NCBI GenBank assembly: GCA_007844125.1 | Contig: CM017572.1 | Location: 37,568,736 to 37,632,735, forward strand | Reading direction: 5' to 3' | DNA length: 64,000 nt | Origin: Sinonovacula constricta | Taxonomy: Eukaryota > Mollusca > Bivalvia > Cardiida > Solecurtidae | Shown: positions 1 through 64,000 of the stretch, one piece after another | How positions within the stretch are numbered: the stretch's first letter is position 1 | Layout of the letters: each line of letters begins with the position of its first letter | Program-made: the position numbers and the translations under genes | The notes under the pieces: model-generated | Database searches by the model: none | Told to the model about the DNA's origin: nothing | What the model saw: the letters and a program-made list of their open reading frames with translations, nothing else

Positions 1-3000
1 TATTATCTCTAGGGTTCTGCCATATATGATCTCTAGGGTCCTGCCATATATGATCTATAGGGTCCTGCCATATATGATCTCTAGAGTCCTGCCATATATG
101 ATCTTTATATCCAGCTATATATGATCTATAGGGTCCGGCCATATATGGTCTATAGGGTCCGGCCATATATGATCTATAGGGTCCGGCCATATATGATCTC
201 TAGGGTCCTGTCATATATGATCTCTAGTGTCCTGCCATATATGCTCTATGGGGTCCTGTCATATATGATCTATAGGGTCCTGCCATATATGATCTCCAGA
301 CTCCGGCCATATATGATCTCTAGGGTCCGGCCATATATGATCTATAGGGTCCGGCCATATATGATCTCTAGTGTCCTGCCATATATGATCTATAGGATCC
401 TGTCATATATGATCTACAGGGTCCTGCCATATATAATCTCTAGGGTCCGGCCATATATGATATCTAGGGTCCTGGTCCAGCCATATATGATCTCTAGGGT
501 CTTTCCATATATTATCTCTAGGGTCCTGCCATATATGATCTACAGGGTCCTGCCATATATTACCTCTAGAGTCCTGCCAGATATGATCTCTAGGGTCCTG
601 CCATATATGATCTGTAGGGTCCTGCCATACATGATCTCTAGGGTCCTGCCATATATATTCTCTAGGGTCCTGCCATATATAATTTCTAGGATTCTGCCAT
701 ATATGATCTCTAGGGTCCTGCCATATATGATCTGCAGGGTCCTGCCATATATTATCTACAGGGTTCTGCCATATATGACCTTTAGAGTCCTGCCATATAT
801 TATCTACAGGGTACTGCCATATATTATCTCTAGGGTCCGGCAATATATGATCTCTAGGGTCCTGCCATATATTATCTCTAGGGTCCGGCCATATATTATC
901 TCTAGGGTCCGGCAATATATGATCTCTAGGGTCCTGCCATATATTATCTCTAGGGTCCGGCCATATATTATCTCTAGGATCCGGCAATATATGATCTCAA
1001 GGGTCCGGCCATATATTATCTCTAGGGTCCGGCCATATATTATCTCTAGGGTCCTGCTATATATGATATTTAGAGTCCTTCTATATATTATCTACATGAT
1101 CCTGCCACATATAATCTCTAGGGTCCTTCCATATATGATCTCTAGGGTCCGACCATATATGATCTCTAGGATCCTGCCATATATGATCTACAGGGTCCTG
1201 CCATATATGATCTTTAGGGTCCTGCAATATATTATCTACAGGGTCCTGCCATATATGACCTCTAGGATCCTGCCATATATGATCTCTAGGGTTCTGTTAT
1301 ATATGAACTCCAATATCCTGCCATATATGATCTATACTGTCCTGCCATACATGATCTCTAGGGTCCTGCCATATATGATCTCAAGGGTCCTGCCATATAT
1401 GATCTCTAGGGTCCTGCCATATATGATCTTTAGGGTTCTGTTATATATGAACTCCAATATCCTGCCATATATGATCTATACTGTCCTGCCATACATGATC
1501 TCTAGGGTCCTGCCAAATATGATCTCAAGGGTCCTGCCATATATGATCTCTAGGGTCCTGCCATATATGATCTCTACTCTCCTGCCATATATTATCTCTA
1601 GGGTTCTGCCATACATGATCTCTAGGGTCCTGCCAAATATGATCTCAAGGGTCCTGCCATATATGATCTCTAGGGTCCTGCCATATATGATCTCTACTCT
1701 CCTGCCATATATTATCTCTAGGGTTCTGCCATATATGATCTCTAGGGTCCTGCCATATATGATCTATAGGGTCCTGCCATATATGATCTCTAGAGTCCTG
1801 CCATATATGATCTTTATGTCCTGCTATATATGATCTATGGGGTCCTGTCATATATGATCTCTAGTGTCCTGCCATATATGCTCTATGGGGTCCTGTCATA
1901 TATGATCTATAGGGTCCTGCCATATATGATTTCCAGGCTCCGGCCATATATGATCTCTAGGGTCCGGCCATATATGATTTATAGGGTCCGGCCATATATG
2001 ATCTCTAGTGTCCTGCCATATATGATCTATAGGATCCTGTCATATATGCTCTATGGGGTCCTGTCATATATGATCTACAGGGTCCTGCCATATATAATCT
2101 CTAGGGTCCGGCCATATATGATATCTAGGGTCCTGGTCCAGCCATATATGATCTCTAGGGTCTTTCCATATATTATCTCTAGGGTCCTGCCATATATGAT
2201 CTACAGGGTCCTGCCATATATTACCTCTAGAGTCCTGCCAGATATGATCTCTAGGGTCCTGCCATATATGATCTGTAGGGTCCTGCCATACATGATCTCT
2301 AGGGTCCTGCCATATATATTCTCTAGGGTCCTGCCATATATAATTTCTAGGATCCTGCCATATATGATCTCTAGGGTCCTGCCATATATGATCTGCAGGG
2401 TCCTGCCATATATTATCTACAGGGTTCTGCCATATATGACCATTAGAGTCCTGCCATATATTATCTACAGGGTACTGCCATATATTATCTCTAGGGTCCG
2501 GCAATATATGATCTCTAGGGTCCTGCCATATATTATCTCTAGGGTCCGGCCATATATTATCTCTAGGGTCCGGCAATATATGATCTCTAGGGTCCTGCCA
2601 TATATGATCTCTAGGGTCCGGCCATATATGATCTATAGGGTCCGGCCATATTTGATCTCTAGGGTCCTGCCATAAATGATCTCCAGGGTCCTGCCATATA
2701 TGACCTATAGGGTCCTGCCATATATGATCTACAGGGTCCTGCCATATATGACCTATAGGGACCTGCCATATATTATCTACATGGTCCTGCCATATATGAC
2801 CTATAGGGTCCTGCCATATATGACCTATAGGGTCCTGCCATATATGACCTATAGGGTCCTGCCATATATTATCTACATGGTCCTGCCATATATGACCTAT
2901 AGGGCCCTGCCATATATTATCTACATGGTCCTGCTATATATGACCTATACGGTCCTGCCATATATGACCTATAGGGTCCTGCCATATATGACCTATAGGG

Positions 3001-6000
3001 TCCTGCCATATATTATCTACATGGTCCTGCCATATATGACCTATAGGGTCCTGCCATATATGACCTACAGGGTCCTGTCATGTATGACCTATAGGGTCCT
3101 GCCATATATGACCTATAGGGTCCTGCCATATATTATCTACATGGTCCTGCCATATATGATCTCCAGGTTCCTGCCATATATGATCTATAGAGTCCTGCAA
3201 TATATTATCTACATGGTCCTGCCATATATGATCTATAGGGTCCTGCCATATATTATCTACACGGTCCTGCCACATATGATCTCTAGGGTCCTGCCATATA
3301 TGACCTCTAGGTTCCTGCCATATATGAAGGACCCATATATTATCTCTAGGGTCCTGCTATATATGATCTATAGAGTCCTGCAATATATTATCTACATGGT
3401 CCTGCCATATATTATCTATAGGGTCCTGCCATATATTATCTACATGGTCCTGCCACATATGATCTCTAGGGTCCTGCCATATATGATCTATAGAGTCCTG
3501 CAATATATTATCTACATGGTCCTGCCATATATGATCTTTAGGGTCCTGCCATATATTATCTACATGGTCCTGCCACATATGATCTCTAGGGTCCTGCCAT
3601 ATATGACCTCTAGGTTCCTGCCATATATGAAGGACCCATATATTATCTCTAGGGTCCTGCTATATATGATCTTTAGAGTCCTTCTATATATGATCTACAG
3701 GGTCCTGCCATATATGATCTCTAGGGTGCTGCCATATATGATCTATAGGGTCCTGCCATATATGATCTATAGGGTCCGGCCATATATGATCCATAGGGTC
3801 CGGCCATATATGATCTATAGGGTCCGGCCATATATGATCTCTAGGGTCCTGTCATATATGATCTCTAGTGTCCTGCCATATATGCTCTATGGGGTCCTGT
3901 CATATATGATCTATAGGGTCCTGCCATATATGATCTCCAGACTCCGGCCATATATGATCTCTATGGTCCGGCCATATATGATCTATAGGGTCCGGCCATA
4001 TATGATCTCTAGTGTCCTGCCATATATGATCTATAGGATCCTGTCATATATGCTCTATGGGGTCCTGTCATATATGATCTACAGGGTCCTGCCATATATA
4101 ATCTCTAGGGTCCGGCCATATATGATATCTAGGGTCCTGGTCCAGCCATATATGATCTCTAGGGTCTTTCCATATATTATCTCTAGGGTCCTGCCATATA
4201 TGATCTACAGGGTCCTGCCATATATTACCTCTAGAGTCCTGCCAGATATGATCTCTAGGGTCCTGCCATATATGATCTGTAGGGTCCTGCCATACATGAT
4301 CTCTAGGGTCCTGCCATATATATTCTCTAGGGTCCTGCCATATATAATTTCTAGGATCCTGCCATATATGATCTCTAGGGTCCTGCCATATATGATCTGC
4401 AGGGTCCTGCCATATATTATCTACAGGGTTCTGCCATATATGACCTTTAGAGTCCTGCCATATATTATCTACAGGGTACTGCCATATATTATCTCTAGGG
4501 TCCGGCAATATATGATCTCTAGGTTCCTGCCATATATTATCTCTAGGGTCCGGCCATATATTATCTCTAGGGTCCGGCAATATATGATCTCTAGGGTCCT
4601 GCCATATATTATCTCTAGGGTCCGGCCATATATTATCTCTAGGGTCCGGCAATATATGATCTCAAGGGTCCGGCCATATATTATCTCTAGGGTCCTGCCA
4701 TATATTATCTCTAGGGTCCTGCCATATATTATCTCTAGGGTCCTGCCATATATTATCTCTAGGGTCCGGCCATATATTATCTCTAGGGTCCTGCCATAAA
4801 TAATCTCCAGACTCCGGCCATATAGTGATCTTTATGGTCCTGCCATATATTATCTCTAGGGTCCTGCCATAAATAATCTCCAGACTCCGGCCATATAGTG
4901 ATCTTTAGGGTCCTGCCATATATTATCTCTAGGGTCCTGCCATATATTATCTCTAGGGTCCGGCCATATATTATCTCTAGGGACCTGCCATATATTAACT
5001 CTAGGGTCCGGCCATATAGTGATCTTTAGGGTCCTGCCATATATTATCTCTAGGGTCCTGCCATATATTATCTCTAGGGTCCGGCCATATATTATCTCTA
5101 GGGTCCTGCCATAAATAATCTCCAGACTCCGGCCATATATGATCTACAGGGTCCTGGCATATATGATCTCTCGTGTCCTGCCATATATTATCTCTAGGGT
5201 CCTGCCATAAATAATCTCCAGACTCCGGCCATATAGTGATCTTTAGGGTCCTGCCATATATTATCTCTAGGGTCCTGCCATATATTATCTCTAGGGTCCG
5301 GCCATATATTATCTCTAGGGTCCTGCCATATATTATCTTTAGGGTCCGGCCATATAGTGATCTTTAGGGTCCTGCCATATATTATCTCTAGGGTCCTGCC
5401 ATATATTATCTCTAGGGTCCGGCCATATATTATCTCTAGGGTCCTGCCATAAATAATCTCCAGACTCCGGCCATATATGATCTACAGGGTCCTGGCATAT
5501 ATGATCTCTCGTGTCCTGCCATATATTACCTCTAGGGTCGTGCCATATATGATCTCTAGGGTCCTGCAATATATTATCTCTAGGGTCCTGCCATATATTA
5601 CCTCTAGGGTCCTGTCATATATAATCTACAGGGTCCTGCCATATATGATGTCTAGGGTCCGGCCATATATGACCTCTAGGTTCCTGCCATGTATGAAGGA
5701 CCCATATATGATCTCTAGGTTCCTGCCATATATGAAGGACCCAAATATGATCTCTAGGGTCCTGCCATATATGATCTTTAAAGTTCTGCCACATATGATC
5801 TACAGGGTCCTGCCACATATGATCTATAGGGTCCTGCTATATATGATCTCTAGGGTCCTGCCATATATGATCTCTATGGTCCGGCCACATATGATCTATA
5901 GGGTCCTGCTATATATGATCTCTAGGGTCCTGCCATATATGATCTCTAGGGTCCGGCCAAATATAATCTCTAGGGTCCTGCCAATATGATCCTTAGGGTC

Positions 6001-7577
6001 CGTACATATATGATCTCTAGGGTCCTGTCATATATGATCTCTAGGGTCCTGCCATATATGATCTCTAGGGTCCTGCCATATATGATCTCTAGGGTCCTGC
6101 CATATATGGCCTTAAGGGTCCTGCCACATATGATATCTAGGTTTCTGCCATATATGATCTACATGGTCCTGCCATATATGATCTTTAGGGTCCTGTCTTA
6201 TATGATCTCTAGGGTCCTGCCATATATGATCTACAGGGTCCTGCCATATATGATCTCTAGGGTCCTGCCATATATGATCTCTAGGGTCCTGCTATATATG
6301 ATCTCTAGGGTCCTGCCATATATGACTTCTAGTGTCCGGCCATATATGACTTCTAGGTTCCTGCCATACATGATCTCTAGGGTCCGGCCATATATTATCT
6401 ACAGGGTCCTGCCAAATATGCTCTCTAGGGTCCTGCCATATATGATCTCTAGGTATCTGCCATATATGATCTCTAGGGTCCTGCCATATATGCTCTCTAG
6501 GGTCCTGCCATATATGATTTTTAGAGTCCTGCCATATATGATCTACATGGTCCTGCCATATATGATCTTTAGGGTCCTGTCTTATATGATCTCTAGGGTC
6601 CTGCCATATATGATCTACAGGGTCCTGCCATATATGATCTCTAGGGTCCTGCCATATATGATCTCTAGGGTCCTGCTATATATGATCTCTAGGGTCCTGC
6701 CATATATGACTTCTAGTGTCCTGCCATATATGACTTCTAGGTTCCTGCCATACATGATCTCTAGGGTCCGGCCATATATTATCTACAGGGTCCTGCCAAA
6801 TATGCTCTCCAGGGTCCTGCCATATATGATCTCTAGGGTCCTGCCATATATGATCTCTAGGGTCCTGCCATATATGCTCTCTAGGGTCCTGCCATATATG
6901 ATCTCTATGGTCTTGCCATATATGATCTACAGGGTCCTGCCATGTATTACCTCTAGGGTCCTGCCAAATATGATCTCTAGGGTCCGGCCATATATGATAT
7001 CTAGGGTCCGGCCATATATGTTCTATAGGGTCCTGCCATATATAATCTCTAGGGTCCTGTCATATATGATCTTTACGGTCCTGCCATATATGATCTTTAG
7101 AGTCCTGCCATATATGATCTACAGGGTCCTGCCATATATGATCTTTAGGGTCCTGCCATATATGACCTCTAGGGTCCGGTCATATATGATCTCTATGGTC
7201 CGGCCACATATGATCTCTAGGGCCCGGCCACATATGATCTCTAGGGTCCGGCCACATATGATCTCTATGGTCCGGCCACATATGATCTCTAGGGCCCGGC
7301 CACATATGATCTCTAGGGTCCGGCCATATATGACCTCTAGGGTCCGGCCATATATGATCTAAAGGGTCCGGCCATATATGATCTCTAGGGTCCGGCCATA
7401 TATGACCTCTAGGGTCCGGCCATATATGATCTAAAGGGTCCGGCCATATATGATCTCTAGGGTCCGGCCACATATGATCTCTAGGGTCCGGCCATATATG
7501 ATCTAAAGGGTCCGGCCATATATGATCTCTAGGGTCCGGCCACATATGATCTCTAGGGTCCTGCCATATATGATCTA
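1..7577. repeat. 24-bp minisatellite array, about 315 units
   Basis: A continuous tandem array with consensus near ATATATGATCTCTAGGGTCC plus TGCC. The window opens inside it, so its true left end is unseen. Each unit carries the 8-bp palindrome CATATATG and a GATC. Variants alternate CCTGCC with CCGGCC and TGATCT with TTATCT. Higher-order blocks are visible: a rare 6-bp insertion making CCTGGTCCAGCC recurs near 471, 2131 and 4135 inside long matching blocks, and a block with ATAAATAATCTCCAGACTCC recurs near 4797, 4870, 5110, 5207 and 5448. A block of about 360 bp is duplicated near 6140-6480 and 6500-6870. Because 24 is a multiple of 3, long stop-free frames arise on both strands; these are by-products of periodicity, not genes. 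Confidence 0.97.
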
Positions 7578-7846
7578 AAATTATGTTTCTTCATTGATGC
7601 ACATATATCACAATACAGCATTAGAGCATGAAAGTAACTTTTTTAAGTATCAGTGCATTTTAAAAAAGAACATCAATGTAGTGGTTATTCAAGGGCATAT
7701 AGCAGACGAATTTTCAACACTTTGGGTGTGGTTTGTTGTCTCGGTACCAAAGTATTGTGCTACAGCATTGTGGGGATATCCTTTATTTTGGTCGGGCCTT
7801 AGAGACTCGTAAAAACTGAAGCCGTTTTATTATTGTGTAGTATTTA

Positions 7847-7873
7847 TTAATATTATTATTATTATTATTATTA

Positions 7874-7934
<61 letters not shown>
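7847..7934. repeat. (ATT)n microsatellite
   Basis: About 29 near-perfect ATT triplets with one ATC interruption. It is a simple repeat with no other signal. Confidence 0.97.
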
Positions 7935-7935
<1 letters not shown>

Positions 7936-8149
7936 GTATCCATTTATGTAAGGTAAAACCCGAAGGTTTTATCTATCAAATACATCCAACAATATCCTAC
8001 CCTTGTTATGGGTGCGGGGATCGCGGAATAATTTCTATATAACTTAAAATTTATTTTTAGAAAAAACAATTTTGTAAACTACCTCAATTGTAAAACAGCA
8101 CATATTGTAAAATTATTATCATTATTTCTAAATTTATATGTTAGTACAA

Positions 8150-8427
8150 TGAGGATTCAGCTTATAATAGATCTCGACGTCAGAGGTAATTACTCAACGA
8201 CGTAAGTTGTGACGCAATTTTCTCAGTTTAAAAATAGCAAAAAAATAGTAATGCAGCGCTGTTCAGAGAGGAAATACATTTTTGTTAATTACAAATGGTG
8301 TGTGGTGTTATACTTTTCACAAGGTATATTATACACCAATAAACAGCATTTCGCCGGATCTTTTCAGGTGACAATAATTAATTTAGTTATAAGAAAGCAA
8401 TAAAAATGGTCGTATACTTCCTTTAAG
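8150..8427 (-). mobile_element. Degraded CRE-bearing MITE copy
   Basis: This shares its internal core (GACGTCA-like site, AAATAGC, a CAATAAACAGCATTT block, TTTCAGGTGACAATAATT) with copies at 11681, 20504, 32465, 34567 and 41529. The right end GGTCGTATACTTCCTTTAAG is a decayed form of the family's terminal inverted repeat. The left end was not resolved. It lies in the opposite orientation to the 34567 and 41529 copies. Confidence 0.55.
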
Positions 8428-8634
8428 CAAACGATTATACATTATTTTACATTTTACGTCAAAGAACTGTAGTGTAATTGAGACATATGTTTGAACATCT
8501 TTATTTGTGTACATGATTGCAATAAGTTTTAGCAACCATCAACATGGAACATTAATTGTATATATACTGACACAACAAAACAATGTGAAAATTATTCTAG
8601 CTGTATTTTATTTTATTTTATTTTTGTTTCCAAG

Positions 8635-8747
8635 GGAGACAAGCCTTCCAACTATTATCCTTGGAGTACTGTTTGGGTTGTTCCTCTTGGCGACAATCGC
8701 CTTGGTCATTGTACTGGTGATCATCAAAAAAAGGAGCCAGGCCAATG
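8635..8747 (+). CDS. Penultimate exon of a single-pass membrane protein (TM segment)
   Basis: The acceptor follows a pyrimidine-rich tract ending GTTTCCAAG, and the donor is AATG|GTAAAA. The reading frame gives SLPTIILGVLFGLFLLATIA, continuing as VIVLVIIKKRSQAN. That is a typical transmembrane helix of about 24 residues followed by a basic stop-transfer cluster (KKR). The upstream intron is phase 2 and the downstream intron phase 1. The phase-1 end joins in frame to the exon at 9691, restoring Ala at the junction. All extracellular exons must lie left of the window, beyond the minisatellite, so the family cannot be named. I am confident of the TM exon, less so of its exact 5' boundary. Confidence 0.7.
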
Positions 8748-9586
8748 GTAAAACATCTACATGTATCTTATAGTGTGTTTATGCAATTAGATATGTATTT
8801 TGGGGATTCAACGCATACTACCCGAGTACTCGGTCGTTTTCTTAATAAATATGTAGTTTTCTGTCCATGTTAATGAGTTAAAATATTTATTTAAGATATG
8901 TGTTCGTATATACTGTCATTTTGGTTTACTTTTAGTTTATTTCCACCGCCACGAAATAAATGAGTGTTGCTGTTTCCTTCCATACTTTTTGTTTGGTCAG
9001 AAAAATTAGAAGAATTTTGTGAAAGTTGTTCGATTTCAAATTTTAATCTATCATATTTTCTGTGAAACAATATAATCTGCACACAACAATTCAAAACAAG
9101 ACATCTGCGACACAGAAGACTCTCAAAAACAAAACAAAAATATGTCGCAATGGGTTCCATGCAAGTATGTATCTGCAAACGTCAACCTTTAAACTAATCT
9201 GATTAAAATCATATCCTGAAAATCGCTTCGCTATCAGGATCTGACGACGAGTCAATAAAACCTTCCTTACCAATCAGATTGTCGCCTACAAAATCGCAAA
9301 CAAAAGTAAATGGTGATCCGTTTTGAGACTCCTACCGAAAACGTTATGCATTACGCTATCTGATTGGCTGTTATAGAAATAGAAATCGGGGAAAACCATT
9401 CTTGTTAATAGACGGTATTTACAGGCCGTCATCAGATCTTACATTTTGTAAGATCTGACTTTAGTGCGATTGCCCTTTTAACTTTAATTACACTAAAGAC
9501 GCTTATCAGATATAAACAAAAGCTCATTTGGGGTAAGGCGATCAAGTGTTTGTATATAAAAAAATACATACGCGCGTAATCACAAA

Positions 9587-9648
9587 CACTCGCACAAACA
9601 CATGCCCCCTCACGCACACACACGCGCGCGCGCGCACCCGCACACATC
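9587..9648. repeat. CA/CG alternating purine-pyrimidine tract
   Basis: This stretch holds repeated CACA, CACG and a (CG)6-like run, within the intron just before the terminal exon at 9691. Alternating CG/CA is a sequence class known to favour left-handed DNA. The short Arg/Thr/His-rich and Cys/Arg-rich reading frames across it are products of the repeat. Confidence 0.8.
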
Positions 9649-9690
9649 CCTACGTTGTCCTCACCATCACTGATGTTGTTCCCCTTTCAG

Positions 9691-9845
9691 CCAATGACGT
9701 GTACCTGACTCCAGCCGACGTCTCCAGTTCATATGCTTCCGCGGGCAGTTTTAGCATAGTCGACATGTCGAGCACATCCGGCGGATTTAACAAAACTATA
9801 TCCGACGACGAATTCTCCGGCCGGTTACCGGAATCATGCTATTAG
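9691..9845 (+). CDS. Terminal exon: cytoplasmic tail of the membrane protein
   Basis: The acceptor is CCCCTTTCAG and the exon starts CCAATGAC. With the phase-1 donor at 8747 it reads A-NDVYLTPADVSSSYASAG and continues to a TAG stop at 9843-9845, giving about 51 residues. The tail is Ser-rich and acidic. It contains a tyrosine in the context DVYLTP, a second tyrosine in SSYAS, and ends ESCY. These are candidate phosphotyrosine sites by context only. GC content rises sharply over this exon compared with its flanks, which supports coding. No canonical AATAAA was seen in the 280 bases after the stop. Confidence 0.7.
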
Positions 9846-10269
9846 ACTGTATGCTAATGACAAATAGCTTCCATTGAAGCAGCTTTTAAAGACTATGTAT
9901 ACTACATAAACATTGATTTGACACATGCCCATACTGCAGCAATACCCGTCTGTGGGATATCTTGATGATTTTTAGAATGTCTACAAAACAAAACGATAAT
10001 TTGAATTCTTATGCGTTGATTTTTCTCATTTTAAACTGCTGTTAGACTAGACATGAAGTTAAGATCAAGTACATGTTGTAGCACATTACCTGAGATTGTG
10101 TGTTTTTAGGAAATACATTTTGGTTTAGCGTTATACATTGTAGAATAATGGACGTTCAGATGCGGTCATCAAATAATAGCTTGACCAGAAATTAGTGAGA
10201 ATTAATTGCCGTGCAATATTTACCATCAAAGAAAAGAACAACAGAACATGAGAAACAAACTTGCAACAT
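9846..10269. other. Downstream flank, no gene seen
   Basis: Probable 3' UTR and intergenic sequence of the preceding gene, running into the decayed Tc1 element. Nothing further was recognised. Confidence 0.5.
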
Positions 10270-11203
10270 TCATAATAGGCCTTACCTTGAACTGTTAAAT
10301 CTTCTTCTGCTTCAACATAAGCTTCTGTACGTCTGGGCAATGATCGATTTTGGATGAGAGAAGATAGAAAATCATCAGCTTTCATGTCCTCAATATTTTG
10401 TCATCCTTTCTGTTTTATATTGTTCTTCATTATTCCCCAATGGGATTCAGATCCCGACAATAACTTGGTCTGTCGAGTAGCATCACGTGATTGTCCTTAA
10501 ACCACCTTATGGAATGCCTTGCCTTGTGTTTCGGGGCGTTGTCCTGCTGGAAAACCCGTTATTTTCCATACAACATATAAATGTGCTGTGGCGAACAAAT
10601 GACATTCAAAGTGTGTCAGTGTTTATGCCATTATTCATGTTATTATCGAATATACAATGGGGGTGGTACCAAGTGTAGATACCCTAAGAGGCACATAAAT
10701 CTTAGGGCTGCACTTTGAGCGTTGATACAATGGTCTCTGATTTTCTCTATTCCACAGCCCTATAGAACTTTTATCTGAGAATATAATGTTCTCCCAATTA
10801 TAATTTCTATGAGATAGACATCACTCTAAACGCCTTTGTTTTTGTTCAGGAGAGAGAATAGTAGATGAAATACCATGGGTTTTCACCCAATTCAGTTCAT
10901 GTACGTTAGCCCTTACAATCTCTTTACAAACTGGTTCAGTTTCCTCTTTTGATCAATTCAGTTCTGATGTAATGAATGCTCACGCGTCCGTTCATAGAAG
11001 TCTTTTTCTGTCACCAGTTGTGAAATTTTGTGTCCTACCTGCTCCTTTTTGTTGCTTAAAACTGTCATTCCTTTTAATACGCCCTATGATACGATACACT
11101 GTAAATAGAGGAACATCTGCTCTTTCATACAAATCTTGTGCTGAAGTGATTCCATTTTCATATAATTCATAGACAGTCTTTCTTTTTTATCTTGAACTGA
11201 CAT
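10270..11203 (-). pseudogene. Dead Tc1/mariner-family transposase
   Basis: On the minus strand, fragments of a Tc1-like transposase appear in order. There is an N-terminal ATG at 11203 and, after a frameshift, a helix-turn-helix segment (VYELYENGITSAQDLYERAD, then VPLFTVYRIIGRIKR). Next come NWENIIFSDKSSI with the first catalytic Asp, FQQDNAPKHKAR with the second Asp, and DRPSYCRDLNPIG. The C-terminal part near 10290-10340 reads SLPRRTEAYVEAEEDLTVQG. The third catalytic residue, Glu in the usual NPIE motif, is Gly here. Several stops and frameshifts break the frame. Terminal inverted repeats were not found. It is a non-functional relic; family assignment is secure from the DDE-region motifs. 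Confidence 0.88.
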
Positions 11204-11680
11204 TTTGACAGTGACCTCCAAATAGCAGACGTTATTTGTTTACCAAGGGAAATTACTATAATTGACTAAGTTTAGTACAAGGAGGAGTTATCTCCCATGA
11301 CCCTTGTACCCTTACATGCCCATGTATTGATAAGTGTAAAAATATCTAAAAACAATTATAAGAACAAACAAAAAAAATCAATAATTTCTGATCAAACTAT
11401 ACAAAGGCCGTCGGCCTTAGTGATTTATTACAAATCTTTGGAACAAATTATTTCTTTACATTTTATTCGATTTACTGCCCTTGTATATAAACTCATCAGA
11501 TGATGGATGCCGCCTTTTGTTGTTTGTATTATAAGCTATGAAATTCTCTTGTTAATTAACTACTGTATACTGTCAACATATAGTATTTTGATCGATAATG
11601 TAAAAGGACTTTACAGTAAAGAACAACTATTGCCATATTCAATCCTCTTTTGTCAAGTGTATTTCCTTTATTGTATTTCG
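11204..11680. other. AT-rich interval, no gene seen
   Basis: Flank of the Tc1 relic. It probably includes that element's unrecognised left terminal region. No coding or repeat signal was identified. Confidence 0.5.
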
Positions 11681-12399
11681 TTTAACGGTCCTATCCGACA
11701 CTTTGCCTATATCCGATACATGTAAGAATACTTTACCTTTGCCTTGAGGAATTTGGGCATCATTTCTGCATAACCGCATACTTTTGTCTAAGTAAAGACG
11801 ATTTTGAACACTACCTTTATTGTTAGACGTAAACATATCCGGAAACATTAAATGTGCATTCTTTCTAAATCTAAAATAAGCACGATTAGTTTAAACCTAT
11901 TTATTTATAGTCGATTGGGAAACAAGTTCTTTTAACTTATAGTAATCCCTCTCGACTGGGTAGAACCAGTACTCAGGTACTGAATACCTGGAGCAATGTG
12001 CAGTAAATAGTCTTGCTCAATGACTAACATCACTCCGATCCGGAGTCCAACGTCTTTACCACTAGACCACGAACGCTCGCACAATAAGCACGATAATAGG
12101 CTAAATATATCTCCTTAAATAAACATTGACGTCAATGAGGCTTACCCGGATGACGATATAACGTCATTTCAAAAGTAAGTTGTCACGTGGTTTTCCTAGT
12201 TTAAAATAGCTTCCTCTGCAGCCTGGATCAGAAAGGAAATTCCACTTTGCAGATAAGAATGGGGATTAATACTTCCCTATTCACACAGATATCGGGCATC
12301 AATGGACAGCATTTTGCAGGACCATTCCAAGAAACAATGATTTATTTTGTTATGTGAGAAAAAATATTTGGTCCAAACTGTCGGATACCATCTTTTAAA
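11681..12399 (-). mobile_element. CRE-bearing MITE copy, interrupted by a SINE
   Basis: The left end TTTAACGGTCCTATCCGACA and right end CAAACTGTCGGATACCATCT form imperfect terminal inverted repeats of the same family as 34567 and 41529. Inside is a perfect TGACGTCA palindrome near 12127, followed by further GACG/ACGTCA motifs. The copy is longer than its relatives because a tRNA-like sequence is inserted at about 11945-12085. Confidence 0.7.
11945..12085 (-). mobile_element. tRNA-derived SINE inserted in a MITE
   Basis: The minus strand carries a tRNA-like head with box A similar to TGGTCTAGTGG and a segment TAAAGACGTTGGACTCC, so it is a Pol III-derived SINE fragment. The body phrase GGTAGAACCAGTAC resembles SINE pieces at 20130 and 36330. 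It is too diverged for a functional tRNA. Confidence 0.5.
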
Positions 12400-13639
12400 T
12401 GTTAGCGTAATCATACCAGACTGCTACATCGTTCACCTACATAAACTAGGTAACTTTTGTCGGGCTATGGGATTATGTGTAATAACTGCGCTTTACTCAC
12501 AAATCCTACCGACATATGTATTAATTTATGTAAAATATAGAACATTTCACAAACTGGTCTTATTTTTGTTTTCCCTCACGAGTGTGCGGTCATCATTAAA
12601 TGAAAAAGATGAAAGCACGTAAGTTGCGATATTCACTACTTCTTAACAGAAGTAAAATTTCAAAACCCCGGCGAATCTTTCACAAAATCAAACAATATAT
12701 ATGTTCTTTTCTCTAAAAAATATCCACTAAGACCTTGCTAAACAGATGCGAATTGCCACTTTTATCCGGCATTTACTTATTTCAAAGGAGGTAGCCTACT
12801 CTTCGTCAGAGCGCCGCCTATAATCAAAGCGCCGATGACACGGTAGTATTCAGTGCTTGCAATTTCTATAATTAAACATAAATAACCCAAAGCAGAGAAA
12901 GACATAACTTCTGACTTATGGGCTCGGTAACACCGTGATAATGTCGTAAAATATGCTTTTTTGTACTTGATATGCGTGTAATGGTAAAATTAACAAGTCA
13001 TGTGCGGATAACATAATGACACTCATACACACGGGGGATGGTGTTTGCACATATTACTTTACTGTAAGAACGCTATACCAGGGAAACACTTTAAACGCCA
13101 AGTTCTAAAGTACAAAACAGACAATTTAACATTTAAGAACCCCGAAAAGATCAACTAACAGTTATAATAGTCTAAATAACTAAAATATAAATAGCGTTCC
13201 AAATATCAGTCTAGGATCTGAAAACTAAGCCAGCTTATAATTAACAAAAGACGAGATTACTCAGAAAAGAGAAGTCAAACTCCCTTAATTGTCATCAAGC
13301 TATGCTGCAAGAAAACAATGGAATGCTGCCAGTTTTAACCAAAAGAAAGGGTGTCATCTTTTCCTGTCGTATTATCTGAGTTATTTCCCTTGCCTCTCTT
13401 CACCAAAAAGAAAGTACAATCGGAACACCTCGGATAATTCGCGAATCATCTCTCGGATGTATGTAGGTAGACAGATCACCTCGGCCCTTTCTCTAAATGG
13501 GACTACTTTCGTGACAGACGTCAAAACGAAGATGGCAGAACAGATGACAACTCACTGCAGTGAATAATCATTGTTTTTTCTACATTAAGCAATAATAATA
13601 TGTACAGTGACATATTGACCTGCAGAAACGCACACTTAC
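12400..13639. other. Intergenic or intronic interval, no gene seen
   Basis: AT-rich sequence with only short reading frames lacking recognisable motifs. Nothing else could be supported. Confidence 0.5.
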
Positions 13640-13812
13640 AGCCAACATATCTGATATGTCCAACTATTTCCAAAGCCTGTTGGCAACACGGCCAGTGTAT
13701 CTCTCCCCTCAAACAATACCTGCAAAACTTCAATTTGTTGCGGCTTCAAAATTAAATCATCCAATTTTAATTTAGCCAGTGCAGCAGATACATAGATGTC
13801 AAACGATGCCAT
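13640..13812 (-). pseudogene. RecQ-like helicase first exon with damaged Walker A
   Basis: From an ATG at 13812 the minus strand reads MASFDIYVSAALAKLKLDDL, then LKPQQIEVLQVLFEGRDTLA, then VLPTGFGNSWTYQ. That matches the start of RecQ-type DEAD/DEAH helicases: a zero-like motif KPxQ, 'EGRD.LAVLPTGFGKS' and 'YQ'. The Walker A lysine (GFGKS) is Asn here, and the residues after YQ diverge from the family. A good donor CT|GTAAGT ends the exon at 13640 in phase 2, but no following helicase exon was found downstream on this strand. It is probably a decaying copy of an expanded helicase family; a divergent active paralogue cannot be excluded. Confidence 0.6.
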
Positions 13813-15089
13813 TGGTTATGTTTTGTGCGAACTACATATCCGACTTCCGGCGAACAAAACGATCGTGATTTCAGTAAGAATCATTGCACCAGATACATCC
13901 GAGGGCTGATTGTCCCGAGGACGGAATTAACCGAGGAGTTCAGTTTGAAAGAAAGTACAGCTGATGTTGGGCCAATAATGGCCCAATATCTGAAAATGAC
14001 TTCCACGGTCCAATATCTGGAACTGATATCAGATTTCTGTTATTGGCCTGAAATACCAGTGCTTGCTGGGTATCTACTGAGCTTTGATCTCGAATGGACA
14101 TCTACAGGTTCAGCTCCATCTGAAAAGTGAGAGTATGCCTTAAGATAGTCTGCGTTTATTGTAAAAATACAGAACTTTTCACTCATAATTTAGTGTCTTT
14201 GTGTACGATGGTAAAATGCTAGAAACTTTTTCCATTTGTCCAAACTGTTTGTATTCTCAGCGACAAATTTAATCTATAAACATATTTTTTTCATGGCGAA
14301 AGGGGAGAGTTCAGATTAAGCGGTAATAATTGGTACGAGTAGTGTTAGGGGGTCTGGAGGCATCCTCCTAAAGAAAGAGTGTTGACATCTAGAAGCCAGT
14401 GTCATTTCCTACATTTCAGATGATTGCTAAGACATTTTAGGTGTAGATACGTGCTTACTCGTGTTAATAACGGTACACAACACTGGAAGTATATGTGACG
14501 ATTATACTGCCTGTGCCATAAAGATGTGACACAACCTGAAAGAGATGCCTTCATTGAAAGGAATTGGACAGTTTTAAGGGAGCTGAATACCCCACCCACC
14601 CCGCTACCCAACCACCCATCCCACCCCCAACCCTCACGCTAGATCCGTCCATGGTATATATTGAGCAGCGACACCATAAAATTATGAGTCTACTGTTGTG
14701 CCATTTGATCTAAAAAAAAGTCTACTAAATTTTGAACCTGATTACTTGTGACAACAGACGAAGATATATCTACAACCCGAAGAGAATGCTTAATTTAACA
14801 TTTGTACATTTTTAAGAAATAATGCTGGTAGATGTAGAATTATTTTTAAAGACAGATAGTTTTCAAACAATGACTTTTGCAACATTAAATGTACATGTAA
14901 ATACTAGTTTGGACTGTCTAAGTAAGATATGCTCGGTTTTCAAGATTAAGGAACGAAAGCAGAGGATTTATATACAAATTTGTATTACAACATTAGTAAA
15001 TGTTTCTTATTCCTTAGTTTACTATTATGGTGTAATGGTAATATTTCCGGCCAAAAGAGCATAAACTTAACAAAATGTATTAGTTACAC
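13813..15089. other. Interval without a recognised gene
   Basis: AT-rich with a few short reading frames on each strand. A C-rich patch lies at 14590-14640. No domain, splice-consistent exon or element end was identified. Confidence 0.5.
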
Positions 15090-15184
15090 CTTATTGATAG
15101 CGTGTTTTCGATCGCGTTTCGTGAGGCTATGGCAGTGTACTGAAACGTTGCAATGCATTTGTTTTCACCGTCGCTATCCGCCAT
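15090..15184 (-). CDS. Possible first exon of a divergent gene
   Basis: The minus strand has a strong initiation context (GGCAAGATGGCGG). It opens MADSDGENKCIATFQYTAIA and runs about 31 codons to a possible donor AAG|GTGTAAC at 15090. GC content is higher than the surroundings. It lies next to a perfect CRE, so it could be one arm of a bidirectional promoter. No downstream exon was found, and AAGATGGCGG is also the YY1 motif, which occurs without coding. Low confidence. Confidence 0.25.
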
Positions 15185-15206
15185 CTTGCCTCGTGTCATG
15201 ACGTCA
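15181..15206. promoter_or_regulatory. CCATCTTG (YY1-like) plus perfect CRE TGACGTCA
   Basis: A CCATCTTG motif at 15181-15188 is followed 10 bp later by the full palindrome TGACGTCA at 15199-15206, in a local GC-richer patch. YY1 and CREB/ATF sites of this kind are typical of TATA-less metazoan promoters. It sits about 600 bp upstream of the signal-peptide ATG at 15811 and just behind the possible minus-strand start at 15184. Promoter function is inferred. Confidence 0.45.
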
Positions 15207-15810
15207 CCTTGGATAACATAATACGCTACTCGCAGATATCATAATATTTTTTTTCTAAAACGGAGAAATAGTTTTTAAAATGTTAAGAAAGTGTCCCTTG
15301 CCCAGTAACAATTTCTGAATGTCCAGTGAACCAATAGATTATAACGTTTTATATATATGTAAATCCATTGAAGTAACAGTCTTCTGTGAGGTTAAAAGCA
15401 AACACTTTTTACCGACTTGATATTGAACAATGTGAAAAAATACTTTATGCTAAAGACCTAGATTATATATTCGGTCATATTTTAGGGAAATGTACACACA
15501 CGTGTAGGTCTTTGTTGATGCCAATCTATCAAGCGACACAACCAGTTTGTATTTGCTGGCTGCTCTGGTATTTTTTTGTTATTGCTCGCTGGTCACTATT
15601 TGCCACCTTTGACATAAATCTGCTCATCCGAGACACTATTCGAAACACATCGGCTATTTTTCTTTCAAGATGGGTACGTAAAAAACCGAGATGTTGCGAA
15701 CGAAATCTACTGTCAGATTGGATAAGATTACTAATGTGAATATATCCAGTTAAAACCCAATTTTTGGCTGTTATAATAGTTATGGATGGACTGTCGGAGT
15801 AACATCTAAG

Positions 15811-15877
15811 ATGTCCCAAGTTTCACTGAAGGTTTTGTTGTGGATTTTTATCGCGTTCCGGGCTTCGTCGGCTGCAG
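15811..15877 (+). CDS. Exon 1: signal peptide
   Basis: ATG TCC CAA starts MSQVSLKVLLWIFIAFRASS-AA. That is a basic residue followed by a hydrophobic core and small residues before a predicted cleavage near the exon end. The donor GCAG|GTAATG leaves phase 1. This joins to the Kunitz exon at 27697 to give AA-D-DTPDLC. The linkage across an 11.8-kb intron rests on phase, on the need for a signal peptide, and on the absence of any other candidate start exon between. Confidence 0.65.
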
Positions 15878-18754
15878 GTAATGTTATTAATAACCATCTA
15901 TGATAAAGAATCGGCTGTTAATTAACAGGTGTTGATATATGACTGAAAACACGTACCAGACAATGCAACATTTAAACTATCAATAAATCTTCAACTATGG
16001 AATATCATAGAAATGCTTTTCTTTGGGCGGACTGAAGAAAATGTTACTTGATAAGAAGTCAATAGTGTTACATGTTTGCTGTCATAAAACAGACAATGTA
16101 GAACAAATTAAATCTCATTGAGTGTGTACAAAGTGTAGTGGCAGTGTGGTGAAGGGGTACTGGTCCAAAAAGGCCGCAAACCAGAAAGGCCTGTACCAAA
16201 AAGGCCGCAAACCTGAAAGTCCACAAGCCTTAAAGGCCTTACATATAAAAGGAGATGGTGAATCTTATATGTTATAAATCTTAATACAGTAAATGTTATA
16301 TAACTATATATGATTATAATAGTCACTAAAAGGAGACCTGTTTTGAAATAATATTAATTTATGCAGATAAACGTTGAACACTTATAGATCTGCTTAAATT
16401 GAAGTAATTTATAACATAATTTTGTTATAACATTAACTTTAATTGTTAAATTATTACATTCCTACTTCATATTGTCTATTTTAAATTGGAAAGTTTGTTT
16501 TTAAGAGTTAGTCTCGTTTTTTTATGAAATTTCTTTCGCAATGATTGAAGCCAAAGTTTAAAGGTAAATTAATTAGCAATACGATATTATTGCAGCACCA
16601 TAATTACAAATTAGAATTCAACAATTTGTCTGGCTTTGTTATTTTATCATTAAACTATCTAGCATCAAACGCATATTCAAAATCCTATACTGCATGAAAC
16701 TTGCAGCCTTTTAGGTTTGCGGCCTTTTTGGTAAGACCTTTTTGGTCAACTGCCTTTTTGGTTTACGGCCTTTCTGGTTTTCGGGCTTTCTGGTAACCAA
16801 CCTGGTGAAGGGGCCTGCAGGTGGCCCGGTTGGCTTGGTGGAGCTTCGGAGCAATGGGTTGTAGGTTTGATCCCACATCGGGCACTCTTTTTTCCCTTGA
16901 TATACTTTACTGGTGTCAGAAGTAAACGGAAGCGGGTGCAAGTCAATCCGGCCACAACCAAATCCGGCCACAAGTTAATCCGGCCACAAAATAAGTCAAT
17001 CCGGCCACAAAAAAGTCAATCCGGCCTCACTGCCCTGGGAAAGCGGTCAAACCGGCCACATTTTAGATATATCCTCATAATGAACAAATATTTATGCTTT
17101 GATTTTGTGTTTTATTTAAATCTTTTTGTATATATTATCATCATTAAATATGTTAATAAGTATAAATATTTGTATAACGTCGTTTTAATTTCATCTTGTA
17201 TTTTATGCTGTTTTTGTTTGTCTAATAAATGATTAATTGTATCATAATAAAAAGATTGAATATTGTTTTTCGCAATGTTTTTATTTCATTTCCATTGTAA
17301 ACTGTCGGCATATTTTGTGCGAGTTTTAATTTTGATATGGCCTTTAAAGATATCTATATGATTGCGCACGCGTAATTACTTAATTACTAGCAAGTTTCTA
17401 TGATGTCGTTTGGTGCAGTAATTATGGTTTTAACGCCTCTAATCAAACCCCTGCCAACTTATTCTTCGTTATTGCCAAACTTGCATCAGTAATTAAAATT
17501 GCTAATGTGTTAATCAGATGAAGATGTAGCAGTTTGTTTAACCAAACAATAGTACAAAGAACGAAGAATTAAAAAGTTTAGCAGTTTGTATTTAAAATGG
17601 GTATATAAGTATTAACGGACGAAAAATGGTACTACAAATCACCATGAGCGAGGCGTGCGTACACTGTTTACAGCTAGTTGTGGAGACTGATGAAGCTGTC
17701 TCCTGTGATAGTTGTGAGGGATGGCAACACAGGGCGTGTGACACAGGTAAATACTCTAAAGCCTGATATAAAGCAATTTTCAATATTAATAAATAGAGAG
17801 ACGAACGTATGCAATGCCACTCGATTACCGACATCTGCAGTGAGTAGGTGTTCAAATTAATGGAGATGAAGAATGTAAAAAGTAAATATATGTGTGTTTA
17901 AAACTTCTCCTATGTATAAATCTTATTAATATTTTATAGAGAGAGAGAGAAAGAGAGAGAGAGAGTGATAATTTTAAAACATAGTATTATTATTATTATT
18001 ATATTGCTATTATATTGTTATTATGTTATAGAAGATGATAGTACATTTGATCGTTATAGTATCTTAACAAAAATCTTAATAATTTTAAATATGATCCTTT
18101 GATATCTGCTTTCAGGCTGGCATCGTCGGCTAAATATCCGTGCCGGAGCAGGACCGCCTTTCTATACCTTGCTGACCCTGCTCCACAACGAGGCCAAAGA
18201 CGTTGCAGCTCAGCGACAGTTGGTCTGTGAGATGGCCCTGCGGAGTCTGCAGCGCAAAGAGTACAGACGGATGCAGGGTCAGATCTTTGCCGCATGGGAT
18301 AGGTTAGTATAGAACTATATAGCAGTTGTATTATACTAAAAATATTTAAGTGATACAATCAGTGAATCATTTAATAATTACGTGGCGACAACTAATCTAC
18401 GTCTATTATCAATTTCAGTTACAGGACAAATGGCTTGTCAGCGACCGGCCTACTGAAGAAGGTATCCTGCATGTATCGTCCAGCCCTGTTGAGAGTTGCA
18501 CCCGATGAAGTGGCGGTTGACTCCTAAATGAGATGACCAATCAGCAAGTCTCACTTAAGTGAAAAGAAGTGAAAAGAGAACTGCTCACTTGTTACTACCA
18601 CCATTTTAAACTGTTAATAATATGCTATTTTAATTATTATTTTTGAATAAATGTTCCTTATGCATATGTGTATGTTTTTTCTTTGTAAAATACATGATAT
18701 AACAACAACAGTAACTACTACTACACAAACACCAACTGGTGATGATGATAATGA

Positions 18755-18790
<36 letters not shown>

Positions 18791-21700
18791 TAAATAATGT
18801 TAACAATAATAAAAATAAATTAATTAATATAAATAAATAAATAATAGTATAAGTCATGACGCAAACGTAATAAAAATAACCAATCCTATGATTATCGTAC
18901 TTTTTCCTACAACAACAACACAAAATAATAAAACAAATCTCAAAATAATTACGCTATTGTTAACAAAAACATGCTAACAAAAGTTAGTATATAAATGTGG
19001 CCGGTTTGACCGATTTCCAAGGGCATTGTGGCCGGATTGACTTTTTTGTGGCCGGATTGACTTGTGGCCGGATTTGTTTGTGGCCGGATTGACTGTAACC
19101 CACGGAAGCCTGGTGTGGCCGTCCTGAGTTGGGCTTGGGCCCAGAAAGATAAGAGTTTGAGGAGTGTAGTGCTATTGTGGTGGAGAGGCCCACGGGTGGC
19201 CCTGTAAGCTCAGTAGGTTGAGCTCCATAACAGTGATCCGGGGGTCGTGGGTTTGATCCCCACATCGGGCACACACTTTTCCCTTTATATACACTTTAAA
19301 AGGATAGCTATATCCAGTACTCGAAAAATGTTCTTTTTAATAACTAGTCCCGGACTGGTAACCTGGACAAAAATGACTTATCAGAAAATTTGCGTTGTTT
19401 TTTTAAGTTAACAAACACAACAACACATTTGTCATATCTGCAACTAACAAACAAGGTATAACAACAAGTTGTTTCTTTTTTTTGTCTAGAGGCATTTATG
19501 TGGGTGTGTGCATTCTATATGTACCGCCTTTATGTGTTGTTGATAAATTTATGCTTCTGGCAATAAATTGTCTTCATTGCTTATTAGAAAGTGCTCTTTA
19601 TTTGTCACTTGTCCATTTGCCGATTTATAACCTGTCCAGGGCTAATTAAATGATCAGTGACCAGTAGCCCAAAACCGCATTTTGACTTGTCCAGGATGTC
19701 GGGCTACTGTATTTTTTTAGCCCTGTACATCTACCAAATTAGTGAAGGACATTTCTCATTTATCTTAAAAAAATAGAGTACAATCTCTTGGTCTTGTCAC
19801 ATTAGAATTAAGGGGTGCTAGAGGTTTATATTAGGTAAATTGATTTACAGTATGAATGGTTTGGAGATTTCAGTGAATTCATGTGATCAGCGACTGCAAC
19901 AAAATTAGTCAAAGGAAGGGAGTGTGTTACTCCCAAGAATTAAACAAAAATTTAAAAATGGCTCAAAGTCGTGAAATTATTTCCATTATGATCAATCCTG
20001 GGCTTGGGAGCAACATTATTAGTTTGTTTTGTCATGTTTGTTTTTTTTGTTACATCGCACTGACACAATTATGGTCATATAGGCGACGTCCAGCTAATTA
20101 TTGGTGGAGGAAGACTCCAGACTTATGGACCCCAGACTTATGCCTGGATAGAACCACCAGTGCACCGCAGGTTAGCTGGAAAACCTCTCCACATGAAAGT
20201 TCTCACCCTGACCAGGACTCGAACCCATGTGGTGATGGGCTGAAGAGTTACAAGTCAGCGACTCAAACCACTCGGCCATGGGCACCCCAATTTAACTACT
20301 TGTAGAGATTGCAATTTGTTTAAACTTCTTATAACAATAATTTACTTATTCAAAACAATACTATCTACATACTTTACCAAAACCTCGATAAGATTTACTG
20401 AAACTTCTAAACAAACCATATGGAATAAACATGTTATCTAGATAGTCATAAACAGAAACCTTTAAACGAATAAAGAAGGATAAAAGCTGACACATGGCAC
20501 ATATTTAAAGGTGATATCTGACGGTTTGCCTATATCTAATATATGTAACAATATCTGACCTCTGTTTGGATTAAAGGTGCACAATTCTATAGAAAAACGT
20601 CATACTTAAGTCTAAGCTTTGTCAAATTTTCAACAGTATCTCTATTTTAGGGCAGTAAAACTCATTAATTAACATTTTAAATGTTAAGTTTTTAAGATCT
20701 ATAAATAAGAGCAATAGGGATTCCTGTTAAAAGTAGACACCGGCGTCCCAGCGGATGATTTGGAAGAGCTAAAACATAAGTGGTCTTAAAAAAAGCTAAC
20801 TGTGCAGCATTGCTCAGATAAGAAAAACATGCTTGTAATGACGATTGTGGCATTAAAGTCCACTTTTCTGACAGGTGTAGGACATCAATAAACAGCATTT
20901 TGCCAGATCTGTTCAGGTAACAAATAGCTTAGTAAGCTGTTTAATGAAAAAAATTCTGGTCCAAACTGTTGTACACCACCTTTAAATCTTTAAATCACCT
21001 TTTGAACTGAACAGATGTCAGACACATTATACCTGGTGGTCGATATGTACTACCAATACATTGTGTACCACTTGGGTGGTCAAAATGTACTACCAGTACA
21101 TTGTGTACCACTTGGGTGGTCGAAAGGTACTACCAATACATTGTGTGCCTTTTGGGTGGTCGAAATGTGCTACCAGGACATAATGTACCTTTTGGGTGAA
21201 CGAAATGTACTAGCAGGACAATGTGTACCACTTGGGTGGTCAAAATGTACTACCAGGACATTGTGTACCTCTTGGGTGGTCAAAATGTACTAGCAATACA
21301 TTGTGTACCACTTGGGTGGTCAAAATGTACTACGAATACATTGTGTACCACTTGGGTGGTCGAAAGGTACTACCAGGACATTGTGTTCTACTTGGGTGGT
21401 CGAAATGTACTGCCAATACATTGTGCAGCACTTGGGTGGTCGAAATGTACTAACAGGACATTGTGAACAATAGCTCAGCTGGTAGAGCATTGGCTTGCAG
21501 ATCGGGAGGTTGCGGGTTCAAACCTCGGCCAGGTCAAACCAAATACTTTAAAGTTGATAGTAGTGGCTTCCCTCCTAACACTCAGGGCTAATGGACAGCA
21601 TTACGCTGTAATGCCAGTGTCAGTATACTGGAACAGCCGGGTTCAGTTTCTGGGCACCTCAAAAGTGCCCCTGTGCTAAAATGATAGACATGTTGCTGCA

Positions 21701-24700
21701 CAGTATCAGCAAAAATGCCGGCAAATCCCACTCACCAATTGTGTGGTCAAATTGTACTACCATGACATCGTGTACCACTTGGAATGTACTACCTACATGT
21801 ATATTTAACATAAAAAAAACAATTTCAAAAAATATGATAGTATATTTACACTAGCCCTGAATGGTTATGAGAACAGATTTGAGTTTAAAACTAAGATACG
21901 CAATTTTAAATTTAATATAGACTTAGATATAGGTCAGTAAAACAGTGTGACAGTTCTGAGGTTGTGTCAGCAACATCTGTGAAATCATTTCAGTCTCTGT
22001 AAGAAATTACAATTAGAAAGGGTCCATTAGTCGTGGGCCATTTCATATGTCTGGGTCCACCAGTTGTGGGCCATTCCCTATGTCTGGGTCCATCAGTCGT
22101 GAGCCATTTCTTATGTCTGGATCCATCAGTCATGGGCTATTTCATATGTCTGAGTCCGTCAGTCATGGGCCATTTCATATGTCTTGGTCCATCAGTCGTG
22201 GGCCATTTCATATGTCTGGGTTCGTCATTCATGGGCCATTCCTTATGTCTAAGTCCATCATTCATGGGCCATTTCTTATGTCTGGGTCCATCAGTCATGG
22301 GCCATTCCTTATCTGGGTCCATCAGTCATGGGCCATTTCATATGTCTGGGTGCGTCAGTCATGGGCCATTCCATATTTCTGGGTCCATCAGTCATGGGCC
22401 ATTTCATATGTCTGGGTCCATCAGTCATTGGCCATTTAAAATGTTTGAGTCTGTCAGTCGTGGGCCATTTCATATGTCTGGGTCCATCAGTCGTGGGCCA
22501 TTTCAAATGTCTGGGTCTGTCAGTCGTGGGCCATTTCATTTGTCTCAGACAGTCTGGGTGCATCAGTCATTGGCCATTTCTTATGTCTGGGTCCGTCAGT
22601 CATGGGCCATTTCATATGCCTGGGTCCATCAGTCGTGGGCTATTTCATATGTCTGGGTCTGTCAGTCATGGGCCATTTCATATGTCTGGGTGCATCAGTC
22701 ATTGGCCATTTCTTATGTCTGGGTCCGTCAGTCATGGGCCATTTCATATGCCTGGGTCCATCAGTCGTGGGCTATTTCATATGTCTGGGTCTGTCAGTCA
22801 TGGGCCATTTCATATGTCTGGGTGCGTCAGTCATTGGCCATTTCTTATGTCTGGGTCCGTCAGTCATGGGCCATTTTATATGTCTTGGTCCGTCAGTCAT
22901 GGGCCATTCATATGTCTGGATGTGTCAGTCATGGGCTATTTCATATGTCTGGGCGCGTCAGTCGAGGGTCATTTCATATGTCTGGGTGCGTCAGTCATTG
23001 GCCATTTCTTATGTCTGGGTCTGTCAGTCGTGGGCCATTTCAAATGTCTGGGTCTGTCAGTCGTGGGCCATTTCATATGTCTCAGACAGTCTGGGTGCGT
23101 CAGTCATTGGCCATTTCTTATGTCTTGGTCCGTCAGTCGTGGGCCATTTCATTTGTCTGGGTTCATCAGTGGTGGGCAATTTCATATGTCTTGGTCCATT
23201 AGTTGTGGGCCATTTCATATGTCTGGGTTCATCAGTCATGGGCCATTTCATATGTCTGGGACTATCAGTCATGGGCCATTCCTGATGTCTGGGTCCATCA
23301 GTCATGGGCCATTCCTTATGTCTGGGTCCATCAGTCGTGGGCCATTCCTTATGTCTGGGTCTATCAGTTGTGAGCCATTCCTTATGTCTGGGTCTATCAG
23401 TCATGAGCCATTCCATATGTCTGGATCCATCAGTCATGGGCCATTCCATATGTCTGGGTCCATTAGTCATGGGCCATTCCATATGTCTGGGTCAGTCAGT
23501 CATGGGCCATTCCATATTTCTGGGTCCATCAGTCATGGGTCATTCCTTATGTCTGGGTCCATCAGTCATTGGCCATTCCTTATATCTGGGTCCATCAGTC
23601 ATGGGCCATTCCTTATGTCTGGGTCAGTCAGTCATGGGCCATTCCATATTTCTGGGTCCATCAGTCATGGGCCATTCCTTATGTCTGGGTCCATCAGTCA
23701 TGGGCCATTCCTTATGTCTGGGTCCATCAGTCGTTGGCCATTCCTTATGTCTGGGTCCATCAGTCATTGGCCATTCCTTATGTCTGGGTTTATCAGTCGT
23801 TGGCCATTCCTTATGTCTGGGTCCATCAGTCGTTGACCATTCCTTATGTCTGGGTCCATCAGTCATAGGCCATTCCATATGTCTGGATCCATCAGTCATG
23901 GGCTATTCTGTATGTCTGGGTCCATCAGTCATGGGCTATTCCATATGTCTGTGTCAGTCAGTCATGGGCCATTCCATATTTCTGGGTTCATCAGTCATGG
24001 GCCATTCCATATGTCTGGGTCCATCAGTCATGGGCTATTCCATATGTCTGGGTCCATCAGTCATGGGCTATTCCATATGTCTGTGTCAGTCAGTCATGGG
24101 CCATTCCATATTTCTGGGTCCATCAGTCGTTGGCCATTCCTTATGTCTGGGTCCATCAGTCATGGGCCATTCCTTATGTCTGGGTCTATCAGTCATGGGC
24201 CATTCCTTATGTCTGGGTCCATCAGTCATGGGCCATTCCTTATGTCTGGATCCATCAGTCATGGACCATTCCATATGTCTGGGTCCATCAGTCACCGGGT
24301 ATTCCTTATGTCTGGATCCATCAGTCATGGGCTATTCCATATGTCTGGGTCAGTCAGTCATGGGCCATTCCATATTTCTGGGTCCATCAGTCGTTGGCCA
24401 TTGCTTATGTCTGGGTCTATCAGTCATGGGCCATTCCTTATGTCTGGGTCTATCAGTCATGGGCCATTCCTTATGTCTGTGTCCATCAGTCATGGGCCAT
24501 TCCTTATGTCTGGGTCCATCAGTCATGGGCCATTCCTTATGTCTGGATCCATCAGTCATGGGCCATTCCTTATGTCTGGGTCCATCAGTCGTTGGCTATT
24601 GCTTAGGTCTGGGTCCATCAGTGGTTGACCATTCCTTATGTCTGGGTCCATCAGTCGTTGGCCATTCCTTATGTCTGGGTCCATCAGTTGTTGGCCATTC

Positions 24701-27700
24701 CTTAGGTCTGGGTCCATCAGCAGTCATAGGCCATTCCTTATGTCTGGGTCCATCAGTCATGGGCCATTCCTTATGTCTGGGTCCATCAGTCATGGGCCAT
24801 TCCTTATGTCTGGGTCCATCAGTCGTTGGCCATTCCTTATGTCTGGGTCCATCAGTCATTGGCCATTCCTTATGTCTGGGTCCATCAGTCGTTGGCCATT
24901 CCTTATGTCTGGGTCCATCAGTCATGGGCCATTCCTTATGTCTGGGTCCATCAGACATTGGCTATTGCTTAGGTCTGGATCCATCAGTGGTTGACCATTC
25001 CTTATGTCTGGGTCCATCAGTCGTTGTCCATTCTTTATGTCTGGGTCCATCAGTCATTGGCCATTCCTTAGGTCTGGGTCCATCAGCAGTCATAGGCCAT
25101 TCCTTATGTCTGGGTCCATCAGTCATGGGCCATTCCTTATGTCTGGGTCCATCAGTCATGGGCCATTCCTTTTTCTGGGTCCATCAGTCGTTGGCCATTC
25201 CTTATGTCTGGGTCTATCAGTCGTTGGCCATTCCTTATGTCTGGGTCCATCAGTCATGGGCCATTCCTTATGTCTGGGTCCATCAGTCATGGGCCATTCC
25301 TTATGTCTGGGTCCATCAGTCGTTTGCAATTCCTTATGTCTGGGTTCATCAGTCATGGGCCATTCCATATGTCTGGGTCCATCAGTCATAGGCCATTCCT
25401 AAGGTCTGGGTCCATCAGCAGTCATAGGCCATTCCTTATGTCTTGGTCCATCAGTCATGATCCATTCCTTATGTCTGTGTCCATCAGTCATGGGCCATTC
25501 CTTATGTCTGGGTCCATCAGTCATGGGCCATTCCTTATGTCTGGGTCCATCACTCATGGGCCATTCCTTATGTCTGGGTCCATCAGTCGTTGGCCATTCC
25601 TTATGTCTGGGTCCATCAGCAGTCATAGGCCATTCCTTATGTCTGGGTCCATCAGTCATGGGCAATTCCTTATGTCTGGGTCCATCAGTCATGGGCCATT
25701 CCTTATGTCTGGGTCCATCAGTCATTGGCCATTCCTTATGTCTAGGTCCATCAGTCGTTGGCCATTCCTTATGTCTGGGTCCATCAGTCATGGGCCATTC
25801 CTTATGTCTGGGTCCATCAGTCATGGGCCATTCCTTATGTCTGGGTCCATCAGTCGTTGGCTATTGCTTAGGTCTGGATCCATCAGTGGTTGACCATTCC
25901 TTATGTCTGGGTCCATCAGTTGTTGGCCATTCCTTATGTCTGGGTCCATCAGTCGTTGGCCATTCCTTATGTCTGGGTCCATCAGTCATTGGCCATTCCT
26001 TATGTCTGGGTTCATCAGTCATGGGCCATTCCATATGTCTGGGTCCATCAGTCATAGGCCATTCCTTAGGTCTGGGTCCATCAGCAGTCATAGGCCATTC
26101 CTTATGTCTGGGTCCATCAGTCATGGTCCATTCCTTATGTCTGGGTCCATCAGTCATAGGCCATTCCTTATGTCTAGGTCCATCAGTTGTTGGCCATTCC
26201 TAATGTCTGGGCCCATCAGTTATGGGCCATTCCTTATGTCTGGGTCCATCAGTCATTGGCCATTCCTTATGTCTGGGTCCATCAGTCATAGGCCATTCCT
26301 TATGTCTGGGTCCATCAGTCATGGTCCATTCCTTATGTCTGGGTCCATCAGTCATAGGCCATTCCTTATGTCTGGGTCCATCAGTTGTTGGCCATTCCTT
26401 ATGTCTGGGCCCATCAGTTATGGGCCATTCCTTATGTCTGGGTCCATCAGTCGTGGGCCATTCCTTATGTCTGGGTCCATCAGTCATTGACCATTCCTTA
26501 TGTCTGGGTCCATCAGTCGTTGGCCATTCCTTATGTCTGGGTCCATCAGTCATGGGCCATTCCTTATGTCTGGGTCCATCAGTCATGGGCCATTCCTTAT
26601 GTCTGGGTCCATCAGTCGTTGGCTATTGCTTAGGTCTGGATCCATCAGTGGTTGACCATTCCTTATGTCTGGGTCCATCAGTCGTTGGCCATTCCTTATG
26701 TCTGGGTCCATCAGTCGTTGGCCATTCCTTATGTCTGGGTCCATCAGTCGTTGGCCATTCCTTATGTCTGGGTTCATCAGTCATGGGCCATTCCATATGT
26801 CTGGGTCCATCAGTCATAGGCCATTCCTTAGGTCTGGGTCCATCAGCAGTCATAGGCCATTCCTTATGTCTGGGTCCATCAGTCATGGTCCATTCCTTAT
26901 GTCTGGGTCCATCAGTCATAGGCCATTCCTTATGTCTGGGTCCATCAGTTGTTGGCCATTCCTTATGTCTGGGCCCATCAGTTATGGGCCATTCCTTATG
27001 TCTGGGTCCATCAGTCATTGGCCATTCCTTATGTCTGGGTCCATCAGTCATAGGCCATTCCTTATGTCTGGGTCCATCAGTCATGGTCCATTCCTTATGT
27101 CTGGGCCCATCAGTCATAGGCCATTCCTTATGTCTGGGTCCATCAGTTGTTGGCCATTCCTTATGTCTGGGCCCATCAGTTATGGGCCATTCCTTATGTC
27201 TGGGTCCATCAGTCGTGGGCCATTCCTTATGTCTGGGTCCATCAGTCATTGACCATTCCTTATGTCTGGGTCCATCAGTCATTGACCATTCCTTATGTCT
27301 GGGTCCATCAGTCATAGCCATTCCTTATGTCTGGGTCCATCAGTCGTTGGCCATTCCTTATGTCTGGGTCCATCAGTCATAGGCCATTCCTTATGTCTGG
27401 GTCCATCAGTCGTTGGCCATTCCTTACATCTGCAGCTAGTTGGTCTAGTGTCTGTATAATGTACCTGTCATATGTTCACTCTATTTAACATCCATCACAG
27501 TAAAGATTTTATGTGAAAATATGAAAAAGTCAATATTATGTACAAGCATTGTAGAATTACAAAAATGACCTTCATACAGTTTATACATTTAATTAGTTGT
27601 CATTAAGTTAAATTCATCCAAAAGCACCTGCAAATCTGATTATTGTCCCTTTTCATATGTCTTTAACACTTTAGTTTGTGACAAAAACTGTTTCAGATGA

Positions 27701-30700
27701 TACACCTGACCTGTGCAGCCTGCCAGCTCAGCCAGCCAATCAATCGGACTGTAAACATGTTTACTTCAACTGGTACTATGACCCTGTTGCTAAAGAGTGT
27801 ATCGAAGTTACGTTCTCAGAGTGTGACGATAATCGGAAAAGCTTTTCATCAGAGGAGGAATGTTATAAACATTGTGGAGGTAGGTACCATCCACACACAG
27901 TCTGCAGTGGGGGGCATGATAGGGTACCATCCACACACAGTCTACAGTGGGGGGCATGATAGGGTACCATCCACACACAGTCTACAATGGGGGGCATGAT
28001 GGGGTACCATCCATACACAGTCTTCAGTGGAGGGGGGCATGATGGGGTACCATCCATACACAGTCTACAGTGGAGGAGGGCATGATGGGGTACCATCCAT
28101 ACACAGTCTACAGTGGAGGGCATGATAGGGTACCATCCACACACAGTCTGCAGTGGGGGGCATGATAGGGTACCATCCACACACAGTCTACAGTGGGGGG
28201 CATGATGGGGTACCATCCATACACAGTCTACAGTGGGGGGCATGATAGGGTACCATCCACACACAGTCTACAATGGGGGGCATGATGGGGTACCATCCAT
28301 ACACAGTCTTCAGTGGAGGAGGGCATGATGGGGTACCATCCAAATACAGTCTGCAGTGGGGTGAATGATGGGGTACCATCCACAGACAGTCCACAATGGG
28401 GTGCATGATGGGGTACCATCCACAGACAGTCCACAGTGGGGTGCATGATGGGGTACCATCCACAGACAGTCTACAGTGGGGTGAATGATGGGGTACCATC
28501 CACAGACAGTCTACAGTGGGGTGAATGATGGAGTACAATCCACAGACAGTCTACAGTGGGGTGAATGATGGGGTACCATCCACAGACTGTCCACAGTGGG
28601 TGGGTGGGGGCATGATAAGGATCATCCACACACAGTCAGCAGTGGGCGGGCATGACAGTCCAAAGACAGTTAACAGTGGAGGAGGGCATGATGGGGTACC
28701 ATCCACAGACAGTCCGCAGTGGGGGGTATGATGGGGCACCATCCACAGACAGCCCACTGTGGGGGCATGATGGGGCACCATCCACAGACAGCCCACTGTG
28801 GGGGGCCTGATGGGGTACCATCCATAGACAGTCCGCAGTGAGGGGCATGATGGGGCACCATCCACAGACAGTCCACAGTGGGGATATGACAGGGTACCAT
28901 TTACAGACAGTCCACAGTGGGGGGCATGATGGGGTACCATCCACACGCAGTCAGCAGTGGAGGGGGGCATGATAGGTACCATCAACAGACAGTCTGCAGT
29001 GGGGCCATGACAGGGTACCATCCACAGACAGTCCGCAGTGGGGCTATGACGGGGTACCATCCACAGACAGTCCGCAGTGAGGGGCATGATGGGGCACCAT
29101 CCACAGACAGTCCGAAGTGGGAGGCATGATAGGGTACCATCCACAAACAGTTGACAGTGGGCAGCATGATGGGGTACCATCCACAGACAGTCCGAAGTGG
29201 GAAGCATGATGGAGTACCAACCACAAACAGTTGACAGTGGGCAGCATGATGGGGTACCATCCACAGGCAATCTGCAGTAAGGGCATGACTGGGTACCATC
29301 ACAGACAGTCCGCAGCAAGGGGCATGATGGGGACCATCCAAAGACAATCTGCAGTGGGGGGCATAATGAAGAGGGGGGGCATGATGAGGTACCATCCACA
29401 CACAGTCCCCAGTGGGGGGCATGATGGAGACCATCCATACACAGTCTCCAGATGGGGTCATGATGGGGTACCATCCAGAGACAGTCCACAGTGGGGGGCA
29501 TGATGGAGTACCATCGACACACAGTCTGCAGTGGTGGGGGGGAGGCATGATGGGGTACCATCCATACACAGTTTGCAGTGGAGGGCATGATGGAGTACCA
29601 TCCACAAACAGTCTGCAGTGGGGGGCATGATGGAGACCACCCACAAACAGTCCGCAGGGGGGGGCATGATGGAGTACCATCCACAAACAGTCCGCAGTGG
29701 GGGGCATGATGGAGACCATCCATACACAGTCTGCAGTGGAGGGCATGATGGAGTACCATCCACAAACAGTCCGCAGTGGGGGGCATGATGGAGTACCATC
29801 CACAAACAGTCCGCAGTGGGGGGCATGATGGAGTACCATCCACAAACAGTCCGCAGTGGGGGGCATGATGGAGTACCATCCACACACAGTCCACAGTGGG
29901 GGGGGGGGGCATGATGGAGACCATCCATACACAGTCTGCAGTGGAGGGCATGATGAGGACCATCCATAGACAGTCTCCAGATGGGGGCATGATTGGGGAC
30001 CATCCATAGACAGTCCACAGTGGGGTGCATGATGGGGAACCATCCACAGACAGTCCACAGTGGGGGGGCATGATGGGGGACCATCCACAGACAGTCCACA
30101 GTGGGGTGCATGATGGGGGACCATCCACACACAGGCTGCAGTGGTTGGGGGGGGCATGATGGAGACCATCCATACACAGTCTGCAGTGGAGGGCATGATG
30201 GGGACCATCCATAGACAGTCTCCAGATGGGGGCATGATGGGGGACCATCCATAGACAGTCTACAGTGGGGGGCATGATGGGGGACCATCCACAGACAGTC
30301 CACAGTGGGGCGGGGCATGATGGGGGACCATCCATAGACAGTCTCCAGATGGGGGCATGATGGGGGACCATCCACAGACAGTCCACAGTGGGGGACATGA
30401 TGGGGTACCATCCACAGACAGTCCACAGTGGGGGGCATGATGGAGTACTATCCACAGACAGTCCACAGTGGGGGGCATGATGGGGGACCATCCACAGACA
30501 GTCCACAGTGGGGGGCATGATGGGGTACCATCCACAGACAGTCCACAGTGGGGGGGCATGATGGAGTACCATCCACAGACAGTCCACAGTGGGCGGCATG
30601 ATGGGGTACCATCCACAGACAGTCCACAGTGGGGGGGGGGCATGATGGGGACCATCCATACACAGTCTGCAGTGGGGAGGCATGATGGGGGACCGTCCAC

Positions 30701-33700
30701 ACACAGTTTGCGGTGGGGGCAATGATAGATGATATATGTCCACATATATTCCGCTGTGGTTTACAGCTTCAAGTTATGTTAAGACCAACTGTTTAAGACT
30801 CATCAGCAAACATGACTGGAAAATTCTTCTTTTTAATGACTAGTACTGGACAAGTAACCTGGACAAAAAAGACTTGTCTGAAAATTTGCATCATTTTCAA
30901 GTAACAAACAACACATTATTCATATCTACAACTAACAAACAAGTCTTTGTCTTGAAGTGTTGTATGTATCTTATATCTTGATTTAATGTTTTGGACAGGT
31001 GCATGCATTTTACATGTACCGCCTTTACGTATTGTTGATAAATGCTCCTGGCATGAAATTTATTGTCTTCTTCACTAATTAAAAACTGCTGTGCATTTGT
31101 CTCATGTCCGACTGCCGATTTATGACTTGTCCTGGACTTATTTAATGATCAATGACCAGAAGCCTAAAACTGCATTTTGTCTTGTCTGGGACATCGGGCT
31201 ACCATATTTTTCCAGCCCTGGCAAAGAGTGTAGATCCTGGTCAAACATCTTAAAGCAGGAGCAAGGATCTGGATCCACCCTATTTGCTTAAGTTTACAGT
31301 TCTAAATTAATCCTACTGTACTGGATCTGGAAGGCTCCAAGTATGGGAGGCCCTGGGTTCGATCCCGGGCCACAACATTCCAAAGTTGTAAATAGTAGTG
31401 GTATAGCTCCCTTGCTAATGCTCAAGCATATATAAGGGTAGTTCCAGACTGGTTGGCCCATTGTCAGGATAATGTGACTGGATGTGGTAGCATGCCAGGT
31501 GTTTAAGGCATGCTATACATGATAAAGGCAGCACTATATCTGCTTCAAGTGGACACCATCTCAAGATAAGTGAAATACTGTTTGTGGGACGATTTACCTA
31601 ATAAATGAACAAACAATAATCCTACTGTCTTGTATTCCAGAGAAACTCATTGAGCTACATCCACCACAGAATGTGACCCTTGCTTACATCAAGGACACCA
31701 TGGTGTATGTGTATTGGTACCCGCCAATCAACTATGACCTTGTCAATCCGAAGGAAACCGACAAGAACCAGTCCATTGATGATGCTGCTGTGAATGAAAC
31801 AAGTAAAACAGATGACAGTAATCAGACTAAAAATCAGACTACACCAAGTCAAGTGACAAATTTCACAAAAACAACTACTTTAAGTCCAGGTGCAGCCAGT
31901 GCAGCCAGCACTAAACCAGCCAACAATAAATCAAGCACTAAACCAGCCAGCATTGGTACAAATACAGGCACAGACAGCTCTGAGGATTCAAGCAGTAAAC
32001 CATCCAAGCTGCAGACTGGTACACAGGCTGATGCAGTGAAAACAAGTGACCAGAGTACTACCAGTCCATCATCAGCAGCACAGGTAGCATCCACAACTGA
32101 GGAGCTTCTGCAGACAAATTTACGTCTAAGTGACTTCATCGGAAAAAAAGAAGTTCCGTTTCATCTGGCCACATTGACACATTATATTGTCTCCTATAAG
32201 TTTGGTCAGGGTAAGTGTATCTTTCACTTTTTTAATTCATTTATTGTTCTTCTACAAATTTCCAGATTGTATCTTAATATTGATTTTTAATAGTCATTAT
32301 TAAGATATTTTTTATTTGAATGTTTAAACTGATTTTGTTGATGCAACTTGCTTGATAAAATTCACATATTTTTAATTTTTTGTCAAAAATTATTTATGAA
32401 CCAATGTAAGTAATGAATTAAAATATTAAAGCTTTAATAAATATTTTTCAAATATTTTTCTTAAACATCATAATAAACGATTGTTACCTGAAAGTATCTT
32501 GCAAAATGCTGTTTATTGATGTCCTACATCTATCTGAAAAGTGAACTATAACGCCACAATCGTCATTTCAAACACATATTTCCTATCTAAGCCACGCTGT
32601 ACAGTTAGCCATTTTTAAATTAAGAAAACCATGTGACTACTTATGTTTCAGTTCATCCATGTCATCTGCTTTGACATCATCGTCTATTTTTAGCAGGAAT
32701 CCTTTTCGTTATTTGTAAATTTGAAAAGAATACACATTTAAAAGTACTGCTTAATGAGTTTTACTTTTACTGCTCTAAAATTAAGATACTCTTGAAAAGT
32801 CGTCACAGGTCAGACTGAAGTTTGATTTTTCTGTAGAATTTAACTTTAAAGTTGTTAGTAGTGGCTTCCCTCCTAACTCTCTGGGCTAAGGGGACAGCAA
32901 TACGCCTGACTCGTCGGTGTCAATATAATGAACCAGCCGGGTTCAGTCCCCTTGGCACCTCATAAGTGCCCCAGTGCTATAATTATAGAAATGTCCCTGC
33001 ACAGTATCAGCAAAAATGGTGGCAAATCCCATCCCTCAGATCCCTTGAATGTCTAGAGAGAGTTAAGGCTTTAGTACATTGGTTATTTTACTTTTCATTC
33101 CATTGAACAGTGTTCAAATTCCTTTGCTGTCACGATTTCTTTTTCAAGCTATGTTTAAAAAAACAATAATAATAATTAGAGATTATTTATGTGAATTTTG
33201 TACATGTTTCAGATGAAACATTCACCAATATTATTGTGCCAGAAAACATAACAGAGAAGATTGTGACTGATCTCCAACCAGGAACCCACTACTACCTGAC
33301 TGTGTATGCCGTGTACATCACCAACACCTCCGTCGAATCTCCCGCACTGAGTTTTATCACCAGCTCCAGTAGCTCACAAGCAGGTACACTGGGGGCAACC
33401 ATTTTCATTCCACATTGATTTGGAAGCAATTCTTAATGTTAATTATCTGTTGAAAAATACATGCAGAATTAACAGGAGATTGATTGATGCAGCAGCAGAT
33501 AGAGCCAGTCATGACCAGTTTCCTGTATTTCCTGGATCAACCCTTTCTGTGCAAGTTCTGACGCTCAGTAAATATTATTCCGATAAGGAATTTGTCAATA
33601 AAACAGTCTCTTTAAACTCTTTATTAATGAATATTGAGGAAATAAAAAGTTTAAAGAGACAAGTTTCTAACAATTCTGAGCAGGCTAAGAAAAGCTGTGC

Positions 33701-35333
33701 ATCTTTAATTCTGTTTAGATCTTGTAAGGGGAGATAAACTGACTTGTTAACCCGTTACTTCATTGCTTGTTTTGTCCAAATTGTTTAAAAGCCGTGACGT
33801 AACAATTAATCTAAATTTTAACAGCTAGCTCATCCAAGTTCCAATTGCTCTTTCGTTGTTCGTTTATTTTTGTTCTCTTATCGATAATCAATAAATACAT
33901 CTCTTAGCGCAGACCCTAAAGAACACACCGGAAGTTTACATGTAGTTATGCTATTTTTTAAACTTTCTGTTGAAAAGTAGCTCATAAGATCGATATGCCA
34001 CCACTCACACTTAAAACAGTTTGTTGAAACGCACTTAGGAGTGATCGTAAGACAGAAATTTAGGAAGGTTTTTCAAATCGCAGATTTATAATGAAACACA
34101 CCATACTACACAAAGTTTGCTTATGATTACTTTTTTGACATTTGATATTTTGTTCATATTATCATTATATAAAATCGGTCTGCTTACAAAAAATATAAAG
34201 GTATTTGGATTACATATTTGGATGAGTTCGTAACTGGGTCACGTATGGTCAAAAAGTAGGCCACTAGGTCAAATCTTAAAAAACCTTCGTGAACACACAA
34301 GAGACCAAATTTATGGTCCAATTTCACTAAACTTGGCCAGAATGTTTGCCTGTATGAAATCTAGATAAATTTTGAACTGGGTCACTTGGATTCAGTAGAT
34401 TACTAGGTAAAATTCTAGAAAATGTTATCAGCCAAGTGGCCAAACTAATGGTCCAATCTTCACCAAAGATTTTTAAAGTAAATAACTCTTAATTACTTGA
34501 CGCTAGATATAAGCCTACTAAAAGCCCTTGTCCTTTATGGCCCTCCTTTTTAAAATATTAAACATATTAAAGCTGGTATACGACAGTTTGGACCAAAAAT
34601 ATGTTCATTATACATCTTAATAAACCATTGTTATTTGAACAGATCTCGTAAAATGCTGTTTATTGGTGTCCTACACTTGTCAGAAAAGTGAACCATAACG
34701 CCACAATCGCCATAACACAAACATGTATCTCCTATCTGAGCCACACTACACAGTTAGCTTTTTTTTAAACCAAGAAAACCATGTGACCACTAATGTTTTA
34801 GTTCATCCATGTCATCCGCTGTGACATCGATGTCTTTTTTTCCAGGAATCCTAATCTTTATTTTTTCTAAATTTGAAAAGAATATATGTTTAAAAATATT
34901 GATTAACAAGTTTTAATGCCCTAAAAATTCCAATTGTTCCTATTTACAGATATTGTTACATGTTTATAATGTAGGCAAACTGTTGGATACCACCTTTAAA
35001 AGTTATCTTGAGTATCTCCTTACCTTACAGAGAACTGCTACTGTGATCGTTTCGGCACTGTTGGTGGCCAACGGCGATGTAACCTGTCCCTATCTGAGAA
35101 GCCAAACTGCCCCTGCAAGAAAGGCTACGAGGGTCTTTTCTGTGAAGTGTGCCAACACAAGTATTACAGGACAGCGGTCGGCATGCCTTGCCATGAATGT
35201 CCATGCTCCCTAAATCATTCATCGGGTCTCTGTCATTTTGGTGAGTCTTAACCCTTAGCTTGCTACATTTTGTTAACCCATGCTAAATTCTCAGGGTTTT
35301 TTTCATCAATATTATATTTGTTACATGCAGGGA

Positions 35334-35419
<86 letters not shown>

Positions 35420-38400
35420 ACATGTAAGGGTTGATATACTTATAAACAGAGACTGAGCAGCAAATAGTGTAGATCCTGATCAGACAGCTCCTAGCAGGGA
35501 TATATATATGTTACATGTCAGGGTAAATATACTTATAAACAGAGACTGAGCAGCAAATAGTGTAGATTCTGATCAGACAGCTGATCTGAATCTACGCTAT
35601 TTGCCTAAGCCTTATAAATATGCCGGCTAAGTGTAAATAAAAAAAATAATTTTTGTGTGCTTTATTTTAAAAACAGTTGAATTCTCGGTTTCATTTTTAT
35701 CTAAAAAAAAACAAATTACATTGTAAGTAAATGTGTCAGTCATACTACTAAATAGAACAAACAGATTTGTATACTAAACAGCCTTTGACCCAGTTTTCCT
35801 CTCTAGCTACCTTTCCCCCATAGTTAAAAAACCCCAATTTAAGTGAATTTTTTGTCTACATGAGTCATAGGTTGAAATGAATACTCTGAAGATGTGTTAA
35901 ATATAACATTTTCTTTTTTAGTTGAGAGGTATCTTCACTGCACTCAGTGCAAGGAGGGTTATGCTGGCAACTTGTGCCATCGATGTGCCAACGGTTACCA
36001 TAGAAACTCAATCAAGATGCAGTGTGAAAAATGCCGGGGCTGCTCTAATATAGAGCCAGGCTTAATCTGCGACCCATTTACAGGTAAACCAGCAGTTTAA
36101 TGTGTGCTTTTCATACAAATTAGTTATAAGTTATGATATTTAAATATTTAAAGAGGACTTGCCTTGCTTATTTAGCGTCTATTTACCCTTTTCTTGAGAA
36201 TATCTATATGTTAATGTGTAAATGGTTCAGTGTAAAATGATTTTCATAAAGAAAATATTGTATTGAGATGTGTTTTTTTTTGTAATGTTTTTAAAGTCTG
36301 ACATATACTTGATCCAAGATCAGTACCTGGGTAGAACCACTGGTGCACTGCAGGTCAGCTGGAATAACTTCCACATTAAGACCTGGGATTCAAATCTACA
36401 CAGCACCATTCCTTGAAATTAGAGGGCTTCATGTTTCTTCTTCAAGCCATATGTGCATGTGTTGTTTGACCATAGATGTATAGGTGAAATGTATCTAACA
36501 CCAAGGTGAAATGTATCTAACACCAAGGTGAAATGTAACACCAAAAAAAACATGAATAAATAAATAGACATTTTAGGAGCTGTTCTACCAACCATTAATC
36601 AGATAGGGTGTACAACTATTACCCAGGCAACTGTCTGGTAGCACAAGGCTTCAGTTCACTAGTTGAAAGTTTCCACATCGTCTGATACCCAGGATTGACT
36701 ATTCCATTTTACAACATTCATCGACAGTGGGTCTTCCATCTTATCAGACTGAATAGAACAAGAATTAGCCAATCATAAATTAATACTGCTTACAAAATCT
36801 ATACTCTTCAGCAGGGAGCTAGAAGTATAACAATGACATCGCCATTTTGACAAGTCTGTCAAATCAATGAAAGAATGAGCTTTATCCTTGGTCTGAAATC
36901 TTCATCTGATTATGAAATGACCAATCAAGATTGTTACCAGAAATGTCAAAAAGTGAACTAAATATCCCACAGGCAATGAATTGAGAGTAACAGAATGGAT
37001 CGGTCGTGGGTGTCCCACAATGAAGTTTCCAAGCAACTACATGACATCAGTATAAGACACAAAAAAGCATAGAAATCACATGTAAACCTGATAAATTCCA
37101 TATTAAAAGAAGGGGTGCTACTCTAACTAATCAGATTGCATTGTCTTATCTCCCTTGATGGGTATGAAGAATAATTATTACTTCAGAAATAGACTGTGCA
37201 AGAACTTGTTAGACTGCAACATGCAGGTAAAACCCCTTTTTGTTGCATAATATCAGCCATGAGCAAAAGGGAAAAATAAAAAGTAATAAATAAAAATTTG
37301 TTTTCAAACATAAATAAAAATTAAAAAATATTTTATTTTCTCATAATTGAAATACAGAAAAAATCAACCAACATTAGTAGCATCAATGGCTGGGAGTAAG
37401 AGTTGCCAGCTTGTAACTCCTCAGCTTCTAACCTTATAAAATACAACTCAAAGGTGGCAGCCATGGCTGAAGATAATAGTTACAAAGTTGTATCTCCTCA
37501 ACTTTCCTGGGTTTGGGTCTCGGCTGGTGCAGGAATGTTCATGTGGGGAGGACTTCTAGCTGACCTTGACCTGCAGCTTGCTGGTGTTACTACCCAGACA
37601 TTTGTTGGTGGGTTTTCTTCTACCACTAAAGATGGACAATGCCAAGATAACTATAGTTGTGCCAGTATAATTAATTAAAAATAGGAAGCATTTTTATTTC
37701 AGTTATATAATAGGGAAATTTAGTTTTACAGATGATGTTTATTAGTTTGACCATGTATTCTCAGGGTACTGTCTGCAGTGTGTCAACTCTACAGGTACCA
37801 ACTGTGAGACTTGTATGGAAGGATATGTGGGCAATAAAAGCAATGACGTCCCATGTTTGCTTGTTCAAGGTGAGACATAGTTTTAATGTCACAATTCAAA
37901 TGAAACATTGTGGTTCAAAATATTGTCTTAATTCCTATGTATTATCTCAGGATTATTAATAATTGTCTATGATAATGCAGCAAAGTTTGCTTAAAACACT
38001 ATAAATGATAGTTAATGTTGAAAAACTACAAAAAAATACATCATTTGAAGCAGGTTTTCCAGTGTTCAAAATCCTGTCTGCAAGAAGGTTCATCTATAAG
38101 CAACAACAAAAACAGCCTGGATATGTATTTTATAACATTTAACCTCCAGTGATACAATGTGCATGTCCATTTTATTTATAACACCCCAACACTTTAACCA
38201 AGTGCTTAATCATACCCCCTAAGAGTCACTTTGACCAAGTGCTGTGTTATATCCTACCACTCCCAAAATACTTTAACCAAGTGCTAAATTTTATCCCCCT
38301 TAACCCCCTTGAGTATGGTTTTTAAAGTCAATTCATGGCAAAACCTTTTGTATAACGAGGACTTCCTGCTGAACTTTCGTGCATTTGTTGTTCCATCTTT

Positions 38401-39935
38401 GATATTTGTCAAGGGTATTCTTCTTATCCAACATTATTTATGTCAGTAAGAATTGTACAGTATTTTTTACTAAATGCATTATTTTATATTAAATCTGTTA
38501 ATTGGCTATTCTTTGTCAGATTAACCCAGATTTCCTTACATTTGCCAAGTTTGGTTTCATATGGTCTCTGTAAATAAGATATAAGCATAGTAGAAAACAG
38601 TTTTGTACTAGTTAACCAGGACACACCTTGAACCGCTGGTATGTCTGCATTACAGATAGTTGTAGACTGGCTGTTGACACGGGTACTGGTGGTGAGCTGG
38701 GTGTACTGCGGTATTGGTATAATGCAGACCAGGCACGCTGTGAACAGTTTCAGTATCGAGGACAGGGAGGTAACTCTAACAACTTCCTGAGTGAGGAGAG
38801 CTGCCTGGAGACGTGTCTGGGCATCACTAGAGATGGTTAGTCCAGTCTTACACATTTTTTTTATACAAATGGCCCTCTGGCTTGTCAGTACTGGTTATGC
38901 AATAATAAAATATGCAAATATTTGAACAAGTCCTGTCTTACACATTTTTTATACAAATGGCCCTCTGGCTTGTCAGTACTGGTTATGCAATAATAAAATA
39001 TGCAAATATTTGAACAAGTCCTGTCTTACACATTTATTATACAAATGGCCCTCTGGCTTGTCAGTACTGGTTATGCAATAATAAAATATGCAAATATTTG
39101 AACAAGTCCTGTCTTACACATTTATTATACAAATGGCTCTCTGGCTTGTCAGTACTGGTTATGCAATAATAAAATATGCAAATATTTGAACAAGTCCTGT
39201 CTTACACATTTATTATACAAATGGCTCTCTGGCTTGTCAGTACTGGTTATGCAATAATAAAATATGCAAATATTTGAACAAGTCCTGTCTTACACATTTA
39301 TTATACAAATGGCCCTCTGGCTTGTCAGTACTGGTTATGCAATAATAAAATATGCAAATATTTGAACAAGTCCTGTCTTACACATTTATTATACAAATGG
39401 CTCTCTGGCCTGTCTGTACATTTTTTGTACTAGTTATACAACAATAAATTATGCAAATATTTTATCATGTCCTGTTTTATTGTACTCATTTATTATACAA
39501 ATGACTCTATGACCTGTCTGTCCAGCTTATACAATAATAAAATATGCAAATATTTGATCAAGTCCTGTTTTACACTGTTATGTTAACTATTCCATATAAA
39601 TTCTATGTACGGGTATTTAAAATTGAGTTATTAACAGATGTTAGTTTTCTTCGTCAGGTTTCAAGTCATCTAACCTGCCATCCCCTGGTGTTATAGCTGC
39701 TATAGTGATTACCATCATCGTAGTTCTTTGTGCTGTGATTGGATATTTCGTGTATCGCCGATCCAGAACATATTCACCTGGTCGACCGTTCTGGACTGTG
39801 GAACTAAAGGATGATCATGAGGGGGTGAATTTCAGTGCCTTGCCAGAGGACGAATTAGAGCGACAAAGACAGGAGTACGAGAGGTCACACAAATCAAGTT
39901 CTCAGCCATACTCACGCCTGTCGGAAGAAACATAA
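15811..39935 (+). CDS. Kunitz/FN3/laminin-EGF type I membrane protein, nine exons
   Basis: Assembled exons are 15811-15877, 27697-27879, 31641-32210, 33213-33383, 35031-35240, 35922-36083, 37765-37869, 38656-38835 and 39658-39935. All eight introns are phase 1 and all junctions stay in frame, giving 641 residues. The predicted order is: signal peptide (1-22); Kunitz domain (29-82); FN3 domain (about 91-325) with a Ser/Thr/Asn-rich insert between its first and later strands; three laminin-EGF modules (about 333-487); a Kunitz-like domain (492-543) lacking the Cys14-Cys38 pair; a TM helix (about 561-583); and a 58-residue tail. The uniform phase is typical of shuffled extracellular modules. I do not recognise a named orthologue with this order. 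A role in cell-surface adhesion or protease control is inference from the domains. Confidence 0.82.
15878..16146. other. Start of intron 1
   Basis: Unique AT-rich intronic sequence up to the SINE/MITE complex. The end of this stretch (AGTGTAGTGGCAGTG) is the beginning of the disrupted SINE. Confidence 0.5.
16158..16802. mobile_element. MITE with subterminal GGCC repeats and 11-bp target duplication
   Basis: The left arm starts TACTGGTCCAAAAAGGCCGC and the right arm, inverted, starts GGTTGGTTACCAGAAAGCCC. Both arms hold several copies of a CAAACC/AAAGGCCG sub-repeat. The direct repeat TGGTGAAGGGG flanks the element exactly (16147-16157 and 16803-16813), consistent with the 9-11 bp duplications of Mutator-like elements. 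There is no coding content. Removing the element rejoins a tRNA-SINE sequence across the target site, confirming the insertion. Confidence 0.8.
16814..16925 (+). mobile_element. tRNA-derived SINE unit (left unit of a dimer)
   Basis: A tRNA-like head (box A region TTGGCTTGGTGGAGC, box B GGTTTGATCCC) runs into ACATCGGGCAC, a T-rich stretch and CTTTACTGGTGTCAG. With the segment left of 16147 it forms one unit, AGTGTAGTG...GGGGCC...CATCGGGCAC. The same order recurs at 19165-19315, so two related SINE units lay in tandem before the insertions. Confidence 0.65.
16934..17065 (+). repeat. Left terminal inverted repeat of the MULE-like element
   Basis: It contains five AATCCGGCC repeats and one AAACCGGCC. 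It matches the inverted right arm 18993-19101 apart from an extra roughly 20-bp sub-repeat here. Repeated subterminal motifs are a common form of transposase binding array. Confidence 0.85.
17602..17609 (+). promoter_or_regulatory. TATA box of the element-encoded gene
   Basis: The sequence is TATATAAG. Transcription would be expected to start near 17630-17634. That is just after an upstream in-frame ATG at 17626 and before the ATG at 17644, which favours 17644 as the start codon. Confidence 0.55.
17644..18527 (+). CDS. Mini-protein of a MULE-like element: zinc-finger N-terminus fused to transposase C-terminus
   Basis: Exons 17644-17746, 18116-18302 and 18419-18527 join in frame (introns phase 1 and phase 2), giving 132 residues ending TAA. 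Residues 1-35 hold a PHD/RING-like ligand series C5xxC8, C21xxC24, H29xxC32 (CVHC, CDSC, HRAC). The final Cys pair of a PHD finger is missing. Exon 2 begins WHRRLN and continues PFYTLLTLLHNEA, then RKEYRRMQGQIFAAWD, resembling the segment after the DDE core in invertebrate MULE transposases. Exon 3 is LLKKVSCMYRPALLRVAP. Splice sites (CAG|GTAAAT, TTTCAG, TAG|GTTAGT, TTTCAG), TATA box and AATAAA are all present. It could act as a DNA-binding regulator or be inert. Confidence 0.7.
17939..17966. repeat. (GA)n simple repeat
   Basis: A short GAGA-rich run in the first intron of the element-encoded gene, followed by an ATT-rich patch to about 18010. Confidence 0.85.
18646..18651 (+). terminator. 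Poly(A) signal AATAAA
   Basis: Canonical hexamer 119 bp after the stop of the element-encoded gene, inside the element, so the transcription unit is self-contained. Confidence 0.6.
18722..18850. repeat. AAT-rich low-complexity tract
   Basis: ATAATAATA and AAATAAATA runs within the MULE-like element, close to its right arm. Confidence 0.85.
18993..19101 (-). repeat. Right terminal inverted repeat of the MULE-like element
   Basis: The inverse of the left arm: TGTGGCCGGTTTGACCG, then several GTGGCCGGATTGACTT repeats, ending GTAACCC directly before the target duplication ACGGAAGC. Confidence 0.85.
19110..19318 (+). mobile_element. tRNA-derived SINE (right unit of the dimer)
   Basis: GAGTGTAGTGCTATTGTGG leads into a tRNA-like head with TAAGCTCAGTAGGTTGAGC (box A) and GGTTTGATCCCC (box B), then ACATCGGGCACAC and a T-rich tail CCCTTTATATACAC. 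Order and wording match the disrupted unit at 16135-16925. The cloverleaf ends are mismatched, so this is not a functional tRNA gene. Confidence 0.7.
19319..19735 (+). mobile_element. hAT-like MITE copy
   Basis: It shares its full length with 30815-31222 (+) and with 50483-50897 and 61035-61455 (-). The termini in the family read CTGGAAAA near one end and GGGCTGGAAAAATATGGTAG inverted at the other. The internal phrases ACTAGTCCNGGACTGGTAACCTGGACAAAAA, GTACCGCCTTTA and AAAACTGCATTTTGACTTG are conserved. No coding capacity. The hAT label rests only on the end sequence style. Confidence 0.65.
19736..20074. other. Intron 1 interval, nothing recognised
   Basis: AT-rich intronic sequence between two repeats. 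No conserved feature was identified. Confidence 0.5.
20075..20292 (-). mobile_element. tRNA-derived SINE
   Basis: The minus strand starts GGGGTGCCCATGGCCGAGTGG (box A TGGCCGAGTGG, tRNA-Leu/Ser-like) and has box B GGTTCGAGTCC. The body includes GAGAGGTTTTCCAGCTAACC and CACTGGTGGTTCTATCC. A fragment with the same body lies at 36325-36400. Confidence 0.75.
20504..20986 (-). mobile_element. CRE-family MITE copy
   Basis: The ends TTTAAAGGTGATATCTGACG and, inverted, TTTAAAGGTGGTGTACAACA form terminal inverted repeats. The internal core matches copies at 34567 and 41529 in reverse orientation (GACATCAATAAACAGCATTTTGCCAGATCTG). Ends near TTAA hint at a TTAA-targeting superfamily. Confidence 0.75.
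21038..21465. repeat. 40-bp minisatellite, about 10.5 units
   Basis: The unit is ACTACCAATACATTGTGTAC followed by CACTTGGGTGGTCGAAATGT, with CGAAAGG and CAAAATG variants. It ends abruptly at the tRNA-like head of a SINE. Two more degenerate units reappear at 21740-21800 on the far side of the SINE, so the SINE was inserted into the array. Confidence 0.93.
21466..21740 (+). mobile_element. tRNA-derived SINE inside the 40-bp array
   Basis: The head has box A TAGCTCAGCTGGTAGAGC and box B GGTTCAAACC, followed by AAGTTGATAGTAGTGGCTTCC, CAGCCGGGTTCAG and CAGTATCAGCAAAAATG. The same body lacking the tRNA head occurs at 32840-33045. The first seven bases of the acceptor stem do not pair with the 3' CCAGGTC, so it is not a working tRNA gene. 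Confidence 0.78.
22020..27427. repeat. 33-bp minisatellite array, about 164 units
   Basis: The unit reads GGGTCCATCAGTCATGGGCC followed by ATTCCTTATGTCT. The left third favours TTTCATATG and the right part TTCCTTATG, so the array has regional sub-families. Higher-order blocks are marked by TTGGCTATTGCTTAGGTCTGG near 24595, 24958, 25858 and 26622, and by a 3-bp insertion ATCAGCAGTCATAGG near 24716, 25081, 25415, 25615, 26079 and 26842. Since 33 is a multiple of 3, long stop-free frames of 11-residue period appear in several frames and are not genes. It fills the downstream end of intron 1, stopping about 270 bp before exon 2. Confidence 0.96.
27697..27879 (+). CDS. Exon 2: Kunitz (BPTI) domain
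   Basis: The acceptor is CTGTTTCAG and the donor GGAG|GTAGGT; phase 1 at both ends. Residues 23-83. The cysteine spacing is C29-x11-C41-x15-C57-x7-C65-x12-C78-x3-C82, the Kunitz pattern with three extra residues in the first loop. YYDPVAKEC and SSEEECYKHC match the family core. The P1-equivalent residue after the second Cys is Lys (CKHVYF), which in the family suits trypsin-like targets. The usual Gly before Cys14 and Gly-Gly before Cys38 are replaced (SDC, FSEC), so inhibitory activity is uncertain. Confidence 0.88.
27880..30725. repeat. About 40-bp G-rich minisatellite filling intron 2 from its donor
   Basis: The unit reads GGGGTACCATCCACAGACAG followed by TCCACAGTGGGGGGCATGAT. Roughly 70 units, with GGTACC and GGACC variants and G-run length changes up to 11 or more. 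The first unit contains the splice donor of exon 2 itself (GGAG|GTAGGTACCATCC). The plus strand has two G-runs of four or more per unit. Long Pro/Cys/Trp-rich reading frames on the minus strand are periodic by-products. Confidence 0.95.
30815..31222 (+). mobile_element. hAT-like MITE copy
   Basis: Left end GACTGGAAAATTCTTCTTTT and, inverted, right end CAGGGCTGGAAAAATATGGT. It is collinear with the copy at 19319 in the same orientation. Short GCAAA direct matches flank it, too short to be sure of a target duplication. Confidence 0.68.
31310..31615 (+). mobile_element. tRNA-derived SINE, normal orientation
   Basis: A truncated head with box B GGTTCGATCCCGG is followed by the body (GGTATAGCTCCCTTGCTAAT, GGTAGTTCCAGACTGG, CAGGATAATGTGACTGG, CATGCTATACATG) and a 3' end TTTGTGGGACGATTTACC then AATAAATGAACAAAC. 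It is the same family as the minus-strand copies at 52961 and 63485. It ends 25 bp before the acceptor of exon 3. Confidence 0.75.
31641..32210 (+). CDS. Exon 3: first half of FN3 domain plus Ser/Thr-rich insert
   Basis: Acceptor TGTATTCCAG, donor CAGG|GTAAGTG, phase 1 at both ends, 190 codons (residues 84-273). The start reads HPPQNVTLAYIKDTMVYVYW-YPP, the A and B strands and conserved Trp of an FN3 fold. About 120 residues rich in Ser, Thr, Lys, Asn and Ala follow, with several N-glycosylation sequons (NET, NQT, NFT, NKS), like a mucin-type linker. The exon ends LTHYIVSYKFGQ, the C strand. The remainder of the fold is in exon 4. The insert therefore lies inside the domain, between strands B and C. 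Confidence 0.82.
32465..32790 (+). mobile_element. Fragment of the CRE-family MITE
   Basis: Matches the core of 34567-35002 in the same orientation (GCAAAATGCTGTTTATTGATGTCC, CATGTGACTAC, TTGACATCATCG) but lacks clear terminal repeats. The CRE position is degraded to TGACATCA. Confidence 0.65.
32840..33045 (+). mobile_element. SINE body without its tRNA head
   Basis: Shares AAGTTGTTAGTAGTGGCTTCC, CCAGCCGGGTTCAG and CAGTATCAGCAAAAATG with the SINE at 21466. It is 5'-truncated at the position where the head would join. Confidence 0.7.
33213..33383 (+). CDS. Exon 4: second half of FN3 domain
   Basis: Acceptor CATGTTTCAG, donor GCAG|GTACAC, phase 1 at both ends, 57 codons (residues 274-330). 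It contains VTDLQPGTHYYLTVYAVYIT, the classic E-F segment of FN3 (LxPGTxYxxxVxA), and ends in SFITSSSSSQ before the laminin-EGF modules. Sequons NIT and NTS are present. Confidence 0.86.
33384..34566. other. Intron 4, mostly unique
   Basis: AT-rich intronic sequence. The short reading frame at 33420-33737 has no recognisable domain and continues through the intron without splice support. Confidence 0.55.
34567..35002 (+). mobile_element. CRE-family MITE adjoining exon 5
   Basis: Left end TTAAAGCTGGTATACGACAG and, inverted, right end TTAAAGGTGGTATCCAACAG: clear terminal inverted repeats bounded by TTAA/TTTAA. The right end lies only about 28 bp from the exon 5 acceptor, so the element probably supplies that intron's branch region. 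Confidence 0.82.
35031..35240 (+). CDS. Exon 5: laminin-EGF module 1
   Basis: Acceptor CCTTACAG, donor TTTG|GTGAGT, phase 1 at both ends, 70 codons (residues 331-400). It reads ENCYCDRFGTVGGQRRC, then CPCKKGYEGLFCEVCQHKYY, then PCHECPCSLNHSSGLC. The CxC, CxCKxGYxGxxCExC and CxxCxC pattern is that of laminin-type EGF modules. The last cysteines open the second module, completed in exon 6. Confidence 0.88.
35337..35416. repeat. (TA)n microsatellite
   Basis: About 40 TA dinucleotides in intron 5. A partial echo of the adjacent sequence (TATACTTATAAACAGAGACTG) is duplicated at 35435 and 35530. Confidence 0.97.
35922..36083 (+). CDS. Exon 6: laminin-EGF module 2
   Basis: Acceptor TTCTTTTTTAG, donor ACAG|GTAAAC, phase 1 at both ends, 54 codons (residues 401-454). 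It reads YLHCTQCKEGYAGNLCHRCA, then NGYHRNSIKMQCEKCRGCSN. The module spans the exon 5/6 junction. The final part, GLICDPFTG, begins the third module. Confidence 0.88.
36084..37764. other. Intron 6 with a SINE fragment
   Basis: Mostly unique. Positions 36325-36400 resemble the SINE body at 20130-20220 (GGTAGAACCACTGGTGCACTGCAGGT-like, minus orientation). A 22-bp GGTGAAATGTATCTAACACCAA repeat occurs two to three times at 36483-36543. The reading frame at 37403-37678 has no laminin-EGF cysteine pattern and no splice-compatible ends, so I do not call it an exon. Confidence 0.55.
37765..37869 (+). CDS. Exon 7: laminin-EGF module 3
   Basis: Acceptor TATTCTCAG, donor CAAG|GTGAGA, phase 1 at both ends, 35 codons (residues 455-489). 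It reads GYCLQCVNSTGTNCETCMEG, then YVGNKSNDVPCLL. The CxxC, NCETC and GYxGN pattern completes the third laminin-EGF module begun at the end of exon 6. NST is a sequon. Confidence 0.87.
37870..38655. other. Intron 7, nothing recognised
   Basis: AT-rich intronic sequence. A diffuse internal similarity (ACTTTNACCAAGTGCT, three times at 38190-38290) suggests an old short tandem repeat. Confidence 0.55.
38656..38835 (+). CDS. Exon 8: Kunitz-like domain lacking the Cys14-Cys38 pair
   Basis: Acceptor GCATTACAG, donor GATG|GTTAGT, phase 1 at both ends, 60 codons (residues 490-549). It reads SCRLAVDTGTGGELGVLRYW, then YNADQARCEQFQYRGQGGNS, then NNFLSEESCLETC. The cysteines match Kunitz Cys5, 30, 51 and 55 (C492, C518, C539, C543). 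Cys14 is Gly (G502) and Cys38 is Gln (Q526), both losses at exactly the paired positions. The core YWYN, FQY and NNF residues are kept. The fold is likely retained but the inhibitory loop disulfide is gone, so I infer a structural or binding role. Reading through the donor gives Gly then TAG. Confidence 0.88.
38846..39580. repeat. 88-bp minisatellite in intron 8, about 8 units
   Basis: The unit runs CCTGTCTTACACATTTATTA, then TACAAATGGCCCTCTGGC, TTGTCAGTACTGGTTATGC and AATAATAAAATATGCAAA. Units 1-6 are nearly identical and the last two are diverged. Most units contain AATAAA on the plus strand. The array begins 11 bp after the splice donor of exon 8. Confidence 0.95.
39658..39935 (+). CDS. 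Exon 9: transmembrane helix and cytoplasmic tail
   Basis: Acceptor TTCTTCGTCAG; TAA stop at 39933-39935; residues 550-641. SPGVIAAIVITIIVVLCAVI continues GYFVYRR, a single TM helix with a basic stop-transfer. The tail holds PFWTVELKDDHEGVNFSALP, a charged stretch EDELERQRQEYERS and the end SQPYSRLSEET. It contains tyrosines in EYERS and PYSRL. No recognisable kinase or adaptor domain. Confidence 0.87.
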
Positions 39936-39951
39936 TTCAGCTGTAAACAAA

Positions 39952-39957
39952 AATAAA
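39952..39957 (+). terminator. Poly(A) signal AATAAA
   Basis: Canonical hexamer 17 bp after the stop codon. A second AATAAA lies near 39984. The 3' UTR would be very short. Confidence 0.6.
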
Positions 39958-41528
39958 TTTTAAGATATTTAATTTTTCTTTTAAAATAAATGTTTCAAAC
40001 TTCTTTTGTAAGTCTTGCCAACATTTTGGTTTCTTGGTTTACTTGGAAATATTTTGAATGTAAAATATTTTCTCTTTTTTTTTTTACAAATGTTTCAGAC
40101 TTGTCGCCATCGACTTGTCGTCACTGTTGCATGATGTTGTTTCCCGCCAGTTTTCTTTTCTTACAAACTTACCTCTTGTCTTGTCTGAGTTGTTGTCTTT
40201 CCTTTGTGTCTTGCATATCAAACTGATGGTGCCTCAGATGTTCAAAATCCCAGATTGTTGATTTTAAAAATTATACTACAATTCTTATCATCAAGTGGTG
40301 TTTTTGATAAAAAAATTATCCAGATAATTTATAAGCAGATATAAATGCATCTATGCCTTAATGATAAAATTCAGATTCTAACACTGTCAATATTTTACGT
40401 CTATAAACAAAGAAGCATTCTGCCTTGATAAAATAAACAATACATCACGGCATTAAGCGGAACTATTTTACTGCAGTAGAATAGCCGTTCCTTTTACTTT
40501 CCCTACCCATTTTCGTATGACAGACCAAGCTGACATGTTGTGATAAATTCTATTCGTTAACATTTGCCTAATACTTTACCGCATCTTGGAAAGTAGCAGT
40601 TTAGTTTTACTATTAACATGCATATTAAATTATGATAAAAATTATGCAATTTCGTCGGTTATTGACATTAAAAAAAAATAACCAGGAAGTACGTTGGGTG
40701 AATTAGAACAGCCAAAGGAAACAGCCTAACAACATTGCATAAATTGAAGTTCGCATTTTAGTTTGCATTTGTGTCCCTTTTAATGAAAATTTCTTGTAGA
40801 ACGTGTTAGAATGGAAATAGATTTTATGTTTTCGTGATCTAACGCCCAATATGTCTGGTTTCTTAGGAAATAAGCAATGCTGTAAGCACTCAAAAATATT
40901 AGTAAACAGGACGTACGGAGTACATATAAGACCATTGCTAGTGGTTAGAAATAGGCATACACTGTACGTCGGGTAGCAGTGAAAGGGTTAATTACATACT
41001 TTGGATTTATACATATATAAAATCCCTGATTTTAAATGTAATTTCTCCTTGACATAAATATTTAAGTTGTAGAGGAAGCTTTGTTAAGTTGACTTAAGCT
41101 ATTTATCCACTGTTGTTATTGACATGGTTTTACCATCTCCATATTATGTCCACGCACATAACTTTTATATCTTAATTTTAAATTTTCACATTTTAATATA
41201 ACAAGCTATTTTTAAGTGTTACCATATTACTTAAAACTTAAGTTTGTTCATGTCTATTTTACCACAGCACTGAAGAATGTCGTACATAAATGTATTATAT
41301 ATTTGTTCAGGAAATTGTTGACAGTTCTTTTTTATATAAGGTACATTTATACCCAAGAATTTTATATGTTTTGGGGTTTACAAAATTTTATAAAATGTAA
41401 AGTAAAAAGGTTTATTATAGAAAAGTTTAGACCAATTGGTAAAAAATTGTACAATATAGTGAAAAGACGTACATACAAAATAATGTCTTTAGTTGAACAA
41501 AGGTATTTAGTTTTCTTTTAGTAAATAC
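39958..41528. other. Intergenic interval
   Basis: AT-rich sequence downstream of the gene. No domain-bearing reading frame or element end was recognised. Confidence 0.5.
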
Positions 41529-42012
41529 TTAAGGGTGGTATCCGACAGTTTGGACCAAATTTTCTTCTCGCAAATAACTAAATAATTCATTGTTACATGA
41601 AAAGGTCCTGCAATATGCCGATAGTTGATGCCCTAGCTCTGTGAACAATCATGAAAAATTCCCACTCGCATTGCAAACAGGTATTTCCTGTCTGAGTCAC
41701 CCTGCAGTGATAGCTATTTTTAAACTAAGGAAACCATGTGACAACTTACTTTTAAGATCATGTTCTACCGCATCTGGGTAATCCGCTCTGACGTCAATAT
41801 CTATTTTTTTGCAGACACCACTATCCTGCTTTTTATAGATCTAAAAAAAAATAATAATGTGATTTTTTTTTTTTTTCGATTAATACTGTCTTACAAATAG
41901 TTAGTGTTAAAAAATCTTCCTAACTTAAAGTATGAGAGTATGCAGAAAATATGCTCAAATTCCCCCAAAGCAGTGGTAAGATATAGGCAAACTGTCCGAT
42001 ACAACCTTTAAC
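41529..42012 (+). mobile_element. CRE-family MITE copy
   Basis: Left end TTAAGGGTGGTATCCGACAG and, inverted, right end TTAAAGGTTGTATCGGACAG. The core keeps TGACGTCA at about 41790 and CATGTGACAACTTA. It is the copy with the best-preserved ends together with the CRE. Confidence 0.83.
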
Positions 42013-43199
42013 GTTTCCTCACCCGAGTCTATAAGTTTCTTAATGTTTTAAACAGACATATGGTTTCCTTGAATAGAAAAGCTCAAAGCAATCAATAAAA
42101 AAGTAATGTATATTTAAGAATTTTTTGTACTCAAACATTTATCCTATATGTATGGTTTGAAGGGTACTTTTTATCTATACTTATTAATATATTGTCTATG
42201 TGTGACCGTTATTTGGCGTTTTTGTATACGGTGATACCTGTCCAGTATATGTTGTATGTAAGAATGATATATAAATGTAGATTATTTAGAACTCAAGTCC
42301 CTTGATGACAGCGGGTCTCATTAAGTGTAAACAACATACATGCCGGGCAATCATGGGCCATTTAAGATATCCATGTTTCAAATATATTCAGTGTTTCTTC
42401 GTTTTTACAACAATCAAATTGCAATACTTCAGAATGCAGTTAAATAAATGCATGGGCTGTGACAAATTCTGTATCAGGTCACATTGTTTTGCCTATATAA
42501 TCTCATGCAAAAATGCTGCAAACATTTGAGTGTATTTGGATTATTTTACTAGAATCAATGACAATCACAGTCTATTGAAGCAATCACATACTAAATTAGT
42601 ATGGTTTTCACACCTCAGCACAACAATAGCTACTCCCCATACTCTTGCATTGATTTACAAAATTGCAACAAAATCAACAAATTTGCATTAGTCACTGCTT
42701 TAGTTGTTGTTATATTTACTAAACAAGAAAAGCATTGATTCATTACATCAAAGAGCATACAATTTATGTTTTAAACAATAAAATACATCATTTACCGCAC
42801 AATGTTGATACCATCCTAGGGACGAAATGTGGTTATGATTTTATTAAATCTATGATTTTAGAAATAAATACATGGACCAGTAAAGATGCAGAGTATTGTG
42901 ACTGTAGTTGTTGTTTAAATTAAAGTCTCATGTTGGTCAGAAACTTTGGAAGTCTTTCAGCTGCCAATCTGAGCAACCAATCAGGATGGTTCCCCTGGCT
43001 TTCCTTTGTGGAGGTCAGTACAGTTTACCACAGTTAGGATTGGACAGCCTTATATATCAAAATCATATTTCTTTTATAGGTCACTTTACTTATGTTAGTT
43101 GTATTTAGCATTTATCTTCTCTGATTAGTTGAATTAAAAAGAGTATAAATGTATATATTAGAACCCTATTCAGAGTTATTTCGTACTTTTAGCATATTA
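42013..43199. other. Interval before the segmental duplication
   Basis: AT-rich, only short reading frames, nothing recognised. Confidence 0.5.
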
Positions 43200-43364
43200 A
43201 AATATTACTTGGATTGTTGGATTGTACTTGGATTGTTGGACTTTCAGTATGTTCTTTCAAATTTAATTATTGAGATTTTTTTTATATGTGTACTTAGACA
43301 TACATATTCAAACACACTTTCCTTTTTTTTTCTTGTTTGTATGAAATACATATCACTGTTTAAC

Positions 43365-45130
43365 TTTGACTATGTGTCATTGTAACGTCAGTAACAATAG
43401 CCTTGACTATGTGTCATTGTAACGTCAGTAACAATAGCCTTGACAATGTGTCATTGTTATGTCACAGACAATAGCCTTGGCAATGTGTCATTGTTTGTAA
43501 TGTCACAGACAATAGCCTTGGCAATGTGTCATTGTTTGTAATGTCACAGACAATTGCCTTGACAATGTGTCATTGTGTGTAATGTCACAGACAAGTGCCT
43601 TGGCAATGTGTCATTGTTATGTCACAAACAGTAGCCTTGATAATGTGTCATTGTTATGTCACAAACAATAGACTTGATAGTGTGTCATTGTTATGTCACA
43701 AACAATAGACTTGATAGTGTGTCATTGTTATGTCACAGACAGTAGGATTGATAATTTGTCATTGTTTGTAATGTCACAGACAACAGTCTTGATAATGTTT
43801 CATTGTTTGTTTTTTATGTCACAGACAATAGCCTTGGCAATGTGTCATTGCTTGTAATGTCACAGACAATAGCCTTGGCAATGTGTCATTGTTTGTAATG
43901 TCACAGACAATAGCCTTGGCAATGTGTCATTGTTTGTCATGTCACAGACAATAGCCTTGGCAATGTGTCATTGTCATGTCACAGACAGTAGGATTGATAA
44001 TTTGTCATTGTTTGTAATGTCACAGACAACAGTCTTGATAATGTTTCATTGTTTGTTTTTTATGTCACAGACAATAGCCTTGGTAATGTGTCATTGCTTG
44101 TAATGTCACAGACAATAGCCTTGGCAATGTGTCATTGTTTGTAATGTCACAGACAATAGCATTGGCAATGTGTCATTGTTTGTCATGTCACAGACAATAG
44201 CCTTGGCAATGTGTCATTGTCATGTCACAGACAATAGCCTTGGCAATGTATCATTGTCATGTCACAGACAATAGCCTTGGCAATGTGTCATTGTCATGTC
44301 ACATATAATAGCCTTGGCAATATGTCATTGTCATGTCACAGACAATAGCCTTGGCAATGTGTCATTGTTTGTCATGTCACAGACAATAGCCTTGGCAATG
44401 TGTCATTGTCATGTCACAGACAGTAGGATTGATAATTTGTCATTGTTTGTAATGTCACAGACAACAGTCTTGATAATGTTTCATTGTTTGTTTTTTTATG
44501 TCACAGACAATAGCCTTGGTAATGTGTCATTGCTTGTAATGTCACAGACAATAGCCTTGGCAATGTGTCATTGTTTGTAATGTCACAGACAATAGCCTTG
44601 GCAATGTGTCATTGTTTGTCATGTCACAGACAATAGCCTTGGCAATGTGTCATTGTCATGTCACAGACAATAGCCTTGGCAATGTATCATTGTCATGTCA
44701 CAGACAATAGCCTTGGCAATGTGTCATTGTCATGTCACAGACAATAGCCTTGGCAATGTGTCATTGTCATGCCACAGACAATAGCCTTGGCAATGTGTCA
44801 TTGTCATGTCACATATAATAGCCTTGGCAATATGTCATTGTCATGTCACAGACAATTGCCTTGACAATGTGTCATTGTTATGTCACAGACAATCACCTTG
44901 ATAATATGTCATTGTAATGTCACATACAATTATCTTGATAATGTTTTAATGGTATGTCACAGACAACAGCCTTGGCAATGTGTTATTGCAATGTCACAGA
45001 CAACAGTCTTTACTACAATGTGTCATTGTTTGTGATGTCACAGACAACAGCCTTGATAATGTGTCATTGTTTTTTTATGTCAGACAACAGCCTTGGCAAT
45101 GTGTCATTGTTTGTAATGTCACAGACAATT
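43365..45130. repeat. Array A (unit 1): 37-41-bp minisatellite
   Basis: The unit reads ATGTCACAGACAATAGCCTT followed by GGCAATGTGTCATTGTC, with a TTTGTA insertion variant. Blocks with AGTAGGATTGATAATTTGTC recur near 43740, 43985 and 44425, showing higher-order duplication. ATTGTC and GACAAT flank ATGTCACA in each unit, a small inverted repeat. Confidence 0.94.
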
Positions 45131-46609
45131 ACAGAATCATCTTCTGAGGCTGCCTACTGGATTGGAACATACCCATAGAAGTGTATTTTAGTTGTCATGT
45201 TTGTCACGTGGCTACAGGATTTTGTTTTATACACAATGCTTTTGGCACCAATCATTTAAAATTGTGTTCAATGAACTTACGACAATCATTGCACATTTCT
45301 CCAAAAGGAGGTAAAATGATATTATAAACAAGTAATTTGTTTTTAAATTGATATATGTTCATTTAAAATTTGTTCATTAAATGCTCTGTCTGCCAGTTGG
45401 GGGCTTAATAAACACCTTCATAATAAACAACACAATTGCAAAAATGAATAAGGGTAATATCAGGATATATCTGAGCAGATATTAGGAAGTTCAAATGTTT
45501 TCTGCAGTCTAAAAATAGCACAAAGGGGTTTTCTTAAGTCTAAAAATAGCTCAGAGGTTTCCCACTACACACTACACAAATCTCATTAGACAATATTTAT
45601 TTTATCATTGGCGTGCATCCTTGTGCCTTGTGATTAGTTTCCCAAGTAATGATTGTGTTATTTCTGCACAGCTTAAATCAGAAAATAAAGTATTTCAATA
45701 ATCAGGTATTATAAGATATTGTAATATATATTTTATATAGGCATTCTCTCACTCCTTTTAGGGTGTATATACAAAAAAACTGTATTTAAGAGGCTATGAT
45801 GTACAACTTTTGGTAGAGTTTATTATATGCATGTGTTTTCAATGGCTGGGTAAGCATGTTTTAACATTGTTTAGTTTGATTCATGTTGCCTATCTGTTGA
45901 ACAGGATCTGTTGTGTTTTCATACATGTTCTCACAAGAACAAGAATCACATTACAATAATCTCTCATAGTTTGAAATATTCTTTTACCTGCTTAATTTTA
46001 TGCTTTCTCTTTTTAAAATTATGCATTGAAATTTAAACAAAATATAATATTTAATATATATAAAATTAAGGATTCCCTTTGTTTTTCTAATGTTAATTTG
46101 TATGTGTTTATGTTAAAGCAATCATACTTGAATCTCTATTTTTTAATAATTTACTTTAGTTTTTTGTGTGCAATAATCAAAGTAGTCCCCTAAAGCTGCA
46201 ACCTTCTTTTCTAATTTTAATGTTACATAAGTTATTCCAGATTTCATGAGACTTTTTTCCACAGATGTTTTTTATATAACTTTAAAATCCTCTACTAACT
46301 GGGTATGCAATAATCAGGTGATGACAACTCAATACTAACCCATTCTTTTATACATATATAACCTTTGTTAATTGTAACTATTCTTTGTATTATTGTCTTT
46401 AGTATTTATTGTCTATGAAATAGCTCATTGTTTAAGTTATATCTTTTCAAGCAGTTTAAATAAATATAATGCTCTATATTCTCCATAAATAAAAACAATC
46501 TACAAGCCCATTAATAAAAGCAATCTTTGTAGAAACGATGTCAACAATGATTTGAATTCACAAATACAAGTGCAAAACACAGAATTGCAAAGACATTTGC
46601 ATGCCCCGG
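45131..46609. other. Unit 1 unique segment between arrays A and B
   Basis: AT-rich, closely matched by 55179-56627. No coding signal was seen, and the copies carry indels that would break any frame. Confidence 0.6.
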
Positions 46610-47495
46610 GTATTTTCTGTAAGAGATCCCTGTTCTTGCCTTAAAACTCCTAAGCTATTCATCTTGTCACTTTTCTATAAGGGATCACTGTTATTGTCTT
46701 AAAACCCCTAAGCTATTCATCTTGTCACAGTTCTGTAAGGGATCCCGGTTATTGTCTTAAAACCCCTAAGCTATTTCTCTTGTCACAGTTCTGTAAGAGA
46801 TCCTGGTTATTGTCTTAAAACCCCTTAAGCTATTTCTCTTGTCACAGTTCTCTAAGAGATCCTGGTTATTGTCTTAAAACCCCTAAGCTATTTCTCTTGT
46901 CACAGTTCTGTAAGAGATCCTGGTTATTGTCTTAAAACCCCTAAGCTATTTCTCTTGTCACAGTTCTGTAAGAGATCCTGGTTATTGTCTTAAAACCCCT
47001 AAGCTATTCATCTTGTCACAGTTCTATAAGGGATCACTGTTATTGTCTTAAAACCCCTAAGCTATTTCTCTTGTCACAGTTCTGTAAGAGATCCTGGTTA
47101 TTGTCTTAAAACCCCTAAGCTATTCATCTTGTCACAGTTCTGTAAGGGATCCTGGTTATTGTCTTAAAACCCCTAAGCTATTCATCTTGTCACAGTTCTA
47201 TAAGGGATCACTGTTATTGTCTTAAAACCCCTAAGCTATTTCTCTTGTCACAGTTCTGTAAGAGATCCTGGTTATTGTCTTAAAACCCCTAAGCTATTTC
47301 TCTTGTCACAGTTCTGTAAGAGATCCTGGTTATTGTCTTAAAACCCCTAAGCTTTTTCTCTTGTCACAGTTCTGTAAGAGATCCTGGTTATTGTCTTAAA
47401 ACCCCTAAGCTATTTATCTTTTCACAGTTATGTAAGGGATCACTGTTATTTGCTTAAAAACCCATAAGCTATTTCTCTTGTCACAGTTCTGCTGT
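46610..47495. repeat. Array B (unit 1): 58-bp minisatellite, about 15 units
   Basis: The unit runs TTCTGTAAGAGATCCTGGTT, then ATTGTCTTAAAACCCCTAAG, then CTATTTCTCTTGTCACAG. Each unit contains a pyrimidine tract ending CACAG and, 4 bp later, GTAAGA or GTAAGG. Confidence 0.95.
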
Positions 47496-49242
47496 GTGGA
47501 ATGTCAGATCTTTACCCAGGGACTTTATCTGTAACAAGTCTTAAGTCTTTTTTCACATAAACTTAGTAACACAGCGTGTGTAGGGAGGTGTGGGGTGGGG
47601 GATATGTAAATGCATGCTTCTGGTGTGGCTTTGACTAATCCCTAGGTCAAGTAATTTTTTAATTCAGACCTTTGCATGATTTACCATACATAATGAGACA
47701 ACTTGTCTTGCGACAGAACCACATTGCTAGCCCAAAGGTCAAGGTCACTTTTTAGAGGACCATGTTTCAGACATGTTTGACATTTAATTGGCCTTTGGGC
47801 ATTTTGTATACATGTATATTGTTCTTACTTTAATATTTTAGGACAAATTTTTATATTTTATTATAATTTTAAAATTTTGTTTTAATTTTCAACCTGTTAA
47901 TGAGTAGATGAAACTCTATAAAAACTTCACTTAAGCATCAAACATTCCATTTGTGGTCATTTAATGAAAATTCTTGTATCGTTTATATATCTACTTATGT
48001 TAAGTGACCAAACAATCTTTAAGTTAAATGTTGATCCAGTTATATAGTGTTATAAAGAGGTGCTTAAAGGGACCATATTAGTCATAGTTGACTCTAAATA
48101 CTGTTAATTATCAAAGATTTTTATCTCCTTACAAATAAAATGTAGCCAATTAAATAATAAAAACAAGATAATTGGCTGCAATTACAGGGACAATCCTAAG
48201 ATATCTATCATTCCTTAATTGGTGGTTAATTGGTCATTAGACAATGGATACAGTTGTTATGGTGACATTGTTTTTTAAATGAAAATGTGAATATTACCAA
48301 ATTTGTCACATTAATAGCTTTATAAAGCTGTTAGAATTTTTTCTTGGCGAAATGGAAATTGTCTCCCTTCTTAGTTAATATCCGAGGTATTTCAAAAAGT
48401 AGTTAGGTCCTTTTAGTTCAAATTTTTGGGCTATATTTCCTGTTCTTTTGTAGACTTTGCAATTACAAATAATGAAATTTCTTAATTTTGCGTAAATATC
48501 AGTTTAAAATCTATTTAAATAATCAGTTTAAAATCCATTTAAATACATATAGAGATTTGTTATTTAAAAAAGAAAATGGAAGTGTTTGTTAATGATGGTT
48601 AACCAGGGTATCACAAGAAAGGCAGAAAAGTCAACATACACTCCAAAGAGCACAAGCATAAACACCAAGTAAAACAAATGAAAGGACCTAATTGCATTTA
48701 GAGATTATTCAGGGGAGACTATCCTGTTATGTCTCATGGTTTATATTTAGATAAGACCACCTTTAAAACAGTGTAGAACATGGTGCTTTTGAAGCAAAAT
48801 ACAGCAACAACATGGAAACGTGCGTTAGTATATCTGAAATATTTACAGATTTTCATTTTTGCATGAACATTCATTATACAGTTTACTTAAAAATGTCATT
48901 TCTATTTATTGAACTACTTGTGGATTTCATTTAAACATTCAAAATATATTGTCATGTTAAGAGTTTCAAATTTAGGACTAAACAATGTTTTACTCTTTTT
49001 ATAGCCAGTTTGCTGTCATTTTTATTGTTGATGTACCATTTAACATTTTGATTTAATTCTGTTACTTAGTATGGGTACCTTTTGATATGTGTATTGCTCA
49101 TGTTATTATCCATGTTGCATTATCTTATACGTTGTATATGGAAATAAAACTTGTTAAAATATACTTGCTTATGTTTTCTTACATAAAACAATAAATAAAC
49201 ATGCTGATACTAATGGTGATTATGTTAAAAGCTATGACAAGG
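47496..49242. other. Unit 1 unique segment after array B
   Basis: AT-rich and closely matched by 58016-59805. It ends with GGAAATAAAACTTG near 49140, a possible poly(A) signal on the plus strand. No coding frame was recognised. Confidence 0.55.
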
Positions 49243-49610
49243 ATCATCTGACCAGGTGTCACAATTAGTAGAGCGTCAGCTCCAGGTACAGGACGCCCTG
49301 GGTTCGAACCCTGTTTGTTATCCCACCAATGGTATTTCAGTTATCTGGAGACGGTGTCTACTTGAAGTAGATATAGTGCTGCTGTCACTGTGTATAGCAT
49401 GCTGTGAACACCTGGCATGATACCACACCCAGTCACATTATCCTGACATCGGCCAACCAGTCATGGAACTACCCTTATATTTGCATGAGCGTTAGGAAGG
49501 GAGCTATAACACTACCATTTTTTATGACTTTGGTATGTCACGGCCTGGGTTCGAACCTGGGGCCTTCTGTATTTGGAGCCGACACTACAGATTGAGACAC
49601 CTGGTCAAGA
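49243..49610. mobile_element. Two-headed SINE (unit 1)
   Basis: The left end carries a plus-strand tRNA-like head (AGTAGAGCGTCAGCTCC, box B GGTTCGAACCC). The right end carries the same head inverted (minus-strand box B GGTTCGAACCC, GTAGTGTCGGCTCC). The body between is a minus-strand SINE of the 52961 family, whose 3' tail directly abuts the left head. The result is roughly 75-bp terminal inverted tRNA-like sequences. Confidence 0.68.
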
Positions 49611-50482
49611 TAAAATGTTAAATAGTGGAAAAATTAATTGAAGAATAGTTTATTCAATCTTAAACAGTTTATTTGACTAGATTTGAATGTAAAGCAAATA
49701 TGCAATTTGCACATAAAATATAATGTGACTTAAACAAAGTATATAAAGACAGATAACTGTTGATTAGAACATCCAAGTGTATATGGGTGGGACATTGTGT
49801 GTTATTTGTTTTAACAATTTGAAAAACAAATGTGTAAAGGATGTGTTATTGTAACATAATAATGCCATTATCAAAACATATAATACAATCTTGACAAACA
49901 TTTTATCTCAAGAAATTATTGCTGAAAATTGAAAAGCACAGAAAGTTTGGTAAAAATTTTTATTTACCCCATCAACTACAGCATTTAATTTATAGAAATA
50001 TTTGATGAGTATTTATAAAGTATGAACATATTGTACAATTCAGATCAAAATTTTTTTTCTTGATTCACAATGAACAATAATATTACTTATATATTATGAA
50101 ATCTAAAGTTTTAAGGCAAAAAAATGTAAGAAAGTTGGGTTACAATATTTATTTACAACAGGTGTGTTTTACTTATTGATGATGATGATGATTTTATAAA
50201 TTGTCAAAACAATCATCATTATCATCCTCACCATCATCCTCACCATCATCATCACCATCATTACCAACATCAGGTCAAAAACAAACAACTGACTTTACAA
50301 TTGTACACTCATAGCTTTTAACAATTACAAGAACAAGTATAAGATTTACATGTTGCTTAAAAAATCTGAGAAGCATAATGTCCATCCTCCATTGATGTTC
50401 ATTAACCTCTAACTGATCACTTAGCTATTAAGAGGGTAATTAGCACATTACAAGTCATCAAAACTAGGAGACAATAGCGCTG
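49611..50482. other. Unit 1 segment with a GAT/ATC inverted simple repeat
   Basis: AT-rich. At 50177-50275 a (GAT)n run is followed after about 20 bp by (ATC)n-type runs (CATCATTATCATCCTCACCA), which can pair with it. Conserved at 60735-60835 in unit 2. Otherwise nothing. Confidence 0.6.
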
Positions 50483-50897
50483 GAAAAATATGGTAGCCCG
50501 ATGTCCTGGACAAGTCAAAATGCAGTTTCGGGCTACTGGTCATTGATCATTTAATTAGTCCCCGACAAGTCATAAATTGACAGTCGGACAAGTGACAAAT
50601 AAACATTGGTTTCTAAATAGCGATAAAAACAATCAAATTCATGCCTGGAACATAAATTTATCAACAACATGTAAAGGCGGTACATGTACAATAAACGCAC
50701 ATAGATAAATGCTTCTAGACAAAAAATAAAAGAAACAACTTGTTGTTATACCTTGTTTGTTAGTTGCAGATATGACAAACGTCATATGGCTGTTGTGTTT
50801 GTTAATTTAAAAAAACAACGCAAATTTTCGGACCAGTCATTTTTGTCCAGGTTACTAGTCCAGGACTAGTCACTGAAAAGAAACATTTTCCAGCCCC
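50483..50897 (-). mobile_element. hAT-like MITE copy (unit 1)
   Basis: Starts GCTGGAAAAATATGGTAGCC and ends with an inverted GGGGCTGGAAAATGTTTC. Opposite orientation to the copies at 19319 and 30815. Confidence 0.7.
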
Positions 50898-51104
50898 AGG
50901 AAAGAGTCAGAGAAAAAAAATTCAACATGTGTATTTTTTTCAAGAGATGATTTAAGGAAGTAACTGGTTGTTAAATATTAAGAATTTTCCGGTCTAAATA
51001 ATTACAGGAAAGTTTTGTCAGGGATAATTATGTCAGGAAACTTGGAGAAAAGGCATACCAATTATCATATTGGAGAAGCAGGGTGTGGCCTGACAAATCA
51101 GATG

Positions 51105-51645
51105 CAGGATGGCAGTGCCCTTTGTCTATTCTGATATGGGTGGCACTGCACTTTGTCTATTCTGATATGGGTGGCACTGCACTTTGTTATTCTGATATGG
51201 GTGGCACTGCACTTTGTCTATTCTGATAGGGGTGGCACTGCACTTAGTCTATTCTGATATGGGTGGCACTGCACTTAGTCTATTCTGATATGGGTGGCAG
51301 TGCACTTGGTCTATTCTGATAGGGGTGACACTGCACTTGGTCTATTCCGATATAGGTGGCTGTGCACTTTGTCTATTCTGATATGGGTGGCACTGCACTT
51401 GGTCTATTCTGATATGGATGGCACTGCACTTGGTCTATTCTGATATGGGTGGCACTGCACTTTGTCTATTCTGATATGGGTGGCACTGCACTTTGTCTAT
51501 TCTGATAGGGGTGGCACTGCACTTAGTCTATTCTGATATGGGTGGCACTGCACTTAGTCTATTCTGATATGGGTGGCACTGCACTTGGTCTATTCTGATA
51601 GGGGTGGCACTGCACTTTGTCTATTCTGATATGGGGGGTGGAATT
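51105..51645. repeat. Array C (unit 1): 31-bp minisatellite, about 17 units
   Basis: The unit is TCTATTCTGATATGGGTGGC followed by ACTGCACTTGG, with TATGGG/TAGGGG and TTTG/TTAG/TTGG variants. Confidence 0.95.
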
Positions 51646-51933
51646 GATTGTACAAATATGGCCGATCTTTGACTTTGGCTCAATACTACTTTTATTCTTA
51701 TTTTTAATTAAATACTTAATCTAATGATTATCAATTGTTCACTCGTACCTGCATTCAGTCAGATATGCTAGTAATATTTCACATACCTGATTTGAAGCAT
51801 GTTTTAAATAACACAAAAATTCAATAAAATGATATAAAATTGAGTTAAAGTTTTGACATAATTTTCATGACACATACATAAACATCAGTAAATACTGATT
51901 AAGCCTCATACACAATGCTTCAACACACGCTTA

Positions 51934-52162
51934 CTGTGGTATCATTTTATTTAGCGATGGCTTAATTTTCGCGTATTTCGCGCTCGGGCCAGGGCGCGAA
52001 TTTAAAACCTAAGCTAACATTTACCATGTAGTTCCACATACGTATCCAAAACGTGCTAATGTCTGAATGGATTGTTATTTGCGCGAATTTACATCCGCGC
52101 GAAATAGTCTTTTTCTGCGATTGCGTGAAATTTCGTGCCAGCGAAATTAAATGATACCACAG
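51934..52162. mobile_element. 229-bp MITE flanked by TA, present only in unit 1
   Basis: Terminal inverted repeats are CTGTGGTATCATTTTATTT and, inverted, CTGTGGTATCATTTAATTT. It is flanked by TA on both sides (51932-51933, 52163-52164). The paralogous site in unit 2 (62680-62695) reads CGCTTACTTGTC without the element and with a single TA. That empty site defines the ends exactly and shows a TA target duplication, as in Tc1/mariner-type elements. Internally it is GCG-rich (TTCGCG, CGCGAA). Confidence 0.93.
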
Positions 52163-52528
52163 TACTTGTCTTGTTGGTAAAATATCAAATCAACATGCAG
52201 ATAATAATAATAAAAGTTTCAAATAAAAATAATAAATATATATGCACTCCATCAAACATACACAAATTATAGTTGATTATTTTATCATCTATATTTATAG
52301 ATGATATACACAAACTAGTACACCACAAGTATTTTTTTCTAAACATGTAACATATATGGTTGGTTTTCTAAAGATGTTACATATATGGTTGTTTTTGTGC
52401 ATGTGTTTAAATAATGTCACTAACCAATGCAGAAAGAGGCAATATAACAAAATCAAATCACAACAAAGAAAAGACAGAAAACAAATAAAGTCATCCCTGA
52501 AATTAACTTTATCCAATGAAATTGCTTG

Positions 52529-52696
52529 TTACAAAGCAGTTCGTTCATTGTACACAACTTCCACTTCGTTGTTGATGAGTGAAGATTTGTCATGTTCCAC
52601 CATCCCTGCGGGAAGTCCACTGTTTCGTAACCGTGCTATTGCAGCTGCATCAGCATTCTTCATCTTGCTTTTTCTCTTTAGGGTGCTCTCCCCTGG
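52529..52696 (-). CDS. Terminal coding exon, unit 1 copy (C-terminal tail)
   Basis: On the minus strand the acceptor TGTCAATACAG is followed by CCAGGGGAGAG, phase 0. The 55 residues read PGESTLKRKSKMKNADAAAI, then ARLRNSGLPAGMVEHDKSSL, then INNEVEVVYNERTAL and TAA. It is basic at first, then acidic, with a tyrosine near the end (VVYNERTAL). It looks like a cytoplasmic tail. I do not recognise the protein. Upstream exons are not seen in the window and would lie to the right. The unit 2 copy encodes the same peptide. Confidence 0.72.
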   Translation of the reverse strand, partial: PGESTLKRKSKMKNADAAAIARLRNSGLPAGMVEHDKSSLINNEVEVVYNERTAL

Positions 52697-52960
52697 CTGT
52701 ATTGACATATAATTGAGAAAATAAATTAAACAATATTTTAGAGTTGCTTCAAATTCATGAGAGACAATGTGACATGATATTAAATATATTAACTTATAGT
52801 GTTCCAAATTTCACACAGTTTTTTTCCGGTTAGCGACCCTAGTCATTTCACCTCTTTGCCACTATTGTCTACAATCAACGTAAAAAAAGATCATATAAGA
52901 TTACCTCAGTTTTGTAAGAGACAGTGATATTGTAGTAAAACAATTTACTGGCAAAGATAT

Positions 52961-53283
52961 GTTTATGTTTATGTTTATTGGGTTTATCGTCCCACCAACA
53001 GTTTTTCAGTTATCTGGAGACGGTGTCCACTTGAAGCAGATATAGTGCTGCCTTCCCTGTGTATAGCATGCTGTGAACACCTGGCATGATACCACACCCA
53101 GTCACATTATCCTGACACTGGGCCAACCAGTCGTGGAACTACCCTTATATTTGCTTGAGCGTTAGCAAGGGAGCTTTACCACTACCATTGTTAACAACTT
53201 TGGTATGTCGAGGTCCGGGATCGAACCCGGGGCCTCCTATACCTGGAGCCGACGCTCTACCGATTGCGCTACCAGGTCCGGTC
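52961..53283 (-). mobile_element. tRNA-derived SINE (unit 1)
   Basis: The minus-strand head reads ACCTGGTAGCGCAATCGGTA with box B GGTTCGATCCC. The body follows with CTCCCTTGCTAACGCTC and CACCGTCTCCAGATAACTG. The 3' end is CTGTTGGTGGGACGATAAACC, then AATAAACATAAACATAAACATA. Confidence 0.85.
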
Positions 53284-53714
53284 CTGGCAAAGATAATTCC
53301 ATAGATTTTTCTCCCTTAGGCTGCTCAAAAATTTCCAAGTTAAGTTCTTCATCATATCCAATTTACAGTTAATTACAATTTTTGTCAATCAGACTGTTAC
53401 ATGCAAGAGAAATATAGACCTGTTGCTATTAAAGCGTATAAACAGTTATGTGGATTAAAATCAAAACAAAAATCCACTTGCAATAGTATGCACATATGCA
53501 TTTATTTATTTTGCAAAAGTAAATAACAGATTTATAGACATCCATTCATTTTTTTAAATAACCATAACTTTATGAATATACAAAATGTAAAGCTATGTAT
53601 ATATAGTTTGCTCTAGGACACTTCACAAAATTGTGTAACTTATTTTCTACATCTAATTACTGGCTATTATTCAAAGGTAGAAGCATGTTATAAAACATAC
53701 AATTTAATTATACA

Positions 53715-53763
53715 TATATATATATATTTATATATATATATATATATATAAATATATATATAA
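53715..53763. repeat. (AT)n microsatellite
   Basis: An imperfect TATATA tract. Confidence 0.92.
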
Positions 53764-53864
53764 AAAACCTAAATATTATTATCTTATTTCTTTATAATGA
53801 ATTGGGAAAGATATTCTTTCCTTTCATTTCAATCCCTTTTGACTGTCCAAATTCTGTACTGAGC

Positions 53865-54299
53865 TGGCTCCAAGGCAGCAACAACCTGGAGCAATCAGCC
53901 CCAAGGCAACTACAACCTGGAGCAATCAGCCCCAAGGCAGCAACAACCTGTAGCAATCAGCCCCAAGGCAATAACAACCTGGAGCAATCAGCCCCAAGGT
54001 AACAACAACCTAAAGCAATCAGCCCCAAGGCAACAACAACCTGGAGCAATAAGCCCCAAGGCAACAACAACCAGAAGCAATCAGCCTCAAGGCAACAACA
54101 TCCTGAAGCAATCAGCCCCAAGGCAACAACATCCTGAAGCAATCAGCCCCAAGGTAACAACATACTGAAGCAATCAGCCCCAAGGCAACAACAACCTGGA
54201 GCAATAAGCCCCAAGGCAACAACAACCTGAAGCAATAAGCCCCAAGGCAACAACATCCTGAAGCAATCAGCCCCAAGGCAGCAACATCCTGAAGCAATA
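53865..54299. repeat. Array D: 31-bp minisatellite, about 14 units
   Basis: The unit is CCCCAAGGCAACAACAACCT followed by GGAGCAATCAG. It lies exactly at the junction between duplication units 1 and 2, ending at about 54300 where unit 2 starts. Confidence 0.94.
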
Positions 54300-54474
54300 G
54301 TAAAATATTACTTGGAGAACAAAATGTACTTGGATTGTTGGATTTTCAGTATGTTCTTTCAAATTTAATTATTGAGATTTCTTTTATATGTGTACTTAGA
54401 CATACATATTCTAACACACTTTCCTTTTTCTTCTTGTTTGTATGATCAACATATCACTGCTTAACTTTGACTAT

Positions 54475-55178
54475 GTGTCATTGTAACGTCAGTAACAATT
54501 GCCTTGACAATGTGTCATTGTTATGTCACAGACAATAGCCTTGGCAATGTGTCATTGTCATGTCACAGACAATAGCCTTGGCAATGTGTCATTGTCATGT
54601 CACAGACAATAGCCTTGGCAATGTGTCATTGTCATGTCACAGACAATTGTCTTGATAATGTTTTAATGGTATGTCACAGACAACAGCCTTGGCAATGTGT
54701 TATTGCAATGTCACAGACAATAGCCTTGGCAATGTGTCATTGTCATGTCACAGACAATTGTCTTGATAATGTTTTAATGGTATGTCACAGACAATAGCCT
54801 TGGCAATGTGTCATTGTCATGTCACAGACAATTGTCTTGATAATGTTTTAATGGTATGTCACAGACAACAGCCTTGGCAATGTGTCATTGTCATGTCACA
54901 GACAATTGTCTTGATAATGTTTTAATGGTATGTCACAGACAATAGCCTTGGCAATGTGTCATTGTAATGTCACAGACAATTGTCTTGATAATGTTTTAAT
55001 GGTATGTCACAGACAACAGCCTTGGCAATGTGTTATTGCAATGTCACAGACAACAGTCTTTACTACAATGTGTCATTGTTTGTGATGTCACAGACAACAG
55101 CCTTGATAATGTGTCATTGTTTTTTATGTCAGACAACAGCCTTGGCAATGTGTCATTGTTTGTAATGTCACAGACAAT
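54475..55178. repeat. Array A (unit 2)
   Basis: Same unit as 43365-45130 but about 700 bp against 1760 bp. The right-hand end (TTTACTACAATGTGTCATTG to TTACAGAATCA) is near identical in both copies, so the size change lies internally. Confidence 0.94.
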
Positions 55179-56627
55179 TACAGAATCATTTTCTGAGGCT
55201 GCCTACTGGATTGGAACATACCCATAGAAGTGTATTTTAGTTGTCATGTTTGTCACATGGCTACAGGATTTTGTTTTATACACAATGCTTTTGGCACCAA
55301 TCATTTAAAATTGTGTTCAATGAACTTACGACAATCATTGCACATTTCTCCAAAAGGAGATAAAATGATATTATAAACAAGTAATTTGTTTTTAAATTGA
55401 TATATGTTCATTTAAAATTTGTTCATTAAATGCTCTGTCTGCCAGTTTGGGGCTTAATAAACACCTTCATAATAAACAACACAATTGCAAAGATGAATAA
55501 GGGTAATATCAGGATATATCTGATCAGATATTAGGAAGTTCAAATGTTTTCTGCAGTCTAAAAATAGCACAAAGGGGTTTTCTTAAGTCTAAAAAAAGCT
55601 CAGAGGTTCCCCACTACACAAATCTCATTAGACAATATTTATTTTATCATTGGCGTGCATCCTTGTGCCTTGTGATTAGTTTCCCAAGTAATGATTGTGT
55701 TATTTCTGCACAGCTTAAATCAGAAAATAAAAGTATTTCAATAATCAGGTATTATAAGATATTGTAATATATATTTTATATAGGCATTCTCTCACTCCTT
55801 TTAGGGTGCATATACAAAAAACTGTATTTAAGAGGCTATGATGTACAACTTTTGGTAGGGTTCATTATATGCATGTGTTACCAATGGCTGGGTAAGCATG
55901 TTTTAACTTTGTTTAGTTTGATTCACGTTGCCTATCTGTTGAACAGGATCTGTTGTGTTTACACGTTCTCACAAGAACAAAAATCACATTACAATAATCT
56001 CTCATAGTTTGAAATATTCTTTTAACTGCTTAATTCTATGTTTTCTCAATATAAATGTGAATATATATAAAATTAAGGATTCCCTTTGTTTTTATAATGT
56101 TAATTTGTATGTGTTTATGTTAAAACAATCATACTTGAATCTCTATTGTTTAATAATTTGCGTTAGTTTTTTGTGTGCAATAATCACAGTAGTCCCCTAA
56201 AGCTGCAACCTTCTTTTCTAATTTTAATGTGACATAAGTTATTCCGGATTTCATGAGACTTTTTTCCACAGATGTTTTTTATATAACTTTAAAATCCTCT
56301 ACTAACCGGGAATGCAATAATCAGGTGATTACAACACAATACTAAGCCATTCTTTTATACATATATAAACTTCATTAATTGTAACTATTCTTTTTATTAT
56401 TGCCTTAAGTAATTATTGTCTATGAAACAGCTTATTGTTTAAGTTATATCTTTTCAAGCAGTGTAAATAAATACAATGCTCTATATTCTCTATAAATAAA
56501 AACAATCTACAAGCCCATTAATAAAAGCAATCTTTGTAGAAACAATGTAAACAACGATTTGAATTCACAAATACAAGTACAAAACACAGAATTGCAAAGA
56601 CATTTGCATGCCCCAGGTTTTGTTCTG
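55179..56627. other. Unit 2 unique segment between arrays A and B
   Basis: Paralogue of 45131-46609 with small indels. No coding signal. Confidence 0.6.
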
Positions 56628-58015
56628 AATCCCTGTTATTGTCTTAAAACACCTAAGCTATTTATCTTGTCACAGTTCTGTAAGGGATCCTGGTTATTGT
56701 CTTAAAACCCCTAAGCTATTTATCTTGTCACAGTTCTGTAAGGGATCCCTGTTATTGTCTTAAAACCCCTAAGCTATTTCTCTTGTCACTGTTCTGTAAG
56801 GGATCCTGGTTATTGTCTTAAAACCCCTAAGCTATTTCTCTTGTCACAGTTCTGTAAGGGATCCCTGTTATTGTCTTAAAACCCCTAAGCTATTTCTCTT
56901 GTCACAGTTCTGTAAGGGATCCTGGTTATTGTCTTAAAACCCCTAAGCTATTCATCTTGTCACAGTTCTGTAAGGGATCCCGGTTATTGTCTTAAAACCC
57001 CTAAGCTATTCATCTTGTCACAGTTCTATAAGCGATCCCTATTATTGTCTTAAAACCCCTAAGCTATTTCTCTTGTCACAGTTCTGTAAGGGATCCCTGT
57101 TCTTGCCTTAAAACCCCTAAGCTATTTATCTTGTCACAGTTCTGTAAGGGATCCTGGTTATTGTCTTAAAACCCCTAAGCTATTCCTCTTGTCACAGTTC
57201 TGTAAGGGATCACTGTTATTGTCTTAAAACCCCTAAGCTATTTCTCTTGTCACTGTTCTGTAAGGGAACCCTGTTATTGTCTTAAAACCCCTAAGCTATT
57301 TCTCTTGTCACTGTTCTGTAAGAGATCCTTGTTATTGTCTTAAAACCCCTAAGCTATTTCTCTTGTCACTGTTCTGTAAGGGAACCCTGTTATTGTCTTA
57401 AAACCCCTAAGCTATTTCTCTTGTCACTGTTCTGTAAGAGATCCCGGTTATTGTCTTAAAACCCCTAAGCTATTTCTCTTGTCACAGTTCTGTAAGAGAT
57501 CCCGGTTATTGTCTTAAAACCCCTAAGCTATTTCTCTTGTCACTGTTCTGTAAGAGATCCCGGTTATTGTCTTAAAACCCCTAAGCTATTTCTCTTGTCA
57601 CTGTTCTGTAAGAGATCCCCGTTATTGTCTTAAAACCCCTAAGCTATTTCTCTTGTCACTGTTCTGTAAGAGATCCCGGTTATTGTCTTAAAACCCCTAA
57701 GCTATTCATCTTGTCACAGTTCTGTAAGGGATCCTGGTTATTGTCTTAAAACCCCTAAGCTATTTATCTTGTCACTGTTCTGTAAGGGATCACTGCTATT
57801 TACTTAAAAACACCTAAGCTATTCGTCTTGTCACTGTTCTGTAAGGGATCCCTGTTATTGTCTTAAAACCCCTAAGCTATTTCTCTTGTCACTGTTCTGT
57901 AAAAGATCTCTGTTATCACCTTATAAACCCCTAAGCTATTTATCTTGTCACTGTTCTGTAAGGGATCTCTGTTATTTACTTAAAACCCCTAAGCTATTTC
58001 TCTTGTCACAGTTCT
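56628..58015. repeat. Array B (unit 2): 58-bp minisatellite, about 24 units
   Basis: Same unit as 46610-47495 but about nine units longer, with TCACAG/TCACTG and GATCCCGG variants grouped in runs that suggest local expansion. Confidence 0.95.
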
Positions 58016-59805
58016 GCTGTGTGGAGTGTCAGATCTTTTACCCAGAGACTTTATCTGTAACAAGTCTTAAGTCTTTTTCACATAAACTTAGTAACACAAC
58101 GTGTGTAGGGAGGTGTGGGGTGGGGGGTATGTAAATGCATGCTCCTGGTGTGGCTATAACTAACCCCTAGGTCAAGTAATTTTTTAATTCAGACCTTTGC
58201 ATGATTTACCATACATAATGAGACAACTTGTCATGCGACAGAACCACATTGCTAGCCCAAAGGTCAAGGTCACTTTTTAGAGGACCATGTTTCAGACATG
58301 TTTGACATTTAATTGGCCTTTGGGCATTTTGTATACATGTATATTGTTCTTACTTTAGTATTTTAGGACAAATTTTTATATTTTATTATAATTTTAATAT
58401 TTTGTTTTAATTTTCAACCTGTTAATGAGTAGATGAAACTCTATAAAAACTTCACTTAAGCATCAAACATTCCATTTGTGGTCACTTAATGAAAATTCTT
58501 GTATCGTTTATATATCTACTTATGTTAATTGACCAAACAATCTTTAAGTTAAATGTTGATCCAGTTATATAGTGTTATAAAGAGGTGCTTAAAGGGACCA
58601 TATTAGTCATAGTTGACTCTAAATACTGTTAATTATCAAAGATTTTTATCTCCTTACAAATAAAATGTAGCCAATTAAATAATAAAAACAAGATAATTGG
58701 CTGCAATTACAGGGACAATCCTAAGATATCTATCATTCCTTAATTGGTGGTTAATTGGTCATTAGACAATGGATACAGTTGTTATGGTGACATTGTTTTT
58801 TAAATGAAAATGTGAATATTACCAAATTTGTCACATTAATAGCTTTATAAAGCTGTTAGAATTTTTTCTTGGCGAAATGGAAATTGTCTCCCTTGTTAGT
58901 AAATATCCGAGGTATTTCAAAAAGTAGTTAGGTCCTTTTAGTTCAAATTTTTGGGCTATATTTCCTGTTCTTTTGTAGATATTGCAATTACAAATAGTGA
59001 AATTTCTTAATTTTGCATAAATATCAGTTTAAAATCCATTTAAATAATCAGTTTAAAATCCATTTAAATACATATAGAGATTTGTTATTTAAAAAAGAAA
59101 ATGGAAGTGTTTGTTGATGATGGTTAACCAGGGTATCACAAGAAAGGCAGAAAAGTCAATATACACTCCAAAGAGCTCAAGCATAAACACAGAGTAAAAC
59201 AAATAAAAGAACCTACTTGCATTTAGAGATTATTCAGGGGAGACTATCCTGTAATGCCTCATTGTTTATATTTAGAAAAGACCACCTTTAATATAGTGTA
59301 GAACATGGTGCTTTTGAAGCAAAATACAGCAACAACATGCAAACATTGTGCGTTAGTATATCTGGAATATTTACAGATTTTCATTTTTGCATGAACATTC
59401 ATTATACAGTTTACTTAAAAATGTAAGTACAAAAAGAGACCTATTCCTTGTCGTTTCTATTTATTGAACTACATATGGATGTCATTTAAACATTCAAAAT
59501 ATATTGTCATGTTAAGAGTTTCAAATTTAGGACTAAACAATGTTTTACTCTTTTTATAGCCAGTTTGTTGTCTACTTTATTGTTGATGTACCATTTAACA
59601 TTTTGATTTAATTCTGTTACTTAGTATGGGTACCTTTTGATATGTGTATTGCTCATGTTATTATCCATGTTGCATTATCTTATACGTTGTATATGGAAAT
59701 AAAACTTGATAAAATATACTTGCTTATGTTTTCTTACATAAAACAATAAATAAACATGCTGATGCTAATGGTGATTATGTTAAAAGCTATGACAAGGATC
59801 ATCTG
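58016..59805. other. Unit 2 unique segment after array B
   Basis: Paralogue of 47496-49242. No coding signal. Confidence 0.55.
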
Positions 59806-60165
59806 ACCAGGTGTCACAATTAGTAGAGAGTCAGCTCCAGGTACGGGATGCCCCGGGTTCGAACCCTGTTTGTTATCCCACCAATGGTATTTCAGTTATC
59901 TGGAGATGGTGTCCACTTGAAGTAGATATAGTGCTGCCGTCACTGTGTATAGCATGCTGTGAACACCTGGCATGATACCACACCCAGTCACATTATCCTG
60001 ACATCGGCCAACCAGTCATGGAACTACCCTTATATTTGCATGAGCGTTAGGAAGGGAGCTATAACACTACCATTTTTTATGACTTTGGTATGTCACGGCC
60101 TGGGTTCGAACCTGGGGCCTTCTGTATTTGGAGCCGACACTACAGATTGAGACACCTGGTCAAGA
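59806..60165. mobile_element. Two-headed SINE (unit 2)
   Basis: Paralogue of 49243-49610 with the same inverted tRNA-like ends, so the structure predates the duplication. Confidence 0.68.
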
Positions 60166-61034
60166 TAAAATGTTAAATAGTGGAAAATTTAATTGAAGAA
60201 TAGTTTATTCAATCTTAAACAGTTTATTTGACTAGATTTGAATGTAAAGCAAATATGCAATTTGCACATAAAATATAATGTGACTTAAACAAAGTATATA
60301 AAGACAGATAACTGTTGATTAGAACATCCATGTGTATATGGGTGGGACATTGTGTGTTATTTGTTTTAACAATTTGAAAAACAAATGTGTAAAGGCTGTG
60401 TTATTGTTACATAATAATGCCATTATCACAACATAAAATACAAACTTGACAAACATTTTATCTCAAGAAATTATTGCTGAAAATTGAAAAGCACAGAAAG
60501 TTTGGTAAAATTTTTTATTTACCCCATCAACTACAGCATTTAATTTATAGAAATATTTGATGAGTATTTATAAAATATGAACATATTGTTGTACAATTCA
60601 GATCAAAATTTTTTTTCTTGATTCACAATGAACAATAATATTACTTATATATTATGAAATCTAAAGTTTTAAGGAAAAAAAATGTAAGAAAGTTGGGTTA
60701 CAATATTTATTTACAACAGGTGTGTTTTACTTATTGATGATGATGATGATTTTATAAATTGTCAATACAATCATCATTATCATCCTCACCATCATCCTCA
60801 CCATCATCATCACCATCATTACCATCATCAGGTCAAAAACAAACAACTGACTTTACAATTGTACACTCATAGCTTTTAACAATTACAAGAACAAGTATAA
60901 GATTTACATGTTGCTTAAAAAATCTGAGAAGCATAATGTCCATCCTCCATTGATGTTCATTAACCTCTAACTGATCACTTAGCTATTAAGAGGGTAATTA
61001 GCACATTACAAGTCATCAAAACTAGGAGACAATA
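60166..61034. other. Unit 2 segment with the GAT/ATC inverted repeat
   Basis: Paralogue of 49611-50482. No gene seen. Confidence 0.55.
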
Positions 61035-61455
61035 GCGCTGGAAAAATATGGTAGCCCGATGTCCTGGACAAGTCAAAATGCAGTTTCGGGCTACTGGTCA
61101 TTGATCATTTAATCAGTCCCCGACAAGTCATAAATTGACAGTCGGACAAGTGACAAATAAACATTGGTTTCTAAATAGCGATAAAAACAATCAATTTCAT
61201 GCCTGGAACATAAATTTATCAACAACATGTAAAGGCGGTACATGTACAATAAACGCACATAGATAAATGCTTCTAGACAAAAAATAAAAGAAACAACTTG
61301 TTGTTATACCTTGTTTGTTAGTTGCAGATATGACAAACGTCATATGGCTGTTGTGTTTGTTAATTTAAAAAAACAACGCAAATTTTCGGACCAGTCATTT
61401 TTGTCCAGGTTACTAGTCCAGGACTAGTCACTGAAAAGAAACATTTTCCAGCCCC
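61035..61455 (-). mobile_element. hAT-like MITE copy (unit 2)
   Basis: Paralogue of 50483-50897, inherited with the duplication. Confidence 0.7.
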
Positions 61456-61667
61456 AGGAAAGAGTCAGAGAAAAAAAATTCAACATGTGTATTTTTTTCA
61501 AGAGATGATTTAAGGAAGTAACTGGTTGTTAAATATTAAGAATTTTCCGGTCTAAATAATTACAGGAAAGTTTTGTCAGGGATAATTATGTCAGGAAACT
61601 TGGAGAAAAGGCATACCAATTATCATATTGGAGAAGCAGGGTGTGGCCTGACAAATCATATGCAGGA

Positions 61668-62352
61668 TGGCAGTGCCCTTTGTCTATTCTGATATGGGTG
61701 GCACTGCACTTTGTCTATTCTGATATGGGTGGCACTGCACTTTGTTATTCTGATATGGGTGGCACTGCACTTTGTCTATTCTGATAGGGGTGGCACTGCA
61801 CTTAGTCTATTCTGATATGGGTGGCACTGCACTTAGTCTATTCTGATATGGGTGGCAGTGCACTTGGTCTATTCTGATAGGGGTGACACTGCACTTGGTC
61901 TATTCCGATATAGGTGGCAGTGCACTTTGTCTATTCTGATATGGGTGGCACTGCACTTGGTCTATTCTGATATGGATGGCACTGCACTTGGTCTATTCTG
62001 ATATGGGTGGCACTGCACTTTGTCTATTCTGATATGGGTGGCACTGCACTTTGTCTATTCTGATAGGGGTGGCACTGCACTTAGTCTATTCTGATATGGG
62101 TGGCACTGCACTTAGTCTATTCTGATATGGGTGGCACTGCACTTGGTCTATTCTGATAGGGGTGGCACTGCACTTGGTCTATTCTGATAGGGGTGGCACT
62201 GCACTTGGTCTATTCTGATAGGGGTGGCACTGCACTTGGTCTATTCTGATAGGGGTGGCACTGCACTAGGTCTATTCTGATAGGGGTGGCACTGCACTTA
62301 GTCTATTCTGATATGGGTGGCACTGCACTTTGTCTATTCTGATATGGGTGGT
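61668..62352. repeat. Array C (unit 2): 31-bp minisatellite, about 22 units
   Basis: Same as 51105-51645 with about five extra units near the right end, mostly the TAGGGG sub-type in a run at 62150-62290. Confidence 0.95.
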
Positions 62353-62429
62353 GGAATTGATTGTATATATGGCCTCTCTTTGACTTTGGGTCAATACTAC
62401 TTTTATTCTTATTTTTAATTAAATACATA

Positions 62430-62459
62430 CTGTTGGTGGGACGATCAACCCAATAAACA
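62430..62459 (+). mobile_element. 30-bp SINE 3'-end stub with 13-bp target duplication
   Basis: CTGTTGGTGGGACGATCAAC then CCAATAAACA equals the 3' end of the SINE at 52961. It is flanked by AATTAAATACATA on both sides (62417-62429 and 62460-62472). The unit 1 site near 51708 has one copy of the target only. It is an extreme 5'-truncated retroposed SINE. Confidence 0.88.
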
Positions 62460-63025
62460 AATTAAATACATAATCTAATGATTATCAATTGTTCACTCGT
62501 ACCTGCATTCAGTCAGATATGCTAGTAATATTTCACATACCTGATTTGAAGCATGTTTTAAATAACACAAAAATTCAATAAAATGATATAAAATTGAGTT
62601 AAAGTTTTGACATAATTTTCATGACACATACATATTCATCAGTAAATACTGATTAAGCCTCATACACAATGCTTCAACACACGCTTACTTGTCTCGTTGG
62701 GAAAATATCAAATCTACATGCAGATAATTATAATAAAAGTTTCAAATAAAAATAATAAATATATATATGCACTCCATCAAACATACACAAATTATAGTTG
62801 ATTATCTTATCATCTATATTTATAGATGATATACACAAACTAGTACACAACAAGTCTTTTTTTTCTAAAGGTGTAACACATATGGTTGGGTTTGTGCATG
62901 TGTTTAAATAATGTCACTAACCAATGCAGAAAGAGGCAATATAACAAAATCAAATCACAACAAAGAAAAGACAGAAAACAAATAAAGTCATCCCTGAAAT
63001 TAACTTTATCCAATGAAATTGCTTG

Positions 63026-63193
63026 TTACAAAGCAGTTCGTTCATTGTACACAACTTCCACTTCGTTGTTGATGAGTGAAGATTTGTCATGTTCCACCAT
63101 CCCTGCAGGCAGTCCACTGTTTCGTAACCGTGCTATTGCAGCTGCATCAGCATTCTTCATCTTGCTTTTTCTCTTTAGGGTGCTCTCCCCTGG
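63026..63193 (-). CDS. Terminal coding exon, unit 2 copy (C-terminal tail)
   Basis: Identical 55-residue peptide to 52529-52696, with the same acceptor and phase 0. The two nucleotide differences seen, CTT/CTG for Leu and CCC/CCT for Pro in GLPAG, are both synonymous. This supports real coding under selection. As the copy nearer to the presumed upstream exons, it is the more likely one in use. Confidence 0.75.
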   Translation of the reverse strand, partial: PGESTLKRKSKMKNADAAAIARLRNSGLPAGMVEHDKSSLINNEVEVVYNERTAL

Positions 63194-63484
63194 CTGTATT
63201 GACGTATAATTGAGAAAATAAATTAAACAATATTTTAGAGTTGCTTCAAATTCATGAGAGACAATGTGACATGATATTAAATATATTAACTTATAGTGTT
63301 GTTTAAATTTAATCACAATTCCAAATTTCACACAGTTTTTTTCCGGTTAGCGACCCGAGTCATTTCACCTCTTTGCCACTATTGTTGCATATAAGTACAA
63401 TCAACGTAAAAAAAGATTATATAAGATTACCTCAGTTTTGTAAGAGATAGTGATATTGTAGTCAAACAATTTACTGGCAAAGAT

Positions 63485-63803
63485 ATGTTTATGTTTATTG
63501 GGTTTATCGTCCCACCAACAGTTTTTCAGTTATCTGGAGACGGTGTCCACTTGAAGCAGATATAGTGCTGCCTTCCCTGTGTATAGCATGCTGTGAACAC
63601 CTGGCATGATACCACACCCAGTCACATTATCCTGACACTGGGCCAACCAGTCGTGGAACTACCCTTATATTTGCTTGAGCGTTAGCAAGGGAGCTATACC
63701 ACTACCATTGTTAACAACTTTGGTATGTCGAGGTCCGGGATCAAACCCGGGGCCTCCTATACCTGGAGCCGACGCTCTACCGATTGCGCTACCAGGTCCG
63801 GTC
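63485..63803 (-). mobile_element. tRNA-derived SINE (unit 2)
   Basis: Paralogue of 52961-53283 with a shorter ATGTTT-type tail and one change in box B (GGTTTGATCCC). Confidence 0.85.
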
Positions 63804-64000
63804 CTGGCAAAGATAATTCCATAGAGTTTTCTCCCTTAGGCTGTTCAAAAATTTCCAAGTTAAGTTCTTCATCATATCCAATTTACAGTTAATTACAATT
63901 TTTGTCAATCAGACTGTTACATGCAAGAGAAATATAGACCTGTTGCTATTAAAGCGTATAAACAGTTATGTGAATTAAAATCAAAACAAAAATCCACTTG

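What the first reader, a model, noticed from the sequence alone, without database searches (positions are those of the whole stretch)
15811..39935. Unfamiliar receptor architecture: Kunitz, split FN3, three laminin-EGF, Kunitz-like, TM
Nine exons join with every intron in phase 1 and give one 641-residue type I membrane protein. Each module is supported by its own residues. I do not know a named family with a Kunitz domain at both ends of an FN3/laminin-EGF ectodomain. It may be a lineage-specific receptor or surface protease regulator.
Basis: partly seen in the sequence, partly recalled or inferred. Interest (0 to 1): 0.75.

Follow-up and report, generated by a model that had tools for sequence, protein, structure and literature searches.

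The report
Molluscan MEGF9-like surface protein with Kunitz modules
The gene is real and belongs to an unnamed molluscan family of cell-surface proteins that resembles vertebrate MEGF9; a clam lineage added a Kunitz module at its tip, and this species seems to have added a second, disulfide-poor one next to the membrane.

Summary
The nine exons at 15811-39935 join, all eight introns in phase 1, into 641 residues. Pfam finds two Kunitz stretches and three laminin-EGF (LE) modules; fn3 falls just under its cut-off. A model of the Ruditapes relative shows an FN3 fold interrupted by a low-confidence loop of about 100 residues.

The architecture has kin. Sixteen relatives (ten named as molluscs, six unnamed) share the core: FN3 with a Ser/Thr-rich loop, three LE, TM, and a short tail with PFWT and YxxL motifs (14 of 16 cover the loop, 15 the tail). 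The N-terminal Kunitz is in the five that group with the window (99/98) and in none of the other 11; the C-terminal Kunitz is in none of the 15 that cover its site. The only row named as a non-mollusc was MEGF9; LE, TM and tail align to it (hhalign 5e-35).

Best reading: a mollusc MEGF9-type adhesion/uptake receptor, with Kunitz modules added by phase-1 exon insertion. Conserved protease inhibition is unlikely: P1 differs in all six first Kunitz domains; the second lacks C14 and C38. Exons 1 and 8 lack transcript support. Interest moderate.

The parts
15811..15877 (+). Exon 1: start codon and signal peptide MSQVSLKVLLWIFIAFRASSAA
   Evidence: best combination of donor and hydrophobic core among 17 listed candidates; with E8 the least certain exon
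27697..27879 (+). Exon 2: N-terminal Kunitz domain (K1), six Cys, P1 Lys, lengthened C5-C14 loop; phase 1-1 exon
   Evidence: aligned in P0001-P0005
31641..32210 (+). Exon 3: first FN3 strands, then a 139-residue Ser/Thr- and N-glycosylation-rich loop (protein 116-254), then the next FN3 strand
   Evidence: loop at the same place in the 14 relatives that cover it; low-confidence (likely disordered) in the model of P0002
33213..33383 (+). Exon 4: rest of the FN3 domain
   Evidence: fold seen in relative P0002
35031..35240 (+). Exon 5: laminin-EGF module 1 and start of 2
35922..36083 (+). Exon 6: laminin-EGF module 2 and start of 3
37765..37869 (+). Exon 7: rest of laminin-EGF module 3
38656..38835 (+). 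Exon 8: membrane-proximal Kunitz-like domain (K2), lacking Cys14 and Cys38; 180 nt, phase 1-1, so it could be skipped in frame
   Evidence: 63.3 bits to PF00014 in the own-genome search; best PDB sequence match bikunin; absent from 15 of 15 relatives that cover the site
39658..39935 (+). Exon 9: transmembrane helix and 56-residue tail with PFWTVELKDDHEGVNFS and YSRLSE; stop codon
39952..39957 (+). AATAAA, likely polyadenylation signal shortly after the stop
   Evidence: read from sequence

Best explanation
This is the bivalve member of a molluscan MEGF9-type family: a single-pass surface protein whose rod of three LE modules carries an FN3 domain at its tip, with a long, probably glycosylated loop. 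Its short tail carries a conserved PFWT[V/I]E[L/F] motif next to the membrane and a YxxL sorting-type motif near the end. Shown: the modules, order, exon phases, the relatives, and the tail and LE match to MEGF9. Inferred: it works as an adhesion or uptake receptor, with the outer modules binding a matrix or cell-surface ligand and the YxxL tail driving internalisation. The two Kunitz modules are later additions, each carried by one symmetrical phase 1-1 exon: K1 in the ancestor of the window and its five closest sampled relatives, K2 on the window's lineage (or gained earlier and lost once). They most likely act as binding or spacer modules, not as a conserved protease inhibitor.
Against: No function was tested and no ligand is known. 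MEGF9 has no FN3 or Kunitz by Pfam at E<=0.1 and has 5 LE stretches, not 3. A MEGF9 query against the own genome found 24 matches at E<=0.001, all at other LE loci and none at this gene, so LE similarity alone does not single it out. The shuffle control for TM+tail does not preserve a hydrophobic helix, so part of the 37.6 bits may be TM composition; the tail-only score is the cleaner test. The MEGF9 tail has no YxxL, and the window lacks the FY[E/D/A] motif seen in the 15 relatives with a tail. FN3 is weak by Pfam in the two records that group with the cephalopod (P0014 15.4 bits; P0015 none at E<=0.1). K1 of Mactra (P0003) is not found by Pfam; it is called from its six aligned Cys. The open frame of exon 8 is weak evidence of selection: 311, 328 and 187 of 2000 neutrally mutated paralogs stayed open.
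Confidence: 0.72

Rival explanations
1. Membrane-anchored serine-protease inhibitor: K1 inhibits trypsin-like enzymes at the cell surface, as in SPINT/HAI proteins (recalled).
For: K1 of this species keeps six Cys and Lys at P1; Kunitz domains are strong profile matches.
Against: P1 is K, M, S, P, G, Y in six species; the window's C5-C14 loop is three residues longer than in four of five relatives; K2 has neither C14 nor C38. No Kunitz is found by Pfam in the 11 relatives outside the K1 clade; seven of these start with a signal-peptide-like stretch by eye, P0012 starts close before FN3 without one, and P0010, P0011 and P0016 do not cover the start reliably.
Confidence: 0.13
2. Exon 8 is not part of the normal transcript: it is a rarely used or decaying cassette, and the real protein has one Kunitz domain.
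For: Absent from 15 of 15 relatives that cover the site; 180 nt, phase 1-1, skipping keeps the frame; donor GTTAGT is second lowest of eight (5.86); Cys14 and Cys38 lost; open frame is only weak evidence of constraint.
Against: Strong Kunitz match (63.3 bits), open frame, both splice sites present, no close copy elsewhere in the genome (one DNA match, itself; best other protein matches 40-50% identical). The relatives are protein records; their genomes and other isoforms were not inspected.
Confidence: 0.3
3. A rapidly evolving recognition receptor (self/non-self or microbe) with a fast tip on a conserved stalk.
For: Window against the five K1-bearing relatives: LE 56-59% identical, tail 37-55% (four rows with a tail), K1 30-41%, FN3 loop 15-25%; P1 and loop length vary.
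Against: Loose linkers and loops evolve fast without selection; no polymorphism or dN/dS data; no second copy of the LE-TM-tail part in the genome.
Confidence: 0.12

Closest known systems
MEGF9 (multiple EGF-like domains 9; Lemur catta P0017)
   Same: Type I protein, Ser/Thr/Pro-rich N-terminal part, tandem LE modules followed by TM and a short tail beginning with PFWTIELKEDN; LE-TM-tail alignment hhalign 5e-35
   Different: MEGF9 has 5 LE, no FN3, no Kunitz by Pfam; no YxxL in its tail
Uncharacterised bivalve proteins: Ruditapes LOC132757449 (P0002), Mactra (P0003, named there as perlecan core protein), Dreissena LOC127844063 isoform X2 (P0005)
   Same: K1, split FN3 and LE order as here; three LE, TM and tail in P0002 and P0003, while P0005 is an isoform that stops at the start of LE 3; 39-45% identity
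   Different: No K2 in P0002 and P0003; P0005 does not cover the site
Relatives without Kunitz (P0006-P0016): unionids, scallops, abalone, Batillaria, the cephalopod Acanthosepion, and unnamed records that group with the last two
   Same: Split FN3 where the N-terminus is covered, three LE, TM, PFWT and YxxL tail
   Different: No Kunitz domain by Pfam in any of the 11
Collagen alpha-3(VI), APP, bikunin Kunitz domains
   Same: Sequence matches of K1 (collagen VI, APP) or K2 (bikunin)
   Different: Whole-protein architectures differ (recalled)

Membership tests
MEGF9 family | Tandem laminin-EGF modules directly outside the membrane | tested here: met
   Three LE stretches, the relatives' LE part aligned to MEGF9; K2 lies between LE3 and TM in this species only
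MEGF9 family | TM followed by PFWTIELKED-type tail | tested here: met
   PFWTVELKDD in exon 9; relatives' TM+tail profile 37.6 bits to MEGF9 against at most 1.4 in 2000 shuffles, tail alone 17.4 against 3.9
MEGF9 family | Five LE modules | tested here: not met
   Three here, five in P0017; so it is called MEGF9-type, not MEGF9
MEGF9 family | Best match of MEGF9 in this genome is this gene | tested here: not met
   MEGF9 query hit other LE loci, not this one (24 matches); the tail pattern hits only this one
Molluscan FN3-LE3-TM family | Split FN3 with Ser/Thr-rich loop, three LE, TM, PFWT and YxxL tail | tested here: met
   the family's FY motif is missing in the window
Kunitz protease inhibitors (K1) | Six Cys in register and a P1 residue in a canonical loop | tested here: inconclusive
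   Six Cys and Lys P1, but three extra residues between C5 and C14
Kunitz protease inhibitors (K2) | C14-C38 disulfide next to P1 | tested here: not met
   Both Cys absent
FN3 domain | FN3 beta-sandwich | tested here: met
MEGF9 family | Neural expression | not testable with these tools
   No expression data

The most novel reading that the evidence does not exclude
The mollusc MEGF9-type receptor is a live record of stepwise exon shuffling: an FN3 with a mucin-like loop joined early, a Kunitz exon entered intron 1 in a clam ancestor, and a second Kunitz exon entered beside the membrane in this lineage and lost the inhibitory disulfide, giving a surface receptor with Kunitz folds used for recognition rather than protease control.
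Probability: 0.5. Interest if true: 0.45.

Novelty: new variant of a known kind. Interest (0 to 1): 0.4.

Why it matters
It gives an unnamed molluscan protein set (in the databases variously uncharacterised, perlecan-like or laminin-like) a family and a likely vertebrate counterpart, MEGF9, whose function is itself poorly known (recalled). It also offers a tractable case of two Kunitz exon insertions into one receptor, testable by expression and ligand screening in clams.

Tried and rejected
Tried and rejected. (1) A recent duplicate of exon 8 in the genome: 361 bases around it match only themselves, and the best other Kunitz exons are 40-50% identical at the protein level. (2) A second MEGF9-type gene: a MEGF9 query gave only other LE loci (24 matches at seven places), and 20 kb downstream of each held no TM-tail match below E 0.58; longer introns would escape this. 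(3) Single-sequence fold of exon 8 (mean pLDDT 65.3; Foldseek best E 0.1, to bikunin) is too poor to use as proof; the Kunitz call rests on sequence. (4) Neutral-decay control on exon 8: of the 11 non-self loci (L010-L020) eight were used; five of these (L010, L012, L013, L015, L017, all minus-strand matches) aligned to unrelated sequence, apparently because I read only the stored strand, and were dropped; the three valid rows left 311, 328 and 187 of 2000 open, so the open frame is weak evidence. (5) The paper found with 'MEGF9' and 'mollusc' that concerns a mollusc (PMC6163488) only lists MEGF9 as a published target of miR-125, citing the breast-cancer paper (passages). (6) Folds not listed by the structure second look are not excluded by it.

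Literature: searches for MEGF9 (205 papers, 30 listed); Kunitz+laminin EGF+fibronectin type III+bivalve (0); MEGF9+mollusc (2); MEGF9+Kunitz (2); MEGF9+laminin EGF+nervous system+transmembrane, 3 of 4 terms (38, 12 listed); Kunitz+domain shuffling+exon shuffling+mollusc, 3 of 4 (24, 12 listed); Kunitz+laminin EGF+fibronectin type III+transmembrane (1). No listed title or abstract start describes this architecture; unlisted papers were not seen. The one paper with all four domain words is a C. elegans survey (PMC3534327, listing only). Passages only were read in PMC6163488, PMC3789742 and PMC13326524. The 2007 MEGF9 paper is not held.

Full report
Check of the observation. Joining the nine exons at the stated coordinates gives 641 residues with GT-AG ends and phase-1 introns throughout. 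Pfam gives Kunitz (77.7 bits, two stretches), laminin-EGF (39.7 bits, three stretches) and fn3 (23.3 bits, under its 25-bit cut-off). Among solved structures (114 sequences matched, 60 shown) K2 lies nearest bikunin and boophilin, K1 nearest collagen VI alpha-3, textilinin and APP, and the LE part nearest laminin. The window lies in a 1.22-Gb genome of 177 contigs, in which the two Kunitz exons are 2 of 67 Kunitz matches. E1 is a signal-peptide exon 11.8 kb upstream of E2; in a scan of 8000-27690 it has the best combination of hydrophobic core and donor among 17 listed candidates, though not the best of either alone.

Relatives. The joined protein found five proteins, the C-terminal half of the Ruditapes protein found three more, and the C-terminal part of a unionid relative found eight more plus one MEGF9. 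E2-E7 and E9 align with them, E2 only in the five K1-bearing ones, so these junctions have independent support. Exon 8 has none: 0 of the 15 relatives that reach from LE3 to TM carry a second Kunitz. P0005 is an isoform that ends before TM. These are protein records; their genomes were not inspected.

The Kunitz domains. In the tree of the LE-TM-tail core, the six K1-bearing rows form one side of a branch (99/98), with the window outside the other five (96/93); branches to the window, Dreissena, P0004 and Haliotis are long and the root is only a midpoint. K1 is a Pfam match in four of the five relatives; in Mactra it is seen only as six aligned Cys. None of the other 11 relatives has a Pfam Kunitz; seven of them (P0006-P0009, P0013-P0015) begin with a signal-peptide-like stretch by eye, P0012 begins shortly before FN3, and P0010, P0011 and P0016 are partial or odd at the start. 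Parsimony gives one K1 gain, and for K2 either one gain on the window lineage or one gain and one loss. The P1 residue in K1 is K (window), M, S, P, G, Y. K2 has Cys 5, 30, 51 and 55 but neither 14 nor 38, like the two-disulfide cone-snail Kunitz proteins that appear among its PDB matches (their disulfide pattern is recalled). Loss of that bond and a Gly-rich loop argue against canonical inhibition.

MEGF9. MEGF9 was the only row at E<=10 named as a non-mollusc (E 9.4; 973 candidates; five of 12 rows unnamed). The profile of 15 relatives aligns to it through LE, TM and PFWTIELKEDN (hhalign 5e-35, pairwise). The LE part could be shared with any LE protein, so TM+tail was tested alone: 37.6 bits against at most 1.4 in 2000 shuffles; tail alone 17.4 against at most 3.9. 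The shuffles carry no hydrophobic helix, so the tail-only figure is the cleaner one. Against this: MEGF9 as a query in the own genome hits other LE loci and not this one at E<=0.001 (24 matches). The tail favours this gene: the degenerate PFWT[V/I]E[L/F] pattern has one match in the genome, here (the reversed control also had one), and 14 stretches of 10 kb downstream of the seven competing LE loci hold no TM-tail match below E 0.58, while exon 9 scores 103.6 bits. MEGF9 has five LE, no FN3 and no Kunitz by Pfam. I therefore call it MEGF9-type rather than MEGF9.

Mechanism. Shown: modules, order, topology, relatives, conserved tail motifs. Inferred: the LE rod lifts FN3 and K1 off the membrane; the glycosylated loop shields or extends; the PFWT motif is a juxtamembrane contact site; the YxxL motif (15 of 16 relatives) is a sorting signal of the YxxPhi kind (recalled). 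The window lacks the FY motif that the 15 relatives with a tail carry. [quoted passage not shown] An adhesion or uptake receptor is the most likely role. The conservation gradient (window against the five K1-bearing relatives: LE 56-59%, tail 37-55% in the four that have one, K1 30-41%, loop 15-25%) leaves open a recognition role at the tip.

Novelty. The core is a family without a name in the records found here, with a recognisable vertebrate counterpart; K1 is a clade-level addition; K2 is so far seen only in this genome and unproven in RNA. That makes a new variant of a known kind with moderate interest.

Noticed in passing
43194-53480 and 54297-64000: Tandem segmental duplication with a spacing of 10.1-11.1 kb; the three longest non-redundant blocks are 91.6-96.3% identical, one shorter block 83.8%. 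It carries matched minisatellites (31-, 37-, 58-bp units) and a duplicated minus-strand open frame at 52529-52810 and 63026-63346 without Pfam match.
   Followed up: partly
22020-27426 and 27883-30707: Two long minisatellites (33-bp unit, about 163 copies; 40-bp unit, about 70 copies) in introns 1 and 2 that read as long spurious open frames.
   Followed up: no
1-7576: 24-bp minisatellite of about 314 copies.
   Followed up: no
38839-39575: 88-bp tandem repeat, about 8 copies, filling most of intron 8 directly after the exon 8 donor.
   Followed up: no
17596-17766: Open frame in intron 1 with weak zinc-finger matches below cut-off (Prok-RING_1 22.1 bits, PHD 20 bits), perhaps a mobile-element remnant.
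   Followed up: partly
19199-19271: tRNA-like match just over the Rfam cut-off (31.8 against 29 bits) in intron 1, perhaps a SINE.
   Followed up: no
G000 C3:37.83-37.91 Mb and C3:38.40-38.48 Mb: Two matched clusters of Kunitz exons about 0.57 Mb apart with near-equal scores, suggesting a large tandem duplication or uncollapsed haplotypes; LE loci at C7:23.22 and 28.52 Mb are similarly paired.
   Followed up: no
39658-39935 (exon 9 tail): The FY[E/D/A] motif near the end of the tail, present in the 15 relatives with a tail, is missing in the window's protein.
   Followed up: no
P0003 (Mactra antiquata), P0010 (Ylistrum balloti): Database names 'basement membrane-specific heparan sulfate proteoglycan core protein' and 'laminin subunit alpha-like' look like misannotations of this family.
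   Followed up: partly
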